Shown here: one piece after another, positions 1 through 64,000 of the stretch
Position numbering within the stretch: the first letter of the stretch is position 1
Layout of the letters: the number at the start of each line of letters is the position of its first letter
Assembly (NCBI RefSeq): GCF_004210375.1
Contig: NC_134828.1
Coordinates: 19,708,400-19,772,399, forward strand
Source of the DNA: Tachypleus tridentatus
Lineage: Eukaryota > Arthropoda > Merostomata > Xiphosura > Limulidae
DNA: 64,000 bases
Direction of reading: 5' to 3'
Notes under the pieces: model-generated
Database searches by the model: none
What the model was told of the DNA's origin: nothing
Seen by the model: only the letters and a program-made list of their open reading frames with translations
Translations under genes and position numbers: made by a program

Positions 1-469
1 ATCTTATGGAGAGGAATTAGAATACAAACTAACAAAATAAAATAAATAAATAAAAGATGATGTTCAGGTGAAGAATATAATATACCTTTATCCATCCTAC
101 AATTTTATATTATATCTAGTGTTCACTCATCTACCATAAACTGTGGATGAATCTGAAATTTGAGGTAAAGTATATAACTGATAACTGTTGTTATGTTACG
201 TTGAATTTCTCAAGTGAAATTCAAGAAATGGTTGTTTTGTTTATTATTATTATTATATTATTATTTTATTCTATTTTTTTTTCGGGTTGCATGACCAAAA
301 TATCAAACTCATGAGTGGGGTGAAGAGAATACCATGAGCAACCCTGGTTATCTCTGTTTTTAAGTAATGGGGACTCACATATTTAAACCGAAACACCTGC
401 CAGTCTTTTGTAGTTTTTTCTGTTCAATAATGGGGGTGTAGAAACCGTGCTATGGCCATACGTCTCATG
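1..469. other. distal flank of unit 0
   Basis: No gene is visible. Bases from about 181 to 469 are the reverse complement of the flanks at 33190-33480 and 50005-50285, including an ATT/AAT-rich stretch near 240-275. The first 180 bases are AT-rich and match nothing else that I can see in the window. Confidence 0.5.
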
Positions 470-1045
470 CTACTTACCAGACGTCTTATCCTGTGTTGAA
501 AAATCTCATGCCAATCGTCTTGCAATACTTGGATCAGCTGATATCTGTTCTGTGGTAATATATTGAGACTACTGGCCACCAGATATCTTGTTCTATATTG
601 AAGAATCCCATGTCACTTGTCCTGCAATATCTGGATCAACTGTTATCTGCTCTCTTTGTAATATTTGGAAGTGTTGTAGCCCACCTCATCCCATATATGT
701 TCAGTGGAGTGTAGGCAGTGGTAAGTATGGTGGTCGTAGCATTACGTCAACATATTCTGCATGGATACGTGCAGAGTGCAAATAAGCATTGTCCAGCTAC
801 AATACAGTGACATCATGGTAGTCTCTGAGGAAGAGAATTACGTGGGGTTTTAACACGTTAAGCATTCAGGTTCCTCTGTATGTGATATTCTGTGGTTGCC
901 TCCTCAATCCACGTCACTAGGTACACTCCAGTGATTGGTATGTCGTCATATTGTTTTCCTTCTCTTCTCCAGACAAGTTGAAGTCCATCAGACCCGACAA
1001 TACGAAAACGTGACTCATCTGTGAATAGAACAGTGTTCTATGGCT
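470..1045 (-). mobile_element. Tc1-like transposase relic (unit 0)
   Basis: On the reverse strand the segment near 1030-960 reads like the first catalytic block of Tc1 transposases (FTDESRF followed by GSDGLQLVW). Farther on, around 780-740, a block resembling 'ARIHAEYVV' follows, and after it a degenerate C-terminal part. About two copies of a ~102-bp segment lie at 480-700. It is the counterpart of 32520-33200 and 49345-50020. Many stops are present, so it is a dead element. The Tc1 superfamily is inferred from the DDE-type blocks; exact termini are not resolved. Confidence 0.65.
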
Positions 1046-1271
1046 TTAGTATAAAAGATATAGCCCTTTAATAATGTTTTAGTTGCTACTTTTCCCTACC
1101 AATACAAATCAGATACTTAATGTTCATATATATATATATATATGCACCTCGTAAAAATAAACAAAGACGTGTACAAAATAAATGACATTTACAATGCATC
1201 CACATTCATAATGTTTAGCCTCTGTTCAAAATAAATAATTCACCATTATCAGTGATTAGAAAATATCTGAT
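1046..1271. other. 3' flank of unit 0 with a short TA microsatellite
   Basis: Bases 1040-1170 match 16580-16690 (same strand) and the reverse of 31210-31330 and 49225-49350. A TA dinucleotide run lies at about 1129-1143. No gene is seen. Confidence 0.45.
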
Positions 1272-1465
1272 TTTGTTGGTTTTTTTGGAATTTCGCACAA
1301 AGCTACTCGAGGGCTATCTTGGGCTTCTTTTTTACCAACGAATAGTGGGATTGACCGTCACTTTATACACCCCCACGGCTGGGAGGGCGAGCATGTTTAG
1401 CGCAACGCGGGCGCGAACCCGCGACCCTCGGGTTACTAGTCGCACGCCTTACGCGCTTGGCCATG
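1272..1465 (-). mobile_element. tRNA-derived SINE, type 1
   Basis: The reverse strand starts with a tRNA-like head: an A-box-like 'TGGCCAAGCGCGTAAGG' and a B-box-like 'GGGTTCGCGCCCGC'. The body follows and ends in 'GCTTTGTGCGAAATTCC' and a T/A-rich tail. It is internally shortened against the copy at 57262-57530. It is absent from the corresponding place in units 1-3, so it inserted after duplication. The head resembles tRNA-Lys. Confidence 0.8.
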
Positions 1466-1734
1466 AAAAATATCTGAATAAAACATCTTTGCTGATATAT
1501 TCAGAATTGAGAACAAGAAAGTGATAGAGTCTAATCACGATACCACCTTTTCCAGCTGTCATGGTTTTAGTGAAACTCCAGTATCTTTACGTTATACACC
1601 TCCTGTCCTGAACAAACTATATTCAGATATCGAGATAATTCTCATGTTTATTTTATATGCTCTATAAACCCGATTTTAAAAGAGCTGATGTTGTTTAAAT
1701 GTTGTTGCTTTTAAATTTAGCTAATGTTGCTCCT

Positions 1735-2020
1735 GTCTTCGAGGAAAGTGAGAGAAATTGTCCACTAACATAGACCTATCAGTCTTACATCATGTGTGTA
1801 AAATGTTTTGGAAAGTCTGATAAAAGACGCTTTATAAAGTCATTTAACAAAATTTATTATTTTATCAGATATTCAACATGGTTTTAATGAGGAAAAATCA
1901 TATCTAACAAATATTTTAACATGATTTTAAAATGTTACTGGACACGTAGATGAGGATAAAGGTATGAATTTAGTGTATCTGGATTGTCAGAAAGCAGAAA
2001 GTGTCACATAAAAACTTATA
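1735..2020 (+). mobile_element. CR1/L2-like LINE reverse transcriptase fragment
   Basis: In shifting forward frames the stretch reads like the first reverse transcriptase blocks of a non-LTR retrotransposon: 'ANVAPVFEESER', then '...YQSYIM'-like sequence in place of the usual NYRPISLTS, then 'ILSDIQHGF', then 'DEDKGMNLVYLDCQKAES' where families have YLDFQKAFD. Several frame changes and stops show it is dead and truncated at both ends. The SLC35G 3' flank resumes at about 2030, matching 18100 onward, so the LINE was inserted only in unit 0. Bases 1480-1735 upstream show nothing recognisable. CR1 versus another non-LTR clade is not settled. Confidence 0.6.
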
Positions 2021-2509
2021 AACAAAGCGTGCGTGCAGGGTCTCATTCTAACAACTAATTTAATTACGTTTGTGTACTTTAATGGTATAAAAAACAAAAA
2101 CAATACAAAGTCCTACATTGTAAACTTCTATCATAAACTGTGTTTAGACTTAAGATAATTGAATAATGATACATATATTTTCTGTGTAATAATATTATTT
2201 TATCAGTTTCCAAATGTTTTTTGTTTCTATGAATGACCTCAGAGATCAATTTTTATAAACTATTAACAACATTTGTGTTACAGAATATTTAAATATACTT
2301 TTTCATGCATTTTAATAACTTAAACAAAGATTTCCACACTTTATACTTATATACTTTAACAGATAAACTAAGACTCATTAAAAGTATGTCGTTGATTATA
2401 AACACGTTTTCCAAATACACTTTAAGAAATGATATTATGAATTTCAATGTCCATATCGATCATATTACTCCTGTATAGAGAATTTAGTCGAAGCTTCTAT
2501 TAACTATTA
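2021..2509 (-). other. 3' flank of the SLC35G copy, unit 0
   Basis: This stretch matches the 3' flank of the SLC35G gene in unit 1 (18100-18610) and, reversed, those in units 2 and 3 (29400-29890 and 47340-47830). No ORF of note is present. Confidence 0.6.
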
Positions 2510-2854
2510 AAGTATCTTAAGCCTATTTTGTTCAAAGCATTCAAAAAACTCTCAAAACTTTCAGAATACCATTGAAGACATGCTTTCATTACTACTGCTA
2601 ATGTAATGAACACTGCACCTACCAACTCGACAAAGTTACATCTTCACCAGTTATCGTGATTTGAAAGATAAAAGAAAAAACAATTTCCAAGGAACCCACT
2701 AAAGCCACACAACAAGCCTTTTCAACGAAGAGGGCGTTAACATAAAAATACTGAGTGACAAAACTAAGTATTCCAATTCCAAATATAAACCAAATCACAG
2801 TTCCACATTCTGGAAAAACATTTTGTTTAAAAATAAACTGATAAGTGTATAACA
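2510..2854 (-). pseudogene. SLC35G 3' fragment (unit 0)
   Basis: The reverse strand encodes the last third of the EamA transporter seen intact at 46307-47332: the segment around PECGTVIWFIFGIGILSF, then VEKA-like, then the last helices and the WYSES tail region. Small indels break the frame, for example near 2620. At about 2854 the homology stops abruptly and continues with intron-1 sequence equivalent to 27180. The 5' two thirds of the coding exon, the intron minisatellite and the splice acceptor have therefore been deleted. It cannot make a transporter. Confidence 0.85.
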
Positions 2855-3710
2855 GTGGATATTTAATTTATCGATCTATGTCTTATTCGTTTCTTCACAA
2901 CATGAATAACACCAAGTGGAAGAGAATTATAATGAAAACCTCGGTTTATCAGTGGATATAAACTTTTCTAATCTAGTGACAACTTGTTTAGTGCTAGACA
3001 AATTTCTCAAATAAATCACCTGGAATTTACCGCCATCTGTTCTTTGAGGCAAACGTCGATAAACTAGACATTTTGATAACAACATCCAGACCGACAGTTT
3101 TACTTGTTTTGTTGTATACCATATGTAGTATAAAACTGTGATGTAGTTAGATTTTCTGACATTTGTGTTGACGATTTTGTGTGTTACATTACCCTTGATA
3201 TTTTTCATCGTTTGTCATTCTCTTTGCAAGTTTGATAACTTCTTTATGTGTTAGTTTATGTTTATATCTAAAGCATTCTGTCAAACAAACTCTTATCTAT
3301 ACCACACTAATCTCATGGTAAATAAACATATTTCAATACAAAACAAAGTATAAACTGAATTAGAATAAATCTTTCAGATTACTATGTCTGATGTGAAAAA
3401 AATTCCTTGGAGACAAAATAAAAGTTACTTACTTAAAACAGTAAAAGAATCTTTCCAATAAAACTTCAAACATCAAACGTAGCTCTTGTCTTTACATCAA
3501 TACTTGAACCTTTCAAATAAAAATGTGAAATGACGATTTCGCTTGCTTTAGTTTGGAGTTATATAACAATATCGAGACTGTCTTCTCAATGAAAAAATAA
3601 AATGTCATGCGTTTGAGAAGAAACCGTATAAATACAAATCAGGTTGAGACTGTAAAACCTCAGTTCAGAAGGTTCAAAAAGTAGTGACATCTGTTGAGCA
3701 GAACTTAAAT
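2855..3710 (-). pseudogene. SLC35G intron 1 and exon 1 relic (unit 0)
   Basis: Bases 2855-3420 match the 5' part of intron 1 in units 2 and 3 (26650-27180, 44500-45030). Exon 1 corresponds to 3433-3710. Its donor is kept on the reverse strand as 'TTTTAA|GTAAGTAAC' at 3433/3432. With the coding exon truncated, any transcript from here would not encode a full transporter. Confidence 0.7.
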
Positions 3711-3741
3711 GACGTAAAGGAGAATTAAAATTTTTAAATAG
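3707..3741 (-). promoter_or_regulatory. TATA + Inr core promoter (unit 0)
   Basis: On the reverse strand a TATTTAAA box starts at 3740 and a TCATTT initiator has its A at 3710, 30 bp downstream. The same pair in register occurs at 20589/20558, 26345/26377 and 44189/44221. Confidence 0.55.
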
Positions 3742-3920
3742 AAAAACAAAATGAACGAAATATTTAAAAGTTAAAGTTACGAATGATTCATGAAAGGAAA
3801 AGGGGTATTAATTAATAATTGGGAATTCGATCTGAAAATATTCAATAAGTGATTTTACACTTCGAAACCAAAGAAAGGTGAAAGTGATTTAAGAAATAAA
3901 TTTTGAAACGTGATAATAAC

Positions 3921-6010
3921 GTTAAAGTATATATTTTAATACATTGTAGTAGCCTCACATGGATGATGATGTTAAAGTATATATTTTAATACATTGTAGT
4001 AGCCTCACCTGGATGATGATGTTAAAGTATATATTATAATACATTGTAGTAGCCTCACCTGGATGATGATGTTAAAGTATATATTATAATACATTGTAGT
4101 AGCCTCACCTGGATGATGATGTTAAAGTATATATTATAATACATTGTAGTAGCCTCACCAGGATGATGATGTTAAAGTATATATTATAATACATTGTAGT
4201 AGCCTCACCTGGATGATGATGTTAAAGTATATATTATAATACATTGTAGTAGCCTCACCTGGATGATGATGTTAAAGTATATATTATAATACATTGTAGT
4301 AGCCTCACCTGGATGATGATGTTAAAGTATATATTATAATACATTGTAGTAGCCTCACCTGGATGATGATGTTAAAGTATATATTATAATACATTGTAGT
4401 AGCCTCACCAGGATGATGATGTTAAAGTATATAATATAATACATTGTAGTAGCCTCACCTGGATGATGATGTTAAAGTATATAATATAATACATTGTAGT
4501 AGCCTCACCTGGATGATGATGTTAAAGTATATAATATAATACATTGTAGTAGCCTCTCCTGGATGATGATGTTAAAGTATGTATTATAATACATTGTAGT
4601 AGCCTCACCTGGATGATGATGTTAAAGTATATATTTTAATACATTGTAGTAGCCTCACCTGGATGATGATGTTAAAGTATATATTATAATACATTGTAGT
4701 AGCCTCACCTGGATGATGATGTTAAAGTATATATTATAATACATTGTAGTAGCCTCACCTGGATGATGATGTTAAAGTATATATTATAATACATTGTAGT
4801 AGCCTCACCTGGATGATGATGTTAAAGTATATATTATAATACATTGTAGTAGCCTCACCTGGATGATGATGTTAAAGTATATATTATAATACATTGTAGT
4901 AGCCTCACCTGGATGATGATGTTAAATTATATATTATAATACATTGTAGTAGCCTCACCTGGATGATGATGTTAAAGTATATATTATAATACATTGTAGT
5001 AGCCTCACCTGGATGATGATGTTAAATTATATATTATAATACATTGTAGTAGCCTCACCTGGATGATGATGTTAAGGTATATATTATAATACATTGTAGT
5101 AGCCTCACCTGGATGATGATGTTAAAGTATATATTATAATACATTGTAGTAGCCTCACCTGGATGATGATGTTAAAGTATATATTTTAATACATTGTAGT
5201 AGCCTCACCTGGATGATGATGTTAAAGTATATATTATAATACATTGTAGTAGCCTCACCTGGATGATGATGTTAAAGTATATATTATAATACATTGTAGT
5301 AGCCTCACCTGGATGATAATGTTAAAGTATATATTATAATACATTGTAGTAGCCTCACCTGGATGATGATGTTAAAGTATATATTATAATACATTGTAGT
5401 AGCCTCACCTGGATGATGATGTTAAAGTATATATTATAATACATTGTAGTAGCCTCACCTGGATGATGATGTTAAAGTATATATTATAATACATTGTTGT
5501 AGCCTCACCTGGATGATGATGTTAAAGTATATATTATAATACATTGTAGTAGCCTAACCTGGATGATGATGTTAAAGTATATATTATAATACATTGTTGT
5601 AGCCTCACCTGGATGATGATGTTAAAGTATATATTATAATACATTGTAGTAGCCTCACCTGGATGATGATGTTAAAGTATATATTATAATACATTGTTGT
5701 AGCCTCACCTGGATTATGATGTTAAAGTATATATTATAATACATTGTTGTAGCCTCACCTGGATGATGATGTTAAAGTATATATTATAATACATTGTAGT
5801 AGCCTCACCTGGATGATGATGTTAAAGTATATATTATAATACATTGTTGTAGCCTCACCTGGATTATGATGTTAAAGTATATATTATAATACATTGTTGT
5901 AGCCTCACCTGGATGATGATGTTAAAGTATATATTATAATACATTGTAGTAGCCTCACCTGGATGATGATGTTAAAGTATATATTATAATACATTGTCGT
6001 AGCCTCACCT
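3921..6010. repeat. 50-bp minisatellite, about 42 copies
   Basis: A near-perfect head-to-tail array of a 50-bp unit begins 'gttaaagtatatattataat' and ends 'cacctggatgatgat'. Most copies differ by one or two bases, for example atattttaat for atattataat or cattgttgt for cattgtagt. Some variants recur in blocks, such as the alternating gtt/gta copies at 5490-5900. It lies just upstream of the unit 0 promoter. The same unit occurs about 7 times at 20770-21140 and is absent from the same place in units 2 and 3. Confidence 0.97.
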
Positions 6011-6336
6011 TACTTATTAACGTATTTCTTGTGGATATTTTACCCGTTTCCAAACTTTGCTGTACTCGACCTATGAAATGTGGTGGTCACTTATCTGTCT
6101 AGAATGCACCAATCAATCCATTGGTCACTCCAAACAAAGGTAACGTTTCTCTTCATCTCTTGATAATTGGTGTGTTACTTTAAAACCTAACAAAACCAAG
6201 GGACAAGAAAATATTCTCCCATAGCAGTTCATAAAATATTCAACACACATATATATTTCAGAAAAACGACCAAATTCCTATGGGTTACATCTACGTAACT
6301 AAAATTGTACCAATCATCAAATCTGTAACACAATGT
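6011..6336. other. promoter-distal flank of unit 0
   Basis: The sequence is the reverse complement of 25980-26300 and 43750-44090, and resembles 59220-59440. It is the upstream flank of the SLC35G promoter, separated from it here by the 50-bp minisatellite. No gene is seen. Confidence 0.55.
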
Positions 6337-7296
6337 CTCATTCACGTAAAGTTACGCCTCATCTTGTGCCCCATGTTAAAAGGTATACATTTTTTTTATT
6401 TTCTAGAAATGGTGTGAAAAAATGGACATTTCCAGAACAATAGGGTACCCAAATTTACTGTATCTGTCAGTCTTGAAATTTCATCACTCTAAAAGAAACA
6501 TTGTTACAGTAAAGTGTACTGGTAGATGCTAATAAATTATTGTATTTTGATCAGATTAACATATCTTATGACAGGAATAACGTGAACACATCCTTACTAG
6601 GGTTTCAAGAAGAACAGAAACGAAAGACAGTTCAAACGAGGTTGTTTTGAAAGAAGGGCTAACCATTAATGTATATCAACCAGAATTATCTACCTTCACT
6701 ATGTTATTCAGGCAAGATAGCAAGCCAACAGTGGGATTAATAGTTGAAGGACGACTGTTATTTCCATATGGAACACATAAAGAGGTCGTGCAGTAAATGT
6801 TTTGGTAGTTATTTCTCGTGGTGAAAAAACTGCTCTTCATATCCTCCAGCGAAATGTCAACGGGACCTCCTCCTTACATCACATATATATAATATTTTTA
6901 ATATATGCTAGATTAAAGTTGAACAATAACTTTGTGTTCCAGTATTATAATGACATTTCACTTGGAGTACATATTTTAGAGTAGAAAGTTACAAGATCGA
7001 CATGGCCAGTAGAGCCTCCATATCTTATTCCCATTGATAACTGTTGGGTAGAAGTGAACCAGAAAATCGCTAACAAAAGCTCTAAATAAGCTATTGTAGG
7101 TGAGTTGCAGAGCCTTCTAGCGATAAGCTGAGATGAACTTACGATGAAGTATACCAGTAACCTTATCTACAGGCTGTGTTTCATTAAGATTATGCTGAGT
7201 TAGATGAAATGCTGAACATCTTGGCCAAGTATGCACTTAAATAGTTTCTTTCAGTGTTTAAAGTTAAACTTTAACGACTCTCAATATCTATTTTTT
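6337..7296 (+). repeat. family E repeat, partial copy
   Basis: From 'gtaaagttacgcctcatctt' onward this matches 21155-22200 on the same strand, and 8953-7940 in reverse. It meets the next copy tail to tail at about 7296. The encoded frames are broken. The family is unclassified; no transposase, integrase or reverse transcriptase is recognised. Confidence 0.7.
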
Positions 7297-8960
7297 CACC
7301 CATGGCGGGTTTGTGGTGATGGAAACATTTGATTTTATCAACAATTTTTTGGTTGAGGGATAGTATTGTAGTCATACCCATTATATAATACCCATGTTAT
7401 TTATATTTCCCAGTACTTAATTTACCAGTTTGAGGGTCCAAAGATAAAGCGAATATAGTTCTTTCAGTGCAGATGATAATGTATGTAGCATCAATTCTGG
7501 GAAGTAAAGGTGAATCCACTAATAGAACATCTCACCATATCCTCTTATTGGTCAGGGACTTCTTTCTTGACCAGTAATAGAGACAGCTGCAGGTGGTTTG
7601 AGTGACACCTTGTGTCGCGATAAGACAACATATACCATTTTACATTACTGGGAAATCCTGAGACTTAGTTTCACATGGCGTTCTTCATTATGGACTAATG
7701 AGCTAACCATTTGTAACATGTTGACAAATAATGTATCTTCATTCATCAGTTCTACACGATAAACACAAGTTCAGTCTCACAGTTGTAGATCTGAAATTGT
7801 CATAAGTACAACTGTTCTACAGAAAACTGCAATTCTGGAGGAACTAGTGAGTTTCAAAAGAAAATAAAATCCTGTGGTAACAATGAAAGGGAAGGCTGTA
7901 ATTCATTTTCACTGAAAATAAAATAATCGAACCACTAATTAGTCAAAAGAAAGATAGTGATATTCATTAAAGCTTAACTTTCGATAATGAAAGTCGCTAT
8001 TTAAGTGCATTGTTGCCATACTAGGCAAATAGACATGGAATGCTGTAGGTAAGGTTATTGATATACTTCATCGTAAGTTTATCCCAGCTTATCACTGGAA
8101 GGATCGGCAGCTCACTAAAAATAGCTTAATTAGAACTGTTGTCAGCGAGTTTCTGGGTCAGTTTAAAACAACAGTTGTAAATGGAATTAAAATATGTAGG
8201 CTCTACTGGCCATATCAATCTTGTAACTTCCTTCTTTAAAGTATGTACTGTAAATGTAACACAAAGTTATTGTTCAACGTAAACCTTAAATAGGTAGAAA
8301 TATTATCTACATGTGATGTTAGAATGAGATGTCATTGATATTTCGCTGGAAGATATGAAGAGCAGTTTTCACCACAAGAAATAGTTGCCAAAACATTTAC
8401 TGCACCACCTCATTATGTGTTCTGTTTGGAAAAGATAGTCGTCCTTCAAATGTTAATCCCACTCTCCAAATACTTCGAGTGATGAACATGAATCATACCA
8501 CCAAATTTAAAAAGCCAGAACAGGCTTATCAAAAACGTTTACATGTTGCCAGTGTCCTATCTGTGAACTGGCTAAATATTTTGCCTAAATAATATACTGA
8601 AGGTGGATAATTCTGGTTGATATACATTTATGGTTAGACCTTCTTTCAAAACAACCTCGTTTGAACTGTTCTTCTTGAAACCCTAGTAAGGATGTGATAA
8701 CGTTTTTCTTGTCATAAGATATGTTAATCTGATCAAAATGCAATACTTTAAATCAATAGTTTATCAACATCTACTAGTATACTTTCCTGGAACAATGTTT
8801 CTTTTACAGTGATGATATTTCAAGACTGACAGATACAGTAAACTTAGGTACCCTATTGTTCTGGAAATTTCGATTTTCTCACACCATTTCTGGAAAATCA
8901 AAAAAATTCATAACTTTTAAAATGGGACACAAGATGAGGCGTAACTTTACAACAAGTATA
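7297..8960 (-). repeat. family E repeat, inverted copy
   Basis: The reverse complement matches 21150-22880. It begins at 8953 with the terminal 'GTTACGCCTCATCTTGTG' and reaches the exon-like part near 7297-7760. Together with 6337-7296 it forms an inverted pair with arms of about 0.9 kb around an internal stretch. The terminal side joins sequence equivalent to 41095-41130, so family E sits at the edge of the large unit. Confidence 0.7.
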
Positions 8961-9314
8961 GAGAAAGTCTAAGCAAAGAAGTGATCTTGGCGAACAAATG
9001 CTCAAAACAAGTTACACAGACTAAAATAGAAATTCGTAAATTCACACACTACCTTCTCTGCTCTACTCGGGCAATTGCTTAGCAACTGCTTCATAAATAA
9101 TATCTTCTGGTATGGACAAGGACATTTCTGTCGGTCTTGCTTGTACCATATCACATGCATAATTAGATTGTTCTCAGTATAGAGGCTTTTATAAGATTCC
9201 ATCTGATCATCTGCCTTTACTCATGTTACCTTCAACTCTGTATGTTGTACAACAGGAACGCTTGCTATATTCTCTAACACAGCGTCAATGTTCTGTCTAC
9301 CATATTTGGTCGAG
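8961..9314. other. distal end of unit 1
   Basis: Bases 8960-9140 are the reverse complement of about 40900-41110 in unit 2. Bases 9140-9314 match nothing else that I can see. No gene is recognised. Confidence 0.45.
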
Positions 9315-9485
9315 TATGACCAGGTGGTAAGCGCGATTAACTAGTATTCTGATCATCGTAGGTTCCAATCACTGTCACACCAAAGAAATTCGTTCTTTTA
9401 CCTGTAGAGGAGCTACATAGTCACAACCAATCCCACTGTTCGCTGGTAAAAGAGAAGCCCAGGGCTTCTTTAATTTTACGTTTGT
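9315..9485 (+). mobile_element. tRNA-derived SINE, type 1 (shortened)
   Basis: The tRNA-like head 'tatgaccaggtggtaagcg' is followed by 'aggttccaatcactgtcac' as the B-box region. Body parts 'cccactgttcgctggtaaaa' and a GTTT-rich tail at 9480 follow. Internally deleted against full copies. Confidence 0.75.
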
Positions 9486-10169
9486 TTATGTTTGTTTATT
9501 TATTTAGTATTTGAGTGTTTTCTATGGTTATGTTGTGTTTATATGACTTGCTATTTTCGCAAACGTGTGAAGGTGACTTTTTATGTTCTTTGAATCTGGT
9601 TTCCATTTTTCTGCTTGTTTCTCCAATACAGAAGTTGTGGCAGTTATTGTATTTTATAAATAATGTTGGTGTTCTGTTCGTCAGTGTTGTTTTTACATAG
9701 TATAGACTTCTGTTTTGTGCCTGGTTTTTGAATAAATTTGGTGTTAACTGTAATGTAATATTTTGTTGCTTGTTTTTGCCAAATGTTGGTTATTTTTCTG
9801 CTGAGTCAGTGTTGGCACTTGTGTTATTGTCATGTGTGTGAGAGTTATTACATAAAAAGGTAACTTTTCTTAGGTGAGTGTTGGCTATTGTGTTAATTTT
9901 GTGTGTATGAAAGCTAGTACACCACAAATGGTAACTTTACGTAGGTCAGTGTTTTGAGAGTTTTTTCATATGGATGTAATTTTTTTTAAAGGTGGAGAAG
10001 TCGTTTTCGTCTATAGATTGACAGAAGTTATCCCACTCTTTGTTCTACTGCTGTAATTTTAGTTCTTTGATGTAATTATTTTTCTCTATTAGTTAAAGTT
10101 TACATCTCTCTGTTGAGTGTGATAATAAATTGTAGTCTGATGATGTGGCCGTGAATGTATAGGGTTAAA
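9486..10169 (-). mobile_element. Penelope-like element fragment with GIY-YIG region
   Basis: The reverse strand of 9490-9720 is the counterpart of the GIY-YIG endonuclease end of the Penelope-like element at 57700-57960. The match includes the equivalents of NIIYKIQC and YIGE, although with substitutions and changed frames. Bases 9900-10060 continue with sequence equivalent to 57130-57240. The copy is a dead fragment. It is shared with unit 3 but deleted from unit 2, so it predates the duplication. Confidence 0.7.
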
Positions 10170-10611
10170 TTTTATGATTATATAATGAGTGAAAAGTTCT
10201 GTCTCAGAACTGTCTTAGATATAGCAGATTGAATTAATAACCTTAATGACTTTTCTTCCATGTGCTCGACAGGTGTGTGAAGGGGCGTTGTTGATAAGGG
10301 TTGTATTGAAATAGATCCTTCTTCCGCTCGAGTCAAGCCGCGGGCTGGTGGTTGGGGGTTGACGTTGGATGGGTGGTGTTGAAAATAGAAAAACGAGAGG
10401 GGGATCATGTTCACCCCAGTGTTTTTTAAAATGTGGGTGAATAATAATAAAAACAAGTGAAGAAAACCTGAAAATGTATCACTAGATGAATATCCATGAT
10501 GGTAGGAAAATGTGATGTGTATATTATTTACCTTGACCACTGTATCTCAAGTGGTCATTTCTAAGTTAAGGAACATAGAAAGAGAAAGAGAAGGTTCGTT
10601 CTCCAAATTGA
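10170..10611. other. shared unit flank
   Basis: This is the reverse complement of 40315-40800 and of 55735-57000 excluding the mariner there. Short ORFs in it are not preserved between copies, so I do not call a gene. Confidence 0.5.
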
Positions 10612-10886
10612 CCAAGGATGGTTTCGTGGTTATGGCGCTCGACTCGCAATCTGAAGTTGTGAGTTCGAATCCTTGTCACACCAAATATGCAGGCCCTTTC
10701 AGCCGTTGCAGCGTTATAATATTACGATCAATCCTCCTGTTCTTTGGTAAAAAGTAGCCCAAGTGTTGGCGGTAGATGTTGATGAGTGGCTGCCTTCCGT
10801 CTAGTTTTGCACTGCTAAATTAGCGACTGTTAAAGTAGATAGCCCCCGTGTGGATTTTCGTAATATACAAAACAAGCAAACAAACC
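10612..10886 (+). mobile_element. tRNA-derived SINE, type 1 (full length)
   Basis: The head carries 'gttatggcgctcgactcgca' and the B-box 'gagttcgaatccttgtc'. The body has 'gtagcccaagtgttggcgg' and 'actgctaaattagcgac', and the tail is 'aagcaaacaaacc'. Copies at the same place occur in unit 2 (40040-40312) and unit 3 (55455-55732), so it was present before the unit was copied. Confidence 0.88.
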
Positions 10887-11469
10887 TTCACGCAGTCGGC
10901 AAGATATGTTTGACTGGTTTTAAAATGTCTGGCTTCCCAGATCTTGAATATCTACAAAATTAAAATTATTTCCGTTAAATAAAAGTTGAGAGAAACATAC
11001 ACTGTGATATTCCACAGTAAGTTACAGCTACCGTGTTTTGACACTGGTGTGTCTTTTGAAATATACGCTGATACACATGTGTTCGATTCACAAACATCTG
11101 TCTTAGGAAAGTCGAACTTTAGAAAATTTGTCTTCAAATGTTTGTGACATGTTTTTTGTCTGTTTTGTAAAACTTCCGTGTTGTTCAAAATAAATAACTG
11201 ATAATTTTTAGCAATTAAAATAAAAATAACCGGGAACAAAAGTAAAAAAAGTTTACATGGTCTTCAGAATCTGTCAACAAAAAAAGATTTTTAAATTGTT
11301 TGTTCAAACCACATTCAGTCAAGATTGTGACGAGTCGGTAACCAAGGTGTCACGTTCTATCTTGGGCTGAGTGAAAATAAAATATACTTCTTACTGACCG
11401 CCTGGTTTCAGTCTGTTTATGAGAATATTATAACAAGATATAACAAGAGAAGATTTTCTCTCTTGTTAT
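10887..11469. other. shared unit flank without a gene
   Basis: Reverse complement of 39510-40035 and 54890-55450. AT-rich, with no ORF preserved between copies beyond about 60 codons. The only open stretches are in segments that do not look coding. Confidence 0.45.
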
Positions 11470-11910
11470 TGTTATTTTTAAAAAACAGTTCACGATGTTC
11501 ACTACTTAACATGAAGATGATCGTGTTTTTAATGTTTCTGTTCTGTTTGTTATGTATTCCACTTTACATAGAGTTGATGGTGTTTCTTATGTTTGTATTC
11601 TGTTTGTTGTGTACTTTACTTAACATAGAATTGATAGTGTTTTTAATGTTTTCTGTGTACTCCACTTATTTTGTAATGAATACTGTTTTTAATGTTTGTA
11701 TATTTGTTGTGTACTCCACATAAGACAGAGTTGATTGTGTTTTAATGTTTGTATATTTGTTGTGTACACCACTTAACATAGAATTGAAAGTGTTTTTAAT
11801 GTTTGTATTCTGTTTCTGAGGTTTTCAATTATCATAGAGTTTACAGTATTTTTATTGTTTGTATTCTCTTTGTTGTTTACTCCATTCATCATATTGTTGA
11901 TGGTGTTTTT
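11470..11910. repeat. degenerate ~50-60 bp minisatellite
   Basis: Repeats of the form 'gtttttaatgtttgtattct' followed by 'tgttgtgtactccactta' and 'acatagagttgat' recur about every 50-60 bases. The same array, reversed, is at 37480-37870 plus 39050-39480 (unit 2) and 54440-54840 (unit 3). Confidence 0.75.
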
Positions 11911-12059
11911 AAAAGACAGAACAAGTCGTACTATCTTTGGATAGTCGATACAGTGAGTGATAGTTAATAGCTGCAATAATGGGGTTTCGATTAATAGATG
12001 GATTAGTGATGGTGTCTTTTATTAACGGATACAATAACTGATAGTGTCTCTTTCAAGAG

Positions 12060-12205
12060 TTAATGTCCTCCAGTGGCACAGCATTATATCTGCGAACACC
12101 CACCATAAAAATCCGAGTTTCGATAGGTGTGTTAAGCGGAGCACAAATAGATCATTGTGTAGCTTTGTACTTAACCCAAACAATCAATCAATAAAAATTA
12201 AAATC
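12060..12205 (+). mobile_element. tRNA-derived SINE, type 2
   Basis: A second SINE family begins 'cctccagtggcacagcatta' and has 'gagtttcgatagg' in the B-box place. It continues 'gtgtagctttgtacttaacc' and ends in a CAAT/AAAT tail. The better preserved member is at 58203-58325. Same-site copies are at 37190-37328 and 54150-54288. Confidence 0.75.
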
Positions 12206-12529
12206 AATACCAGCTGGATAAAAGGCTGAAACAAGGTGTTATTTAGGTCAGTGTAATTTATTTATTATTTGAAGGGTTCCGATCTTGATGTAAAAATAAC
12301 ACCCATGTTTGGGCATTTTACACATTAATTTGATATATTTACTGTTATCCAGTTTTTGTTTTGTTTAGTATTGAAATGTGTTTATTTACCATCAGATTGT
12401 TTCGTGAAGATAAGAGTGTGTGACAGAATGTTTCAGGGACAAACATAAACTAACACATAAAGAAGTTATCAAACTTGCAAACAGAATGACAAACGATGAA
12501 AACAATATCGAGTGTAATGTAACATGGAC

Positions 12530-12765
12530 CATTTGACTAAGGTGCTTGACCCGTAGTCTGAAGGTCACGGTTTTGAATCCCCATTTATCAAACATATATG
12601 TTTTGTCAGACATGAGGTCAGTATAATGTGCGGTCAATCCCACTTTTCGTTGATAAAAAAGTGAATCAAAAGTTGATGGTGGATGGCGACAACCAGCTAC
12701 TCTGTGTCTATTCTTACACTGCTAAAGTATGGACGGCTAGCGTAGATAGTCCTCGTGTATCTTTA
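12530..12765 (+). mobile_element. tRNA-derived SINE, type 1
   Basis: The head reads 'gactaaggtgcttgacccgt' with the B-box region 'ggttttgaatcccc'. The body has 'gcggtcaatcccacttttcg' and 'actgctaaagtatggacgg'. It lies inside the intron-1-like part of the SLC35G fragment. Same-site remnants are at 36735-36880 and 53680-53825. Confidence 0.8.
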
Positions 12766-13319
12766 GATAAAATTCAAAGTAATGTTACGCAGAAAATCAT
12801 CGGAACAGATGTGAGTAAATTACACGTCGTAGTTGATAACGAGAAATCCACTTGAAGTTCCATCCGTTTTATGATAAATTACACATTCACAAACATGAGT
12901 CATCCAAGTTTTAGATCCACATGTGTTTTACAGCATCTTGTTATGTATGTTTATAATTATCGTATTTTCAACAAATGTACAGCCATATGTAGATATATTG
13001 AAAAAGGAACTCACGTTAATATAATTCTATAAAGTTGTTGGAAATGTTCTCTTGTTCCAGACAAAATAATATATATAGAGAAATACTGAGAATTTACTTC
13101 ATTTATTAGATTAACATAATAAAACTGTTTGTCTGAATGATGTTTCAAAAACAGTTTATGGATTATCGGTCTCAAACATGAGATGATAGTAAATTCTGGG
13201 TGATTTATTTAAGTCTAACACTTAGAAAAGCTAGATCCTCTGGTAAATGAAGGTTTTTCAGATATAATTCCCCTCCAGTTGGAGTTATTCAGGTTGTGAA
13301 AGAAACAAAAAGACACAGG

Positions 13320-14280
13320 TCGGTAAATAAAATATCCACAGAACCATAAACTACAATATAACAAAATATTCAAAAGTGCCATACACTAAAATATAACAAA
13401 ATATTCGCAGTACCATTCACTAAATTATAACAAAATATCCACATTACCACATACTAAAATATAATAAAATAACTACAGTACCATTTACTGAAAAATATTA
13501 AAATATTCACACTATCATATATTAAAATATAATAAGCTCTCCATGGTATCAGATACTAAATGTAACAAAATATCCACATTACATACTAAACTATAATAAA
13601 ATATCCATTGTAGCATACACTAAAATATACTAAAATATAACCGCAGTACCGTTTACTAGAATATAATACAAAAACACAGTCCATACACTAAAATATAACA
13701 AAATATTTACAGTGCTATACACTAACATATAACAAAAGTTCTACAGTACCATACACTAAAATATAACAAAATAGTCACACTACGATACACTAAAATATAA
13801 GAAAATATCTACAATATTAAGTACTAAAATGTAACAAATTATCCACAGTACCGTAGACTGATATGCAATAAAATATCCAAAGTGCCATACACTAAAATAT
13901 ATCAAAATATCCATGATGCCAAATACTAAAATATAATGAAATATCCCGAGTACCATACTATAATATGTAATAAAACATCCTCAGTACCATACACAAAAAT
14001 ATACTAAAATATCCACAATATATTGCACTAAAATACATCAAAATATCCACAATGTCATATACTAATATATGATAAAATATCCACACTGCCATACACTAAA
14101 ATATAATAAAATATCCGCAGTACCATATAAATTTTTTTTATAAAATAACCACCTTTCAATACTCTAAAATATAGCAAATCATACACAGTACCATACACTG
14201 ACATATAATAATATATCCAAAGTGCTGTATTCTAAAATACAACAAAATATCCACCGTATTATACCGTATATAAATTAAGG
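13320..14280. repeat. ~34-bp minisatellite in the SLC35G fragment
   Basis: A degenerate array of about 28 copies of a unit like 'aaatatccacagtaccatac' plus 'actaaaatataaca'. The same array lies in intron 1 of units 2-4 (27185-27880, 45035-45830, 62930-63430) and in the other 5' fragments (35640-36205, 52530-53130). Confidence 0.9.
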
Positions 14281-14829
14281 CAAGAGTATTTAGAAACAAG
14301 GATCACTTGAAACAGAATAATGAAATTCAATACAGTTAGAACTCTTTATATCTAATACATGGGACACATAGTGTAAGTCTTCGATCTACAAAACTATTTG
14401 TGACAACAGGATAATTGATAACCAGAGATGGCAACATGATTTTCTAATGAACGAGGATTCTCCTTCTCGCTGTACCAAGGTAAAGATGTAGGTTGTATTT
14501 GTGAACCAAACAAAGAGTATTCATGGTTGTAAGATTGAAATAATACTGTAATGTTTACTGTGTAATCTGTAATGGTCAGTGAGTGAACAACAACTAAATA
14601 ATAATTTAATTTATTATTGTTTTAAAGGTAAGAAATAAGTGTTCAGCTATTGATTTGGCTTGGACTTTTTCTACTATATGTTTCTCTGAACACATGTTAA
14701 AAACTTATAGCTATATTTTATTTTTATATCATGTTCTGGATGTTCGAGCAGAGTTAACTATAAATCACGAAGAATATGAAAAACAGGAGTACGGAAAGAG
14801 GAAGTTCTTCCTTTCAAGTGTCAAAGACA

Positions 14830-16500
14830 CTGGAAAAGCGCAATCATTATTGTTTGTCCCAATATTTCCGCTGACATACGAGACCTGACAAACTACAGAC
14901 CAAAAAGCCTCCACAATTCCACAGGTAAAGTAATGTTAAGAATTATAAGTTACAGATAGCTGTACCATCTGGAACTCAACTATATGATAAAGGAAATTCA
15001 AAACAAAGCCAGACACAAAAGACAGACGAGCGATCACCTTGTAGAGTGACTGAAACCATATTTCAACCGTAAGCACATGACAGTCGTTACATTTCTTCGC
15101 GTTAATAAAGCTTTTGATAGTGCCAAAGCATAATGTTATTTTAATTGCACTATCTCAAGATCCCTGACACAATAATCAGATGTATCTTGAGCTTTTTCTC
15201 AAATAGACGAGCCAGAGTTCGCATACATCAAACGCTTACACGTCCGTTTACTCTTACGACTGGTGTCCCCAAGGGGTCAGCCCTAAGCTCGCTGTTATAA
15301 ATTATCCACGTCAATAGTTTCCCGTTCCTAGAACTCCCGTATACTCACGCATCGCAATATTTAGACGATGTAGCAGTTTGGAGTACATCGATTGACCTCT
15401 CTATTCGTGGCTAGTAGAGTTCAAATTTTGTCGAACCACATAATGACGTGGTGTAACAGGTAACGTGTTTCCATAACAAAACACAAGAAATTATGTTTCA
15501 CAGAAGTTTTAAAAGGAAACAGAAGAATATTACACAAACAAAAGTGAATTTATTAAACACTAAGATCAAATTTACTAAATCGATTAAATTCCTCGGAGAC
15601 ACTTTCAACATGGCACTAAACTGGACACACCATTTTAACATGGCACTGAACTGGACACACCATTTTAACATGGGACGAAACTGAACACACCATTTTAACA
15701 TGGCACTGAACTGGACACACCATTTTAACATGGCACTGAACTGGACACACCATTTCAACATGGCACTGATCTGGACACACCATTTTAACATGGCACTGAA
15801 CTGGACACACCATTTTAACATGGCACTGAACTGGACACACCATTTCAACATGGCATTGATCTGGACACACCATTTTAACATGGCACTGATCTTGATACAC
15901 CATTTTAACATGGCACTGAACTGAACACACCATTTTAACATGGAACTGAACTCGACACACCATTTTAGCAGAATTTCTAATTCAGCGAAACAACACGTAA
16001 CCTTAGACAGATCAGAAACACCTATGAAGGATGCTCCCAAGACATCATCATAACCATTTACATATCGTTTATCAGACCTCTCATGTGATATGGGTGCATG
16101 GTTACTTGCACCATGTCCAGTCGCCTCAGAAAATGGTTAAAGAATATACAATACCAGATAATAAACGTGGCATATCGACTACCCCTTAATATTCTACTCC
16201 ATGTTAGTGAGAAAATATTCAGCTACAAAATACTAGCTCAATGCTAAAACACACTAACTCGACAATTCCCAGCGATGGCTGAAACACCACACACATCCAC
16301 CAGTCTCCTCGTTACTTATGTAATACCTAGAGCCATAATCGTAAATGTTTGTATATTGTTTTTACATCTTTTACAAAGAAAGGAACCGTAACTTCTGTCG
16401 TATAGCTCAGGCACTCCAGGGAATAATTAGAGACAGACAAGTAAAAGTTGTGTTCTTCTGTATCCCCTACTAAATAGTGGTTAGCATCAAGTAAAATGAA
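14830..16500 (+). mobile_element. LINE reverse transcriptase fragment (unit 1)
   Basis: In shifting forward frames it reads as the reverse transcriptase of a jockey/I-like non-LTR element. In order: 'WKSAIIIVCP...DLTNYRP' (14830-14910), 'FLRVNKAFDSA' (15091-15123), 'TTGVPKGSALS' (15257-15290), the catalytic box 'QYLDDVAVWST' (15357-15389), then 'NKTQEIMFHRSFKRKQKN' and 'FTKSIKFLGDTFN'. The thumb/C-terminal part follows the minisatellite and ends 'KWLKNIQYQIINVAYRLPLN' near 16130-16190 and beyond. It is 5'-truncated, starting inside the SLC35G fragment, and has several stops. Counterparts: 33670-35096 and 50480-51968, both minus strand. Confidence 0.82.
15606..15965. repeat. in-frame 30-bp minisatellite inside the LINE RT
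   Basis: Twelve copies of a 30-bp unit 'aacatggcactgaactggac' + 'acaccatttt' encode the ten-residue repeat NMALNWTHHF. The repeat grew from the single LINE motif F-N-x-x-L-N-W-T-H-H just after the FLG box. The sister LINE copies have 4 (34206-34330) and 7 (51020-51230) units. Confidence 0.95.
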
Positions 16501-16843
16501 CTTAAGCAAATATCTTTAATAAAGATGCTTGATACGGCTATATCGATTGCATGGGGGGATGACAAGAAACAGTTCATCTAAATTCTATGGCTTTAGTATA
16601 AAAGATATAGCCCTTTAATAATGTTTTCGTTGCTACTTTTCCCTACCAATGCACATCAGATATTTAATGTTCACGTACGTACACCTCGTAAAAATAACAC
16701 ATGATAAGACATCTGGAACAGATAATATTCCACCAATGGTTTCAAAGAAGACTAATGGTTTTAAAGAAGAGAGGAATTACGCTATCAAATATTACAGTGC
16801 TTTTCTATGTCTAACGGACCCTTGGTCACGAACAAATACGACC
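16501..16843. other. unit 1 flank between LINE and small ORFs
   Basis: Bases 16500-16690 match the reverse of 31200-31440. The stretch continues as the 3' end of the flank shared with units 2 and 3. No gene is seen. Confidence 0.45.
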
Positions 16844-17011
16844 TTAGTGTGAAACCTTCAATACGAGTTCATGACTTGACTTACTTTCAGTAGATTTACT
16901 AGAGACAAGAGGCTTCTCGTTGTACCGCGATTTATCATCAAAAGAACGTTTCAATTGATTATCGAAATCACTGTAAAAGTGGATAACGTTTGTTTCATCC
17001 TTACTTGACAT
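16844..17011 (-). CDS. conserved 55-aa ORF of unknown function (unit 1)
   Basis: Starts MSSKDETNVIHFYSDFDNQL and ends ELVLKVSH. It is hydrophilic, rich in Ser, Lys and Glu, with no signal peptide or membrane helix. The same ORF with identical length lies at 48921-49088 in unit 3, with several amino acid differences (for example RSF/RSV, KSR/KSG, SSK/SRK). Unit 2 has a frameshifted version. It lies in frame with the 66-codon ORF just upstream, from which it is separated by one TGA and four codons. It could be an exon remnant of an unrelated gene caught in the duplicated unit. I do not recognise it, and coding status is uncertain. Confidence 0.35.
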   Translation of the reverse strand: MSSKDETNVIHFYSDFDNQLKRSFDDKSRYNEKPLVSSKSTESKSSHELVLKVSH

Positions 17012-17023
17012 CTTGAAATACGA

Positions 17024-17224
17024 TCAAGGCTCTTTAACTCTGAAACATGGCCAAGACAGGTGATACCCCTTTGACTTATGATCTCTGGGGAATAAGAGGC
17101 AATCACTTCGATGAATTATGACATGCTGTTTAAGTGAATTTATATGAATGTTTTTACAAACTGATTTTGTGTGGTCGACAAATACGACTTGTTTTGTTGA
17201 CCATACAATTTGTAGTGAGATCAC
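17024..17224 (-). CDS. conserved 66-aa ORF of unknown function (unit 1)
   Basis: Starts MISLQIVWSTKQVVF and ends SWPCFRVKEP before TGA. The counterpart at 48708-48908 in unit 3 has the same length and stop position. The middle (CKNIHINSLKQHVIIHRSDC) faintly recalls a C2H2 zinc-finger tail, but the cysteine/histidine spacing is not right, so I do not assign it. Unit 2 has an internal deletion here. Possibly a decayed exon rather than a working gene. Confidence 0.3.
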   Translation of the reverse strand: MISLQIVWSTKQVVFVDHTKSVCKNIHINSLKQHVIIHRSDCLLFPRDHKSKGYHLSWPCFRVKEP

Positions 17225-18608
17225 CTGACTTATAGGTATGCAACCGTCTCGGAATTAGGGATATTTATAACAATGGAGTTACAAACATAGAAAGTAGGAT
17301 AAATATATATGTGACCAATAACACCAGACAATATTTATGAATATTCAAATATGCATTATGTGTTTGTAAGTTTCAATGTTAAATTATTATGTGTGGTAAA
17401 TATGTAGAGATATAAATAATTATGTTACAACAGATAATGTGAACATTATTTTATGCAAATAAGGTAAAATAGTATTGACTATAAAATTGAATAGAAAACG
17501 TATTCAATGTAAGTAAAGCATGACTGACGTAACAGTGTTATTACAGTTGCATCATTCCAGTAATAATTTTCCTTTGAAGCAACTCTTTAAATGATTATGG
17601 ATATGAATTAACAATATAAGTTGTTTGCATTTAATGGTAAAATCTACGTAATACAATTAATTTTATTAGTGGTAGCTCTAACTGTAAGCTGATACTTTTT
17701 TGATGATATCTTCTAAGTTATATGATCCACCTGTAGTGCCTTAACAGAACTAATCACTTCACCTCATTCTCTTCAGGATTATGTAAAATAGTATATAAAC
17801 TAGATGTAATGTTAATCTTAGGCTTTTATCATTACTAGAGATATGATGATATGTTGATATTTATTGATCTACATTTTTCTCTTGTGGTTGGTTCATGAAC
17901 TCTCAGCAGTGATTACTTCAACATTACACGCTTTTCTATAGTTATGCACGATCTGATTCCACTTTGTGGAACTATGACTCACAGCAATGTAAGCCTAGCT
18001 ACACGCCCCCTCTGGTTCCATATTTTATAAGTACAGCATCATTGTTTCCACCTCATGGAGCTCTCTGCTCCTCACCTCCTATGAAGAAATCAGTCAGAGC
18101 TTGCGTTCAGGGTCTCATTCTAACAAATGATATAATAAAGTTTGTGTACTTTAATGGTATGAAAAACAAAAACAATCCAATGTCCTACAATGCAAATTTC
18201 TATCTAAAACTGTGTTTAGTCTTCATATATTTCAACTGTGAGATTTATATAAATTCTGAGTAATAATATTATTTTATTTGTTTCCAAATATGTTTTTTGG
18301 TTTCTATGAATGACCTCAGAGATCAATTTTTAAAAAATATTAACAGCAATATTTATGTTACAGAATATTTACTAAAACTTCTTCATGCATTTTGATTACA
18401 TAAAGAAAGGTTTTAACATTTTTTCTTATTAATTTTATAATTTCTTATTAATTAATGGTTATTAATCTTAATAAATAAAGATTCATTAAAAGTATGACGT
18501 TGATTAAAAAACACTTTTTCCAAGTACACTTTAAGAATTGATATTATGAATTTTAATGTCCATATCGATCATATTACTTCTGTATAGAGAATATAGTCGA
18601 ATCTTTTA
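17225..18608 (-). other. 3' flank of the SLC35G copy, unit 1
   Basis: AT-rich non-coding sequence that is the reverse complement of 29390-30780 and 47335-48705. It contains reversed AATAAA-like polyadenylation signals, for example near 18270-18280. The ORF across 17964-18263 is not preserved in the other units, so I do not call it. Confidence 0.55.
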
Positions 18609-19634
18609 TTAACGTTTAAAGTATCTTAAGCCTATTTTGTTCAAAGCTTTCCAAAAAACTCTCAGGACTTTCAGAATACCATTGAAGACATGCTTTCATT
18701 ACCACTGCTAATGTAATGAACACTGCACCTACCACACTCGACAAAGTTATATCTTCACCAGTTATCGTGATTTGAAAGATAAAAGAAAAAACAATTTCCA
18801 AGGAAACCACTAAAGCCACACAACTAGCCGTTTCAACGTAGAGGGCGTTAACATAAAAATACTGAGTGACAAAACTAAGTATTCCAATTCCAAGTATAAA
18901 CCAAATCACAGTTCCACATTCTGGAAATTCAGTCTCGTTAACAATAAACTGATAAGTGTATAACAGTAGAGTCTGGATGACACAGTAATGGAAGATAACC
19001 ACAGCATAGCTTAAAGATTTTATCCTACGCACTATGATGGTCGTCAACGAGGAGAAAAAACCATAACCAACAGCTAGTAACGATCCAACAATTCGAGATT
19101 GTGCATCCAATTTACTGTCCAATCCTCCAAAAAGAAAAGATGGACAACTAATTAAGATGATCCCAACAATGGCTAACGGGATGGCTATTACGTCAATAAA
19201 ATGTATTGTTTCTCGCAGAATGAAAAAAGCTAGAATTACAGTGAATATAATTTGTGTCTTTGTAAGGACTGTAACATCGCTTAGTGGCAAGAAGTTTAAC
19301 GAATTATACAAGAACAATATACCTATCGTTCCAGTAATTCCTCGGATGCATATTATTAAATACTGGAACAGAATCTTTGGGAAGAAAGAGTGACGGCTAT
19401 GTAAAATAATTGGTACACAGAAAGCAGCCATGTATATTCCACGGTAAACCAAAATAACCTGTCTGGAGACACCTGGAGTAAGTTTAACCAGCATCCATTG
19501 AATACATTGAGCAATACATATAATACAGTTAGAATAATTCCAATACCAGGAAATTTGATTTTCTGAAAGGGAGATCCAAATGTCTTTGACATTTCAAAGG
19601 AAGTGTTTCCTCTTTCCGTATTCCTGTTTTTCAT
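18609..19634 (-). pseudogene. SLC35G: SLC35G-like transporter, two 1-bp indels (unit 1)
   Basis: Coding exon of an EamA/DMT transporter closely similar to the intact 341-codon gene at 46307-47332. The start at 19634 gives MKNRNTERGNTSFE. Against the intact copy one base is missing near 19525 (aatacatataata for aatacactgaaata), which shifts the frame inside the first helix. An extra A near 18652 (a run of six instead of five) replaces the last residues by SFLESFEQNRLKIL. Between these, 292 codons from MLVKLTPG onward are open and carry all later helices. An internal start there would lose only helix 1, so a shortened product cannot be excluded. The splice acceptor (ttattctag, exon from 19671), promoter and exon 1 are kept. 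Either indel could be an assembly error. Confidence 0.85.
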
Positions 19635-19671
19635 ATTTTTCCTGATTTATAGTGAACTTTGTTCGGATAAT

Positions 19672-20304
19672 CTAGAATAAGATAGACAAATGAAATATAG
19701 TGGTAAGTTTTTAATATGTATTCAGAGAAAAATATAGTAGAATAAGTCAAAATTAAAGAAATAGCTGAACACTTATTTCTAACATTTAAAACAATAATAA
19801 ATTAAATTATTATTTGGTGATTGTTGTTCACTCACTAACCACCACATTTTACACAGTAAACATTACAATAATATTTCAATATTACAACTATAAATACTCT
19901 TTGTTTGGTTCACAAATACAACCCACGACTTTTTTTTGGTATATTAAAAATGAGAACCCTCGTTCATTGAAAATCATGTTGCCGTCCCTGGTTATCAATT
20001 ATCCTGTTATCACAAATGGTTTTGTAGATCGGAGACGTACTATTTGTTTCCCGTGTCTTAGATATAAAACGCTTTAATTATATTGATTTTCATTATTCCT
20101 TATTTGATAACTTCTTTATGTGCTCTTTTATGTTTATATCTAAAGTTTTCTGTCACACAAACTCTTATCTATACCACACTAATCTCATGGTAAATAAACA
20201 TATTTCAATACAAAACAAAGTATAAACTGAATTAGAATAAATCCTTCAGATTACTATGTCTGATTTTAAAAAAATTCCTTGGAGACAAAATAAAAGTTAC
20301 TTAC
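19672..20304 (-). other. SLC35G intron 1, short form (unit 1)
   Basis: Donor GTAAGTAAC begins at 20304 and the acceptor ends at 19672, giving a 633-bp intron. It lacks about 1 kb that units 2 and 3 have, including the whole 34-bp minisatellite. The join lies near 20100, between sequence equivalent to 26850 and to 27915. Confidence 0.75.
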
Positions 20305-20560
20305 TGAAAACAGTAAAAGAATCTTTCCAATAAAACTTCAAACATCAAACGTAGCTCTTGTCTTTACATCAATACTTGAACCTTTCAAATAAAAATGTGA
20401 GATGACGATTTCGCTTGCTTTAGTTTGGAGTTATATAACAATATCGAGACTGTCTTCTCAATGAAAAAATAAAAAGACATGCGTTTGAGAGTAAACCGTA
20501 TAAATACAAATCAGGTTAAGACTGTAAAACCTCATTTCAGCGGAGTCAAAACTTAAATGA
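20305..20560 (-). other. SLC35G non-coding exon 1 (unit 1)
   Basis: Inferred first exon from the initiator (A at 20558) to the donor 'TTTTCA|GTAAGTAAC'. It matches exon 1 of unit 3 except for an internal gap near the start. It contains no start codon in frame with the transporter. Confidence 0.55.
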
Positions 20561-20590
20561 AGTGAAGGAGGAGTAAAACTTTTTAAATAG
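20555..20590 (-). promoter_or_regulatory. TATA + Inr core promoter (unit 1)
   Basis: Reverse-strand TATTTAAA starting at 20589 and TCATTT with its A at 20558, a spacing of 31 bp. Confidence 0.6.
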
Positions 20591-20769
20591 AAAAACAAAA
20601 TGAACGAAATATTTAAAAGTTATAGTTACGAATGATTCATGAAAGGAAAAGGGGTATTAATTAATAATTGGGAATTCGATCTGAAAATATTCAATAAGTG
20701 ATTTTACACTTCGAAACCAAAGAAAGGTGAAAGTGATTTAAGAAATAAATTTTGAAACATGATGATGAC

Positions 20770-21140
20770 GTTAAAGTATATATTATAATACATTGTAGTA
20801 GCCTCACCTGGATGATGGCGTTAAAGTATACATTATAATACATTGTAGTAGCCTCATCTGGATGATGATGTTAAAGTATATATTTTAATACATTGTAGTA
20901 GCCTCACCTGGATGATGATGTTAAAGTATATATTATAATACATTGTAGTAGCCTCACCTGGATGATGATGTTAAAGTATATATTTTAATACATTGTAGTA
21001 GCCTCACCTGGATTATGATGTTAAAGTATATATTATAATACATTGTAGTAGCCTCACCTGGATGATGATGTTAAAGTATATATTATAATACATTGTAGTA
21101 GCCTCACCTGGATGATGATGTTAAAGTATATATTATAATA
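20770..21140. repeat. 50-bp minisatellite, about 7 copies
   Basis: Same unit and orientation as the array at 3921-6010 and at the same place relative to the promoter. It ends within a unit at 'atattataatatatatactt', where family E begins. Confidence 0.96.
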
Positions 21141-23250
21141 TATATACTTGTTGTAGAGTTACGCCTCATCTTGTGCCCCATGTTAAAAGGTATGCATTTT
21201 TTTGATTTTCTAGAAATGGTGTGAAAAAATGGACATTTCCAGAACAATAGGGTACCCAAATTTACTGTATCTGTCATCCTTGAAATTTCATCACTCTAAA
21301 AGAAACATTGTTACAGTAAAGTGTACTGGTAGATGCTAATAAACTATTGATAGAAATTATTGTATTTTGATCAGATTAACATATCTTATGACAGGAAAAA
21401 ACGTGAACACATCCTTACTAGGGTATCAAGAAGAACAGTAAATGAAAGATAGTTCAAACAAGGTTGTTTTGAAAGTAAGGCTATCCATAAATCTATATCA
21501 ATCAAAGTGTCTGACTTCACCACGTTATTTGGGCAAAGTAGCTAGCCAGCATACATTGGCATACATTTTCATTGGCAACATGAAAACGTTTGTGATAAGC
21601 CGTTTTCTGGCTTGTTAAATTTCGTTGTAGGGTTCATGTTCTTTACCCAAGGTATTGGGAGAGTGGGTTTAACAGTTGAAGGAAGACTATCTTTTTCATA
21701 GGAAATATATAAAGAGATGGTGAAGTAAATATCTTGGCAGCTATTTCTCGTGGTGAAAAACAGCTCTTCATATCCTCCAGCGAAATTTCAGTGACACCTC
21801 CTCCTAACATAACATGTAGATAATATTTCTAACATATGCTAGGTTTAAGTTGAATAATAACTTTGTTTTCCAGGATTATAATAGCATTACACTTACAGTG
21901 CATACTTTAGAGTAGGAAGTTACAAGATAGTTATGGCCAGCAGCGCCTCCATATGTTAATCCCTTTTACAACTATTGTTTTGAACTAATCCAGAAACTCG
22001 CTTACAACAGTCCTAATTAAGCTATTGTTGGTGAGCTGCCGATCCTTCTAGTGATAAGCTGGGATGAACTTACGATGAAGTATATCAATAACCTTACCTA
22101 CAGCATTCCATGTCTATTTGCATAGTATGGCAACAATCACAATTAAATAGCGACTTTCAGTATTTAAAGTTAAGCTTTAACGAATATCATTATCTTTCTT
22201 TTGACTAATTAGTGGTTCTACTATTTTAATTCTAGTGAAAATGTATTAAAGCCTTCATTTTCATTGTTACCAAGGATTTTATTTTCTTTTGAAACTCACT
22301 AGTCCCTCCAGAATTGCAGAGTTTTCTGTAGAACAATTGTGCTAATGATAATTTCATATCTAGAACTTCGACTGTAAACTGGTGTTTATCGTGAAGAACT
22401 GATGGATGAAGATACATTGTTTGTCAACATATTGCGTATGGTTTGTTCATTATGTACATCATCAGACTGACTCTTTGGTTTCAAGGAGCTTGAGTTTTGA
22501 ACAGAGATCTCTTGTGAAGCTAAGTCTTGTGATTTCCCAGTGATGTAAAAAGTTACAAGTTGCCTTATTGCTACACCAGATGTTATGTTTTGAAGCATCC
22601 TAAAGCTGTCCACATTACTGCTTTTGACACCAATAAAGAAGATGTCTCTGATCAATAAGAGGAGGTGGTGAGATGTCCCATCGGAGAATGCACCATTATT
22701 ACCCACAATTGATGCTGCATGCATTACCATCTGCACTGAAATAACAATATTCACTTTATCTTTGGACCCTCATGCTGGTAAGTTAAGTAGTAGAAAGTAG
22801 AAATAGTATGGGTATTACTACATTAATATTCCTCGATCGAGAAGATGTTGGTAAAATCAAATATTTCCTGTGGCATCACTACAAACCAACCATGTAATGA
22901 GTCTTGACAACTAACTTGATGTGAGTTCAGAATGAATGAGGTAATCTCTACCTCAAAAACAAATGTTTTGATGATGAAGACCAGGAAGGGAACCTGCACA
23001 TTAGAACTGCTGGTGTTCCGTGACCCAAGTTGCCCCAACTGCAGGACCAGTGAGGATGCTCAAACGTAGAACCTCCAACCAAACTACCTAATTTTATTAG
23101 AAACTGACTTATCTTAAAACAAATCCCAGTGCTCAAAAGACACTACCAGAAGATGACCGGTAAGTGTTTGGAGGTTCCAACTTTTACACAATAGAGGAAA
23201 ATTAGATGTTGCAAGAAAACCACTTCCTCTATTGTTTGAAGAAGTGGTGT
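21141..23250 (+). repeat. family E repeat, longest copy
   Basis: Begins near 'acttgttgtagagttacgcc' and is homologous to 6337-7296 (same strand) and 8953-7297 (reverse) up to at least 22890. Bases 21150-22240 show no coding potential. Bases 22386-23136 have antisense open stretches that look like exons of a gene. A 12-bp perfect inverted repeat (ACAATAGAGGAA at 23188-23199 and its complement at 23224-23235) lies near the far end. No terminal inverted repeats or target-site duplications are clear. Confidence 0.6.
22386..22754 (-). pseudogene. unrecognised exon-like ORF in family E
   Basis: A 122-codon reverse-strand frame contains 'AASIVGNNGAFSDGTSHH' then 'LLLLIRDIFFIGVKSS' and 'FYITGKSQDLASQE'. 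It is preceded by acceptor-like 'gttatttcag' near 22741. Farther upstream on the same strand, 22823-23038 is open with 'SLHGWFVVMPQEIFDFTN'. The E copy at 7297-7760 keeps pieces such as TSHH-LLL-RD-FF but has a stop. The composition looks like a captured piece of a cellular gene rather than a transposase. I do not recognise the protein. Confidence 0.35.
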
Positions 23251-23284
23251 TGCCCCTGAGGTCTTTGTTAATCAAGATAGAGAA

Positions 23285-23522
23285 AGAGTCCTGATAAACA
23301 CTCAGGATGACCTCAACACTATAAGAGTCCTGATAAATTCTCAGAATGACCTCAACACTATAAGAGTCCTGATAGACACTCAGGGAGAACTCAACACTAT
23401 AATGACAGCTTGATAAACACTCAGGGTGACCTCAACACTATAAGAGTCCTGATAAACACTCAGGATGACCTCAACACTATAAGAGTCCTGATAAACACTC
23501 AGGATGACCTCAACACTATAAT
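23285..23522. repeat. 39-bp minisatellite, about 6 copies
   Basis: The unit 'agagtcctgataaacactca' + 'ggatgacctcaacactata' repeats six times with a few changes. It lies between family E and the start of unit 2 and is seen nowhere else in the window. Confidence 0.93.
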
Positions 23523-24202
23523 GACACCCATATGGAAGATAATTGAAACATGATGAAACTGCTAATAAGTACTACCATGATGAGAAATAAAACTTTGAGA
23601 AATTTTGTAATAAATTTCAAATTTTCTAAATAGGCCTATTGTTATAAAGTTAGTAAATTGTGCACTTGTCATATATGTGGCTTTTTAAAATTAATTTATA
23701 AGTATATCTGTTTTAGTTTCTTTCTCTTTATAAGTGAATGTAGAAGGCATTGGTTTACAGTTTTTCCCACATATATAGGTTAAAATAAGTGTTATTTCAC
23801 GGTTTGGATTCTGGAATCTAAATTACAAGAATTCAGTTCTGGGTTTTATTGTTTTACTTATTGTTATAATGTTTGACTAAATAGTTTTATTCATCATGAA
23901 TATAAAATTAATGTTTTCATATTTTGTTTTTTCAAAAGGGATTTTATTTCCTTCTATCAAATAAGTACTTTATTTGTGTTTTTTATAAATTTATGTTTTC
24001 TTTGAAATTCATAATTACTTTCCTTGTACTATTCAGTTCAAGCTAAAAAGATTTCTATTTTAATAACATTTGTTGTCCATTGTTAAATGGTCGTATTTTA
24101 TATCATTTATGCATTCAGAGTCCGTTAATATTACTGTCTATTAAAGTGAACAGGTTATTTTTGTTTAAATAATCTTGTGCTTGGTAGGCTTTTTTTCAGG
24201 CC
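23523..24202. other. start of unit 2
   Basis: AT-rich non-coding sequence. From about 23690 it matches 41590-42099, and from about 24105 it matches 61908 onward. This is the leftmost shared sequence of the plus-strand units. Confidence 0.55.
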
Positions 24203-24345
24203 CGGCATGACCAGATGGATAAGGCACTCGACTTGTAAGCTAAAAGTCGCGGTTTCGAATCCCCGTCACATCAAACATGGTCGCCATTTTAGACGTGGGG
24301 GCATTATAATGTGACGGTCAATATTTTGTTTTGGATGTAAAATTT
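24203..24345 (+). mobile_element. tRNA-derived SINE, type 1 (5' part)
   Basis: Head 'cccggcatgaccagatggat' with the B-box 'ggtttcgaatccccgtc', then 'attataatgtgacggtcaat' and truncation. Same-site copies at 42100-42240 and 62003-62125. Confidence 0.88.
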
Positions 24346-24511
24346 CAATGGACATACATCTGGATGGAACACAAAAGAAGCACAAATAACTTTAAAAAGT
24401 GTCTTTCTTTTTTTTTTTTTTTTTTCCCCGAATATACTTCCAGCTACAAATAATGGTTGTTTATATAGTTAGAATTGTTTAATGAAACTTTGAAAAGGTA
24501 AAATATTGTCT

Positions 24512-24771
24512 TTACATATTACTGATCATCCCGGTTGGTACATTTGTGAAGACCCCAACAATGGCTGGCATGTTGGCTAAGACATCAATAAAATGTATTT
24601 TTTCTCGCAGTGTCAATAAAGCTAGAAATACAGTGAATATAATTTCTGTCTTTGTAAGGACTGTAACATCGCTTAGTGGCAAGAAGTTTAAAAAGTTATA
24701 CAAGAACAATATACCTATCGTTCCGATACTTCCTCGGATGAAAATTATTAAATACTGGAACAAAATATAGT
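24512..24771 (-). pseudogene. internal SLC35G fragment, antisense (unit 2)
   Basis: The reverse strand encodes residues corresponding to about 89-159 of the transporter: FQYLIIFIRGSIGTIG, FLYNFLNFLPLSDVTVL and TEIIFTVFLAL, then LREKIHFIDV. The 5' edge looks like an acceptor (ttttgttccag) but that motif also occurs inside the parent exon. After GVF the homology stops. It lies 3.6 kb upstream of, and antisense to, the unit 2 gene. Sister fragments: 42408-42666 and 62330-62553. The divergence from the main genes is larger than between the main genes, so this is an older piece copied along with the unit. Confidence 0.85.
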
Positions 24772-24829
24772 ATTATGTTTTGTTTCTGTGTGAAATAAAT
24801 ATGTTATTTGAGAACGGTTGGTATTGGTA

Positions 24830-24960
24830 TTAACAGTTTTATTGATGAGGAAAGAACAACGTTTAGACATTCCTTGGTCATCTTCAAGTTAAGAAAAGAT
24901 GACCTAGAAAGGGCTAAACGTTGTTCTCTACTTTATTTTAATAAAAGGTTTAATACACAT
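24830..24960. repeat. Penelope-like terminal repeat remnant with inverted arms
   Basis: 'gaacaacgtttagac' is followed by 'ggtcatcttcaagttaag', then 'aaagatgacc' and 'gctaaacgttgttctc', giving an imperfect inverted repeat. Such 'gtcatcttcaggtt' and 'gaaacgttgttc' pairs are typical of the ends of Penelope-like elements (compare 58150-58175). A copy is at 62625-62710, and a shortened one at 42690-42720. Confidence 0.5.
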
Positions 24961-25829
24961 ACCAGCCGTCTTGAGATACATTTTTATTTCAAGTGTGTTT
25001 CTCGTCTTCAAGAATGATCTCAAAACAGAAGACGAAAGTCTATCAAAACGGTTTCCTCACACTTGTGTTTCTACAACAGACAGTTGCTGTATAACTAAGC
25101 TTCAGATAAATACATATGTTCATGTCACCATTTCTCTTGAAACTTTAACCCATGTACAGCTTTTTATGACTTATTTTAGATAATATATGCTCAATAGAGG
25201 TCACTACAATATTGTGATATTTTTTCTCCCTCAATTTGTTATTTATTTTAATCAAACTTATGAATTATTATTGTCAGTAGCCTTTACGATAAACAAATTC
25301 TAATTATTTAATAATAACTTTAATATTCTTATTGTTAATCAACTACTAATTACAGATTTGTTTTTATCCATTCTTCCTCTACTTGGTGGGACTCAATCCT
25401 CGGTCTTACAAACCGAGGTAAAGTTTTATAAATCCCTCATTTCCTTAAAACTATGAGTCTGTACTGTGGTGTTAACTACTTATGTTAAAGTTGCAAAAAA
25501 AGTATCAGGCTAGCAGCAGTGACGTATAAAATGAAAACAAGTTAATAGTAAGTACCTGTATCAGGTTTATATTATTATATAAAATATTAACCATTAGAAA
25601 AATAATATTTTATCTTCATAACCTTGACTTGAAGACCTAAATGTACCTGTATTTGCCTGCAGTCTTTAAACATGTTCCACATAAGTGTAAAAATTCAAAC
25701 TTGCACTTTCACGTGCATGTGTACATTACTTGACACGTCACATCACGTGACAAAAACAAAACTTAAAATTTGCAAATTTTCATCAGAATGCAGTTTTCAG
25801 GTGGGTGTTTTTAATGTTATCGTGCAGTG
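24961..25829. other. upstream flank of the unit 2 gene
   Basis: Non-coding; matches 42756-43610. The open frame at 24971-25183 also exists at 42756-42968 and 62734, but it is short and unlike any protein I know. I regard it as chance openness in recently copied DNA. Confidence 0.45.
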
Positions 25830-25930
25830 TGTATTTAAATTTTGCCCAAAGCTACACGCTATCCATACATAATTTAGTTATGCAAGACTAGAGGGAAAGA
25901 AGCCAGTCATCAACATCTACTGCCAATTCT
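25830..25930 (-). mobile_element. SINE type 1, 3' remnant
   Basis: Contains 'aaagctacacgctatcc', 'gcaagactagagggaaagaa' and 'catcaacatctactgccaa', the 3' body of the type 1 SINE in reverse. Same site as 43612-43720. Confidence 0.7.
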
Positions 25931-26344
25931 AAGTACACTTTGTAGATGATTATAGAGATATTGGTTGTGCAGGTTTCTTGGATCCATCCTATTTTTTATT
26001 ACCTGAATGAGACATTGCATTGCAGAATTGATGATTGGTCCAGTATTAGTTACGTAGATGTAAGACATACGAATTTGGTTGTTTTTCCGAGATGTATATG
26101 TGTATATAATATTTTGTGAACTGCTTTCGGATCATATTTTCTTTTCCCTGGGTTTTCATAAGTTTAAAATGGACAGTTGGTGCACTCCAAATAGCTGAGT
26201 CACCAACTAATTTCCACGCAAGAGTACAGCAAAAATATTTTGATATCCAATTTCCAATTATTAAAAGCCTTTCATGAAATATTCGTAGCTTTAACTTTTA
26301 AAGTTATGTAGTTGAAGTGTAACATTTAATTAATTTTGTTTCTC
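25931..26344 (+). other. promoter-upstream region, unit 2
   Basis: Counterpart of 43721-44188 and the reverse of 6011-6300. Unit 3 has about 75 extra bases near 43950-44020. The 50-bp minisatellite of units 0 and 1 is absent here. Confidence 0.5.
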
Positions 26345-26380
26345 TATATAAACAGTTTTGCACCTTTTTTCACTTCATTC
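26345..26380 (+). promoter_or_regulatory. TATA + Inr core promoter (unit 2)
   Basis: TATATAAA at 26345-26352 and the initiator TCATTC at 26375-26380 (A at 26377), 32 bp apart. This fits the arthropod TCAKTY consensus and is in register with the other units. Confidence 0.7.
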
Positions 26381-26648
26381 AAGTTTTGCTCAACAGATGC
26401 CACTACTATGAGAATATGCTGTACAGATGTTTTACAGTCTTAACCCGGATTGTATTTATACGGTTTACTCTCAAACACATGCCATTTTACATTTTTTATT
26501 AAGAAGACAGTCTAGGTATTGTTATATAACTTCAAACGAAATCACATCATTTTACGTTTATTATATGAAAGGTTCAAGTTTTGATGTAAAGACAAGAGCT
26601 ACGTTTGATGTTTGAAGTTTTATTGGAAAGATTCTTTTACAGTTTTCG
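26377..26648 (+). other. SLC35G non-coding exon 1 (unit 2)
   Basis: Inferred 272-nt first exon from the initiator to the donor 'TTTTCG|GTAAGTAAC'. It carries short upstream ATGs but no long ORF. The 5' UTR is therefore spliced to the coding exon at 28327. Confidence 0.6.
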
Positions 26649-27184
26649 GTAAGTAACTTTTATTTTGTCTCCAAGGAATTTGTTTCACATCAGACATAGT
26701 AATCTGAAGGATTTATTCCAATTCAGTTTATACTTGGTTTGGTACTGAAATATGTTTATTTACCATGAGATTAGTGTGGTATAGAAAAAAGTTTGTGTGA
26801 CAGAATACTTTAGATATAAACATAAATTAACACATAAAGAAGTTATCAAAATGCAAACAGAATGACAAACGATTAAAAATATCGAGTGTAATGTAACACA
26901 CAAAATCGTGGAGACAAAGGTCAGAAAATCTAACTACATCTCAGTTTTAGACATATATACGCTATACAAGTAAAACTGTCTGTGTGGATATGTTATCACA
27001 ATTTCTGGTTTATGGCCTCAAAGAACCAGTGACCATAAATTTCAGGTAATTTAGTTAAGAATTAAGTTATCACCAGATTAGAAAATTTATATCCACTGAT
27101 AAACGGAGGTTTTTAGATGTAATTCTCTTCCAAATGGAGATAATCATGTTGTGAAGAAACAAAGACACAGATCGATAAATAACT

Positions 27185-27880
27185 TATCCACAGTACCACA
27201 CAACAAAATATAAGAAAATATCCACAATACCATACACTAAAATATAGCAAAATATCCACATTAACATACACTAAGCTATAAAAAAATATCCACAGTACCA
27301 CACACTAAAATATAAGAATATATCCACAGTAACATACACTAAGCTATAAAAAAATATCCACAGTACCACACACTAAAATATAAGAATACATCCACAGTAC
27401 AATACGTTAGAATATAACAAAAATCCACAGTACATACAGTAAAGTATGACAGAATATCCATAGTACAATACACTAAAATATAACAAAAATCCACAGTACA
27501 TACAGTAAAGTATGACAGAATATCCATAGTAAAATACACTAAAATATAACAAAAATCCACAGTACATACAGTTAAGTATGACAGAATATCCATAGTAAAA
27601 TACACTATCATATTCTAAAATATACATCGTACCATACATAAAAGTTTTAATAAAATATGCATAGTAACATACTCTAAAATGTAACAAAATATCCGCAGTA
27701 CCATACATTAAGTGTGATAAAATATCCACAGTACTACACACAAAAATATCACAAAATATTCGCAGTACCATATGCTATAACATAAACAAATATCCACAGT
27801 ACCATACGCAAAAAGACAACAAAACATCTACAGTATTATACACTAAAAGACAACACAATTTCCACCGTATTATGCACTAA
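27185..27880. repeat. 34-bp minisatellite in SLC35G intron 1 (unit 2)
   Basis: About 20 copies of 'atccacagtaccatacacta' + 'aaatataacaaaat', some shortened to 'aaaaatccacagtacatac'. It makes up about 40 percent of the 1678-bp intron (26649-28326). Confidence 0.93.
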
Positions 27881-28326
27881 TATAAAATAAAAGTATTTAA
27901 AAACAAGGGTCATTTGAGGAATAATGAAAATAAATACAGTAAGAACTCTTTATATCTAATACATGGGAAAAATTGTTGTACGTCTCTGATCTAGAAAATT
28001 ATTTGTGATAACAGGATAATTGATAACCAGGGACGGCAACATGACTTTCTTCTGGACGAGTATTCTTATTTTATAAAGACGTAAGTTGTATTTCTGAACC
28101 AAACAAAGAGTATTCATGGTTTTAAGATTGAAATAAAACTGTAATATTTTCTGTGTAAACTGTGATGGTTAGTGAGTTGTCAACAATAACTAAATAATAA
28201 TTTGATTTATTATTGTTAGAAATAAGTGTTCAGCTCTTTATTGAATTTTGAATTTTTCTACTATATGTTTCTCTGAACACATTTTAAAAGCTTACAGATG
28301 TATTTTATTTTTCTATCATATTCTAG

Positions 28327-29386
28327 ATTGTCCGAACAAAGTTAAGTATTTCAGGAAGAATATGAGAAACAGGAATACGGAAAGAGGAAACACTTCCTTT
28401 GAAGTATCAAAAACATTTGGATCTCCCTTTCAGAAAATCAAATTTCCTGGTATTGGAATTATTCTAACTGTATTTCAGTGTATTGCTCAATGTATTCAAT
28501 TAATGCTGGTTAAACTTACTCCAGGTGTCTCCAGACAGGTTATTTTGATTTACCGTGGAATATACATGGCTGCTTTCTGTGTACCAGTTATTTTACATAG
28601 CCGTCACTCTTTCTTCCCAAAGATTCTGTTCCAGTATTTAATAATATGCATCCTAGGAATTACTGGAACGATAGGTATATTGTTCTTGTATAATTCGTTA
28701 AACTTCTTGCCACTAAGCGATGTTACAGTCCTTATAAAGACAGAAATTATATTCACTGTAATTTTAGCTTTTTTCATTCTGAGAGAAACAATACATTTTA
28801 TTGACGTAATAGCCATCCCGTTAGCCATTTTGGGATCATCTTAATTAGTTGTCCATCTTTTATTTTTGGACGATTGGACAGTAAATTGGATGCACAATCT
28901 CGAATTGTTGGATCGTTACTAGCTGTTGGTTATGGTTTTTTCACCTCGTTGACGACCATCATAGTGCGTAGGATAAAATCTTTAAACTATGCTGTGGTTA
29001 TCTTCCATTACTGTGTCATCCAGACTCTACTGTTATACACTTATCAGTTTATTGTTAACGAGACTGTATTTCCAGAATGTGGAACTGTGATTTGGTTTAT
29101 ACTTGGAATTGGAATACTTAGTTTTTTCACTCAGTATTTTTATGTTAACGCCCTCTACGTCGAAAAGGCTAGTTGTGTGGCTTTAGTGGGTTCCTTGGAA
29201 ATTGTTTTTTCTTTTATCTTTCAAATCACGATAACTGGTGACGATATAACTTTGTCGAGTGTGGTAGGTGCAGTGTTCATTACATTAGCAGTAGTAATGA
29301 AAGCATGTCTTCAATGGTATTCTGAAAGTCCTGAGAGTTTTTGGAAAGCTTTGAACAAAATAGGCTTAAGATACTTTAAACGTTAA
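28327..29386 (+). pseudogene. SLC35G: SLC35G-like transporter, one frameshift (unit 2)
   Basis: Exon 2 starts after 'catattctag' at 28326 and the start codon is at 28362 (MRNRNTERGNTSFEVSK). The first EamA half is open through LREKI-type 'LRETIHFIDVIAIPLAI'. One base is missing near 28830 ('gccattttggg' for 'gccattgttggg'), and the frame ends at ILGSS. The second half (28874-29386, from MDSKLDAQSRIVGSL to GLRYFKR) is open in the correct relative frame. A product truncated after five helices is unlikely to transport. Because the only defect is one base in an otherwise clean copy with an intact promoter, an assembly error is possible. An upstream ATG at 28248 lies in the intron and is not the likely start. 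Confidence 0.87.
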
Positions 29387-30799
29387 TAGAAGATTCGACT
29401 AAATTCTTTATACAGAAGTAATATGATCGATATGGACATTGAAATTCATAATATCAATTCTTATAGTGTACTTGGAAAAAGTGTTTTTTAATCAACGTCA
29501 TACTTTTAATGAATCTTTATTTATTAAGATTAATAACCATTAATTAATAAGAAATTATAAAATTAATAAGAAAAAATGTTAAAACCTTTCTTTATGTAAT
29601 CAAAATGCATGAAAAAGTATAAGTAAATATTCTGTAACATAAATATTGCTGTTAATATTTTTTAAAAATTTATCTCTGAGGTCGTTCATAGAAACCAGAA
29701 AACATATTTGAAAACAAATAAAATAATATTATTACACAGAATTTATATATATCTCACATTTGAAGTATCTAAAGACTAAACACAGTTTTAGATAGAAATT
29801 TACATTGTAGGACTTTGGATTTTTTTATTTTTCATACCATTAAAGTACGCAAACTTTATTATATCATTTGTTAGAATGAGACCCTGAACGCAAGCTCTGA
29901 ATGGTTTCCTCATAGGAGGTGAGGAGCAGAGAGCTCCATGAGGTGGAAACAATGATGCTGTACTTATAAAATATGGAACCAGAGGGGCGTTTAGATTGGC
30001 TTACGTTGCTGTTAGTCATAGTTCCACAAAGTGGAATCAGAGAGTGCATAACTATAGGAAAGCGTGTAATGATGAAGTAATCATTGCTGACAGTTCATGA
30101 ACCAACCACAAGAGAAAAATGTAGATCAATAAATATCAACATATCATCATATCTCTAGTAATGATAAAAGCCTAAGATTAACATTACATCTAGTTTATAT
30201 ACTATTTTACATAATCCTGAAGAGAATGACGTGAAGTGATTAGTTCTATTAAGGCACTACAAGTGGATCATATAACTTAGAGGATATCATCATATAAAGT
30301 ATCAGCTTACCGTTAGAGCTACCACTAATAAAATTAATTGTATTACGTAGATTTTACCATTAAATGCAAACAAATTATGTTGCTAATTCATATTAATAAT
30401 CATTTAAAGAGCTGCTTCAAAGGAAAATTATTACTTGAATGATGCAACTGTTATAACACTGTTACGTCAGTCATGTTTTAGTTACATTGAATACGTTTTC
30501 TACTCAATTTTATAGCTTATACTATTTTACCTTATTTGCATAAAATAATTTTCACAATATATGTTGTAACATAATTATTTATATCTACATATTTACCACA
30601 CATAATTATTTAACATTGAAACTTACAAACACATAATGCATATTTGAATATTTATAAATATTGTCTGGTGTTATTGGTTACATATATATTTATCCTACTT
30701 TCTGTGTTTGTAACTCCATTGTTATAAATATCCCTAATTTCGATTCCGTGGCATACCTATAAGTCAGGTGATCAGTTTGTAAAAACATTCCTATAAATT
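29387..30799 (+). other. 3' flank of SLC35G, unit 2
   Basis: AT-rich; matches 47335-48707 and the reverse of 17225-18608. An AATAAA lies at 29717-29722 as a possible polyadenylation signal. No gene seen. Confidence 0.55.
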
Positions 30800-31073
30800 C
30801 ACAACAAGTGATTGCCTCTTGTTCCTCAGAGATCATAAGACAAAGGGGTATGACCTGTCTTGGCCATGTTTCAGTGCTAAAAAGCCTTCATCGTATTTCA
30901 AGATGTCAAGTAAGGAAGAGACAAACGTTATCCAATTTTACAGTAATTTCGCAAAATCAATTGAAACGTTCTGTTGATGATAAATCGGGGTACAACGAGA
31001 AGCCTCTTGTCTCTAGAAAGTCTACTGAAAGAAAGTCAAGTCATGAACTGCTATTAAAGGTCTCACACTAAGA
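30800..31073 (+). pseudogene. broken copy of the two small ORFs (unit 2)
   Basis: Counterpart of 48708-49088. About 35 bases are missing near 30780, and a frameshift follows MSSKEETNVIQFYSNF. The tail 'QLKRSVDDKSGYNEKPLVS' and 'SSHELLLKVSH' is readable in another frame. Confidence 0.5.
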
Positions 31074-31744
31074 TCGTATTTACACGTGACCAAGGGTCCG
31101 TTAGACAAAGAAAAGCACTGTAATATTTGATAGCGTTATTCCTCTCTTCTTTAAAACCGTTAGTCATTTTTTGAAACCATTGGTGGAATATTATCTGTTC
31201 CAGACGTCTTATCATGTGTTATTTTTACGAGGTGTACGTATATGAACATTTAGTATCTGATGTGCATTGGTAGGGAAAAGTAGCAACTAAAACATTATCA
31301 AAGGGTTATATCGTTTATTCTAAAGCCATAGAATTTAGATGAACTGTTTCTTGTCATCACCCCATGCAATCGATATAGCCGTATCAAGCATCTTTATTTA
31401 AGATATTTGCTTAATTTCATTTCACTTAATGCTAACCATTCTTTAATTAGAATAATTTCATACAATTTAGTAAATTTTGCTGAAAAGTTGGTAATGAATA
31501 AGCAATAATAACCATCTTCCCATTTGACTCTTTTGAAAACTTGAGCAAGAAACTGTTAATATAGTTTGTTCCGCCGAGCCAATGTTCATGTATCTGCCCG
31601 TTTTTTTACCCCATTTTTTGCTGTTTTAAATCAGCCATCTTTAATCCAAATGACAAAAGTTTAAAAACGGGGAACGGTTTAATTAACGGGTAATTTTGTT
31701 TACCAGTTCCTAAATAAGAAATGTTAATGAAAATGTTCTCCTCC
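31074..31744. other. flank, then sequence unique to unit 2
   Basis: Bases 31074-31440 match the reverse of 16500-16840. From about 31440 the sequence has no counterpart in the window. No gene seen. Confidence 0.4.
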
Positions 31745-31850
31745 TAGTAATACCGGGGCAAGTCTGCGGTCCTACAACGATAGAAGTCTGCTATTGATAC
31801 CCGTGGTGGGCAGAGAACAAATAGCTCATTAACTTAAAAACAAAACAAAT
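31745..31850 (+). mobile_element. tRNA-derived SINE, type 2
   Basis: Contains 'gtctgcggtcctacaacgat', the B-box-like 'attgatacccgtgg' and 'gggcagagaacaaatagctc' with an AAAAC tail, as at 58203-58325. Confidence 0.75.
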
Positions 31851-32095
31851 TAAAACATATAATGTTTGGTTTTGAAATGGATTATTCCACAGTTAAAAAT
31901 ATAAATTTTCCATTCCCTTTGTGAACTCCTAAAAAACCGTCCAATGTAAAATGCCCATTCATTTACACTTTTAACATGCTTTATTAAATCCTGATCACCA
32001 TTTACCAAAGCAGCCCATTTCAGTGGTCTGTTAGATGGCATTGCTATGAGGTTCGAATCTAAGGATGGAACATGGAGGCTGTATGTACTGTGCAT
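31851..32095 (-). other. 81-codon open frame, unassigned
   Basis: Reverse-strand frame with 'NRPLKWAALVNGDQDLIKHV', which faintly recalls an ankyrin repeat (PLxxAAxxGxxxLxxxL). There is only one such unit and no neighbouring exon. I treat it as possible exon debris, not as a gene. Confidence 0.2.
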
Positions 32096-33200
32096 TCTGA
32101 ATACGATTTGACATAGTGACTACAGAATAACATGCCACGTTTATCACACATCGAAGATCACCATGCTGTCAGTTTTCTGCAACTGGATGCAAGCTAGAAT
32201 GTGATGCAATCTGTCAATCATTATGAGGCTAGTTCAGTTCCACAGTTTGAGAGGATCATTTGATGACTAACAGCGTCCTGGATGTCAGTGCATCACTACA
32301 TCAAGATAGAGCCATTCATATGAGCCCAGATGGATAGTAAGACTTCACGTTATTCGTCAGGACTACTTGACCACCATAAAATGCATCTTTGACTAGTTGG
32401 GAACCAAGACTTCACTTTAGCACATCATCAAACCAAAATGTAATAATATAGGCAGCAAGAGAGATGATTGGTTTGGGTCTTCTTAGAACAAAGCCATATG
32501 GTGCTATCTGTTACGTCCACTGAGAGAGAGTGAAACACTGTTCTATTCACAGATGAGTCACGTTTTCGTATTGTCGGGTCTGATGGACTTCAACTTGTCT
32601 GGAGAAAAGAAGGAAAACAATATGACGACAGACCAATCACTGGAGTGTCCCTAGTGTAGTGGTATTAGGAGGCAGCCACAGAATATCACATACAGAGGAA
32701 CCTGAATGCTCAACGTGCTAAAACCCCACGTAATTTCCTTCCTCAGAGACCACCATGACGTCACTCTTTGTAGCTGGACAATGCTTGTTTACACTCTGCA
32801 CGTATCCATGCAGAATATGTTGTCGTAATTATATGATCATTATACTTACCACTATCTTCACGGGACTGAAGATATATGGGATGAGGTAGGCTACAACACC
32901 TTTAAAGATTACAAAGAGAGCAGATAACAGTTGATCTAGATATTGCAGGACAAGTGGCGTGGGATTTTTCAATATAAAACAAGACATCTGGTAACCAGTA
33001 GTCTCCAGTGATCACCACAGAACAGAGAACAACTAATCCAAATACAGCAGGACGAGTGGCAGAAGAGTCTTCAATATGGGATAACACATCTAGTAGCCAG
33101 TAATCTCCAGAGATTACCAGAGAACAGATATCAGCTTACCCATGTACTGCAAGACGACTGGCAGTATATTTTTCAATACAGGATAAGACGTCTTTAAGCA
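32096..33200 (+). mobile_element. Tc1-like transposon relic (unit 2, longest copy)
   Basis: Forward frames give 'MPRLSHIEDHHAVSFLQLDA' near 32131 as a Tc1-type N-terminus, then 'LFYSQMSHVFVLSGLMD' as the shifted equivalent of FTDESRFRIVGSDG. The second catalytic region follows ('LDNACLHSARIHAEYVV' in frame at about 32777-32828), and 'EDIWDEVGYNT' near 32870 replaces the NPIEHLWDE box. Many frame changes make it dead. Its last part holds three ~102-bp repeats (about 32910-33190). Units 0 and 3 keep only the 3' part from about 32520. Confidence 0.75.
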
Positions 33201-33534
33201 GTATGAGACGTATGACCATGGAACTCTTTGTTTACATTATTGAACAAAAAACAACAACAACAAAAGACTGTCAGGTGTTTCGGTTTAAATATGTAAGGCC
33301 CCATTACTTAAAAACAGAGATAACCAGGGTTGTCACAAAATTTATTTCTCTTCACCCCACTCATAAGTTTAATATTTTGATCATGCAACCTGAAAAAAAT
33401 ATATATATAATAAAATTATACAATAATAATAATTCTAAACAAAACAACCATTTCTTGAATTTCACTTGAGAAAGGCTGGCAAGCCAGCAACCCCCAAAAA
33501 ACCAACAACAGACCCCGATGTGTGAATATTACAG
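33201..33534 (+). other. flank between Tc1 relic and LINE
   Basis: Counterpart of 50005-50340 and the reverse of 181-469. Non-coding; the open frame at 33203-33469 differs in length in each copy. Confidence 0.45.
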
Positions 33535-33665
33535 GAATCAACGGCTGATTTGGGCCTCAGGGCCCTTCGCCGGCTGATGTGGGACTCAGGGCCCTTCAAC
33601 GGCTGATGTGGGTCTCAGAGTCCTTCAACGGCTGATGTGGGAATCAGGATCTTTCAGGGCCGGAG
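33535..33665. repeat. 29-bp minisatellite, about 4 copies
   Basis: Unit 'cttcaacggctgatgtggga' + 'ctcagggcc', more GC-rich than its surroundings. The same array, 4 copies, is at 50352-50470. Confidence 0.85.
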
Positions 33666-33669
33666 GGGA

Positions 33670-35096
33670 ATCCGAAGATCCTATGATAAAATTTTGATGT
33701 AGGGGATACAGAAGAACCCAACTTTTACTTGTCTGTCTCTAATTATTCCCTGGAGTGCCTGAGCTATACGACAGAAGTTACGGTTCCTTTCTTTGTGAAA
33801 GATGTAAAAACAACATACAAACATGTACGATTATGGCTCTAGGTATTACATAAGTTACAAGGAGACTGGTGGATGTGTGTGGTGTTTCAGCCATTGCTGG
33901 GAATTGTCGAGTTAGTGTATTTTAGCATTGAGCTTGAATTTTTTAGCTGAATATTTTCTCACTAACATGAAGTAGAATTTTAAGGGTTAGGCGATATGCC
34001 ACGTATATTATCTGGTATTGTATATTCTTTAATCGTTTCCTGAGGCCACTGGACGTGGTGCAAGTGACCATGCACCCATATTACATGAGAGGCCTGATAA
34101 ACGCTTTGTAAATGGTTATGATGATGTCTTGGGAGCATCCTTTATAGGTGTTTCTGATCTGTCTGAGGTTACGTGTTGTTTCGCTGAATTAGAAATTCTG
34201 CTAAAATGCTGTGTCGAGTTCAGTGCCATATTAAAATGGTGTGTCCAGATCAGTGCCATGTTAAAATGGTGTGTCCAGTTCAGTGCCATATTAAAATGGT
34301 GTGTCCAGTTTCGTGCTATGTTGAAAGTGTCTCCGAGGAATATAATCGATTTAGTAAATTTGATCTTAGTGTTTAATAAATTCACTTTTGTCTGTGTAAT
34401 CTTCTTCTGTTTCCTTTAAAACTCCTGTGAAATATTTTTTCTTGTGTTTTGTTATGGATACACGCCACCTGTTACACCACGTCATTATGTGGTTCGACGA
34501 AATTTGAACTTTACTAGCCACGAATAGAGAGGTCAATCGATGTACTCCAAACTGCTACATCGTCTAAATATTGCGATGCGTGAGTATACGGGAGTTCTAG
34601 GAACGGGATACCATAGACGTGGATAATTTATAACAGCGGGCTTAGGGCTGACCCCTGGGGGACACCAGCCGTAAGAGTAAACGGACGTGTAAGCATTTGA
34701 TGTATGCGAACTCTGGCTCGTCTATTTGAGAAAAAGCTCGAAATACATCTGATTATTGTGTCAGGGATCTTGAGATAGTGTAATTAAAATAACATTATGC
34801 TTTGGCACTATCAAAAGATTTATTAACGTGAAGAAATGTAACGACTGTCATGTTGAATCCTTGAAATATGGTTTCAGTCAATCCACAAGGTGATCGCTCG
34901 TCTGTCTTTTGTGTCTGTCTTTGTTTTGAAATTTCTTTATCATATAGTTGAGTTCCAGATGGTACAGTAATCTGTAACCTATAATTCTTTACATTAGTTT
35001 ACCTGTGGAATTGTGGAGGCTTATTGGTCTGTAGTTTGTCAGGTCTCGTATGTCAGCGGAAATATTGGGACAAACAATAATGATTGCGCTTTTCCA
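33670..35096 (-). mobile_element. LINE reverse transcriptase fragment (unit 2)
   Basis: Counterpart of 14830-16500 in unit 1. The reverse strand shows the TGVPQG-like block near 34660, the YLDD region near 34570 and the FLGDTFN box near 34340. It holds only four of the 30-bp repeats (34206-34330). Dead and 5'-truncated at the SLC35G fragment. Confidence 0.78.
34206..34330. repeat. in-frame 30-bp minisatellite inside the LINE RT, 4 copies
   Basis: On the reverse strand it encodes four NMALNWTHHF-type units (for example NIARNWTHHF and NMALIWTHHF). Confidence 0.9.
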
Positions 35097-35639
35097 GTGT
35101 CTTTGACACTTGAAAGGAAGAATTTCCTCTTTCCGTACTCCTGTTTTTCATATTCTTCGTGATTTATAGTTAACTCTGCTCGAACATCCAGAATATGATA
35201 TATAAATAAAATATAGCTATAAGCTTTTAACATGTGTTCAGAGAAACATATAGTAGAAAAGTCAAAACTTAATCAATAGCTGAACACTTATTTCTTACCT
35301 TTAAAACAATAATAAATTAAGTTATTATTTAGTTGTTGTTCACTCACTGACCATTACAGATTACACAGTAAACATTACAGTATTATTTCAATCTTACAAC
35401 CATGAATACTGTTTGTTTGGTTCACAAATACAACCTGCGTATTTACCTTGGTACAGTCAGAAGGAGAATCCTCGTTCATTAGAAAATCATGTTGCCATCA
35501 TAATTGATAACAGGTTATTAATTATCCTGTTGTCACAAATGGTTTTGTAGATCGGAGACGTACACTATGTGTCCCATGTATTAGATATAAAGAGTTCTAA
35601 CTGTATTGAATTTCATTATTCTGTTTCAAGTGATCCTTG

Positions 35640-36205
35640 TTTTAAATACTCTTGCCTTAATTTATATACGGTATAATACGGTGGATATTTTGTTGTATTT
35701 TAGAATACGGACTTTGGATATATCATTATAAATCACTGTATGGTACTGTGTATCATTTGTTAGATTTTAGAGTATTGAAATGTGGTTATTTTATAAAATT
35801 ATATTACATGGTACTGTGAATATTTTATTATATTTTAGTGTATGGAATTGTGTTTTTGTATTATATTTTAGTAAACGGTTCTGCGGTTATATTTTAGTAT
35901 ATTTTAGTGTATGCTACAATGGATATTTTATTATAGTTTAGTATGTAATGTGGATATTTTGTTACATTTAGTATTTGATAACCATGGAGAGCTTATTATA
36001 TTTTAATATATGATAGTGTGAATATTTTAATATTTTTTAGTAAATGTTACTGTAGTTATTTTATTATATTTTAGTATATGGTAATGTGGATATTTTGTAT
36101 ATTTTAGTGTATGGAACTTTATTTTGTTATATTTTAGTGTATGGTACTTTTGAATATTTTGTTATATTGTAGTTTATGGTTCTGTGGATATTTTATTTAC
36201 CGACC
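35640..36205. repeat. 34-bp minisatellite (unit 2 fragment)
   Basis: Reverse-orientation copies of the intron-1 unit ('gtgtatggtactgtggatat' + 'tttgttatatttta'), about 16 copies. Confidence 0.88.
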
Positions 36206-36734
36206 TGTGTCTTTTGTTTCTTTCACAACCTGAATAACTCCAACTGGAGGGGAATTATATCTGAAAAACTTTCATTTTCCAGAGGATCTAGCTTTTCTAA
36301 GTGTTAGACTTAAATAAATCACCCAGAATTTACTATCATCTCATGTTTGAGACCGATAATCCATAAATTGTTTTTGTAACATCATTCAGACAAACAGTTT
36401 TATTATGTTAATCTAATAAATGAAGTAAATTCTCAGTATTTCTCTATATATATTATTTTGTCTGGAACAAGAGAACATTTCCAACAACTGTATAGAATTA
36501 TATTAACGTGAGTTCCTTTTTCAATATATCTACATATGGCTGTACATTTGTTGAAAACACGATAATTATAAACATACATAACAACATGCTGTAAAACACA
36601 TGTGGATCTAAAACTTGGATGACTCATGTTTGTGAATGTGTAATTTATCATAAAACGGATTGTTCTTCAAATGGATTTCTCGTTATCAACTACGACGTGT
36701 AATTTACTCACATTTGTTCCGATTTTTTTTTTTG

Positions 36735-36880
36735 TTTACTTTAGTGTCAACGAACAGTGGGATTAACCGTCACATTGTATTCTCCTCATGTCTCACAAAA
36801 CATATATGTTTGATAAATGGGGATTCGAAACCGTGACCTTCAGACTACGGGTCAAGCACCTTAGCCAAATGGTCCATGTT
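36735..36880 (-). mobile_element. SINE type 1, 5' part
   Basis: Reverse-strand tRNA-like head with 'ggtttcgaatccccatttat' and the body start 'gacggttaatcccactgttc'. Same insertion as 12530-12765. Confidence 0.78.
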
Positions 36881-37189
36881 ACATTACACCCGATATTGTT
36901 TTCATCGTTTGTCATTCTGTTTGCAAGTTTGATAACTTTTTTATGTGTTAGTTTATGTTTGTCTTTGAAACATTCTTTTATCTTCACGAAACAATCTGAT
37001 GGTAAATAAACACATTTCAATACTAAACAAAGAAAAACTGGATAACAGTAAATATATCAAGTGAAAGTGTAAAAGAGGCCAAATATGGGTCTTATTTTTA
37101 CATCAAGATCGGAACCCTTCAAATAATGAATAAATTACACTGACCTAAATAACATCTTGTTTCAGCCTTTTATCCAGCTGGTATTTATT

Positions 37190-37328
37190 TTAATTTTTAT
37201 TGATTGATTGTTTGGATTAAGTACAAAGCTACACAATGATCTATTTGTGCTCCGCTTAACACACCTATCGAAACTCGGATTTTAATGGTGGGTGTTCGCA
37301 GATATAATGCTGTGCCACTGGAGGACTT
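37190..37328 (-). mobile_element. SINE type 2
   Basis: Reverse strand: 'cctccagtggcacagcatta' through 'gtgtagctttgtacttaatc'. Same insertion as 12060-12205. Confidence 0.75.
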
Positions 37329-37479
37329 TAACTCTTGAAAGAGACACTATCAGTTATTGTATCCGTTAATCAAAGACACCATCACTAATCCATCTATTAA
37401 TCGAAACCCCATTATTGCAGCCATTAACTATAAATCACTGTATCGATTATCCAAAGATAGTACGACTTGTTCTATCTTT

Positions 37480-37873
37480 TAAAAACACCATCAACTATAT
37501 GATAAATGGAGTAAACAACAAAGAGAATACAAACAATAAAACACTGTAAACTCTATGATAATTGAAAACCTAAGAAACAGTATACAAACATTAAAAACAC
37601 TTTCAATTCTATGTTAAGTGGTGCACACAACAAACATTAAAATACTATCAACTCTATCTTAAGTGGAGTACACAACAAATATACAAACATTAAAACACAA
37701 TCAACTCTGTGTTATGTGGAGTACACAACAAATACAATACAAACATTAAAACGCAATCAACTCTGTGTTATGTGGAGTACACAACAAATACAATACAAAC
37801 ATTAAAACACAATCAACTGTGTTAAATGGAGTACACAACAAAAATACAAACATTAAAAACACTATCAATTTTA
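37480..37873. repeat. degenerate ~50-60 bp minisatellite, left part
   Basis: Repeats of 'tacacaacaaatatacaaac' + 'attaaaacacaatcaactct'. The array is split by the Tc1 element and continues at 39050-39480. Confidence 0.75.
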
Positions 37874-39022
37874 TACTCTTCAAAAACAGAAACGCATAAT
37901 GCAAAATTTGAGACAAATTGTTAACAAGTTTATTCCGGGTAGTTCTGTATGACATGTGTGAAACTTTGCACATTCACTGCTGAACATCCAAAGTCTGCAA
38001 AGGCGAAGTCCACGCTCACTAGTTGATGTTTAACGTCACTCAAAGTCAATAACGAGTGTGCTCCCCGTGAGCATCAATAACTGCTTGGCATCTTCTGCCC
38101 ATGGAAGCGATGAGATGACGAATCACATCCTGTGGAATGGCTGTCCACTCAGCCTGCAAAGCTACTGCAAGCTGAGGTAGAGTCTGCAGTTGAGGTTGTC
38201 GCCGTCGCAGACGTCGGTCCAACTCGTCCCAAAGATGTTCGATGGGGTTTAAATCTGGTGATCCGGAGAGCCAGGAAAAAACGTTGATGTTGTGGTGTCT
38301 CAAGAAGACAGTAGTTAGTCGGGCTGTGTGAGGACGGGCGTTGTCATGTTGAAAACGTCGTTGAAGTTCACCATGATGGGTTGTACATGAGGCCTAAGGA
38401 TCTCGTCGACGGTTGCGTACGGTCTGATCGGAAATCCTATGCAACCCTTGTATGGTTGAGGCAGTAGACTGCAACAGTGGTGGTCCTATCCCGAAGGTGA
38501 CGTTTTGCGATCTTGTGCGGGCGTGGTCACACGAGGTTTGGCAGATCGTGGACGGTCACGAGTTGATACATATTGTTGGTGACGATTCCATATCCTTGTG
38601 ATGGTGCTTGGGTGGACGATCACAGCTCTGGCAACATCAGATCGAAATTCGCCTGCTTCCAAGCGACCAATGGCGTTGTTGCGTTGTGCTTCCGTCAGTC
38701 TTAGCGTAATTGTATTGCGTGTCGGTCGCTTAACACTGAGCTATGGAAACCGAGAACCCGTCACTTTTATAGGATTTTGCACATGTTGCACTTGCAAAAC
38801 ATGCAGATCTCTCAAACAAATTTATTGGACACGAATGCGTTTTGGCGAAAAATCCGATGTTTTTCTCCTTTACAAAGTGCACAACTTTTATTGTCATTTT
38901 GGTGTGACAATCAGTGCCTTAACACGTGTAACATCACATACTCTGAGCTTGTAACGTTATTACATATATTTCTCTTTAAAATAACAAATATATTCCTTTT
39001 GAGTTTCTTATTTTGAAGAGTA
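37874..39022 (-). mobile_element. Tc1 transposon, internally deleted, with TIRs
   Basis: The ends are inverted: left 'ctcttcaaaaacagaaac', right (reverse strand) 'ctcttcaaaataagaaac', each bordered by TA, the Tc1/mariner target. The reverse strand encodes an N-terminal helix-turn-helix region ('RLTEAQRNNAIGRLEAGEF' and 'STITRIWNRHQQYVSTRDR', 38715-38545). The second catalytic Asp block is 'HDNARPHTARL' near 38360-38330. The C-terminus 'SGSPDLNPIEHLWDELDRR' to 'IASMGRRCQAVIDAHGEHT' (38303-38046) has the catalytic Glu. The stretch holding the first catalytic Asp is missing, and the total of about 1.15 kb is short for a ~1.6-kb Tc1. It is absent from units 1 and 3, so it arrived after duplication. 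Confidence 0.88.
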
Positions 39023-39049
39023 TATTATTCACTGTATCGACTATCCAAG

Positions 39050-39480
39050 ATAGTACGACTTTTTCTATCTTTTAAAAACACCATCAACTATATGACAAAT
39101 GGAGTAAACAACAAACAGAATACAAACAATAAAAACACTGTAAACTCTATGATAATTGAAAACCTAAGAAACAGTATACAAACATTAAAAACACTATTTA
39201 CTCTATTTTAAGTGGAGTACACAACAAATACAATACAAACATTAAAACACAATCAACTGTGTTATGTGGGTACACAACAAAAATACAAATATTAAAAAAG
39301 TATTCATTACAGTATTCATTACAAAATAAGTGGAGTGCACAGCAAACATTAAAAACACAATCAGTTCTCTGCTAAGTAGAGTACACTACTAATAAAATAC
39401 AAACATAAGAAACACCATCAACTCTATGTAAAGTGAAATAAATAACAAACAGAACAGAAACATTAAAAACACGATCATCT
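39050..39480. repeat. degenerate ~50-60 bp minisatellite, right part
   Basis: Continuation of the array at 37480-37873 beyond the Tc1 element. The right flank repeats 'tatcgactatccaagatag', also seen at 37440 in a close variant. Confidence 0.72.
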
Positions 39481-40039
39481 TTATGTTAAGTAGAGTACAA
39501 CAGACTGATAAACAGACTGAAACCAGGCGGTCAATAAGAAGTATATTTTATTTTCACTGAGCTCAAGATAGAACGTGACACCTTGGTTACCGACTCGTCA
39601 CAATCTTGACTGAATGTGGTTTGAACAAACCATTTGAAAATCTTTTTTGTTGACAGATTCTGAAGACTATGTCAACTTTTTAACTTTTGTTCCCGGTTAT
39701 TTTTGTTCTAGTTACTAAAAATTATCAGTTATTTATTTTGAACAACACGGAAGTTTTATAAAACAGACAAAAACATGTCACTAACATTTGAAGACAAATT
39801 TTCTAAAGTTCGACTTTCCTAAGACAGATGTTTGTGAATCGAACACATGTGTATCAGCGTATATTTCAAAAGACACACTTATGTCAAAACACGGTAGCTG
39901 TAACTTACTGTGGAATATTACAGTGCATGTTTCTCTCAACTTCTATTTAAAGGAAATAATTTTAACTTTGTAGATATTCAAGATCTGGGAAGCCAGACAT
40001 TTTGAAACCAGTGAAACCTATCTTGACGACTGCGTGGAG
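39481..40039. other. shared unit flank
   Basis: Counterpart of the reverse of 10890-11440 and of 54890-55450. No gene seen. Confidence 0.45.
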
Positions 40040-40312
40040 GTTTGTTTGCTTGTTTTGAATATTACGAAAACCACACGGGGCTATCTACGTTAACAGTCGC
40101 TAATTTAGCAGTGTAAAACGAGACGGAAGGCAGCCACTCATCAACATCTACCGCCAACACTTGGGCTACTTTTACCAATGAACAGGAGGATTGATCGTAA
40201 TATTATAACGCTTCAACGGCTGAAAGGGCCTGAATATTTGGTGTGACAAGGATTCGAACTCACAACTTCAGATTGCGAGTCGAGAGCCATAACCACGAGT
40301 CCATCCTTGGTC
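40040..40312 (-). mobile_element. SINE type 1
   Basis: Reverse-strand head 'ggttatggctctcgactcgc' and B-box 'gagttcgaatccttgtc'. Same insertion as 10612-10886. Confidence 0.85.
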
Positions 40313-41036
40313 AATGTGGAGAACGAACCTTCTATTTCTCTTTCTATGTTCCTTAACTTAGAAATGACCACTTGAGGTACATTGGTCAAGGTAAATAATA
40401 TACACATCACATTTTCCTACCATCATAGATATTCATCTAGTGATACATTTTCAGGTTTCCTTCACTTGTGTTTATTATTATTCACCCACGTTTTAAATAA
40501 CACTGGGGTGAACATGATCCCTTTCTCGTTTTTCTATTTTCAACACCACCCATCCACCACCAACCGCCAACCACCAGCGCGGCTTGACACGAGCGGAAGT
40601 AGGATCTATTTCAATTCATCCCCTATCAACAACACCCCTTTACACACCTAACGAGCATATGAAAGAAAAATCATTAAGGTTATTAATTCAATCTGTTATA
40701 GCTAACACAGTTCTTAGACAGAACATTTCATTCACTATATAATCATAAAATTTAACCCTCTACATTCAGGGCCACATCATCAGACTCCAATTTATTATCA
40801 CACTCAACAGAGAGATATAAACTTTAACTAACAGAGAAAAATAATTATGTCAAAGAACTAAATATACAGCACTAGAACAAATGTCCTTGTTCCATACCAG
40901 AAGGTGTTATTTATGAAGCAATTGTAAACAAATGCCCGAGTAGAGAAGAGAAGGTAGTGTGTGAATACAATAACATTTATGAATTGTTATTTTGGCCTGT
41001 AAAACTTGTTTTAAGCATTTTTTGTCAAAACACAGA
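40313..41036. other. distal part of unit 2
   Basis: Matches the reverse of 10170-10610 up to about 40875. It then jumps to sequence equivalent to 9140-8960. About 0.9 kb with the Penelope-like fragment and a SINE is therefore missing from unit 2. Confidence 0.5.
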
Positions 41037-41580
41037 TATAAAACTATTTGGTATAATAGGAAGGCTTTTGATATGGTGTTTTTTTCATAAATCACTTCTT
41101 TGCTCAGACAGTTAGTCTGAACTTGTTGTAAAGTTATGCCTCATCATGTGCCCCATGTTAAAAGGTATAAAATTTTTATATAAAACTATTTTGTATAATA
41201 GGAAGGCTTTTGATATGGTGTTTTTTCATAAATCACTTCTTTGTTCAGACAGTTAGTCTGAACTAAAGTTATGTCATCATGTGCCCCATTTAAAAGGTAT
41301 AAAATTTTTATATAAAACTATATAATAGGGAAGGCTTTTGATATGGTGTTTTTTCATAAATCACTTTTTGTTCAGACAGTCAGTCTGAACTAAAGTTATG
41401 CCTCATCATGTGCCCCAGGTTAAAAGGTATAAAATTTTATATAAAACTATTTTGTATAATAGGGAAGGCTTTTGATATGGTGTTTTTTTCATAAATCACT
41501 TCTTTGTTCAGACAGTTAGTCTAAACTTGTTGTAAAGTTATGCCTCATCATGTGCCCCAGGTTAAAAGGTATAAAATTTT
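41037..41580. repeat. four ~130-143 bp tandem repeats with a hairpin each
   Basis: Each unit runs from 'ataaaactattttgtataat' through 'aaatcacttctttgttcaga' to 'catgtgccccatgttaaaag'. It contains the perfect arms GTTCAGAC / GTCTGAAC around a 5-base loop in most copies. The end of each unit is the start of family E, so the array is a repeated E junction. Confidence 0.88.
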
Positions 41581-42099
41581 TTGATTTTCTAGTATGTCTG
41601 TTTAAGTTTCGTTTATATCCTTTCTCTTTATAAGTGAATGTAAAATGTATTGGTTTACAGTTTTTCTCACATATATATGTTAAAATAAGTGTTATTTCAC
41701 AGTTTGATTCTGAAATCTAAATTACAAGAATTCAGTTCTGGGTTTTATTGATTTACTTATTGTTATAATGTTTGACTAAATAGTTTTCTTCATCATGAAT
41801 ATAAAATTAATGTTTTTCATATTTTGTTTTTCAAAAGGGGTTTTATTTCCTTCTATCAAATAAGTACTTTATTTGTGTTTTTTATAAATTTATGTTTTCT
41901 TTGAAATTCATAATTACTTTCCTTGTACTATTCAGTTCAAGCTAAAAAGATTTCTATTTTAATAACATTTGTTGTCCATTGTTAAATGGTCGTATTTTAT
42001 ATCATTTATGCATTCAGAGTCCGTTAAAATTACTGTCTATTAAAGTGAACAGGTTATTTTTGTTTAAATAATCTTGTGCTTGATAGGCCTTTTTTCAGG
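41581..42099. other. start of unit 3
   Basis: Closely matches 23690-24202. Non-coding, AT-rich. Confidence 0.5.
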
Positions 42100-42240
42100 C
42101 CCGGCATGACCAGATGGATAAGGCACTCGACTTGTAAGCTAAAAGTCGCGGTTTCGAATCCCCGTCACATCAAACATGGTCGCCATTTTAGACGTGGGGG
42201 CATTATAATGTGACGGTCAATATTTTGTTTTGGATGTAAA
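42100..42240 (+). mobile_element. SINE type 1 (5' part)
   Basis: Same insertion as 24203-24345; almost identical by eye. Confidence 0.88.
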
Positions 42241-42407
42241 ATTTCAATGGACATACATCTAGATGGAACACAAAAGAAGCACAAATAACTTTAAAAAGTG
42301 TCTTTCTTTTGTTTGTTTCTTCCCGGAATATACTTCCAGCTACAAATAATGGTTGTTTATATAGTTAGAATTGTTTAATGAAACTTTGAAAAGGTAAAAT
42401 ATTGTCT

Positions 42408-42666
42408 TTACATATTACTGATCATCCCGGTTGGTACATTTGTGAAGACCCCAACAATGGCTGACATGTTGGCTATGACATCAATAAAATGTATTTTTTC
42501 TCGCACAATGAAGAAAGTTAGAAATACAGTGAATATAATTTCTGTCTTTCTAAGGACTGTAACATCGCTTAGTGGCAAGAAGTTTAAGAAATTATACAAG
42601 AACAATATACCTATCGCTCCGATACTTCCTCTGATGAAAATTATTAAATATTGCAACAAAATATAG
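42408..42666 (-). pseudogene. internal SLC35G fragment, antisense (unit 3)
   Basis: Reverse strand reads LQYLIIFIRGSIGAIG to VREKIHFIDVIANMSAIVGVF. Sister of 24512-24771. It is antisense to the gene at 46307 and lies 3.6 kb upstream of its start codon. The differences are scattered (LTFFIV against LALLTL), which fits neutral drift. Confidence 0.85.
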
Positions 42667-43611
42667 TATTATGTTTTGTTTCTGTGTGAAGGAGAACGCG
42701 AAACGTTGTCCTCTACTTTATTTTAATAAAAGGTTTAATACCCATACCAGCCGTCTTGAGATACATTTTTATTTCAAGTGTGTTTCTCGTCTTCAAGAAT
42801 GATCTCAAAACAGAAGACGAAAGTCTATTAAAACGTTTTCCTCACACTTGTGTTTCTACAACAGACAGCAGCTGTATAACTAAGCTTCAGATAAATACAT
42901 ATGTTCATGTCACCATTTCTCTTGAAACTTTAACCCATGTACAGCTTTTTATGACTTATTTTAGATAATATATGCTCAATAGAGGTCACTACAATATTGT
43001 GATATTTTTTCTCCCTCAATTTGTTATTTATTTCATTCAAACTTATGTATTATTATTGTCTGTAGTCTTTATGATAAACAAATTCTAATTATTTAATAAT
43101 AACTTTAATATTCTTATTGTTAATCAACTACTAATTACAGATTTGTTTTTATCCATTTTTCCTCTACTTGGTGGGACTCAATCCTCGGTCTTACAAACTG
43201 AGGTAAAGTTTTTATAAATCCTTCATTTCCTTAAAACTATGAGTCTGTACTGCGGTGTTAACTACTTATGTTAAAGTTGCAAAGAAAGCATCAGGCAAGC
43301 AGCTGTGACTTATAAAATGAAAACAAGTTAATAGTAAGTACCTGTATCAGGTTTATATTATTATATAAAATATTAACCATTAGAAAAATAATATTTTATC
43401 TTAACAACCTTGACTTGAAGACCTAAATGTACCTGTATTTGCCTGCAGTCTTTACACATGTTCCACATAAGTGTAAAAATTCAAACTTGCACTTTCACGT
43501 GCATGTGTACATTACTTGACACGTCACATCACGTGACAAAAACAAAACTTAAAATTTGCAAATTTTCATCAGAATGCAGTTTTCAGATGGGTGTTTTTAA
43601 TGTTATCGTGT
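42667..43611. other. upstream flank of the unit 3 gene
   Basis: Matches 24772-25829 but lacks most of the Penelope-end inverted repeat. Only 'gcgaaacgttgtcctc' remains near 42698. No gene seen. Confidence 0.45.
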
Positions 43612-43720
43612 AGTTTGTATTTGAATTTCGCACAAAGCTACACGCTATCCATACATAATTTAGTAATGCAAGACCAGAGGGAAGGAAGCCAGTCATCAAC
43701 ATCTACTGCCAATTCTAAGT
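43612..43720 (-). mobile_element. SINE type 1, 3' remnant
   Basis: Contains 'ttgaatttcgcacaaagcta' and 'catcaacatctactgccaa'. Same site as 25830-25930. Confidence 0.75.
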
Positions 43721-44188
43721 ACACTTTGTAGATGATTATAGAGATATTGGTTGTGCAGGTTTCTTGGATCCATCCTATTTTTTATTACCTGAATGAGACA
43801 TTGCATTGCAGAATTGATGATTGGTCCAGTATTAGTTACGTAGATGTAACACATACGAATTTGGTTGTTTTTCCGAGATGTATATGTGTATATAATATTT
43901 TGTGAACTGCTTTCGGATCATATTTTCTTTTCCCTGGGTTTCCATAAGTTTCAAAGCCACACGACAATGACCAAGTGATGAAGAGAAACATGACCTTTGT
44001 TTGTAGTAACCAATGGACAGTTGGTGCACTCCAAATAGCTGAGTCACCAACTCATTTCCACGCAAGAGTACAGCAAAAATATTTTAATATCCAATTTCCA
44101 ATTATTAAAAGCCTTTCTTGAAATATTCGTAGCTTTAACTTTTAAAGTTATGTAGTTGAAGTGTAACATTTAGTTCATTTTGTTTTTC

Positions 44189-44224
44189 TATATAAAAAGA
44201 TTTACACCTTTTTTCACTTCATTC
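44189..44224 (+). promoter_or_regulatory. TATA + Inr core promoter of the intact gene (unit 3)
   Basis: TATATAAA at 44189-44196 and TCATTC at 44219-44224 (A at 44221), 32 bp apart. Conservation of this pair in four diverged copies supports a real promoter. Confidence 0.7.
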
Positions 44225-44495
44225 AAGTTTTGCTCAACAGATGCCACTACTATGAGAATATGCTGTACAGATGTTTTACAGTCTTAACCCGGATTGTATT
44301 TATACGGTTTACTCTCAAACACATGCCATTTTACATTTTTTATTAAGAAGACAGTCTAGGTATTGTTATATAACTTCAAACGAAATCACATCATTTTACG
44401 TTTATTATTTGAAAGGTTCAAGTTTTGATGTAAAGACAAGAGTCTTTACGTTTGATGTTTGAAGTTTTACTGGAAAGATTCTTTTACTGCTTTCG
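44221..44495 (+). other. SLC35G non-coding exon 1 (unit 3)
   Basis: Inferred 275-nt exon ending at 'TTTCG|GTAAGTAAC'. Joined to exon 2 at 46270 across a 1774-bp intron. The exon boundaries follow from consensus splice sites conserved in units 1-3. Confidence 0.62.
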
Positions 44496-45034
44496 GTAAG
44501 TAACTTTCATTTTGTCTCCAAGGAATCTGTTTAAAATCAGACATAGTAATCTGAAGGATTTATTCTAATCCAGTTTATACTTGGTTTGGTACTGAAATAT
44601 GTTTATTTACTATGAGATTAGTGTGGTATAGATAAAAGTTTGTGTGACAGAATTCTTTAGATATAAACATAAATTAACACATAAAGAAGTTATCAAAATG
44701 CAAACAGAATGATAAACGATTAAAAATATCGAGTGTAATGTAACACACAAAATCGTGGAGCCAAAGGTCAGAAAATCTAACGACATCTCAGTTTTAGACA
44801 TATATACGCTATACAAGTAAAACTGTCTGTGTGGATATTGTTATCACAATTTCTGGTTTATGGCCTCAAAGAACCAGTGACCATAAATATCAGGTAATTT
44901 ATTTAAGAACCAACTTATCACAGATTAGAAAATTTATATCCACTGATAAACGGAGGTTTTTAGATGTAATTCTCTTCCAAATGGAGATATTCATGTTGTG
45001 AAGAAACAAAGACACAGATCGATAAATAACTTAT

Positions 45035-45830
45035 CCACAGTACCACACAATAAAATATAAGAAAATATCCACAATACCATACACTAAAATATAGCAAAAT
45101 ATCCACAGTACCACACACTAAAATATAAGAATATATCTACAGTACAATACGTTAAAATATAACAAAATATCTACTGTATAATATTCTAAAATATATAGAG
45201 TACCATATATTAAAATACGACTAAATATCCACAGTACCATACATTAAAATAAAACAAAATATTCACAGTACCATACACTAAAATATAACAAAAATCCACA
45301 GTACATACAGTAAAGTATAACAGACAATCCATAGTACAATGCACTAAAATATATCAAAATATACACAGTTCCATACATTAAAATATAACAAAATATCCAC
45401 AGTACCATACATTAAAATAAAACAGAATGTTCACAGTACCATACACTAAAATATAACAAAATATCCACAGTACCATACATTAAAATAAAACAGAATGTTC
45501 ACAGTACCATACACTAAAATATAACAAAAATCCACAGTACATACAGTAAAGTATGACAGAATATCCATAGTAAAATACACTATCATATTCTAAAATATAC
45601 ATCGTATCATACATAAAAGTATAATAAAATATGCATAGTAACATACTCTAAAATGTAACAAAATATCCTCTGTACCATACATTAAGTGTGATAACATATC
45701 CACAGTACTACACACAAAAATATCACAAAATATTCGCAGTACCATATACTATAACATAAACAAATATCCACAGTATTATACACTAAAAGACAACACAATT
45801 TCCACCGTATTATGCACTAATATAAAATAA
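45035..45830. repeat. 34-bp minisatellite in SLC35G intron 1 (unit 3)
   Basis: About 23 copies of the unit described at 27185. Part of it is a higher-order repeat: 'cagaatgttcacagtaccat' blocks recur at 45420 and 45490. Confidence 0.93.
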
Positions 45831-46306
45831 AAGAAAAGTAGTTAAAAACAAGGGTCTTTTGAGGAATAATGAAAATAAATACAGTTAGAACTCTTTATAT
45901 CTAATACATGGGAAAAATTGTTGTACGTCTCTGATCTAGAAAATCATTTGTGATAACAGGATAATTGATAACCAGGGACGGCAACATGACTTTCTTCTGG
46001 ACGAGTATTCTTATTTTATAAAGACGTAAGTTGTATTTCTGAACCAAACAAAGAGTATTCATGGTTTTAAGATTGAAATAAAACTGTAATATTTTCTGTG
46101 TAAACTGTAATGGTTAGTGAGTTATCAACAATAACTAAATAATAATTTGATTTATTATTGTCAGAAATAAGTGTTCAGTTTTTTAATGAATTTTGAATTT
46201 TTCTACTACATGTTTTTTGAACATATGTTAATAGCTTACAGATTTTTTTGTTTTTCTATCTTATTCTAGATTGTCCGAACAAAGTTCACTATAAATAAGA
46301 AAGAAT

Positions 46307-47332
46307 ATGAAAAACAGGAATACGGAAAGAGGAAACACTTCCTTTGAAGTGTCAAAGACATTTGGATCTCCCTTTCAGAAAATCAAATTTCCTGGTATTG
46401 GAATTATTCTAACTGTATTTCAGTGTATTGCTCAATGTATTCAATTAATGCTGGTTAAACTTACTCCAGGTGTCTCCAGACAGGTTATTTTGATTTACCG
46501 TGGAATATACATGGCTGCTTTCTGTGTACCAATTATTTTACATAGCCGTCACTCTTTCTTACCGAATATTCTGTTCCAGTATTTAATAATTTTCATCCGA
46601 GGAATCACTGGAACGATAGGTATATTGTTCTTGTATAATTCGTTAAACTTCTTGCCACTAAGCGATGTTACAGTTCTTACAAAGACAGAAATTATATTCA
46701 CTGTAATTCTAGCTTTCTTCATTCTGCGAGAAAAAATACATTTTATTGACGTAATAGCCATCCCGTTAGCCATTGTTGGGATCATCCTAATTAGTTGTCC
46801 ATCTTTTATTTTTGGACGATTGGACAGTAAATTGGATGCACAATCTCGAATTGTTGGGTCGTTACTAGCTGTTGGTTATGGTTTTTTCACCTCGTTGACG
46901 ACCATCATAGTGCGTAGGATAAAATCTTTAAACTATGCTGTGGTTATGTTCTCTTACTGTGCCATCCAGACTCTACTGTTATGCACTTATCAGTTTATTG
47001 TTAACGATACTGTATTTCCAGAATGTGGAACTGTGATTTGGTTCATATTTGGAATTGGAATACTTAGTTTTGTCACTCAGTATTTTTATGTTAACGCCCT
47101 CTACGTTGAAAAGGCTAGTTGTGTGGCTTTAGTGGGTTCCTTGGAAATTGTTTTTTCTTTTATCTTTCAAATCACGATAACTGGTGAAGATGTAACTTTG
47201 TCGAGTGTGGTAGGTGCAGTGTTCATTACATTAGCAGTAGTAATGAAAGCATGTCTTCAATGGTATTCTGAAAGTCCTGAGAGTTTTTGGAAAGCTTTGA
47301 ACAAAATAGGCTTACGATACTTTAATAGTTAA
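46307..47332 (+). CDS. SLC35G: SLC35G1-like EamA transporter, intact
   Basis: A 341-residue integral membrane protein of the drug/metabolite transporter superfamily, close to the usual 330-365 of SLC35G proteins. A short polar N-terminus (1-28) is followed by ten predicted helices at about 29-49, 58-78, 89-110, 117-138, 146-166, 182-202, 211-231, 241-262, 268-291 and 297-317, forming two EamA repeats. Family signatures are 'PLSDVTVLTKTEIIFTVILA' and LREKI in the first repeat, PSFIFG between them, and VEKASCVALVGSLEIVFSF with the final QWYSES in the second. These align well with human SLC35G1 (also called POST), which is reported to bind STIM1 and calcium pumps; its substrate is not firmly known. 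The start at 46307 lies 37 bases after the conserved acceptor 'ttattctag'. TATA promoter and exon 1 are upstream at 44189-44495. It is the only copy here open from start to stop. Confidence 0.93.
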   Translation: MKNRNTERGNTSFEVSKTFGSPFQKIKFPGIGIILTVFQCIAQCIQLMLVKLTPGVSRQVILIYRGIYMAAFCVPIILHSRHSFLPNILFQYLIIFIRGITGTIGILFLYNSLNFLPLSDVTVLTKTEIIFTVILAFFILREKIHFIDVIAIPLAIVGIILISCPSFIFGRLDSKLDAQSRIVGSLLAVGYGFFTSLTTIIVRRIKSLNYAVVMFSYCAIQTLLLCTYQFIVNDTVFPECGTVIWFIFGIGILSFVTQYFYVNALYVEKASCVALVGSLEIVFSFIFQITITGEDVTLSSVVGAVFITLAVVMKACLQWYSESPESFWKALNKIGLRYFNS

Positions 47333-48707
47333 TACAAGCTTCTACTAAATTCTCTATACAGCAGTAATATGATCGATATGGACATTGAAATTCATAATAT
47401 CATTTCTTAAAGTGTATTTGGAAGAAGTGTTTTTTAATCAACGTCTTACTTTTAGTGAATCTTTATTTATTAAGATTAATAACCACTGATTAATAAGAAT
47501 TTATAAATGTAATAAGAAAAAATGTTGAAACCTTTCTTTATGTAATCAAAATGCAAGAAAAAGTATAAATAAATATTCCGTAATATAAATATTGTTGTTA
47601 ATATTTTCTAAAAATTGATCTCTGAGGTCATTCATAGAAACCAAAAAACATATTTGGAAACAAATAAAATAATATTATTACACAGAATTTATATAAATCT
47701 CACAGTTGAAATATCTAAAGACTAAACACAGTTTTAGATAGAAATTTACATTGTAGGACTTTGGATTGTTTTTGTTTTCATACCATTAAAGTACAGAAAC
47801 TTTATTATATCATTTGTTAGAATGAGACCCTGAACGCAAGCTCTGACTGGTTTCCTCATAGGAGGTGAGGAGCAGAGAGCTCCATGAGGTGGAAACAATG
47901 ATGCTGTACTTATAAAATATGGAACCAGAAAGGCGTGTAGCTAGGCTTACATTGCTGTTAGTCATAGTTCCACAAAGTGGAATCAGAGAGTGCATAACTA
48001 TAGGAAAGCGTATAATGATTAAGTAATCATTGTTGATACTTCATGAACCAACCACAAGAGAAAAATGTAGATCAATAAACACATCATCATATCTCTAGTA
48101 ATGATAAAAGCCTAAGATTTACATTACATCTAGTTTATATACTATTTTACATAATCCTGAAGAGAATGAAGTGAAGTGATTAGTTCTGTTAAGGCACTAC
48201 AGGTGGATCATATAACTTAGAGGATATCATCATATAAAGTATCAGCTTACCGTTAGAGCTACCACTAATAAAATTAATTGTATTACGTAGATTTTACCAT
48301 TAAATGCAAACAAATTATATTGCTAATTCATATGTAATCATTTAAAGAGTTGCTTCAAAGGAAAATTATTACTTGAATGATGCAACTGTTATAACACTGT
48401 TACGTCAGTCATGCTTTACTTACATTGAATACGTTTTCTATTCAATTTTATAGTCAATACTATTTTACCTTATTTGCATAAAATAATTTTCACATTATCT
48501 GTTGTAACATAATTATTTATATCTCTACATATTTACCACACATAATAATTTAACATTGAAACTTACAAACACATAATGCGTATTTGAATATTTATAAATA
48601 TTGTGTGGTGCTATTTGTTACATATATATTTATTCTACTTTCTGTGTTTGTAACTCCATTGTTATAAATATCCCTAATTTCGATTCGGTGGCATACCTTT
48701 AAGTCAG
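47333..48707 (+). other. 3' flank of SLC35G, unit 3
   Basis: AT-rich, matching 29387-30799 and the reverse of 17225-18608. No gene seen apart from the polyadenylation signals. Confidence 0.5.
47568..47668 (+). terminator. candidate polyadenylation signals of SLC35G (unit 3)
   Basis: AATAAA occurs at 47568-47573 and 47663-47668, 236 and 331 bases after the stop. The second is conserved in unit 2 (29717-29722). Which one is used cannot be told from sequence. Confidence 0.4.
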
Positions 48708-48908
48708 GTGATCTCACTACAAATTGTATGGTCTACAAAACAAGTCGTATTTATCGACCACATAAAATCAGTTTGTAAAAACATTCATATAAATTCACTT
48801 AAACAACATGTCAGAATTCATCGAAGTGACTGCCCCTTGTTCCTCAGAGATCATAAGTCAAAGGGGTATGACCTGTCTTGGCCATGTTTCAGAGTTAAAG
48901 AGCCTTGA
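48708..48908 (+). CDS. conserved 66-aa ORF of unknown function (unit 3)
   Basis: MISLQIVWSTKQVVFIDHIK to SWPCFRVKEP, ending in TGA. Same length and stop as 17024-17224 in unit 1. The next ORF is in the same frame four codons after the stop. Not recognised. Confidence 0.3.
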   Translation: MISLQIVWSTKQVVFIDHIKSVCKNIHINSLKQHVRIHRSDCPLFLRDHKSKGYDLSWPCFRVKEP

Positions 48909-48920
48909 TCGTATTTCAAG

Positions 48921-49088
48921 ATGTCAAGTAAGGATGAAACAAACGTTATCCACTTTTACAGTGATTTCGATAATCAATTGAAACGTTCTGTTGATGATAA
49001 ATCGGGGTACAACGAGAAACCTCTTTTCTCTAGAAAGTCTACTGAAAGAAAGTCAAGTCATGAACTGGTACTAAAGGTCTCACTCTAA
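48921..49088 (+). CDS. conserved 55-aa ORF of unknown function (unit 3)
   Basis: MSSKDETNVIHFYSDFDNQL to SSHELVLKVSL. A hydrophilic, charged peptide of the same length as its sister at 16844-17011. 'GAACTG|GTACTA' near the end could be a weak donor, so this may be the remnant of a coding exon. Not recognised. Confidence 0.35.
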   Translation: MSSKDETNVIHFYSDFDNQLKRSVDDKSGYNEKPLFSRKSTERKSSHELVLKVSL

Positions 49089-49344
49089 GGTCGTTTTTGT
49101 ACGTGACAAAGGGTCCGTTAGACATAGAAAAGCACTGTAATATTTGATAGCGTAATTCCTCTGTTCTTTAAAACCATTAGTCTTCTTTGAAATCATTGGT
49201 GGAATATTATCTGTTCCAGATGTCTTATCATGTGTTATTTTTACGAGGTGTACGTATATGAACATTTAGTATCTGATGTGCATTGGTAGGGAAAAGTAGC
49301 AACGAAAACATTATTAAAGGGCTATATCTTTTATACTAAAGCCA
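49089..49344. other. flank between small ORFs and Tc1 relic (unit 3)
   Basis: Counterpart of 31074-31330. At about 49345 it jumps straight into the 3' part of the Tc1 relic, skipping 1.2 kb present in unit 2. Confidence 0.45.
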
Positions 49345-50020
49345 TAGAACACTGTTCTATTCACAGATGAGTCACGTTTTCGTACTGTCGGGTCTGATGG
49401 ACTTCAACTTGTCTGGAGAAGAGAAGGAAAACAAGATGACGACATACCAATCACTGGAGTGTCCCTAGTGACGTGGATTGAGAAGGCAACCACAGAATTT
49501 CACATACAGAGGAACCTGAATGCTTAACGTGTTAAAATCTCACGTAATTCCCTTCCTCAGAGACTACCATGATGTCACTTTATTGTAGCTGGACAATGCT
49601 TGTTTACACTCTGCACGTATCCATGCAGAATATGTTGTCGTAATGCTATGACCACTATACTTACCACTACCTTCACTGGACTGAAGATATATGTGATGAG
49701 GTAGGATACAACACCTTCAAAGATTACAAAGAGAGCAGATAACAGTTGATCCAGATATTGCAGGACAAGTGGCGTGGGATATTTCAATATAAAAGAAGAC
49801 ATCTTGTGACCAGTAGTCTCAAGTGATTACCACAGAACAGATAACAACTCATCCAAGTATAGCAGGACGAGTGGCAGAAGAGTCTTCAATATGGGATAAG
49901 ACATCTAGTAGTCAGTAATCTCCAGAGATTACCAGAGAACAGATATCAGTTTACCCATGTACTGCAAGACGACTGGCAGTATATTTTTCAATACAGGATA
50001 AGACGTCTGTAAGCAGTATG
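49345..50020 (+). mobile_element. Tc1-like relic, 3' part (unit 3)
   Basis: Begins at the FTDESRF block and continues through the ARIHAEYVV region (about 49615-49645). Three ~102-bp tandem segments follow at 49720-50020. Dead. Confidence 0.68.
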
Positions 50021-50351
50021 AGACGTATGACCATGGAACTCTTTGTTTACATTATTGAACAAAAAAAATCAACAACAAAAGACTGTCAGGTGTTTCGGTT
50101 TAAATATGTGAGTCCCCATTACTTAAAAATAGAGATAACCAGGGTTGTCAGAAAATTTCTTTCTCTTCACCCCACTCATAAGTTTGGTATTTTGATCATG
50201 CAACCCGAAAAAAATATATATAATAAAATAATACAATAATAATAATTCTAAACAAAACAACCATTTCTTGAATTTCACTTGAGAAAGGTTAGCAAGCCAG
50301 CAACCCCAGAAAAACCAACAACAGACCCGATGTGTGAATATTACAGGAATC
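50021..50351. other. flank between Tc1 relic and LINE (unit 3)
   Basis: Counterpart of 33201-33534; non-coding. Confidence 0.4.
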
Positions 50352-50470
50352 AACGGCTGATGTGGGCCTCAGGGCCCCTTCAACGGCTGATGTGGGACTC
50401 AGGGCCCTTCAAAGGCTGATGTGGGACTCAGGGCTCTTCAACGAGTGATGTGGTACTCAGGATCTTTCAG
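50352..50470. repeat. 29-bp minisatellite, about 4 copies
   Basis: Same unit as at 33535-33665. Confidence 0.85.
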
Positions 50471-50479
50471 AGCCGGAGG

Positions 50480-51968
50480 GGGATCCGAAGATCCTATGAT
50501 AAGATTTTGATGTAGGGGATACAGAAGAACCCAACTTTTACTTGTCTGTCTCTAATTATTCCCTGGAGTGCCTGAGCTATACGACAGAAGTTACGGTTCC
50601 TTTCTTTGTAAAAGATGTAAAAACAATACACAAACATTTACGATTATGGCTCTAGGTATTACATAAGTAACAAGGAGACTGGTGGATGTGTGTGGTGTTT
50701 CAGCCATTGCTGGGAATTGTCGAGTTAGTGTGTTTTAGCATTGAGCTAGTATTTTGTAGCTGAATATTTTCTCACTAACATGGAGTAGAATATTAAGGGT
50801 TAGTCGATATGCCACGTTTATTATCTGGTATTGTATATTCTTTAATCGTTTCCTGAGGCGACTGGACGTGGTGCAAGTGACCATGCACCCATATTACATG
50901 AGAGGCCTGATAAACGCTTTGTAAATGGTTATGATGATGTCTTGGGAGCATCCTTTATAGGTGTTTCTGATCTGTCTGAGGTTACGTGTTGTTTCGCTGA
51001 ATTAGAAATTCTGCTAAAATGCTGTGTCCAGTTGAGTGCCATGTTAAAATGGTGTGTCCAGATCAGTGCCATGTTAAAATGGTGTGTCCAGATCAGTGCC
51101 ATGTTAAAATGGTGTGTCCAGTTCAGTGCCATGTTAAAATAATGCGTCCAGTCTAGTGCCATGTTAAAATGATGTGTCCAGTTCAGTGCCATGTTAAAAT
51201 TGTGTGTCAAGTTTCGTGCCATGTTGAAAGTGTCTCCGAGGAATATAATCGATTTAGTAAATTTGATCTTAGTGTTTAATAAATTCACTTTTGTCTGTGT
51301 AATATTCTTCTGTTTCCTTTTAAAACTCCTGTGAAATATAATTTCTTGTGTTTTGTTATGGATACACGCCACCTGTTACACCACGTCATTATGTGGTTCG
51401 ACGAAATTTGAACTTTACTAGCCACGAATAGAGAGGTCAATCGATGTACTCCAAACTGCTACATCGTCTAAATATTGCGATGCGTGAGTATACGGGAGTT
51501 CTAGGAACGGGATACCATTGACGTGGATAATTTATAACTGGGGGACACCAGTCGTAAGAGTAAACGGACGTGTAAGCGTTTGATGTATGCGAACTCTGGC
51601 TCGACTATTTGAGAAAAAGCTCAAGATACATCTGATTATTGTGTCAGGGATCTTGAGATAGTGCAATTAAAATAACATTATGCTTTGGCACTATCAAAAG
51701 CTTTATTAACGCGAAGAAATGTAACGACTGTCATGTGCTTACGGTTGAAATATGGTTTCAGTCACTCTACAAGGTGATCGCTCGTCTGTCTTTTGTGTCT
51801 GGATTTGTTTTGAATTTCCTTTATCATATAGTTGAGTTCCAGATGGTACAGCTATCTGTAACCTATAATTCTTAACATTAAGAATTGAGGCTTATTGGTC
51901 TGTAGTTTGTCAGGTCTCGTATGTCAGCGGAAATATTGGGACAAACAATAATGATTGCGCTTTTCCAG
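50480..51968 (-). mobile_element. LINE reverse transcriptase fragment (unit 3)
   Basis: Counterpart of 14830-16500. Its longest open frame (51372-50929) runs from NKTQEIIFHRSFKRKQKN through the repeated NMALNWTHHF units into 'FSRISNSAKQHVTSDRSE'. Seven 30-bp units are present. A piece near 51538 holding the GVPQG block is shortened. Confidence 0.8.
51020..51230. repeat. in-frame 30-bp minisatellite inside the LINE RT, 7 copies
   Basis: Seven units, with variants such as MALDWTHYFN and MARNLTHNFN, all in one open frame on the reverse strand. Confidence 0.93.
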
Positions 51969-52529
51969 TGTCTCTGACACTTGTAAGGAAGAATTTCCAT
52001 TTTCCGTACTCCTGTTTTTCATATTCTTCGTGATTTATAGTTAACTCTGCTCGAACATCTAGAATATGATATAAAAATAAAATATAGCTATAAGCTTTTA
52101 ACATGTGTTCAGAGAAACATATAGTAGAAAAAGTCAAAACTAAATCAATAGCTGAACACTTATTTCTTACCTTTAAAACAATAATAAATTAAGTTATTAT
52201 TTAGTTGTTGTTCACTCACTGACCATTACAGATTACACAGTAAACATTACAGTATTATTTCAATCTTACAACCATGAATACTGTTGGTTTGGTTCACAAA
52301 TACAACCTACGTATTTACCTTGGTACAGTCAGAGGAGAATCCTCGTTCATTAGAAAATCATGTTGCTACCCTGGTTATCAATTATCCTGTTGTCACAAAT
52401 GGTTTTGTAGATCGGAGACGTACACTATGTGTCCCATGTATTAGATATAAAGAGTTCTAACTGTATTGAATTTCATTATTCTGTTTCAAGTGACCCTTCT
52501 TTTAAAATATCCTTGCTTTAATTTTTATA

Positions 52530-53130
52530 CGGTATAATACGATGGATATTTTGTTATATTTTAGAATACAGCACTTTGGATATATTATTATATATAGTGT
52601 ATGGTACTGTGTATCATTTGTTAGATTTTAGAGTATTGAAATGTGGTTATTTTATAAAATTATATTACATGGTACTGTGGATATTTGGTTACATTTTAGT
52701 ATATGGTACTGTGGAAATTTTGTTCTACTTTAGTGTATAGTACTGTGGATATTTTATTATATTTTAGTGTATGGAATTGTGTTTTTGTATTATATTTTAG
52801 TAAACGGTACTGCGGTTATATTTTAGTGTATGCTACAATGGATATTTTATTATAGTTTAGTATGTAATGTGGATATTTTGTTACATTTAGTATCTGATAC
52901 CATGGAGAGCTTATTATATTTTAGTATATGATAGTGTAAATATTTTAATATTTTTCAGTAAATAGTACTGTAGTTATTTTATTATATTTTAGTATGTGGT
53001 AATGTGGATATTTTGTTATATTTTAGTGTATGGTACTGCGAATATTTTGTTATATTTTAGTGTATGGTACTGCGAATATTTTGTTATATTTTAGTGTATG
53101 GCACTTTTGAATGTTTATGGTTCTGTGGAT
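52530..53130. repeat. 34-bp minisatellite (unit 3 fragment)
   Basis: About 18 reverse-orientation units such as 'gtgtatggtactgcgaatat'. Two adjacent units near 53040-53090 are identical. Confidence 0.88.
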
Positions 53131-53679
53131 ATTTTATTTACCGACCTGTGTCTTTTTGTTTCTTTCACAACCTGAATAACTCCAACTGGAAGGGAATTAT
53201 ATCTGAAAAACCTTCATTTACCAGAGGATCTAGCTTTTCTAAGTGTTAGACTTAAATAAATCACCCAGAATTTACTATCATCTCATGTTTGAGACCGATA
53301 ATCCATAAACTGTTTTTGAAACATCCTTCAGACAACTAGTTTTATTATGTTGATCTAATAAATAAAGTAAATTCTCAGTATTTCTCTATATATATTATTT
53401 TGTCTAGAACAAGAGAACAGTTCCAACAACTGTATAGAATTATATTAACGTGAGTTCCTTTTTCAATATATCTACATATGGCTGTACATTTGTTGAAAAC
53501 ACGATAATTATAAACATACATAACAACATGCTGTAAAACACATGTGGATCTAAAACTTAGATGACTCATGTTTGTGAATGTGTAATTTATCATAAAACGG
53601 ATGGAACTTCAAGTGGATTTCTCGTTATCAACTACGATGTGTAATTTACTCACATTTGTTCCGATGATTTTTTTTGTTT

Positions 53680-53825
53680 ACTTTAGTGTCAACGAACAGT
53701 GGGATTAACCGTCACATTGTATTTTCCTCATGTCTGACAAAATATATATGTTTGGATAAATGGGGATTCGAAACCGTGACTTTCAGACTACGAGTCAAGC
53801 ACCTTAGTCAAATGGTCCATGTTAC
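53680..53825 (-). mobile_element. SINE type 1, 5' part
   Basis: Same insertion as 12530-12765 and 36735-36880; the B-box region is 'ggtttcgaatccccatttat' on the reverse strand. Confidence 0.78.
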
Positions 53826-54149
53826 ATTACACTCGATATTGTTTTCATCGTTTGTCATTCTGTTTGCAAGTTTGATAACTTCTTTATGTGTTAGTTTATG
53901 TTTGTCCCTGAAACATTCTGTCACACACTCTTATCTTCACGAAACAATCTGATGGTAAATAAACACATTTCAATACTAAACAAAACAAAAACTGGATAAC
54001 AGTAAATATATCAAGTTAATGTGTAAAATGGCCAAACATGAGTCTTGTTTTTACATCAAGATCGGAACTCTTCAAATAATGAATAAAATTCCTGACCTAA
54101 ATAGCACCTTGTTTCAGCCTTTTATCTAGCTGATATTTATTTTAATTTT

Positions 54150-54288
54150 TATTGATTGATTGTTTGAATTAAGTACAAAGCTACACAATGATCTATTTGT
54201 GCTCCGCTTAACACACCTATCGAAACTCGGATTTTTAATGGTGGGTGTTCGCAGATATAATGCTCTGCCACTGGAGGACATTAACTCT
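54150..54288 (-). mobile_element. SINE type 2
   Basis: Same insertion as 12060-12205 and 37190-37328. Confidence 0.75.
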
Positions 54289-54439
54289 TGAAAGACACAC
54301 TATCAGTTATTGTATCCGTTAATAAAAGACACCATCACTAATCCATCTATTAATCAAAACCCCATTATTGCAGCCATTAACTATCACTCACTGTATCGAT
54401 TATCCAAAGATAGTACGACTTGTTCTATCTTTTAAAAAC

Positions 54440-54860
54440 ACCATCAACAATATGATAAATGGAGTAAACAACAAAGAGAATACAAACAATAAAACACTGT
54501 AAACTCTATGATAATTGAAAACCTAAGAAACAGATTATAAGCATTAAAAATACTATCAACTCCATCCTAAGTGGAGTACACAACAAATATACAAACATTA
54601 AAACACAATCAACTCTGTCTTATGTGGAGTACACAACAAATATACAAACATTAAAAACAGTATTCATTACAAAATAAGTGGAGTGCATAATAAACATTAA
54701 AAACACTATCAATTCTATGTTAAGTAAAGTACACATCAAACAGAATACAAACATAAGAAACACCATCAACTCTATGTAAAGTGGAATACATAGCAAACAG
54801 AACAGAAACATTAAAAACACGATCATCTTTATGTTAAGTAGTGAACATCGTGAACTGGTT
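54440..54860. repeat. degenerate ~50-60 bp minisatellite (unit 3)
   Basis: Same array as at 11470-11910 and 37480-39480, here uninterrupted by a Tc1 element. Confidence 0.75.
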
Positions 54861-55454
54861 TTGAAAAATAACAATAACAAGAGAGAAAAACTTCTCTTGT
54901 TATATCTTGTTATAATATTCTGATAAACAGACTGAAACCAGGCAGTCAGTAAGAAGTATATTTTATTTTCACTGAGCCCAAGATAGAACGTGACACCTTG
55001 GTTACCGACTCGTCACAATCTTGACTGAATGTGGTTTGAACAAACAATTTAAAATCTTTTTTTGTTGACAGATTCTGAAGACCATGTCAACTTTTTAACT
55101 TTTGTACCCGGTTATTTTTATTTTAGTTGCTAAAAATTATCAGTTATTTATTTAAACAACACGGAAGTTTCACAAAACAGACAAAAAACATGTCACTAAC
55201 ATTTGAAGACAAATTTTCTAAAGTTCGACTTTCGTAAGACAGATGTTTGTGAATCCAACACATGTGTATCAGCGTATCTTTCAAAAGACACACCTGTGTC
55301 AAAACACGGTAGCTGTAACTTACTGTGGAATATCACAGTGCATGTTTCTCTCAACTTTTATTTAACGGAAATAATTTTAACTTTGTAGATATTCAAGATC
55401 TGGGAAGCCAGACATTTTAAAACCAGTCAAACCAGTCTTGCCGACTGCGTGGAG
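54861..55454. other. shared unit flank
   Basis: Counterpart of 39500-40039 and the reverse of 10887-11460. No gene. Confidence 0.45.
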
Positions 55455-55732
55455 GTTTGTTTGCTTGTTTTGAATATTACGAAAATCCACACGGGGACTA
55501 TCTACGTTAACAGTCGCTAATTTAGCAGTGCAAAACTAGACGGAAGGCAGCCACTCATCAACATCTACCGCCAACACTTGGGCTACTTTTTACCAATGAA
55601 CAGGAGGATTTATCGTAATATTATAACGCTCCAACGGCTGAAAGGGCCTGCATATTTAGTGTGACGAGAATTCGAACTCACAACTTTAGATTGCGAGTCG
55701 TGCACCATATCCACTTGTCTATGCTTGGTCAA
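55455..55732 (-). mobile_element. SINE type 1
   Basis: Same insertion as 10612-10886; full body and AAAC tail near 55455. Confidence 0.85.
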
Positions 55733-55933
55733 TGTGGAGAACGAACCTTCTATTTCTCTTTCTATGTTCCTTAACTTAGAAACGACCACTTGAGATACAG
55801 TGGTCAAGGTAAATAATATACACATCACATTTTCCTACCGTCATGGATATTCATCTAGTGATACATTTTCAGGTTTTCTTCACTTGTTTTATTATTATTC
55901 ACCCATGTTTTAAATAACACTAGGGTGACAATA

Positions 55934-56805
55934 CGAGGGCTGTTCAAAATACGCGAACTGACGTCATAAAACAAAATGTACTTTATTTAGAAGTCTGGGA
56001 CCCCTTAAAGTACTCTCCTCCCCAACGCACACACTTATCCCAACGGTGTTTCCACTTGTTGAAACAGTCCTGGTACACTTCTTTTGTAATGTCCTCCAGC
56101 TCCTTCGTCGCATTTGCCTTAATCTCTGGAATCGTCTCAAATCTTCTTCCTTTCAAGAGTCTTTTGGGAGCAAGGAGCAAGGTCAGGTGAGTAGGGGGGT
56201 GGGGAAGAACAGTGATCAAGTGTTTGGCCAAAAACTCACGAGTTCTGAGGGCTGAATTTCGCAGCAACGCGGTGCATCTTCAATTTTTGGTCAAAATCTC
56301 GTAACCAGATCCAACTGATATCCCACACTCTTCAGCAAGCTCCTGACAGTCAGACGCTGATTTGCCCGCACCAGTGTGTTGATTTTGTCAACGTGTGGGT
56401 CGTCAGTTGACGTGGAAGGACGTCCAGGACGCTCATCATCTTCAATGGACTGTCGACCATCCTTAAAACGTTCATGCCACTTGAAACATGCCGTGCGCTT
56501 CATAGCAACATCACCGTAAGCCGTGTTAAGCATAACAAAAGTTTCAGTCGCAGATTTTCCAAGTTTAACACAAAATTTCACAGCAAGTCGTTGCTCCTTC
56601 AGGTCATTCATTCTGAAATCCGCCAAACGAAAAATCGCACTTCACTTAAAACCGCGTAGCTAATACACAAATAAAGATATCTGCAATCGGGAAATGGCGT
56701 CGTAATCAGCTGATCTGTGCAAACCTAGCAACACCAAGCGGATTCTTCTGGAACCAACTGGAGCCGCGCAATTCAAACTGTCGCGTATTTTTTGAACAGA
56801 TCTCG
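55934..56805 (-). mobile_element. mariner transposon, internally deleted, with TIRs
   Basis: Ends are inverted: left 'cgagggctgttcaaaa' and right (reverse strand) 'cgagatctgttcaaaa', each followed by TACGCG. The reverse strand has an N-terminal part, MADFRMNDLKEQRLAVKFCV with 'KRTACFKWHERFKDGRQS' (56626-56320). This is the helix-turn-helix region of mariner transposases. After a jump comes the C-terminus 'EDITKEVYQDCFNKWKHRW' and WGGEYFKG (55983-56267). The catalytic core, with the first two Asp residues, is deleted, so 870 bp remain of about 1.3 kb. Units 1 and 2 have the empty site, so this is a post-duplication insertion. Confidence 0.9.
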
Positions 56806-57261
56806 TGAACCCTTTCCTTTTCTAGTTTCAATACCACCCTTCCACAACCATCCCTCCAACCGCGATCTATTTCAATTCAACCCTATCAACAACATCCCTT
56901 TACACACCCAACGATACATGAGAGAAAAATCACAAGGTTATTAATTCAATCTGCTGTAGATAACACAGTTCTGAGACAGAACTTTTCACTCAATATTTAA
57001 GCATGGAATTTAACCCTAGACATTCACGGCCACATCATCAGACTCCCATTTATTATCACACTCAACAGAGAGATGTAAACTTTAACTAATAGAGAAAAAT
57101 AAGTATATCAAAGAACTAAAAATACAGCACTAGAACAAATAGTGGGATAACTTCTGTCAATCTATAGACGAAAACGACCCTACCACCTTTTGTAAAAAAA
57201 AAAAAATCCATATGTAATAACTCTTATACATATGACAATTGCACAAGAAACAAAACTGATA
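56806..57261. other. distal part of unit 3, start of Penelope-like sequence
   Basis: Bases 56806-57120 match 40540-40870 and the reverse of 10060-10360. From about 57120 a frame resembling 'WDNFCQSIDEND' probably belongs to the Penelope-like element. Confidence 0.45.
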
Positions 57262-57530
57262 TGGCCTGGCATGGCCAAGCGTGTTAAGGCGTGCGACTCG
57301 TAATCTGAGGGTGGCGGGTTCGCATCCCTGTCGCGAAACATGCTTGCCCTTTCAGCCGTGGGGGAGTTATAATGTGATGGTCAGTCCCACTGTTCGTTGG
57401 TAAAAGAGTAGCCCAAGAGTTGGCGGTGAGTGGTGATGACTGGCTGCATTCCCTCTAGTCTTACACTACTAAATTAGGGACGGCTAGCAGAGATAACTCT
57501 GGGTTATCTTTACTAAATTCCAAAAACAAA
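57262..57530 (+). mobile_element. SINE type 1, best full-length copy
   Basis: Head 'tggccaagcgtgttaaggcg', B-box 'ggcgggttcgcatccctgtc', body 'attataatgtgatggtcag', 'agtagcccaagagttggcgg', 'ctagtcttacactactaaat', and the tail 'caaaacaaacaaaac'. It sits inside the Penelope-like fragment. The head fits a tRNA-Lys-like origin. Confidence 0.92.
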
Positions 57531-58200
57531 ACAAACAAAACTGGCCTAAGAAAAGCTACCTTATTATGTAATAACATTAATACACAAGACAATAACACAA
57601 GTACCAACATTGACTGAGCACAAAAATATCCAACATAGACAAGTAACAAAATATGACATTCCAGTTAATACCAAATTTATTGAAAAACCAGGCACAAAAC
57701 TAGAGGTCTATACTATGTAAAACTACACTGACAAACACCACACCAACATTATTTATAAAATACAATGTGATAACTGCCACGACTTCTATATTGGAGAAAC
57801 AAGTAGAAAAATGGAAACCAGATTCAAAGAACATAAAAAGTCACCTTCACACGTTTTCGAACACTGCAAGTCAAATAAACACAACATAACCATAGAAAAC
57901 ACTCAAATACTAAATAAAGAAACAAACATAATCAAACGCAAAATTAAAGAAGCCTTACTTATACAACAACTTAAACCCAAAATAAAACAATACAAAGGAA
58001 CACCTTTATACCTATATTAATAGATATAATCAAACATCTAAGCACGCCCTCTACATTCCTACACTCAGTTACACAACCCCTTTCAAACATGTGGTCAGTT
58101 TTCGGTCAGTTACCTCTTCCTTTTTTGTGAACCTAACGGTGACCGATCGCAGAAGGTCGAAACGTTGTTCACTCCTCTGGAGCTTTCTCTACCATATCAA
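57531..58200 (+). mobile_element. Penelope-like element, GIY-YIG end (unit 3)
   Basis: Forward frame at 57745-58020: 'NIIYKIQCDNCHDFYIGETS' then 'RKMETRFKEHKKS' and 'EALLIQQLKPKIKQYKG'. This is the GIY-YIG endonuclease domain at the C-terminus of Penelope-like retroelements, with the IY...YIG pair and the following Arg. A terminal sequence follows with 'aaggtcgaaacgttgttcac' (58155-58174), typical of such elements' ends. The reverse transcriptase part is not present here. Dead fragment. Confidence 0.82.
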
Positions 58201-58202
58201 CC

Positions 58203-58325
58203 GTTTTGCGCCCCCTGTGGTTCAGCAGTGGACTTACAACACTAAAAATCGGGTTTCAATACCCGTGGCGGGCAGAGCACGGATTGCCCATGGTGTAGCT
58301 TTGTGCATAATTCAAAACAACACGA
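58203..58325 (+). mobile_element. SINE type 2, best copy
   Basis: 'cccctgtggttcagcagtgg' head, 'gggtttcaatacccgtgg' B-box region, 'cgggcagagcacggattgcc' and 'gtgtagctttgtgcataatt' with an AAAC tail. It has a tRNA-derived SINE layout. Confidence 0.8.
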
Positions 58326-58330
58326 ATCGT

Positions 58331-59090
58331 TTTTAAATGTTTAATTCGCCTACCACTTCGTGAGACTCACGCAGGGACACCATGACACATGAGAAAATCC
58401 ATGAACGAAACGTTTTTAAATGTTTAATCCGCCTACCACTTCGTGAGACTCACGCAGGGACACCATGACACATGAGAAAATCCTTGAACGAAACGTTTTT
58501 AAATGTTTAATCCGCCTACCACTTCGTGAGACTCATGCAGGGACACCATGACACATGAGAAAATCATTGAACGAAACGTTTTTAAATGTTCTCATTATTC
58601 TACATACTTCAAAGACTATCCACGAAAATACACCTGATGATACATGAGAAAATCAATCTTGAACGAAACGTTTTAAATGTTTAATCTTGCATACCATTTC
58701 TGTAAGACTTCACGCAGGGACACTATGACACATGAGAAAATCTCTTGAACGAAACGTTTTTAAATATGCTAATTCGCATACCACTTCGTGAGACTCAACA
58801 CAGGGACCCATGACACATGAGAAAATCCTTGAACGAAACGTTTTAAATGTTTAATCCGCCTACCACTTCGTGAGACTCACCCAGGGACAACTCATGACAC
58901 ATGAGAAAATCCTTGAACGAAACGTTTTATAAGTGTTTAATTCGCCTACTAACTTCGTGAGACTCACGCAGGGACACCATGACACATGAGAAAATCCTGA
59001 ACGAAACGTTTTAAATGTTTAATTCGCATACCACTTCGTGAGACTCACTCAGGGACACCATGACACATGAGAAAATCCTTGAACAACTTT
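58331..59090. repeat. 83-bp tandem repeat, about 9 copies
   Basis: The unit begins 'ttttaaatgtttaattcgcc' and contains 'cacttcgtgagactcacgca', 'gggacaccatgacacatgag' and 'aaaatccttgaacgaaacg'. The first three copies are exactly 83 bases apart (58331, 58414, 58497). One copy is replaced by another sequence near 58590-58640. Later copies carry many 1-2 base indels. Confidence 0.92.
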
Positions 59091-59339
59091 TCTTATTCCA
59101 ATGTTCTCATTATTCTAACATACTTCAAACCACTATCCTCTGAATTTTAATATCACTCGATAATAAAGTTAAAAACAATCTTACACACATATCCCGATGT
59201 CCCATGATGCTTCGCGATTAGTTCATTTCTTTTACCTTATTTTTGTGGATGTTATACGCTTTATCAAACTGTGATATACTTTCTAATGACAATATGCTGA
59301 TGACGCAGCCCAAGTCAGTTCACAAATATTACACACAGA
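59091..59339. other. unassigned flank
   Basis: AT-rich with no recognisable gene. Bases 59220-59440 resemble the promoter-upstream flank (reverse of 25950-26200). Confidence 0.35.
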
Positions 59340-59850
59340 TATTCATCTCATGAAGACAGTCAAGTTCCTATGAGTTACATCTACGTAACTAAAATTGGAC
59401 CAATCATCAAATCTGTAATGCAATGTCTCATAACAAAAACAGGAGGCATCCTATTAACCTGCACAACCAACGCCTCTATAATCATCTACAAGGCTTTTTA
59501 ATTCGACTTCTATTGCAATATGGCAACATGGTCAGATGTAACATGTTTGATAATGTACTTTAAAGTCTCCAACCTCTCCAGTATAAAACCTTGAGATGTG
59601 TTTTCTCTTTACCCAAATATACACTATCCAGCCATCTAGATTTCTTAAATTTATCAAAATACCCTGAAGCTTACAACAAATATTGATTCACAGTTTCCAT
59701 TCTTAGTAGCAACTCTTAAATGCAACTCTACCAACTGTTTTATTTCCACTTGTGAAGTTATAACATGTAATGTGTTGGTATCCTTTTGGACATTTTTGGC
59801 CCTCATCCAGTAACTCTGCTGTGAAATTTGGGTGAATAACAAGAAATATT
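59340..59850 (+). mobile_element. LINE C-terminal fragment
   Basis: Forward frames give a LIRLLLQYGN-like piece (about 59500-59530) and then 'LQPLQYKTLRCVFSLPKYTL' (59567 onward) with 'HLDFLNLSKYPEAYNKY'. This resembles the 'LQxLQNxxLRxxFxLPxYT' segment after the reverse transcriptase of jockey/CR1-type elements. Frames change and stops follow. Low-quality sequence makes finer assignment unsafe. Confidence 0.45.
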
Positions 59851-60309
59851 TAAATAAAAATAGATGAAGGAAGGTAAGGTAAACCTACTCTTGACAAGTC
59901 CTGGCATACTCACACATGAAGCCATTTTGTTTTCCATAAAGTTATAAGTAATCTTACTTCATATCACTGGCATTACTTTGACAACACATATACTCTTCGT
60001 AGTTGTCTGATAAGAGCATTGAAACCAGAATGCAATGTATCTGTGATCTATATTATAAGGTATTACCAAATCCATGGTCAAGCAGATCACAATGTACCAT
60101 AAAAGTGATATATGTTCCTTGACTGGGCCATTTAAAGTTGAACACTACAAATTATTTCAACCAGATACAGTACATTCAAAAATTAGAATTTAATACTTAT
60201 TGGAAAGCTGGAATCGATAGACATAATACGTCACAGATAAGCAGTTTTGGTTTGGTTTGTCTTTAACTTAGTAGCAAAAAACTAAGCAAAGCAAAAACAC
60301 TGTAAAACT
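59851..60309. other. unassigned, AT-rich
   Basis: I see no gene or repeat here; it could be LINE tail. Confidence 0.3.
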
Positions 60310-61407
60310 AGGTCATCTTCAGGTTAAGAAAGAGATAATTTGAATGTAACCGTTGATGGACGCATGTCTTAGGGACGAGAGTATAAACGGGTACGGAATT
60401 GTAGGTGGCGCTGCAGGTGGGTGTTAGGTTATTAATTGGTACAGGTATAAAGGTGTTCCTTTATATTGGTTTAATTTTGGTTTTAATTACTGTCTAAGTA
60501 GGATTCCTTTGTTTATGTTTGTTTCCCTACTTAATATCCGGGTGTTTTCTATGGTTATGTTGTGTTTATTTGATTTGCAGTGTTCAAAAACGTGTGAAGG
60601 AGTTCTTTTGTGTTCTTTGAATCTGGTTTCCATTTTCCTGCTTGTTTCACCAATATAGAAGTCATGGCAGTTGTTGTATTGTATTTAATAAATTATGTTG
60701 GTGTTGTGTTTGTCAGTGTAGTTGTTACATAGTATGGACTTTAGTTTTGTACCTGGTTTTTGGATATATTTGATGTTTACTGGAGTGTTATGTTTTGTTA
60801 TAAGTTTGTTTTTTTCCAAATCTTCGTTATTTTTCACTAATGTCAGGATCATATGGTATACAGCAGTATAAAGTTTGGTAGTTTGTTGTATCTTGTGATT
60901 TATTATTGTTTATTTATTGTTGGTCAAGGTGTGTGTGTAATGTTTTCAATGTTTTTTTGATGAAATTTGTTGTTGTTGATGAAGTGTTGTTTTATTTTGT
61001 TGATTTCACTGTTAATTTTATCAGGTGAACATAATTTTGTTGCTGTGTTTATTTAGTTTATTAATATATTGAGTTTTTTTTTGTTTCATGTGCTGAGTCC
61101 CAGGGAATGCATAATCCAGTGTGGGTGATTTTTCTGTGGATTTCTGTTTTGAATTGTGTATCAGTTCTAGCGATCTTGAGAGTTAAGAAATGCTATTTGG
61201 TTAGTTATTTCCTGTTCACAGATGAACATAGAGTGTATCAAGTTAATGTGTTTGAAAAACTAAGTCTGTGTTCTGTAGATGTGAATCCAGCAATTGTATC
61301 ATCAACGTATCTGTACCAGTATAGTGGTGGGTGGAAGACTGAACTGGTCGCTTGAGATTCAATCTGTGTCATAAAAATGTTGGCTAGAACTGGTGACACG
61401 GGATTCC
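60310..61407 (-). mobile_element. Penelope-like element with RT and GIY-YIG parts
   Basis: On the reverse strand, starting at the gap edge, the frame reads a reverse transcriptase block 'PVLANIFMTQIESQATSSV' followed by the catalytic 'YWYRYVDDTIAG' (about 61390-61280). A linker follows, then the GIY-YIG end equivalent to 57700-58020 (about 60720-60470). The terminal sequence 'cttaacctgaagatgacct' is at about 60310-60330. The YVDDT box, followed by GIY-YIG, identifies the Penelope-like group. The 5' part is lost in the gap. Broken, but the best preserved member here. Confidence 0.8.
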
Positions 61408-61907
61408 NNNNNNNNNNNNNNNNNNNNNNNNNNNNNNNNNNNNNNNNNNNNNNNNNNNNNNNNNNNNNNNNNNNNNNNNNNNNNNNNNNNNNNNNNNNNN
61501 NNNNNNNNNNNNNNNNNNNNNNNNNNNNNNNNNNNNNNNNNNNNNNNNNNNNNNNNNNNNNNNNNNNNNNNNNNNNNNNNNNNNNNNNNNNNNNNNNNNN
61601 NNNNNNNNNNNNNNNNNNNNNNNNNNNNNNNNNNNNNNNNNNNNNNNNNNNNNNNNNNNNNNNNNNNNNNNNNNNNNNNNNNNNNNNNNNNNNNNNNNNN
61701 NNNNNNNNNNNNNNNNNNNNNNNNNNNNNNNNNNNNNNNNNNNNNNNNNNNNNNNNNNNNNNNNNNNNNNNNNNNNNNNNNNNNNNNNNNNNNNNNNNNN
61801 NNNNNNNNNNNNNNNNNNNNNNNNNNNNNNNNNNNNNNNNNNNNNNNNNNNNNNNNNNNNNNNNNNNNNNNNNNNNNNNNNNNNNNNNNNNNNNNNNNNN
61901 NNNNNNN
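61408..61907. other. assembly gap (500 N)
   Basis: Exactly 500 N, a conventional placeholder for unknown length. Left flank is Penelope-like reverse transcriptase; right flank is unit 4 at sequence equivalent to 24105. Confidence 0.99.
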
Positions 61908-62002
61908 TTTATGCATTCAGAGTCCGTTAATATTACTGTCTATTAAAGTGAACAGGTTATTTTTGTTTAAATAATCTTGTGCTTGGTAGGTTTTTTTTTT
62001 CA
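61908..62002. other. start of visible unit 4
   Basis: Matches 24107-24202 and 42006-42099. Confidence 0.5.
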
Positions 62003-62125
62003 GGCCCGGTAATGACCCAGATGGATAAGGCACTCGACTTGTGTTTAAAAAAGCGGTTTGAATCCCCGTCACATCAAACATGGTCGCCATTTTAGACGTG
62101 GCATTATAATGTGACGGTCAATATT
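62003..62125 (+). mobile_element. SINE type 1 (5' part)
   Basis: Same insertion as 24203-24345 but with several small indels in the head, probably sequencing errors. Confidence 0.8.
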
Positions 62126-62329
62126 TTGTTTTGGATGTAAAATTTCAATGGACATACATCTGATGGAACACAAAAGAAGCACAAATAACTTTAAAAAAGT
62201 GTCTTTCTTTTTTTTTTTTTTTCTTCCCAATATACTTCCAGCTACAAATAATGGTTGTTTATATAGTTAGAATTGTTTAATGAAACTTTGAAAAGGTAAA
62301 TAATTATTCTTTACATATTACTGATCATC

Positions 62330-62553
62330 CCGGTTGGTACATTTGTGAAGACCCCAACAATGGCTGGCATGTTGGCTAAGACATCAATAAAATGTATTTT
62401 TCTCGCGTCAGAAAGCTAGAAATACAGTGAATATAATTTCTTCTAAGGACTGTAACATCGCTTAGTGGCAAGAAGTTTAAAAAAGTTATACAAGAACAAT
62501 ATACCTATCGTCCGATACCTCTGGATGAAAATTATTAAATACTGGAACAAAAT
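62330..62553 (-). pseudogene. internal SLC35G fragment, antisense (unit 4)
   Basis: Sister of 24512-24771 and 42408-42666. Several bases are missing ('tctcgcgtcagaaagctaga' for 'tctcgcagtgtcaataaagc'), which break the frame. Confidence 0.8.
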
Positions 62554-62929
62554 ATAGTATTATGTTTTGTTTCTGTGTGAAATAAATATGTTATTTGAGA
62601 ACGGCTGGTATTGGTATTAACAGTTTTATTGATGAGGAGAACAAATTAGACATTCCTTTCATCTTCAAGGTAAGAAAAGATGACCGAAAGGGCTAAACGT
62701 TGTTCTCACTTTATTTAATATATACCAGCCGTCTTGAGATACATTTTTACAAGTGTGTTTCTCGTCTTCAAGAATGATCTCAAAACAGAAGACGAAAGTC
62801 TATCAAAACGGTTTCCTCACACTTGTGTTTCTACAACAGACAGTTGCTGTATAACTAAGTTTCAGATAAATACATATGTTCATGAAAACACAGAAAACCA
62901 ACACATATATAAGTATTCACAACAAGTAA
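62554..62929. other. upstream flank of unit 4, joined to the intron minisatellite
   Basis: Matches 24772-25130, including the Penelope-end inverted arms (62625-62710). At about 62885 it jumps to the intron-1 minisatellite. About 2 kb with promoter and exon 1 is therefore absent from unit 4. Confidence 0.55.
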
Positions 62930-63430
62930 AAAAATATCCACAGTACAAAATATAGAATAGAATACGATAAAATATCCACAGTATCATACATTAAAATAAA
63001 AGCAAAATATCCACAGTACAATACATTAAAATATAACAAAATCCACAGTACATACAGTAAAGTATGACAGAATATCCATAGTACAATACACTAAAATATA
63101 ACAAAAATCCACAGTATAGTTAAAGTAGTATGACAGAATATCCATAGTAAAATACACTATCATATTCTAAAATATACATCATACCATACATAAAAGTATA
63201 ATAAAATATGCATAGTAACATACTCTAAAATGTAACAAAATATCCGCAGTACCATACATTAAGTGTGATAAATAATCCACAGTACTACACACAAAAAAAT
63301 ATCACAAAATATTCGCAGTACCATATGCTATAACATAAACAAATATCCACAGTACCATACGCAAAAAGACAACAAAACATCTACAGTATTATACACTAAA
63401 AGACAACACAATTTCCACCGTATTATGCAC
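62930..63430. repeat. 34-bp minisatellite, SLC35G intron 1 (unit 4)
   Basis: About 14 copies; the order of variants is closest to 27400-27880 of unit 2. Confidence 0.9.
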
Positions 63431-63878
63431 TAATATAAAATAAAAGTATTTAAAAACAAGGGTCATTTGAGGAATAATGAAAATAAATACAGTAAGAACT
63501 CTTTATATCTAATACATGGGAAAATTGTTGTACGTCTCTGATCTAGAAAATTATTTGTGATAACAGGATAATTGATAACCAGGGACGGCAACATGACTTT
63601 CTTCTGGACGAGTATTCTTATTTTATAAAGACGTAAGTTGTATTTCTGAACCAAACAAAGAGTATTCATGGTTTTAAGATTGAAATAAAACTGTAATATT
63701 TTCTGTGTAAACTGTGATGGTTAGTGAGTTGTCAACAATAACTAAATAATAATTTGATTTATTATTGTTAGAAATAAGTGTTCAGCTCTTTATTGAATTT
63801 TGAATTTTTCTACTATATGTTTCTCTGAACACATTTTAAAAGCTTACAGATGTATTTTATTTTTCTATCATATTCTAG

Positions 63879-64000
63879 ATTGTCCGAACAAAGTTAAGTA
63901 TTTCAGGAAGAATATGAGAAACAGGAATACGGAAAGAGGAAACACTTCCTTTGAAGTATCAAAACATTTGGATCTCCCTTTCAGAAAATCAAATTTCCTG
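63879..64000 (+). pseudogene. SLC35G: SLC35G 5' part of coding exon (unit 4, cut by window end)
   Basis: Exon 2 starts after 'catattctag' at 63878; the start codon is at 63914 (MRNRNTERGNTSFEVS). Sequence to the window end matches unit 2 (28327-28450) except for one missing A near 63961 ('tatcaaaacat' for 'tatcaaaaacat'), which shifts the frame. No promoter or exon 1 is present upstream. The rest lies outside the window. Confidence 0.8.

What the first reader, a model, noticed from the sequence alone, without database searches (positions are those of the whole stretch)
1..64000. Five-copy mosaic segmental duplication built on an SLC35G gene
The whole window resolves into units 0(-), 1(-), 2(+), 3(+) and 4(+) of about 18-20 kb. 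Each carries the same order: promoter, intron minisatellite, coding exon, small ORFs, Tc1 relic, LINE, inverted SLC35G fragment, SINEs. Two units on one strand followed by three on the other is unusual for simple tandem duplication and implies at least one inversion or palindrome-mediated step. The pattern is directly visible; the history is inferred.
Basis: partly seen in the sequence, partly recalled or inferred. Interest (0 to 1): 0.75.

Follow-up and report, generated by a model that had tools for sequence, protein, structure and literature searches.

The report
Satellite-laden SLC35G-like transporter gene array
The window is a slice of a much larger cluster of copied transporter genes, probably in a horseshoe crab, in which one of two versions of the gene's front end carries its own 50-base satellite repeat, from a few to several hundred copies, at a nearly fixed distance before the gene.

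Summary
The repeats and strand switch are real, but "five copies" is the window's frame. It lies in a C4 array reaching at least 19.24-20.02 Mb with 26 EamA (SLC35G-like) coding loci, plus one at 17.815 Mb. Units -,-,+,+ lie in gap-free sequence; the fifth follows a 500-N gap. Units are not alike: u0's gene is truncated, u4 is cut by the window edge, the Tc1 relic is in u2, u4, u5 only. New: two discrete 5' cassettes. In one search, 40 matches split into 13 at 93-100% (class B) and 27 at 79-81%, none between. A/B fixed differences drop from 41 in 430 bp before the ATG to 3 in the coding exon: a true mosaic. The strand switch is an A|B boundary whose sequence recurs, wholly or partly, at three more places. 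A 50-bp satellite stands upstream of 13 of 13 genes classed A by sequence, at 1618-1664 bp in 12; by an A-type edge pattern, at 0 of 13 class B genes. Whether the many one-base frameshifts are consensus errors or real decay is open.

The parts
475..3842 (-). unit u0 gene part: class A 5' region (2852-3842) and truncated coding exon (codons ~220-341, 2503-2867)
3921..6010 (-). u0: 50-bp satellite, 41.8 copies, upstream of the gene
6346..8950 (.). element X with imperfect inverted arms (6346-7299 / 7942-8950): foldback-like
9463..16470 (-). u1: downstream part of unit, including 30-bp minisatellite 15603-15967
13326..14832 (+). u1: inverted SLC35G 5' fragment with 34-bp array and first 19 codons (14776-14832)
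18616..19634 (-). u1: coding exon, class A, two 1-bp indels relative to u3
20761..21140 (-). u1: 50-bp satellite, 7.6 copies
21141..23700 (.). A|B head-to-head junction: satellite edge joined to an arm of an X-type element, then 39-bp repeats, then class B unit; sequence recurs wholly or partly at three other places
23701..41590 (+). unit u2 (class B), 17.9 kb
24551..24766 (-). u2: upstream inverted SLC35G fragment, codons ~88-159 (in u3 at 42447-42662)
28362..29386 (+). u2: coding exon, class B, one 1-bp deletion relative to u3
37875..39022 (-). Tc1-like relic (DDE_3 in 38049-38393); also in u4 and u5
41591..57954 (+). unit u3 (class B)
45032..45832 (+). u3: 34-bp minisatellite upstream of coding exon, class B
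46307..47332 (+). u3: intact 341-codon EamA transporter coding exon
51969..53105 (-). u3: inverted SLC35G 5' fragment (34-bp array, acceptor flank, first codons)
55929..56860 (-). u3 only in held DNA: mariner piece (HTH_48 in 56294-56641)
61408..61907 (.). 500-N assembly gap between u3 and u4
61908..64000 (+). u4 (class B): first 2.1 kb only; unit continues to window position 77176

Best explanation
The window is part of a large array of an EamA (SLC35G-like) transporter gene on C4. Shown in this assembly: repeated ~18-kb units; two alternative 5' cassettes, A and B, joined to nearly the same coding exon and 3' flank; a 50-bp satellite upstream of each class A gene located, and none seen at class B genes; a head-to-head A(-)|B(+) junction whose sequence occurs four times. 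Inferred: tandem units arose by unequal crossing-over; gene conversion or crossover between units homogenised the coding exon and 3' side while the two older 5' cassettes stayed apart; one ancestral inversion or fusion at the satellite edge, next to a foldback-like element, made the head-to-head join, which later duplications multiplied; the satellite grew and shrank separately at each gene by unequal exchange or slippage. Whether the array is kept by selection on the transporter is not shown.
For: Array extent and copies. Unit spacing about 18-20 kb and identity: u2/u4/u5 97.5-98.3% over 15-18 kb, u3 to them 91-92%. Mosaic: five class A copies (u1, f1-f4) differ from u3 by 14.7-16.6% in 45840-46306 but by 3.0-3.8% in the coding exon and 5.0-5.7% in the 3' flank; class B copies differ from u3 by 4.9-5.8% in that 5' stretch. 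41 fixed A/B differences before the ATG, 3 in the coding exon, 9 in the next 1.3 kb. u5 upstream is 1.2% from u3 and 3.3-4.1% from u2 and u4, while its coding exon is 0.3-0.4% from u2, u4 and u6. Bimodal classes, 13 and 27 of 40 matches. Satellite edge 1618-1664 bp from the ATG at 12 of 17 edges. Junction copies at 96-98%.
Against: Gene conversion and crossover are not told apart. u0 is more diverged (12.4% in 476 bp of 3' flank) and does not fit the homogenised picture. The inverted-fragment stretch 51969-53105 differs by 6-16% between units. Array order comes from one assembly with 500-N gaps inside the array; alleles placed side by side could mimic some duplications, e.g. the second A-A|B-B block near 19.97-20.02 Mb. 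Coding changes are neutral-like (66 nonsynonymous: 22 synonymous against 67:21 expected at kappa 1).
Confidence: 0.76

Rival explanations
1. Much of the apparent duplication is uncollapsed haplotypes or mis-scaffolded contigs in a repetitive array.
For: 500-N gaps at window 61408-61907 and 98721-99220 and three more in the 200 kb held further left. f1(-)/f2(+) are 98% alike over 16 kb and lie on two sides of a gap. The A-A|B-B order recurs about 257-260 kb downstream with u3-like segments 99% identical.
Against: Inside gap-free sequence um1(+), u0(-), u1(-), u2(+), u3(+) differ from one another by 6-16% over the parts that align, far beyond alleles as a rule; u4 and u5 lie in one gap-free stretch at 98.3%.
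Confidence: 0.15
2. The array is largely a graveyard: most copies are pseudogenes and amplification is unrelated to the gene.
For: Only 7 of 27 loci match over codons 1-340 or more with no stop; 3 of 11 near-full held copies are open. Neutral-like substitution counts. Private one-base indels are as common in the coding exon (12 in 11 copies, 6 of them in u6) as in the 3' flank (9 in 11 copies over a longer stretch, 3 in u6). u2 and u4 share one 1-bp deletion.
Against: Four close pairs carry 20-21 one-base indels in 8.4-10 kb whether they differ by 38 or 99 substitutions, 63 of 82 in runs of 4 or more, as consensus error would give; taken as error this is 1.2 per exon per copy and predicts 30% open. 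But in four more distant pairs only 7-12 of 18-30 are in runs, and private indels in the flank are far fewer, about 0.4 per kb without u6, so error alone does not explain all the frameshifts. Only one in-register stop by substitution, in f2, was seen in 11 near-full copies; counted as single-step changes, 2 of 90 against 3.1-4.0 expected, not significant. u6, just after a gap, has 12 indel events (one at the end of the extract) but 0.3% substitutions from u5: error is likely there.
Confidence: 0.45
3. 5' divergence between A and B reflects faster change of the 5' region rather than exchange of the rest.
For: The classes keep a few fixed differences in the exon and 3' flank, so they are not wholly mixed.
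Against: In the pairs tabled, the 5' stretch differs by 0-6% within a class, like the 3' flank, and by 14-17% between classes.
Confidence: 0.1

Closest known systems
Tandem gene clusters of horseshoe crabs (PMC7210998, abstract start and 12 passages seen)
   Same: lineage-specific tandem arrays; [quoted passage not shown]
   Different: 'SLC35', 'solute carrier' and 'satellite' do not occur in its main text (supplements not seen)
Human multicopy loci such as DEFA1A3 (PMC4117965, search listing only)
   Same: copy number change at a tandem gene locus
   Different: here a satellite array of up to 24 kb (35 kb beside a diverged relative) stands before one class of gene; no comparison was run
D4Z4/DXZ4 macrosatellites (recalled; PMC3081327 seen in a search listing only)
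   Same: large, variable tandem arrays
   Different: D4Z4 and DXZ4 units are kilobases (recalled); here the repeat is 50 bp and lies outside the coding exon
50-bp repeats upstream of trypanosome VSG expression sites (recalled)
   Same: kilobases of about 50-bp repeats upstream of members of a large gene family
   Different: no evidence of switching or exclusive expression here; sequences not compared

Membership tests
EamA / SLC35G-like transporter | two EamA domains (PF00892), about 340 aa | tested here: met
   PF00892 E 7.4e-25, 88.2 bits, two stretches, 341 aa
EamA / SLC35G-like transporter | orthology to vertebrate SLC35G rather than other EamA proteins | not tested
   no reference SLC35G sequence compared; the name is recalled
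Segmental duplication array | long (>1 kb) blocks at >90% identity, several copies | tested here: met
Mosaic segmental duplication | segments of one copy with different nearest relatives | tested here: met
Simple head-to-tail tandem array | all copies on one strand | tested here: not met
   strands mixed
Satellite DNA | long homogeneous tandem array | tested here: met
   680 of 700 units identical to the consensus in C4:19408987-19444080; 3375 copies of a 30-base piece in the genome at up to 2 mismatches
Xiphosura (horseshoe crab) genome | coagulogen gene | tested here: met
   PF02035 in 19 places, best 1.5e-25; that this marks Xiphosura is recalled; other chelicerates not excluded
Functional gene copies under purifying selection | fewer nonsynonymous changes than neutral | tested here: not met
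   66:22 against 67:21; pairs with u3 give 0.36-0.69, other pairs up to 4.4 on very few changes

The most novel reading that the evidence does not exclude
The 50-bp satellite is a working part of class A genes: array length sets or switches the expression of each copy (by local chromatin or by small RNA), while class B genes use a different 5' region with a 34-bp array, so the cluster is a two-promoter-type repertoire. Inverted gene fragments downstream (and, in class B, also upstream) could make antisense or hairpin RNA against the family.
Probability: 0.07. Interest if true: 0.85.

Novelty: new variant of a known kind. Interest (0 to 1): 0.5.

Why it matters
A satellite seen so far only in this gene cluster, one array per class A gene at a nearly fixed distance and in lengths from 380 bp to 24 kb in the copies held (35 kb beside a diverged relative), is a natural series for asking how satellites are born, how they spread by gene duplication and whether repeat length alters expression. 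The sharp 5' boundary of homogenisation near the coding exon gives a case in which promoter divergence and coding-sequence exchange can be measured apart.

Tried and rejected
Five simple copies of one unit: rejected. X' as inverted relative to its neighbours: first thought so, dropped because X has inverted arms, so its direction is ambiguous. Homogenisation by a cDNA: considered and rejected because the homogenised stretch runs past the exon. Rfam: 0 matches; tRNAs: 0; solved structures: 0; one variant pattern gave 0 matches. NCBIfam gave one match, 28.5 bits against a cut-off of 230.2. Ten paper searches were run; four named SLC35 or solute carrier family 35, the others horseshoe crab genomes or satellites. 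No listing described this cluster. Four papers were opened for passages only: PMC7011531, PMC7815833, PMC7210998, PMC7487162. The first three do not contain 'SLC35' in the main text. PMC7487162 reports 610 SLC transporters in Limulus, the highest of 173 arthropods, and has SLC35 twice; the passages shown do not mention this cluster. No other horseshoe crab genome could be compared.
Full report
Where it is. The window is C4:19708400-19772399 of a 2.17-Gb genome in 205 contigs. A coagulogen family search gave 19 matching places, so it is probably a horseshoe crab; that coagulogen marks horseshoe crabs is recalled, not tested. COX1 on C205 reads through 12 TGA codons, as in animal mitochondria.

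The observation. Self-comparison shows the claimed blocks. With 30 kb to the left and 40 kb to the right added, ~18-kb units continue past the window as u5 and u6, and a further unit, um1, lies to the left. In the whole genome the u3 protein finds 27 separate coding loci at 17.815 and 19.26-20.02 Mb (my joining of rows; 118 of 931 candidates scored, so a lower bound); two more remnants, u0 and one near 19.407 Mb, were seen only in held DNA. Another, more diverged cluster lies at 31.8-33.8 Mb, at about 42-70% protein identity. Strands are mixed. The units differ: see the observation check.

Two classes. The stretch just before the coding exon of u3 (45840-46306) matches 40 places, all on C4 (40 of 56 candidates were scored, so a lower bound). 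Thirteen are 93-100% identical, all beside coding loci at 19.680-20.012 Mb (class B). Twenty-seven are 79-81% identical: 12 lie beside coding loci on the same strand (class A) and 15 do not. I take the 15 as inverted fragments; 7 of them lie in DNA that I hold and map to the inverted fragment, the other 8 are inferred. Nothing lies between 81 and 93%. Two of the 27 coding loci were not in that list: u1, class A by sequence, and one at 19.987 Mb, which I class A only by the satellite and A-type flank beside it.

Mosaic. In 11 aligned copies (u0 left out, being truncated) there are 41 fixed A/B differences in the 430 bp before the ATG, 40 of them upstream of -64, then 3 in the 1023-bp coding exon and 9 in the next 1.3 kb; columns with a gap were not counted. 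In the pairs tabled, between-class divergence falls from 14-17% before the exon to 2.5-3.8% in it, and is about 5% in the 3' flank; within-class values are 0-6% in the 5' stretch. The truncated u0 is higher (4.4% and 12.4%). u5 joins a u3/u6-like upstream part to a u2/u4/u6-like exon.

The satellite. A 50-bp unit stands upstream of class A genes: 41.8 copies in u0 and 7.6 in u1 in the window; 19, 182, 8.8 and 485 copies at f1, f2, f3 and f4. A further array of 167 copies is cut by a gap, and the largest held, about 700 copies at 19408987-19444080, has 680 of 700 units identical to the consensus; the gene piece beside the latter is a diverged relative and its gene-side edge differs, so it is not counted as class A. 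The genome holds 3375 copies of a 30-base piece at up to 2 mismatches. Places were listed only in part: 100 of 3375, 100 of 148 for one variant and 19 of 19 for another; every place listed in these was on C4 at 17.78-17.82 or 19.2-19.8 Mb. Seventeen gene-side edges of the class A type were found, all on C4. Twelve lie 1618-1664 bp from the ATG of the 12 class A genes; u1's is at 1114 bp; one is beside the 19.987-Mb gene; three (u0, 19.669 and 19.971 Mb) have no full coding exon found beside them. So 13 of 13 genes classed A by sequence have an array, and the 19.987-Mb gene, classed by its array, proves nothing. None of the 17 edges lies before a class B gene (0 of 13), but that edge pattern is class A sequence, so a B-type edge would be missed; 6 of the 13 class B genes (um1, u2-u6) lie in held DNA, where all 48 matches of the satellite piece fall in the window and the arrays found are those of u0 and u1. 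This is one inherited character, not many independent events. By eye, the flanks run on in class B without the array.

The strand switch. It is the join of u1 (class A, minus) and u2 (class B, plus) at 21.14-23.7 kb. u1's satellite ends at 21140 and an arm of an X-type foldback-like element begins at 21143. A search with 20500-24000 found the join again at 19989272 (98%, positions 262-2666) and 19921735 (96%, reversed, 374-2666), both with some satellite in the match, and at 19673481 (98%, 640-3501), where the match starts at the satellite edge and satellite is listed up to 19673003. A class A coding locus stands beside the join in the window and at 19.989 Mb; at 19.673 Mb there is a satellite edge (19668659) without a coding exon; at 19.92 Mb only a piece of satellite was seen. 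A class B gene stands on the other side in all four. The simplest reading is one rearrangement at the satellite edge, then copying of the block.

Are the genes alive? Seven of 27 loci match codons 1-340 or more with no stop. Of 11 near-full held copies, 3 are open (um1, u3, f3). Four close pairs of units carry 20-21 one-base indels each, whatever their substitutions, 63 of 82 in runs, which looks like consensus error and would leave about 30% of exons open. Against this, four more distant pairs show only 7-12 of 18-30 in runs, and private one-base indels are only 9 in 11 copies of the 3' flank and 12 in 11 coding exons, half of the latter in u6. So error is likely in u6 and possible elsewhere, and the question stays open. 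Substitutions give 66 nonsynonymous to 22 synonymous, as neutral; pairs with u3 give dN/dS 0.36-0.69, other pairs 0.38-4.4 on few changes. Selection on the protein is unproven.

What it does. The coding exon encodes an EamA-family transporter; its substrate is unknown to me. The satellite's role, if any, is untested; an expanding repeat carried along by gene duplication is my default.

Verdict. The notable addition is the class-linked satellite.

Noticed in passing
C4:19408987-19444080 (L025-L028): 35-kb array of the 50-bp unit, 680 of 700 units identical to the consensus, beside a diverged EamA gene piece
   Followed up: partly
C4:31.8-33.8 Mb: another EamA cluster at about 42-70% protein identity; further EamA groups on C2, C8, C9 and C13
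   Followed up: no
window 15603-15967: 30-bp minisatellite, open in frame on the minus strand (ORF 15498-16040, 180 aa); no Pfam match for 15501-16136
   Followed up: partly
window 58322-59084: 83-bp minisatellite in the tail of u3, near a GIY-YIG domain (Penelope-like by recall)
   Followed up: no
window 51237-51960: this stretch also occurs at 69-75% identity over most of its length on C2, C7, C8, C9, C13 and C19: a dispersed element
   Followed up: no
C4:19.97-20.02 Mb: a second A-A|B-B block like the window's, about 257-260 kb downstream; duplication or a misplaced haplotype
   Followed up: partly
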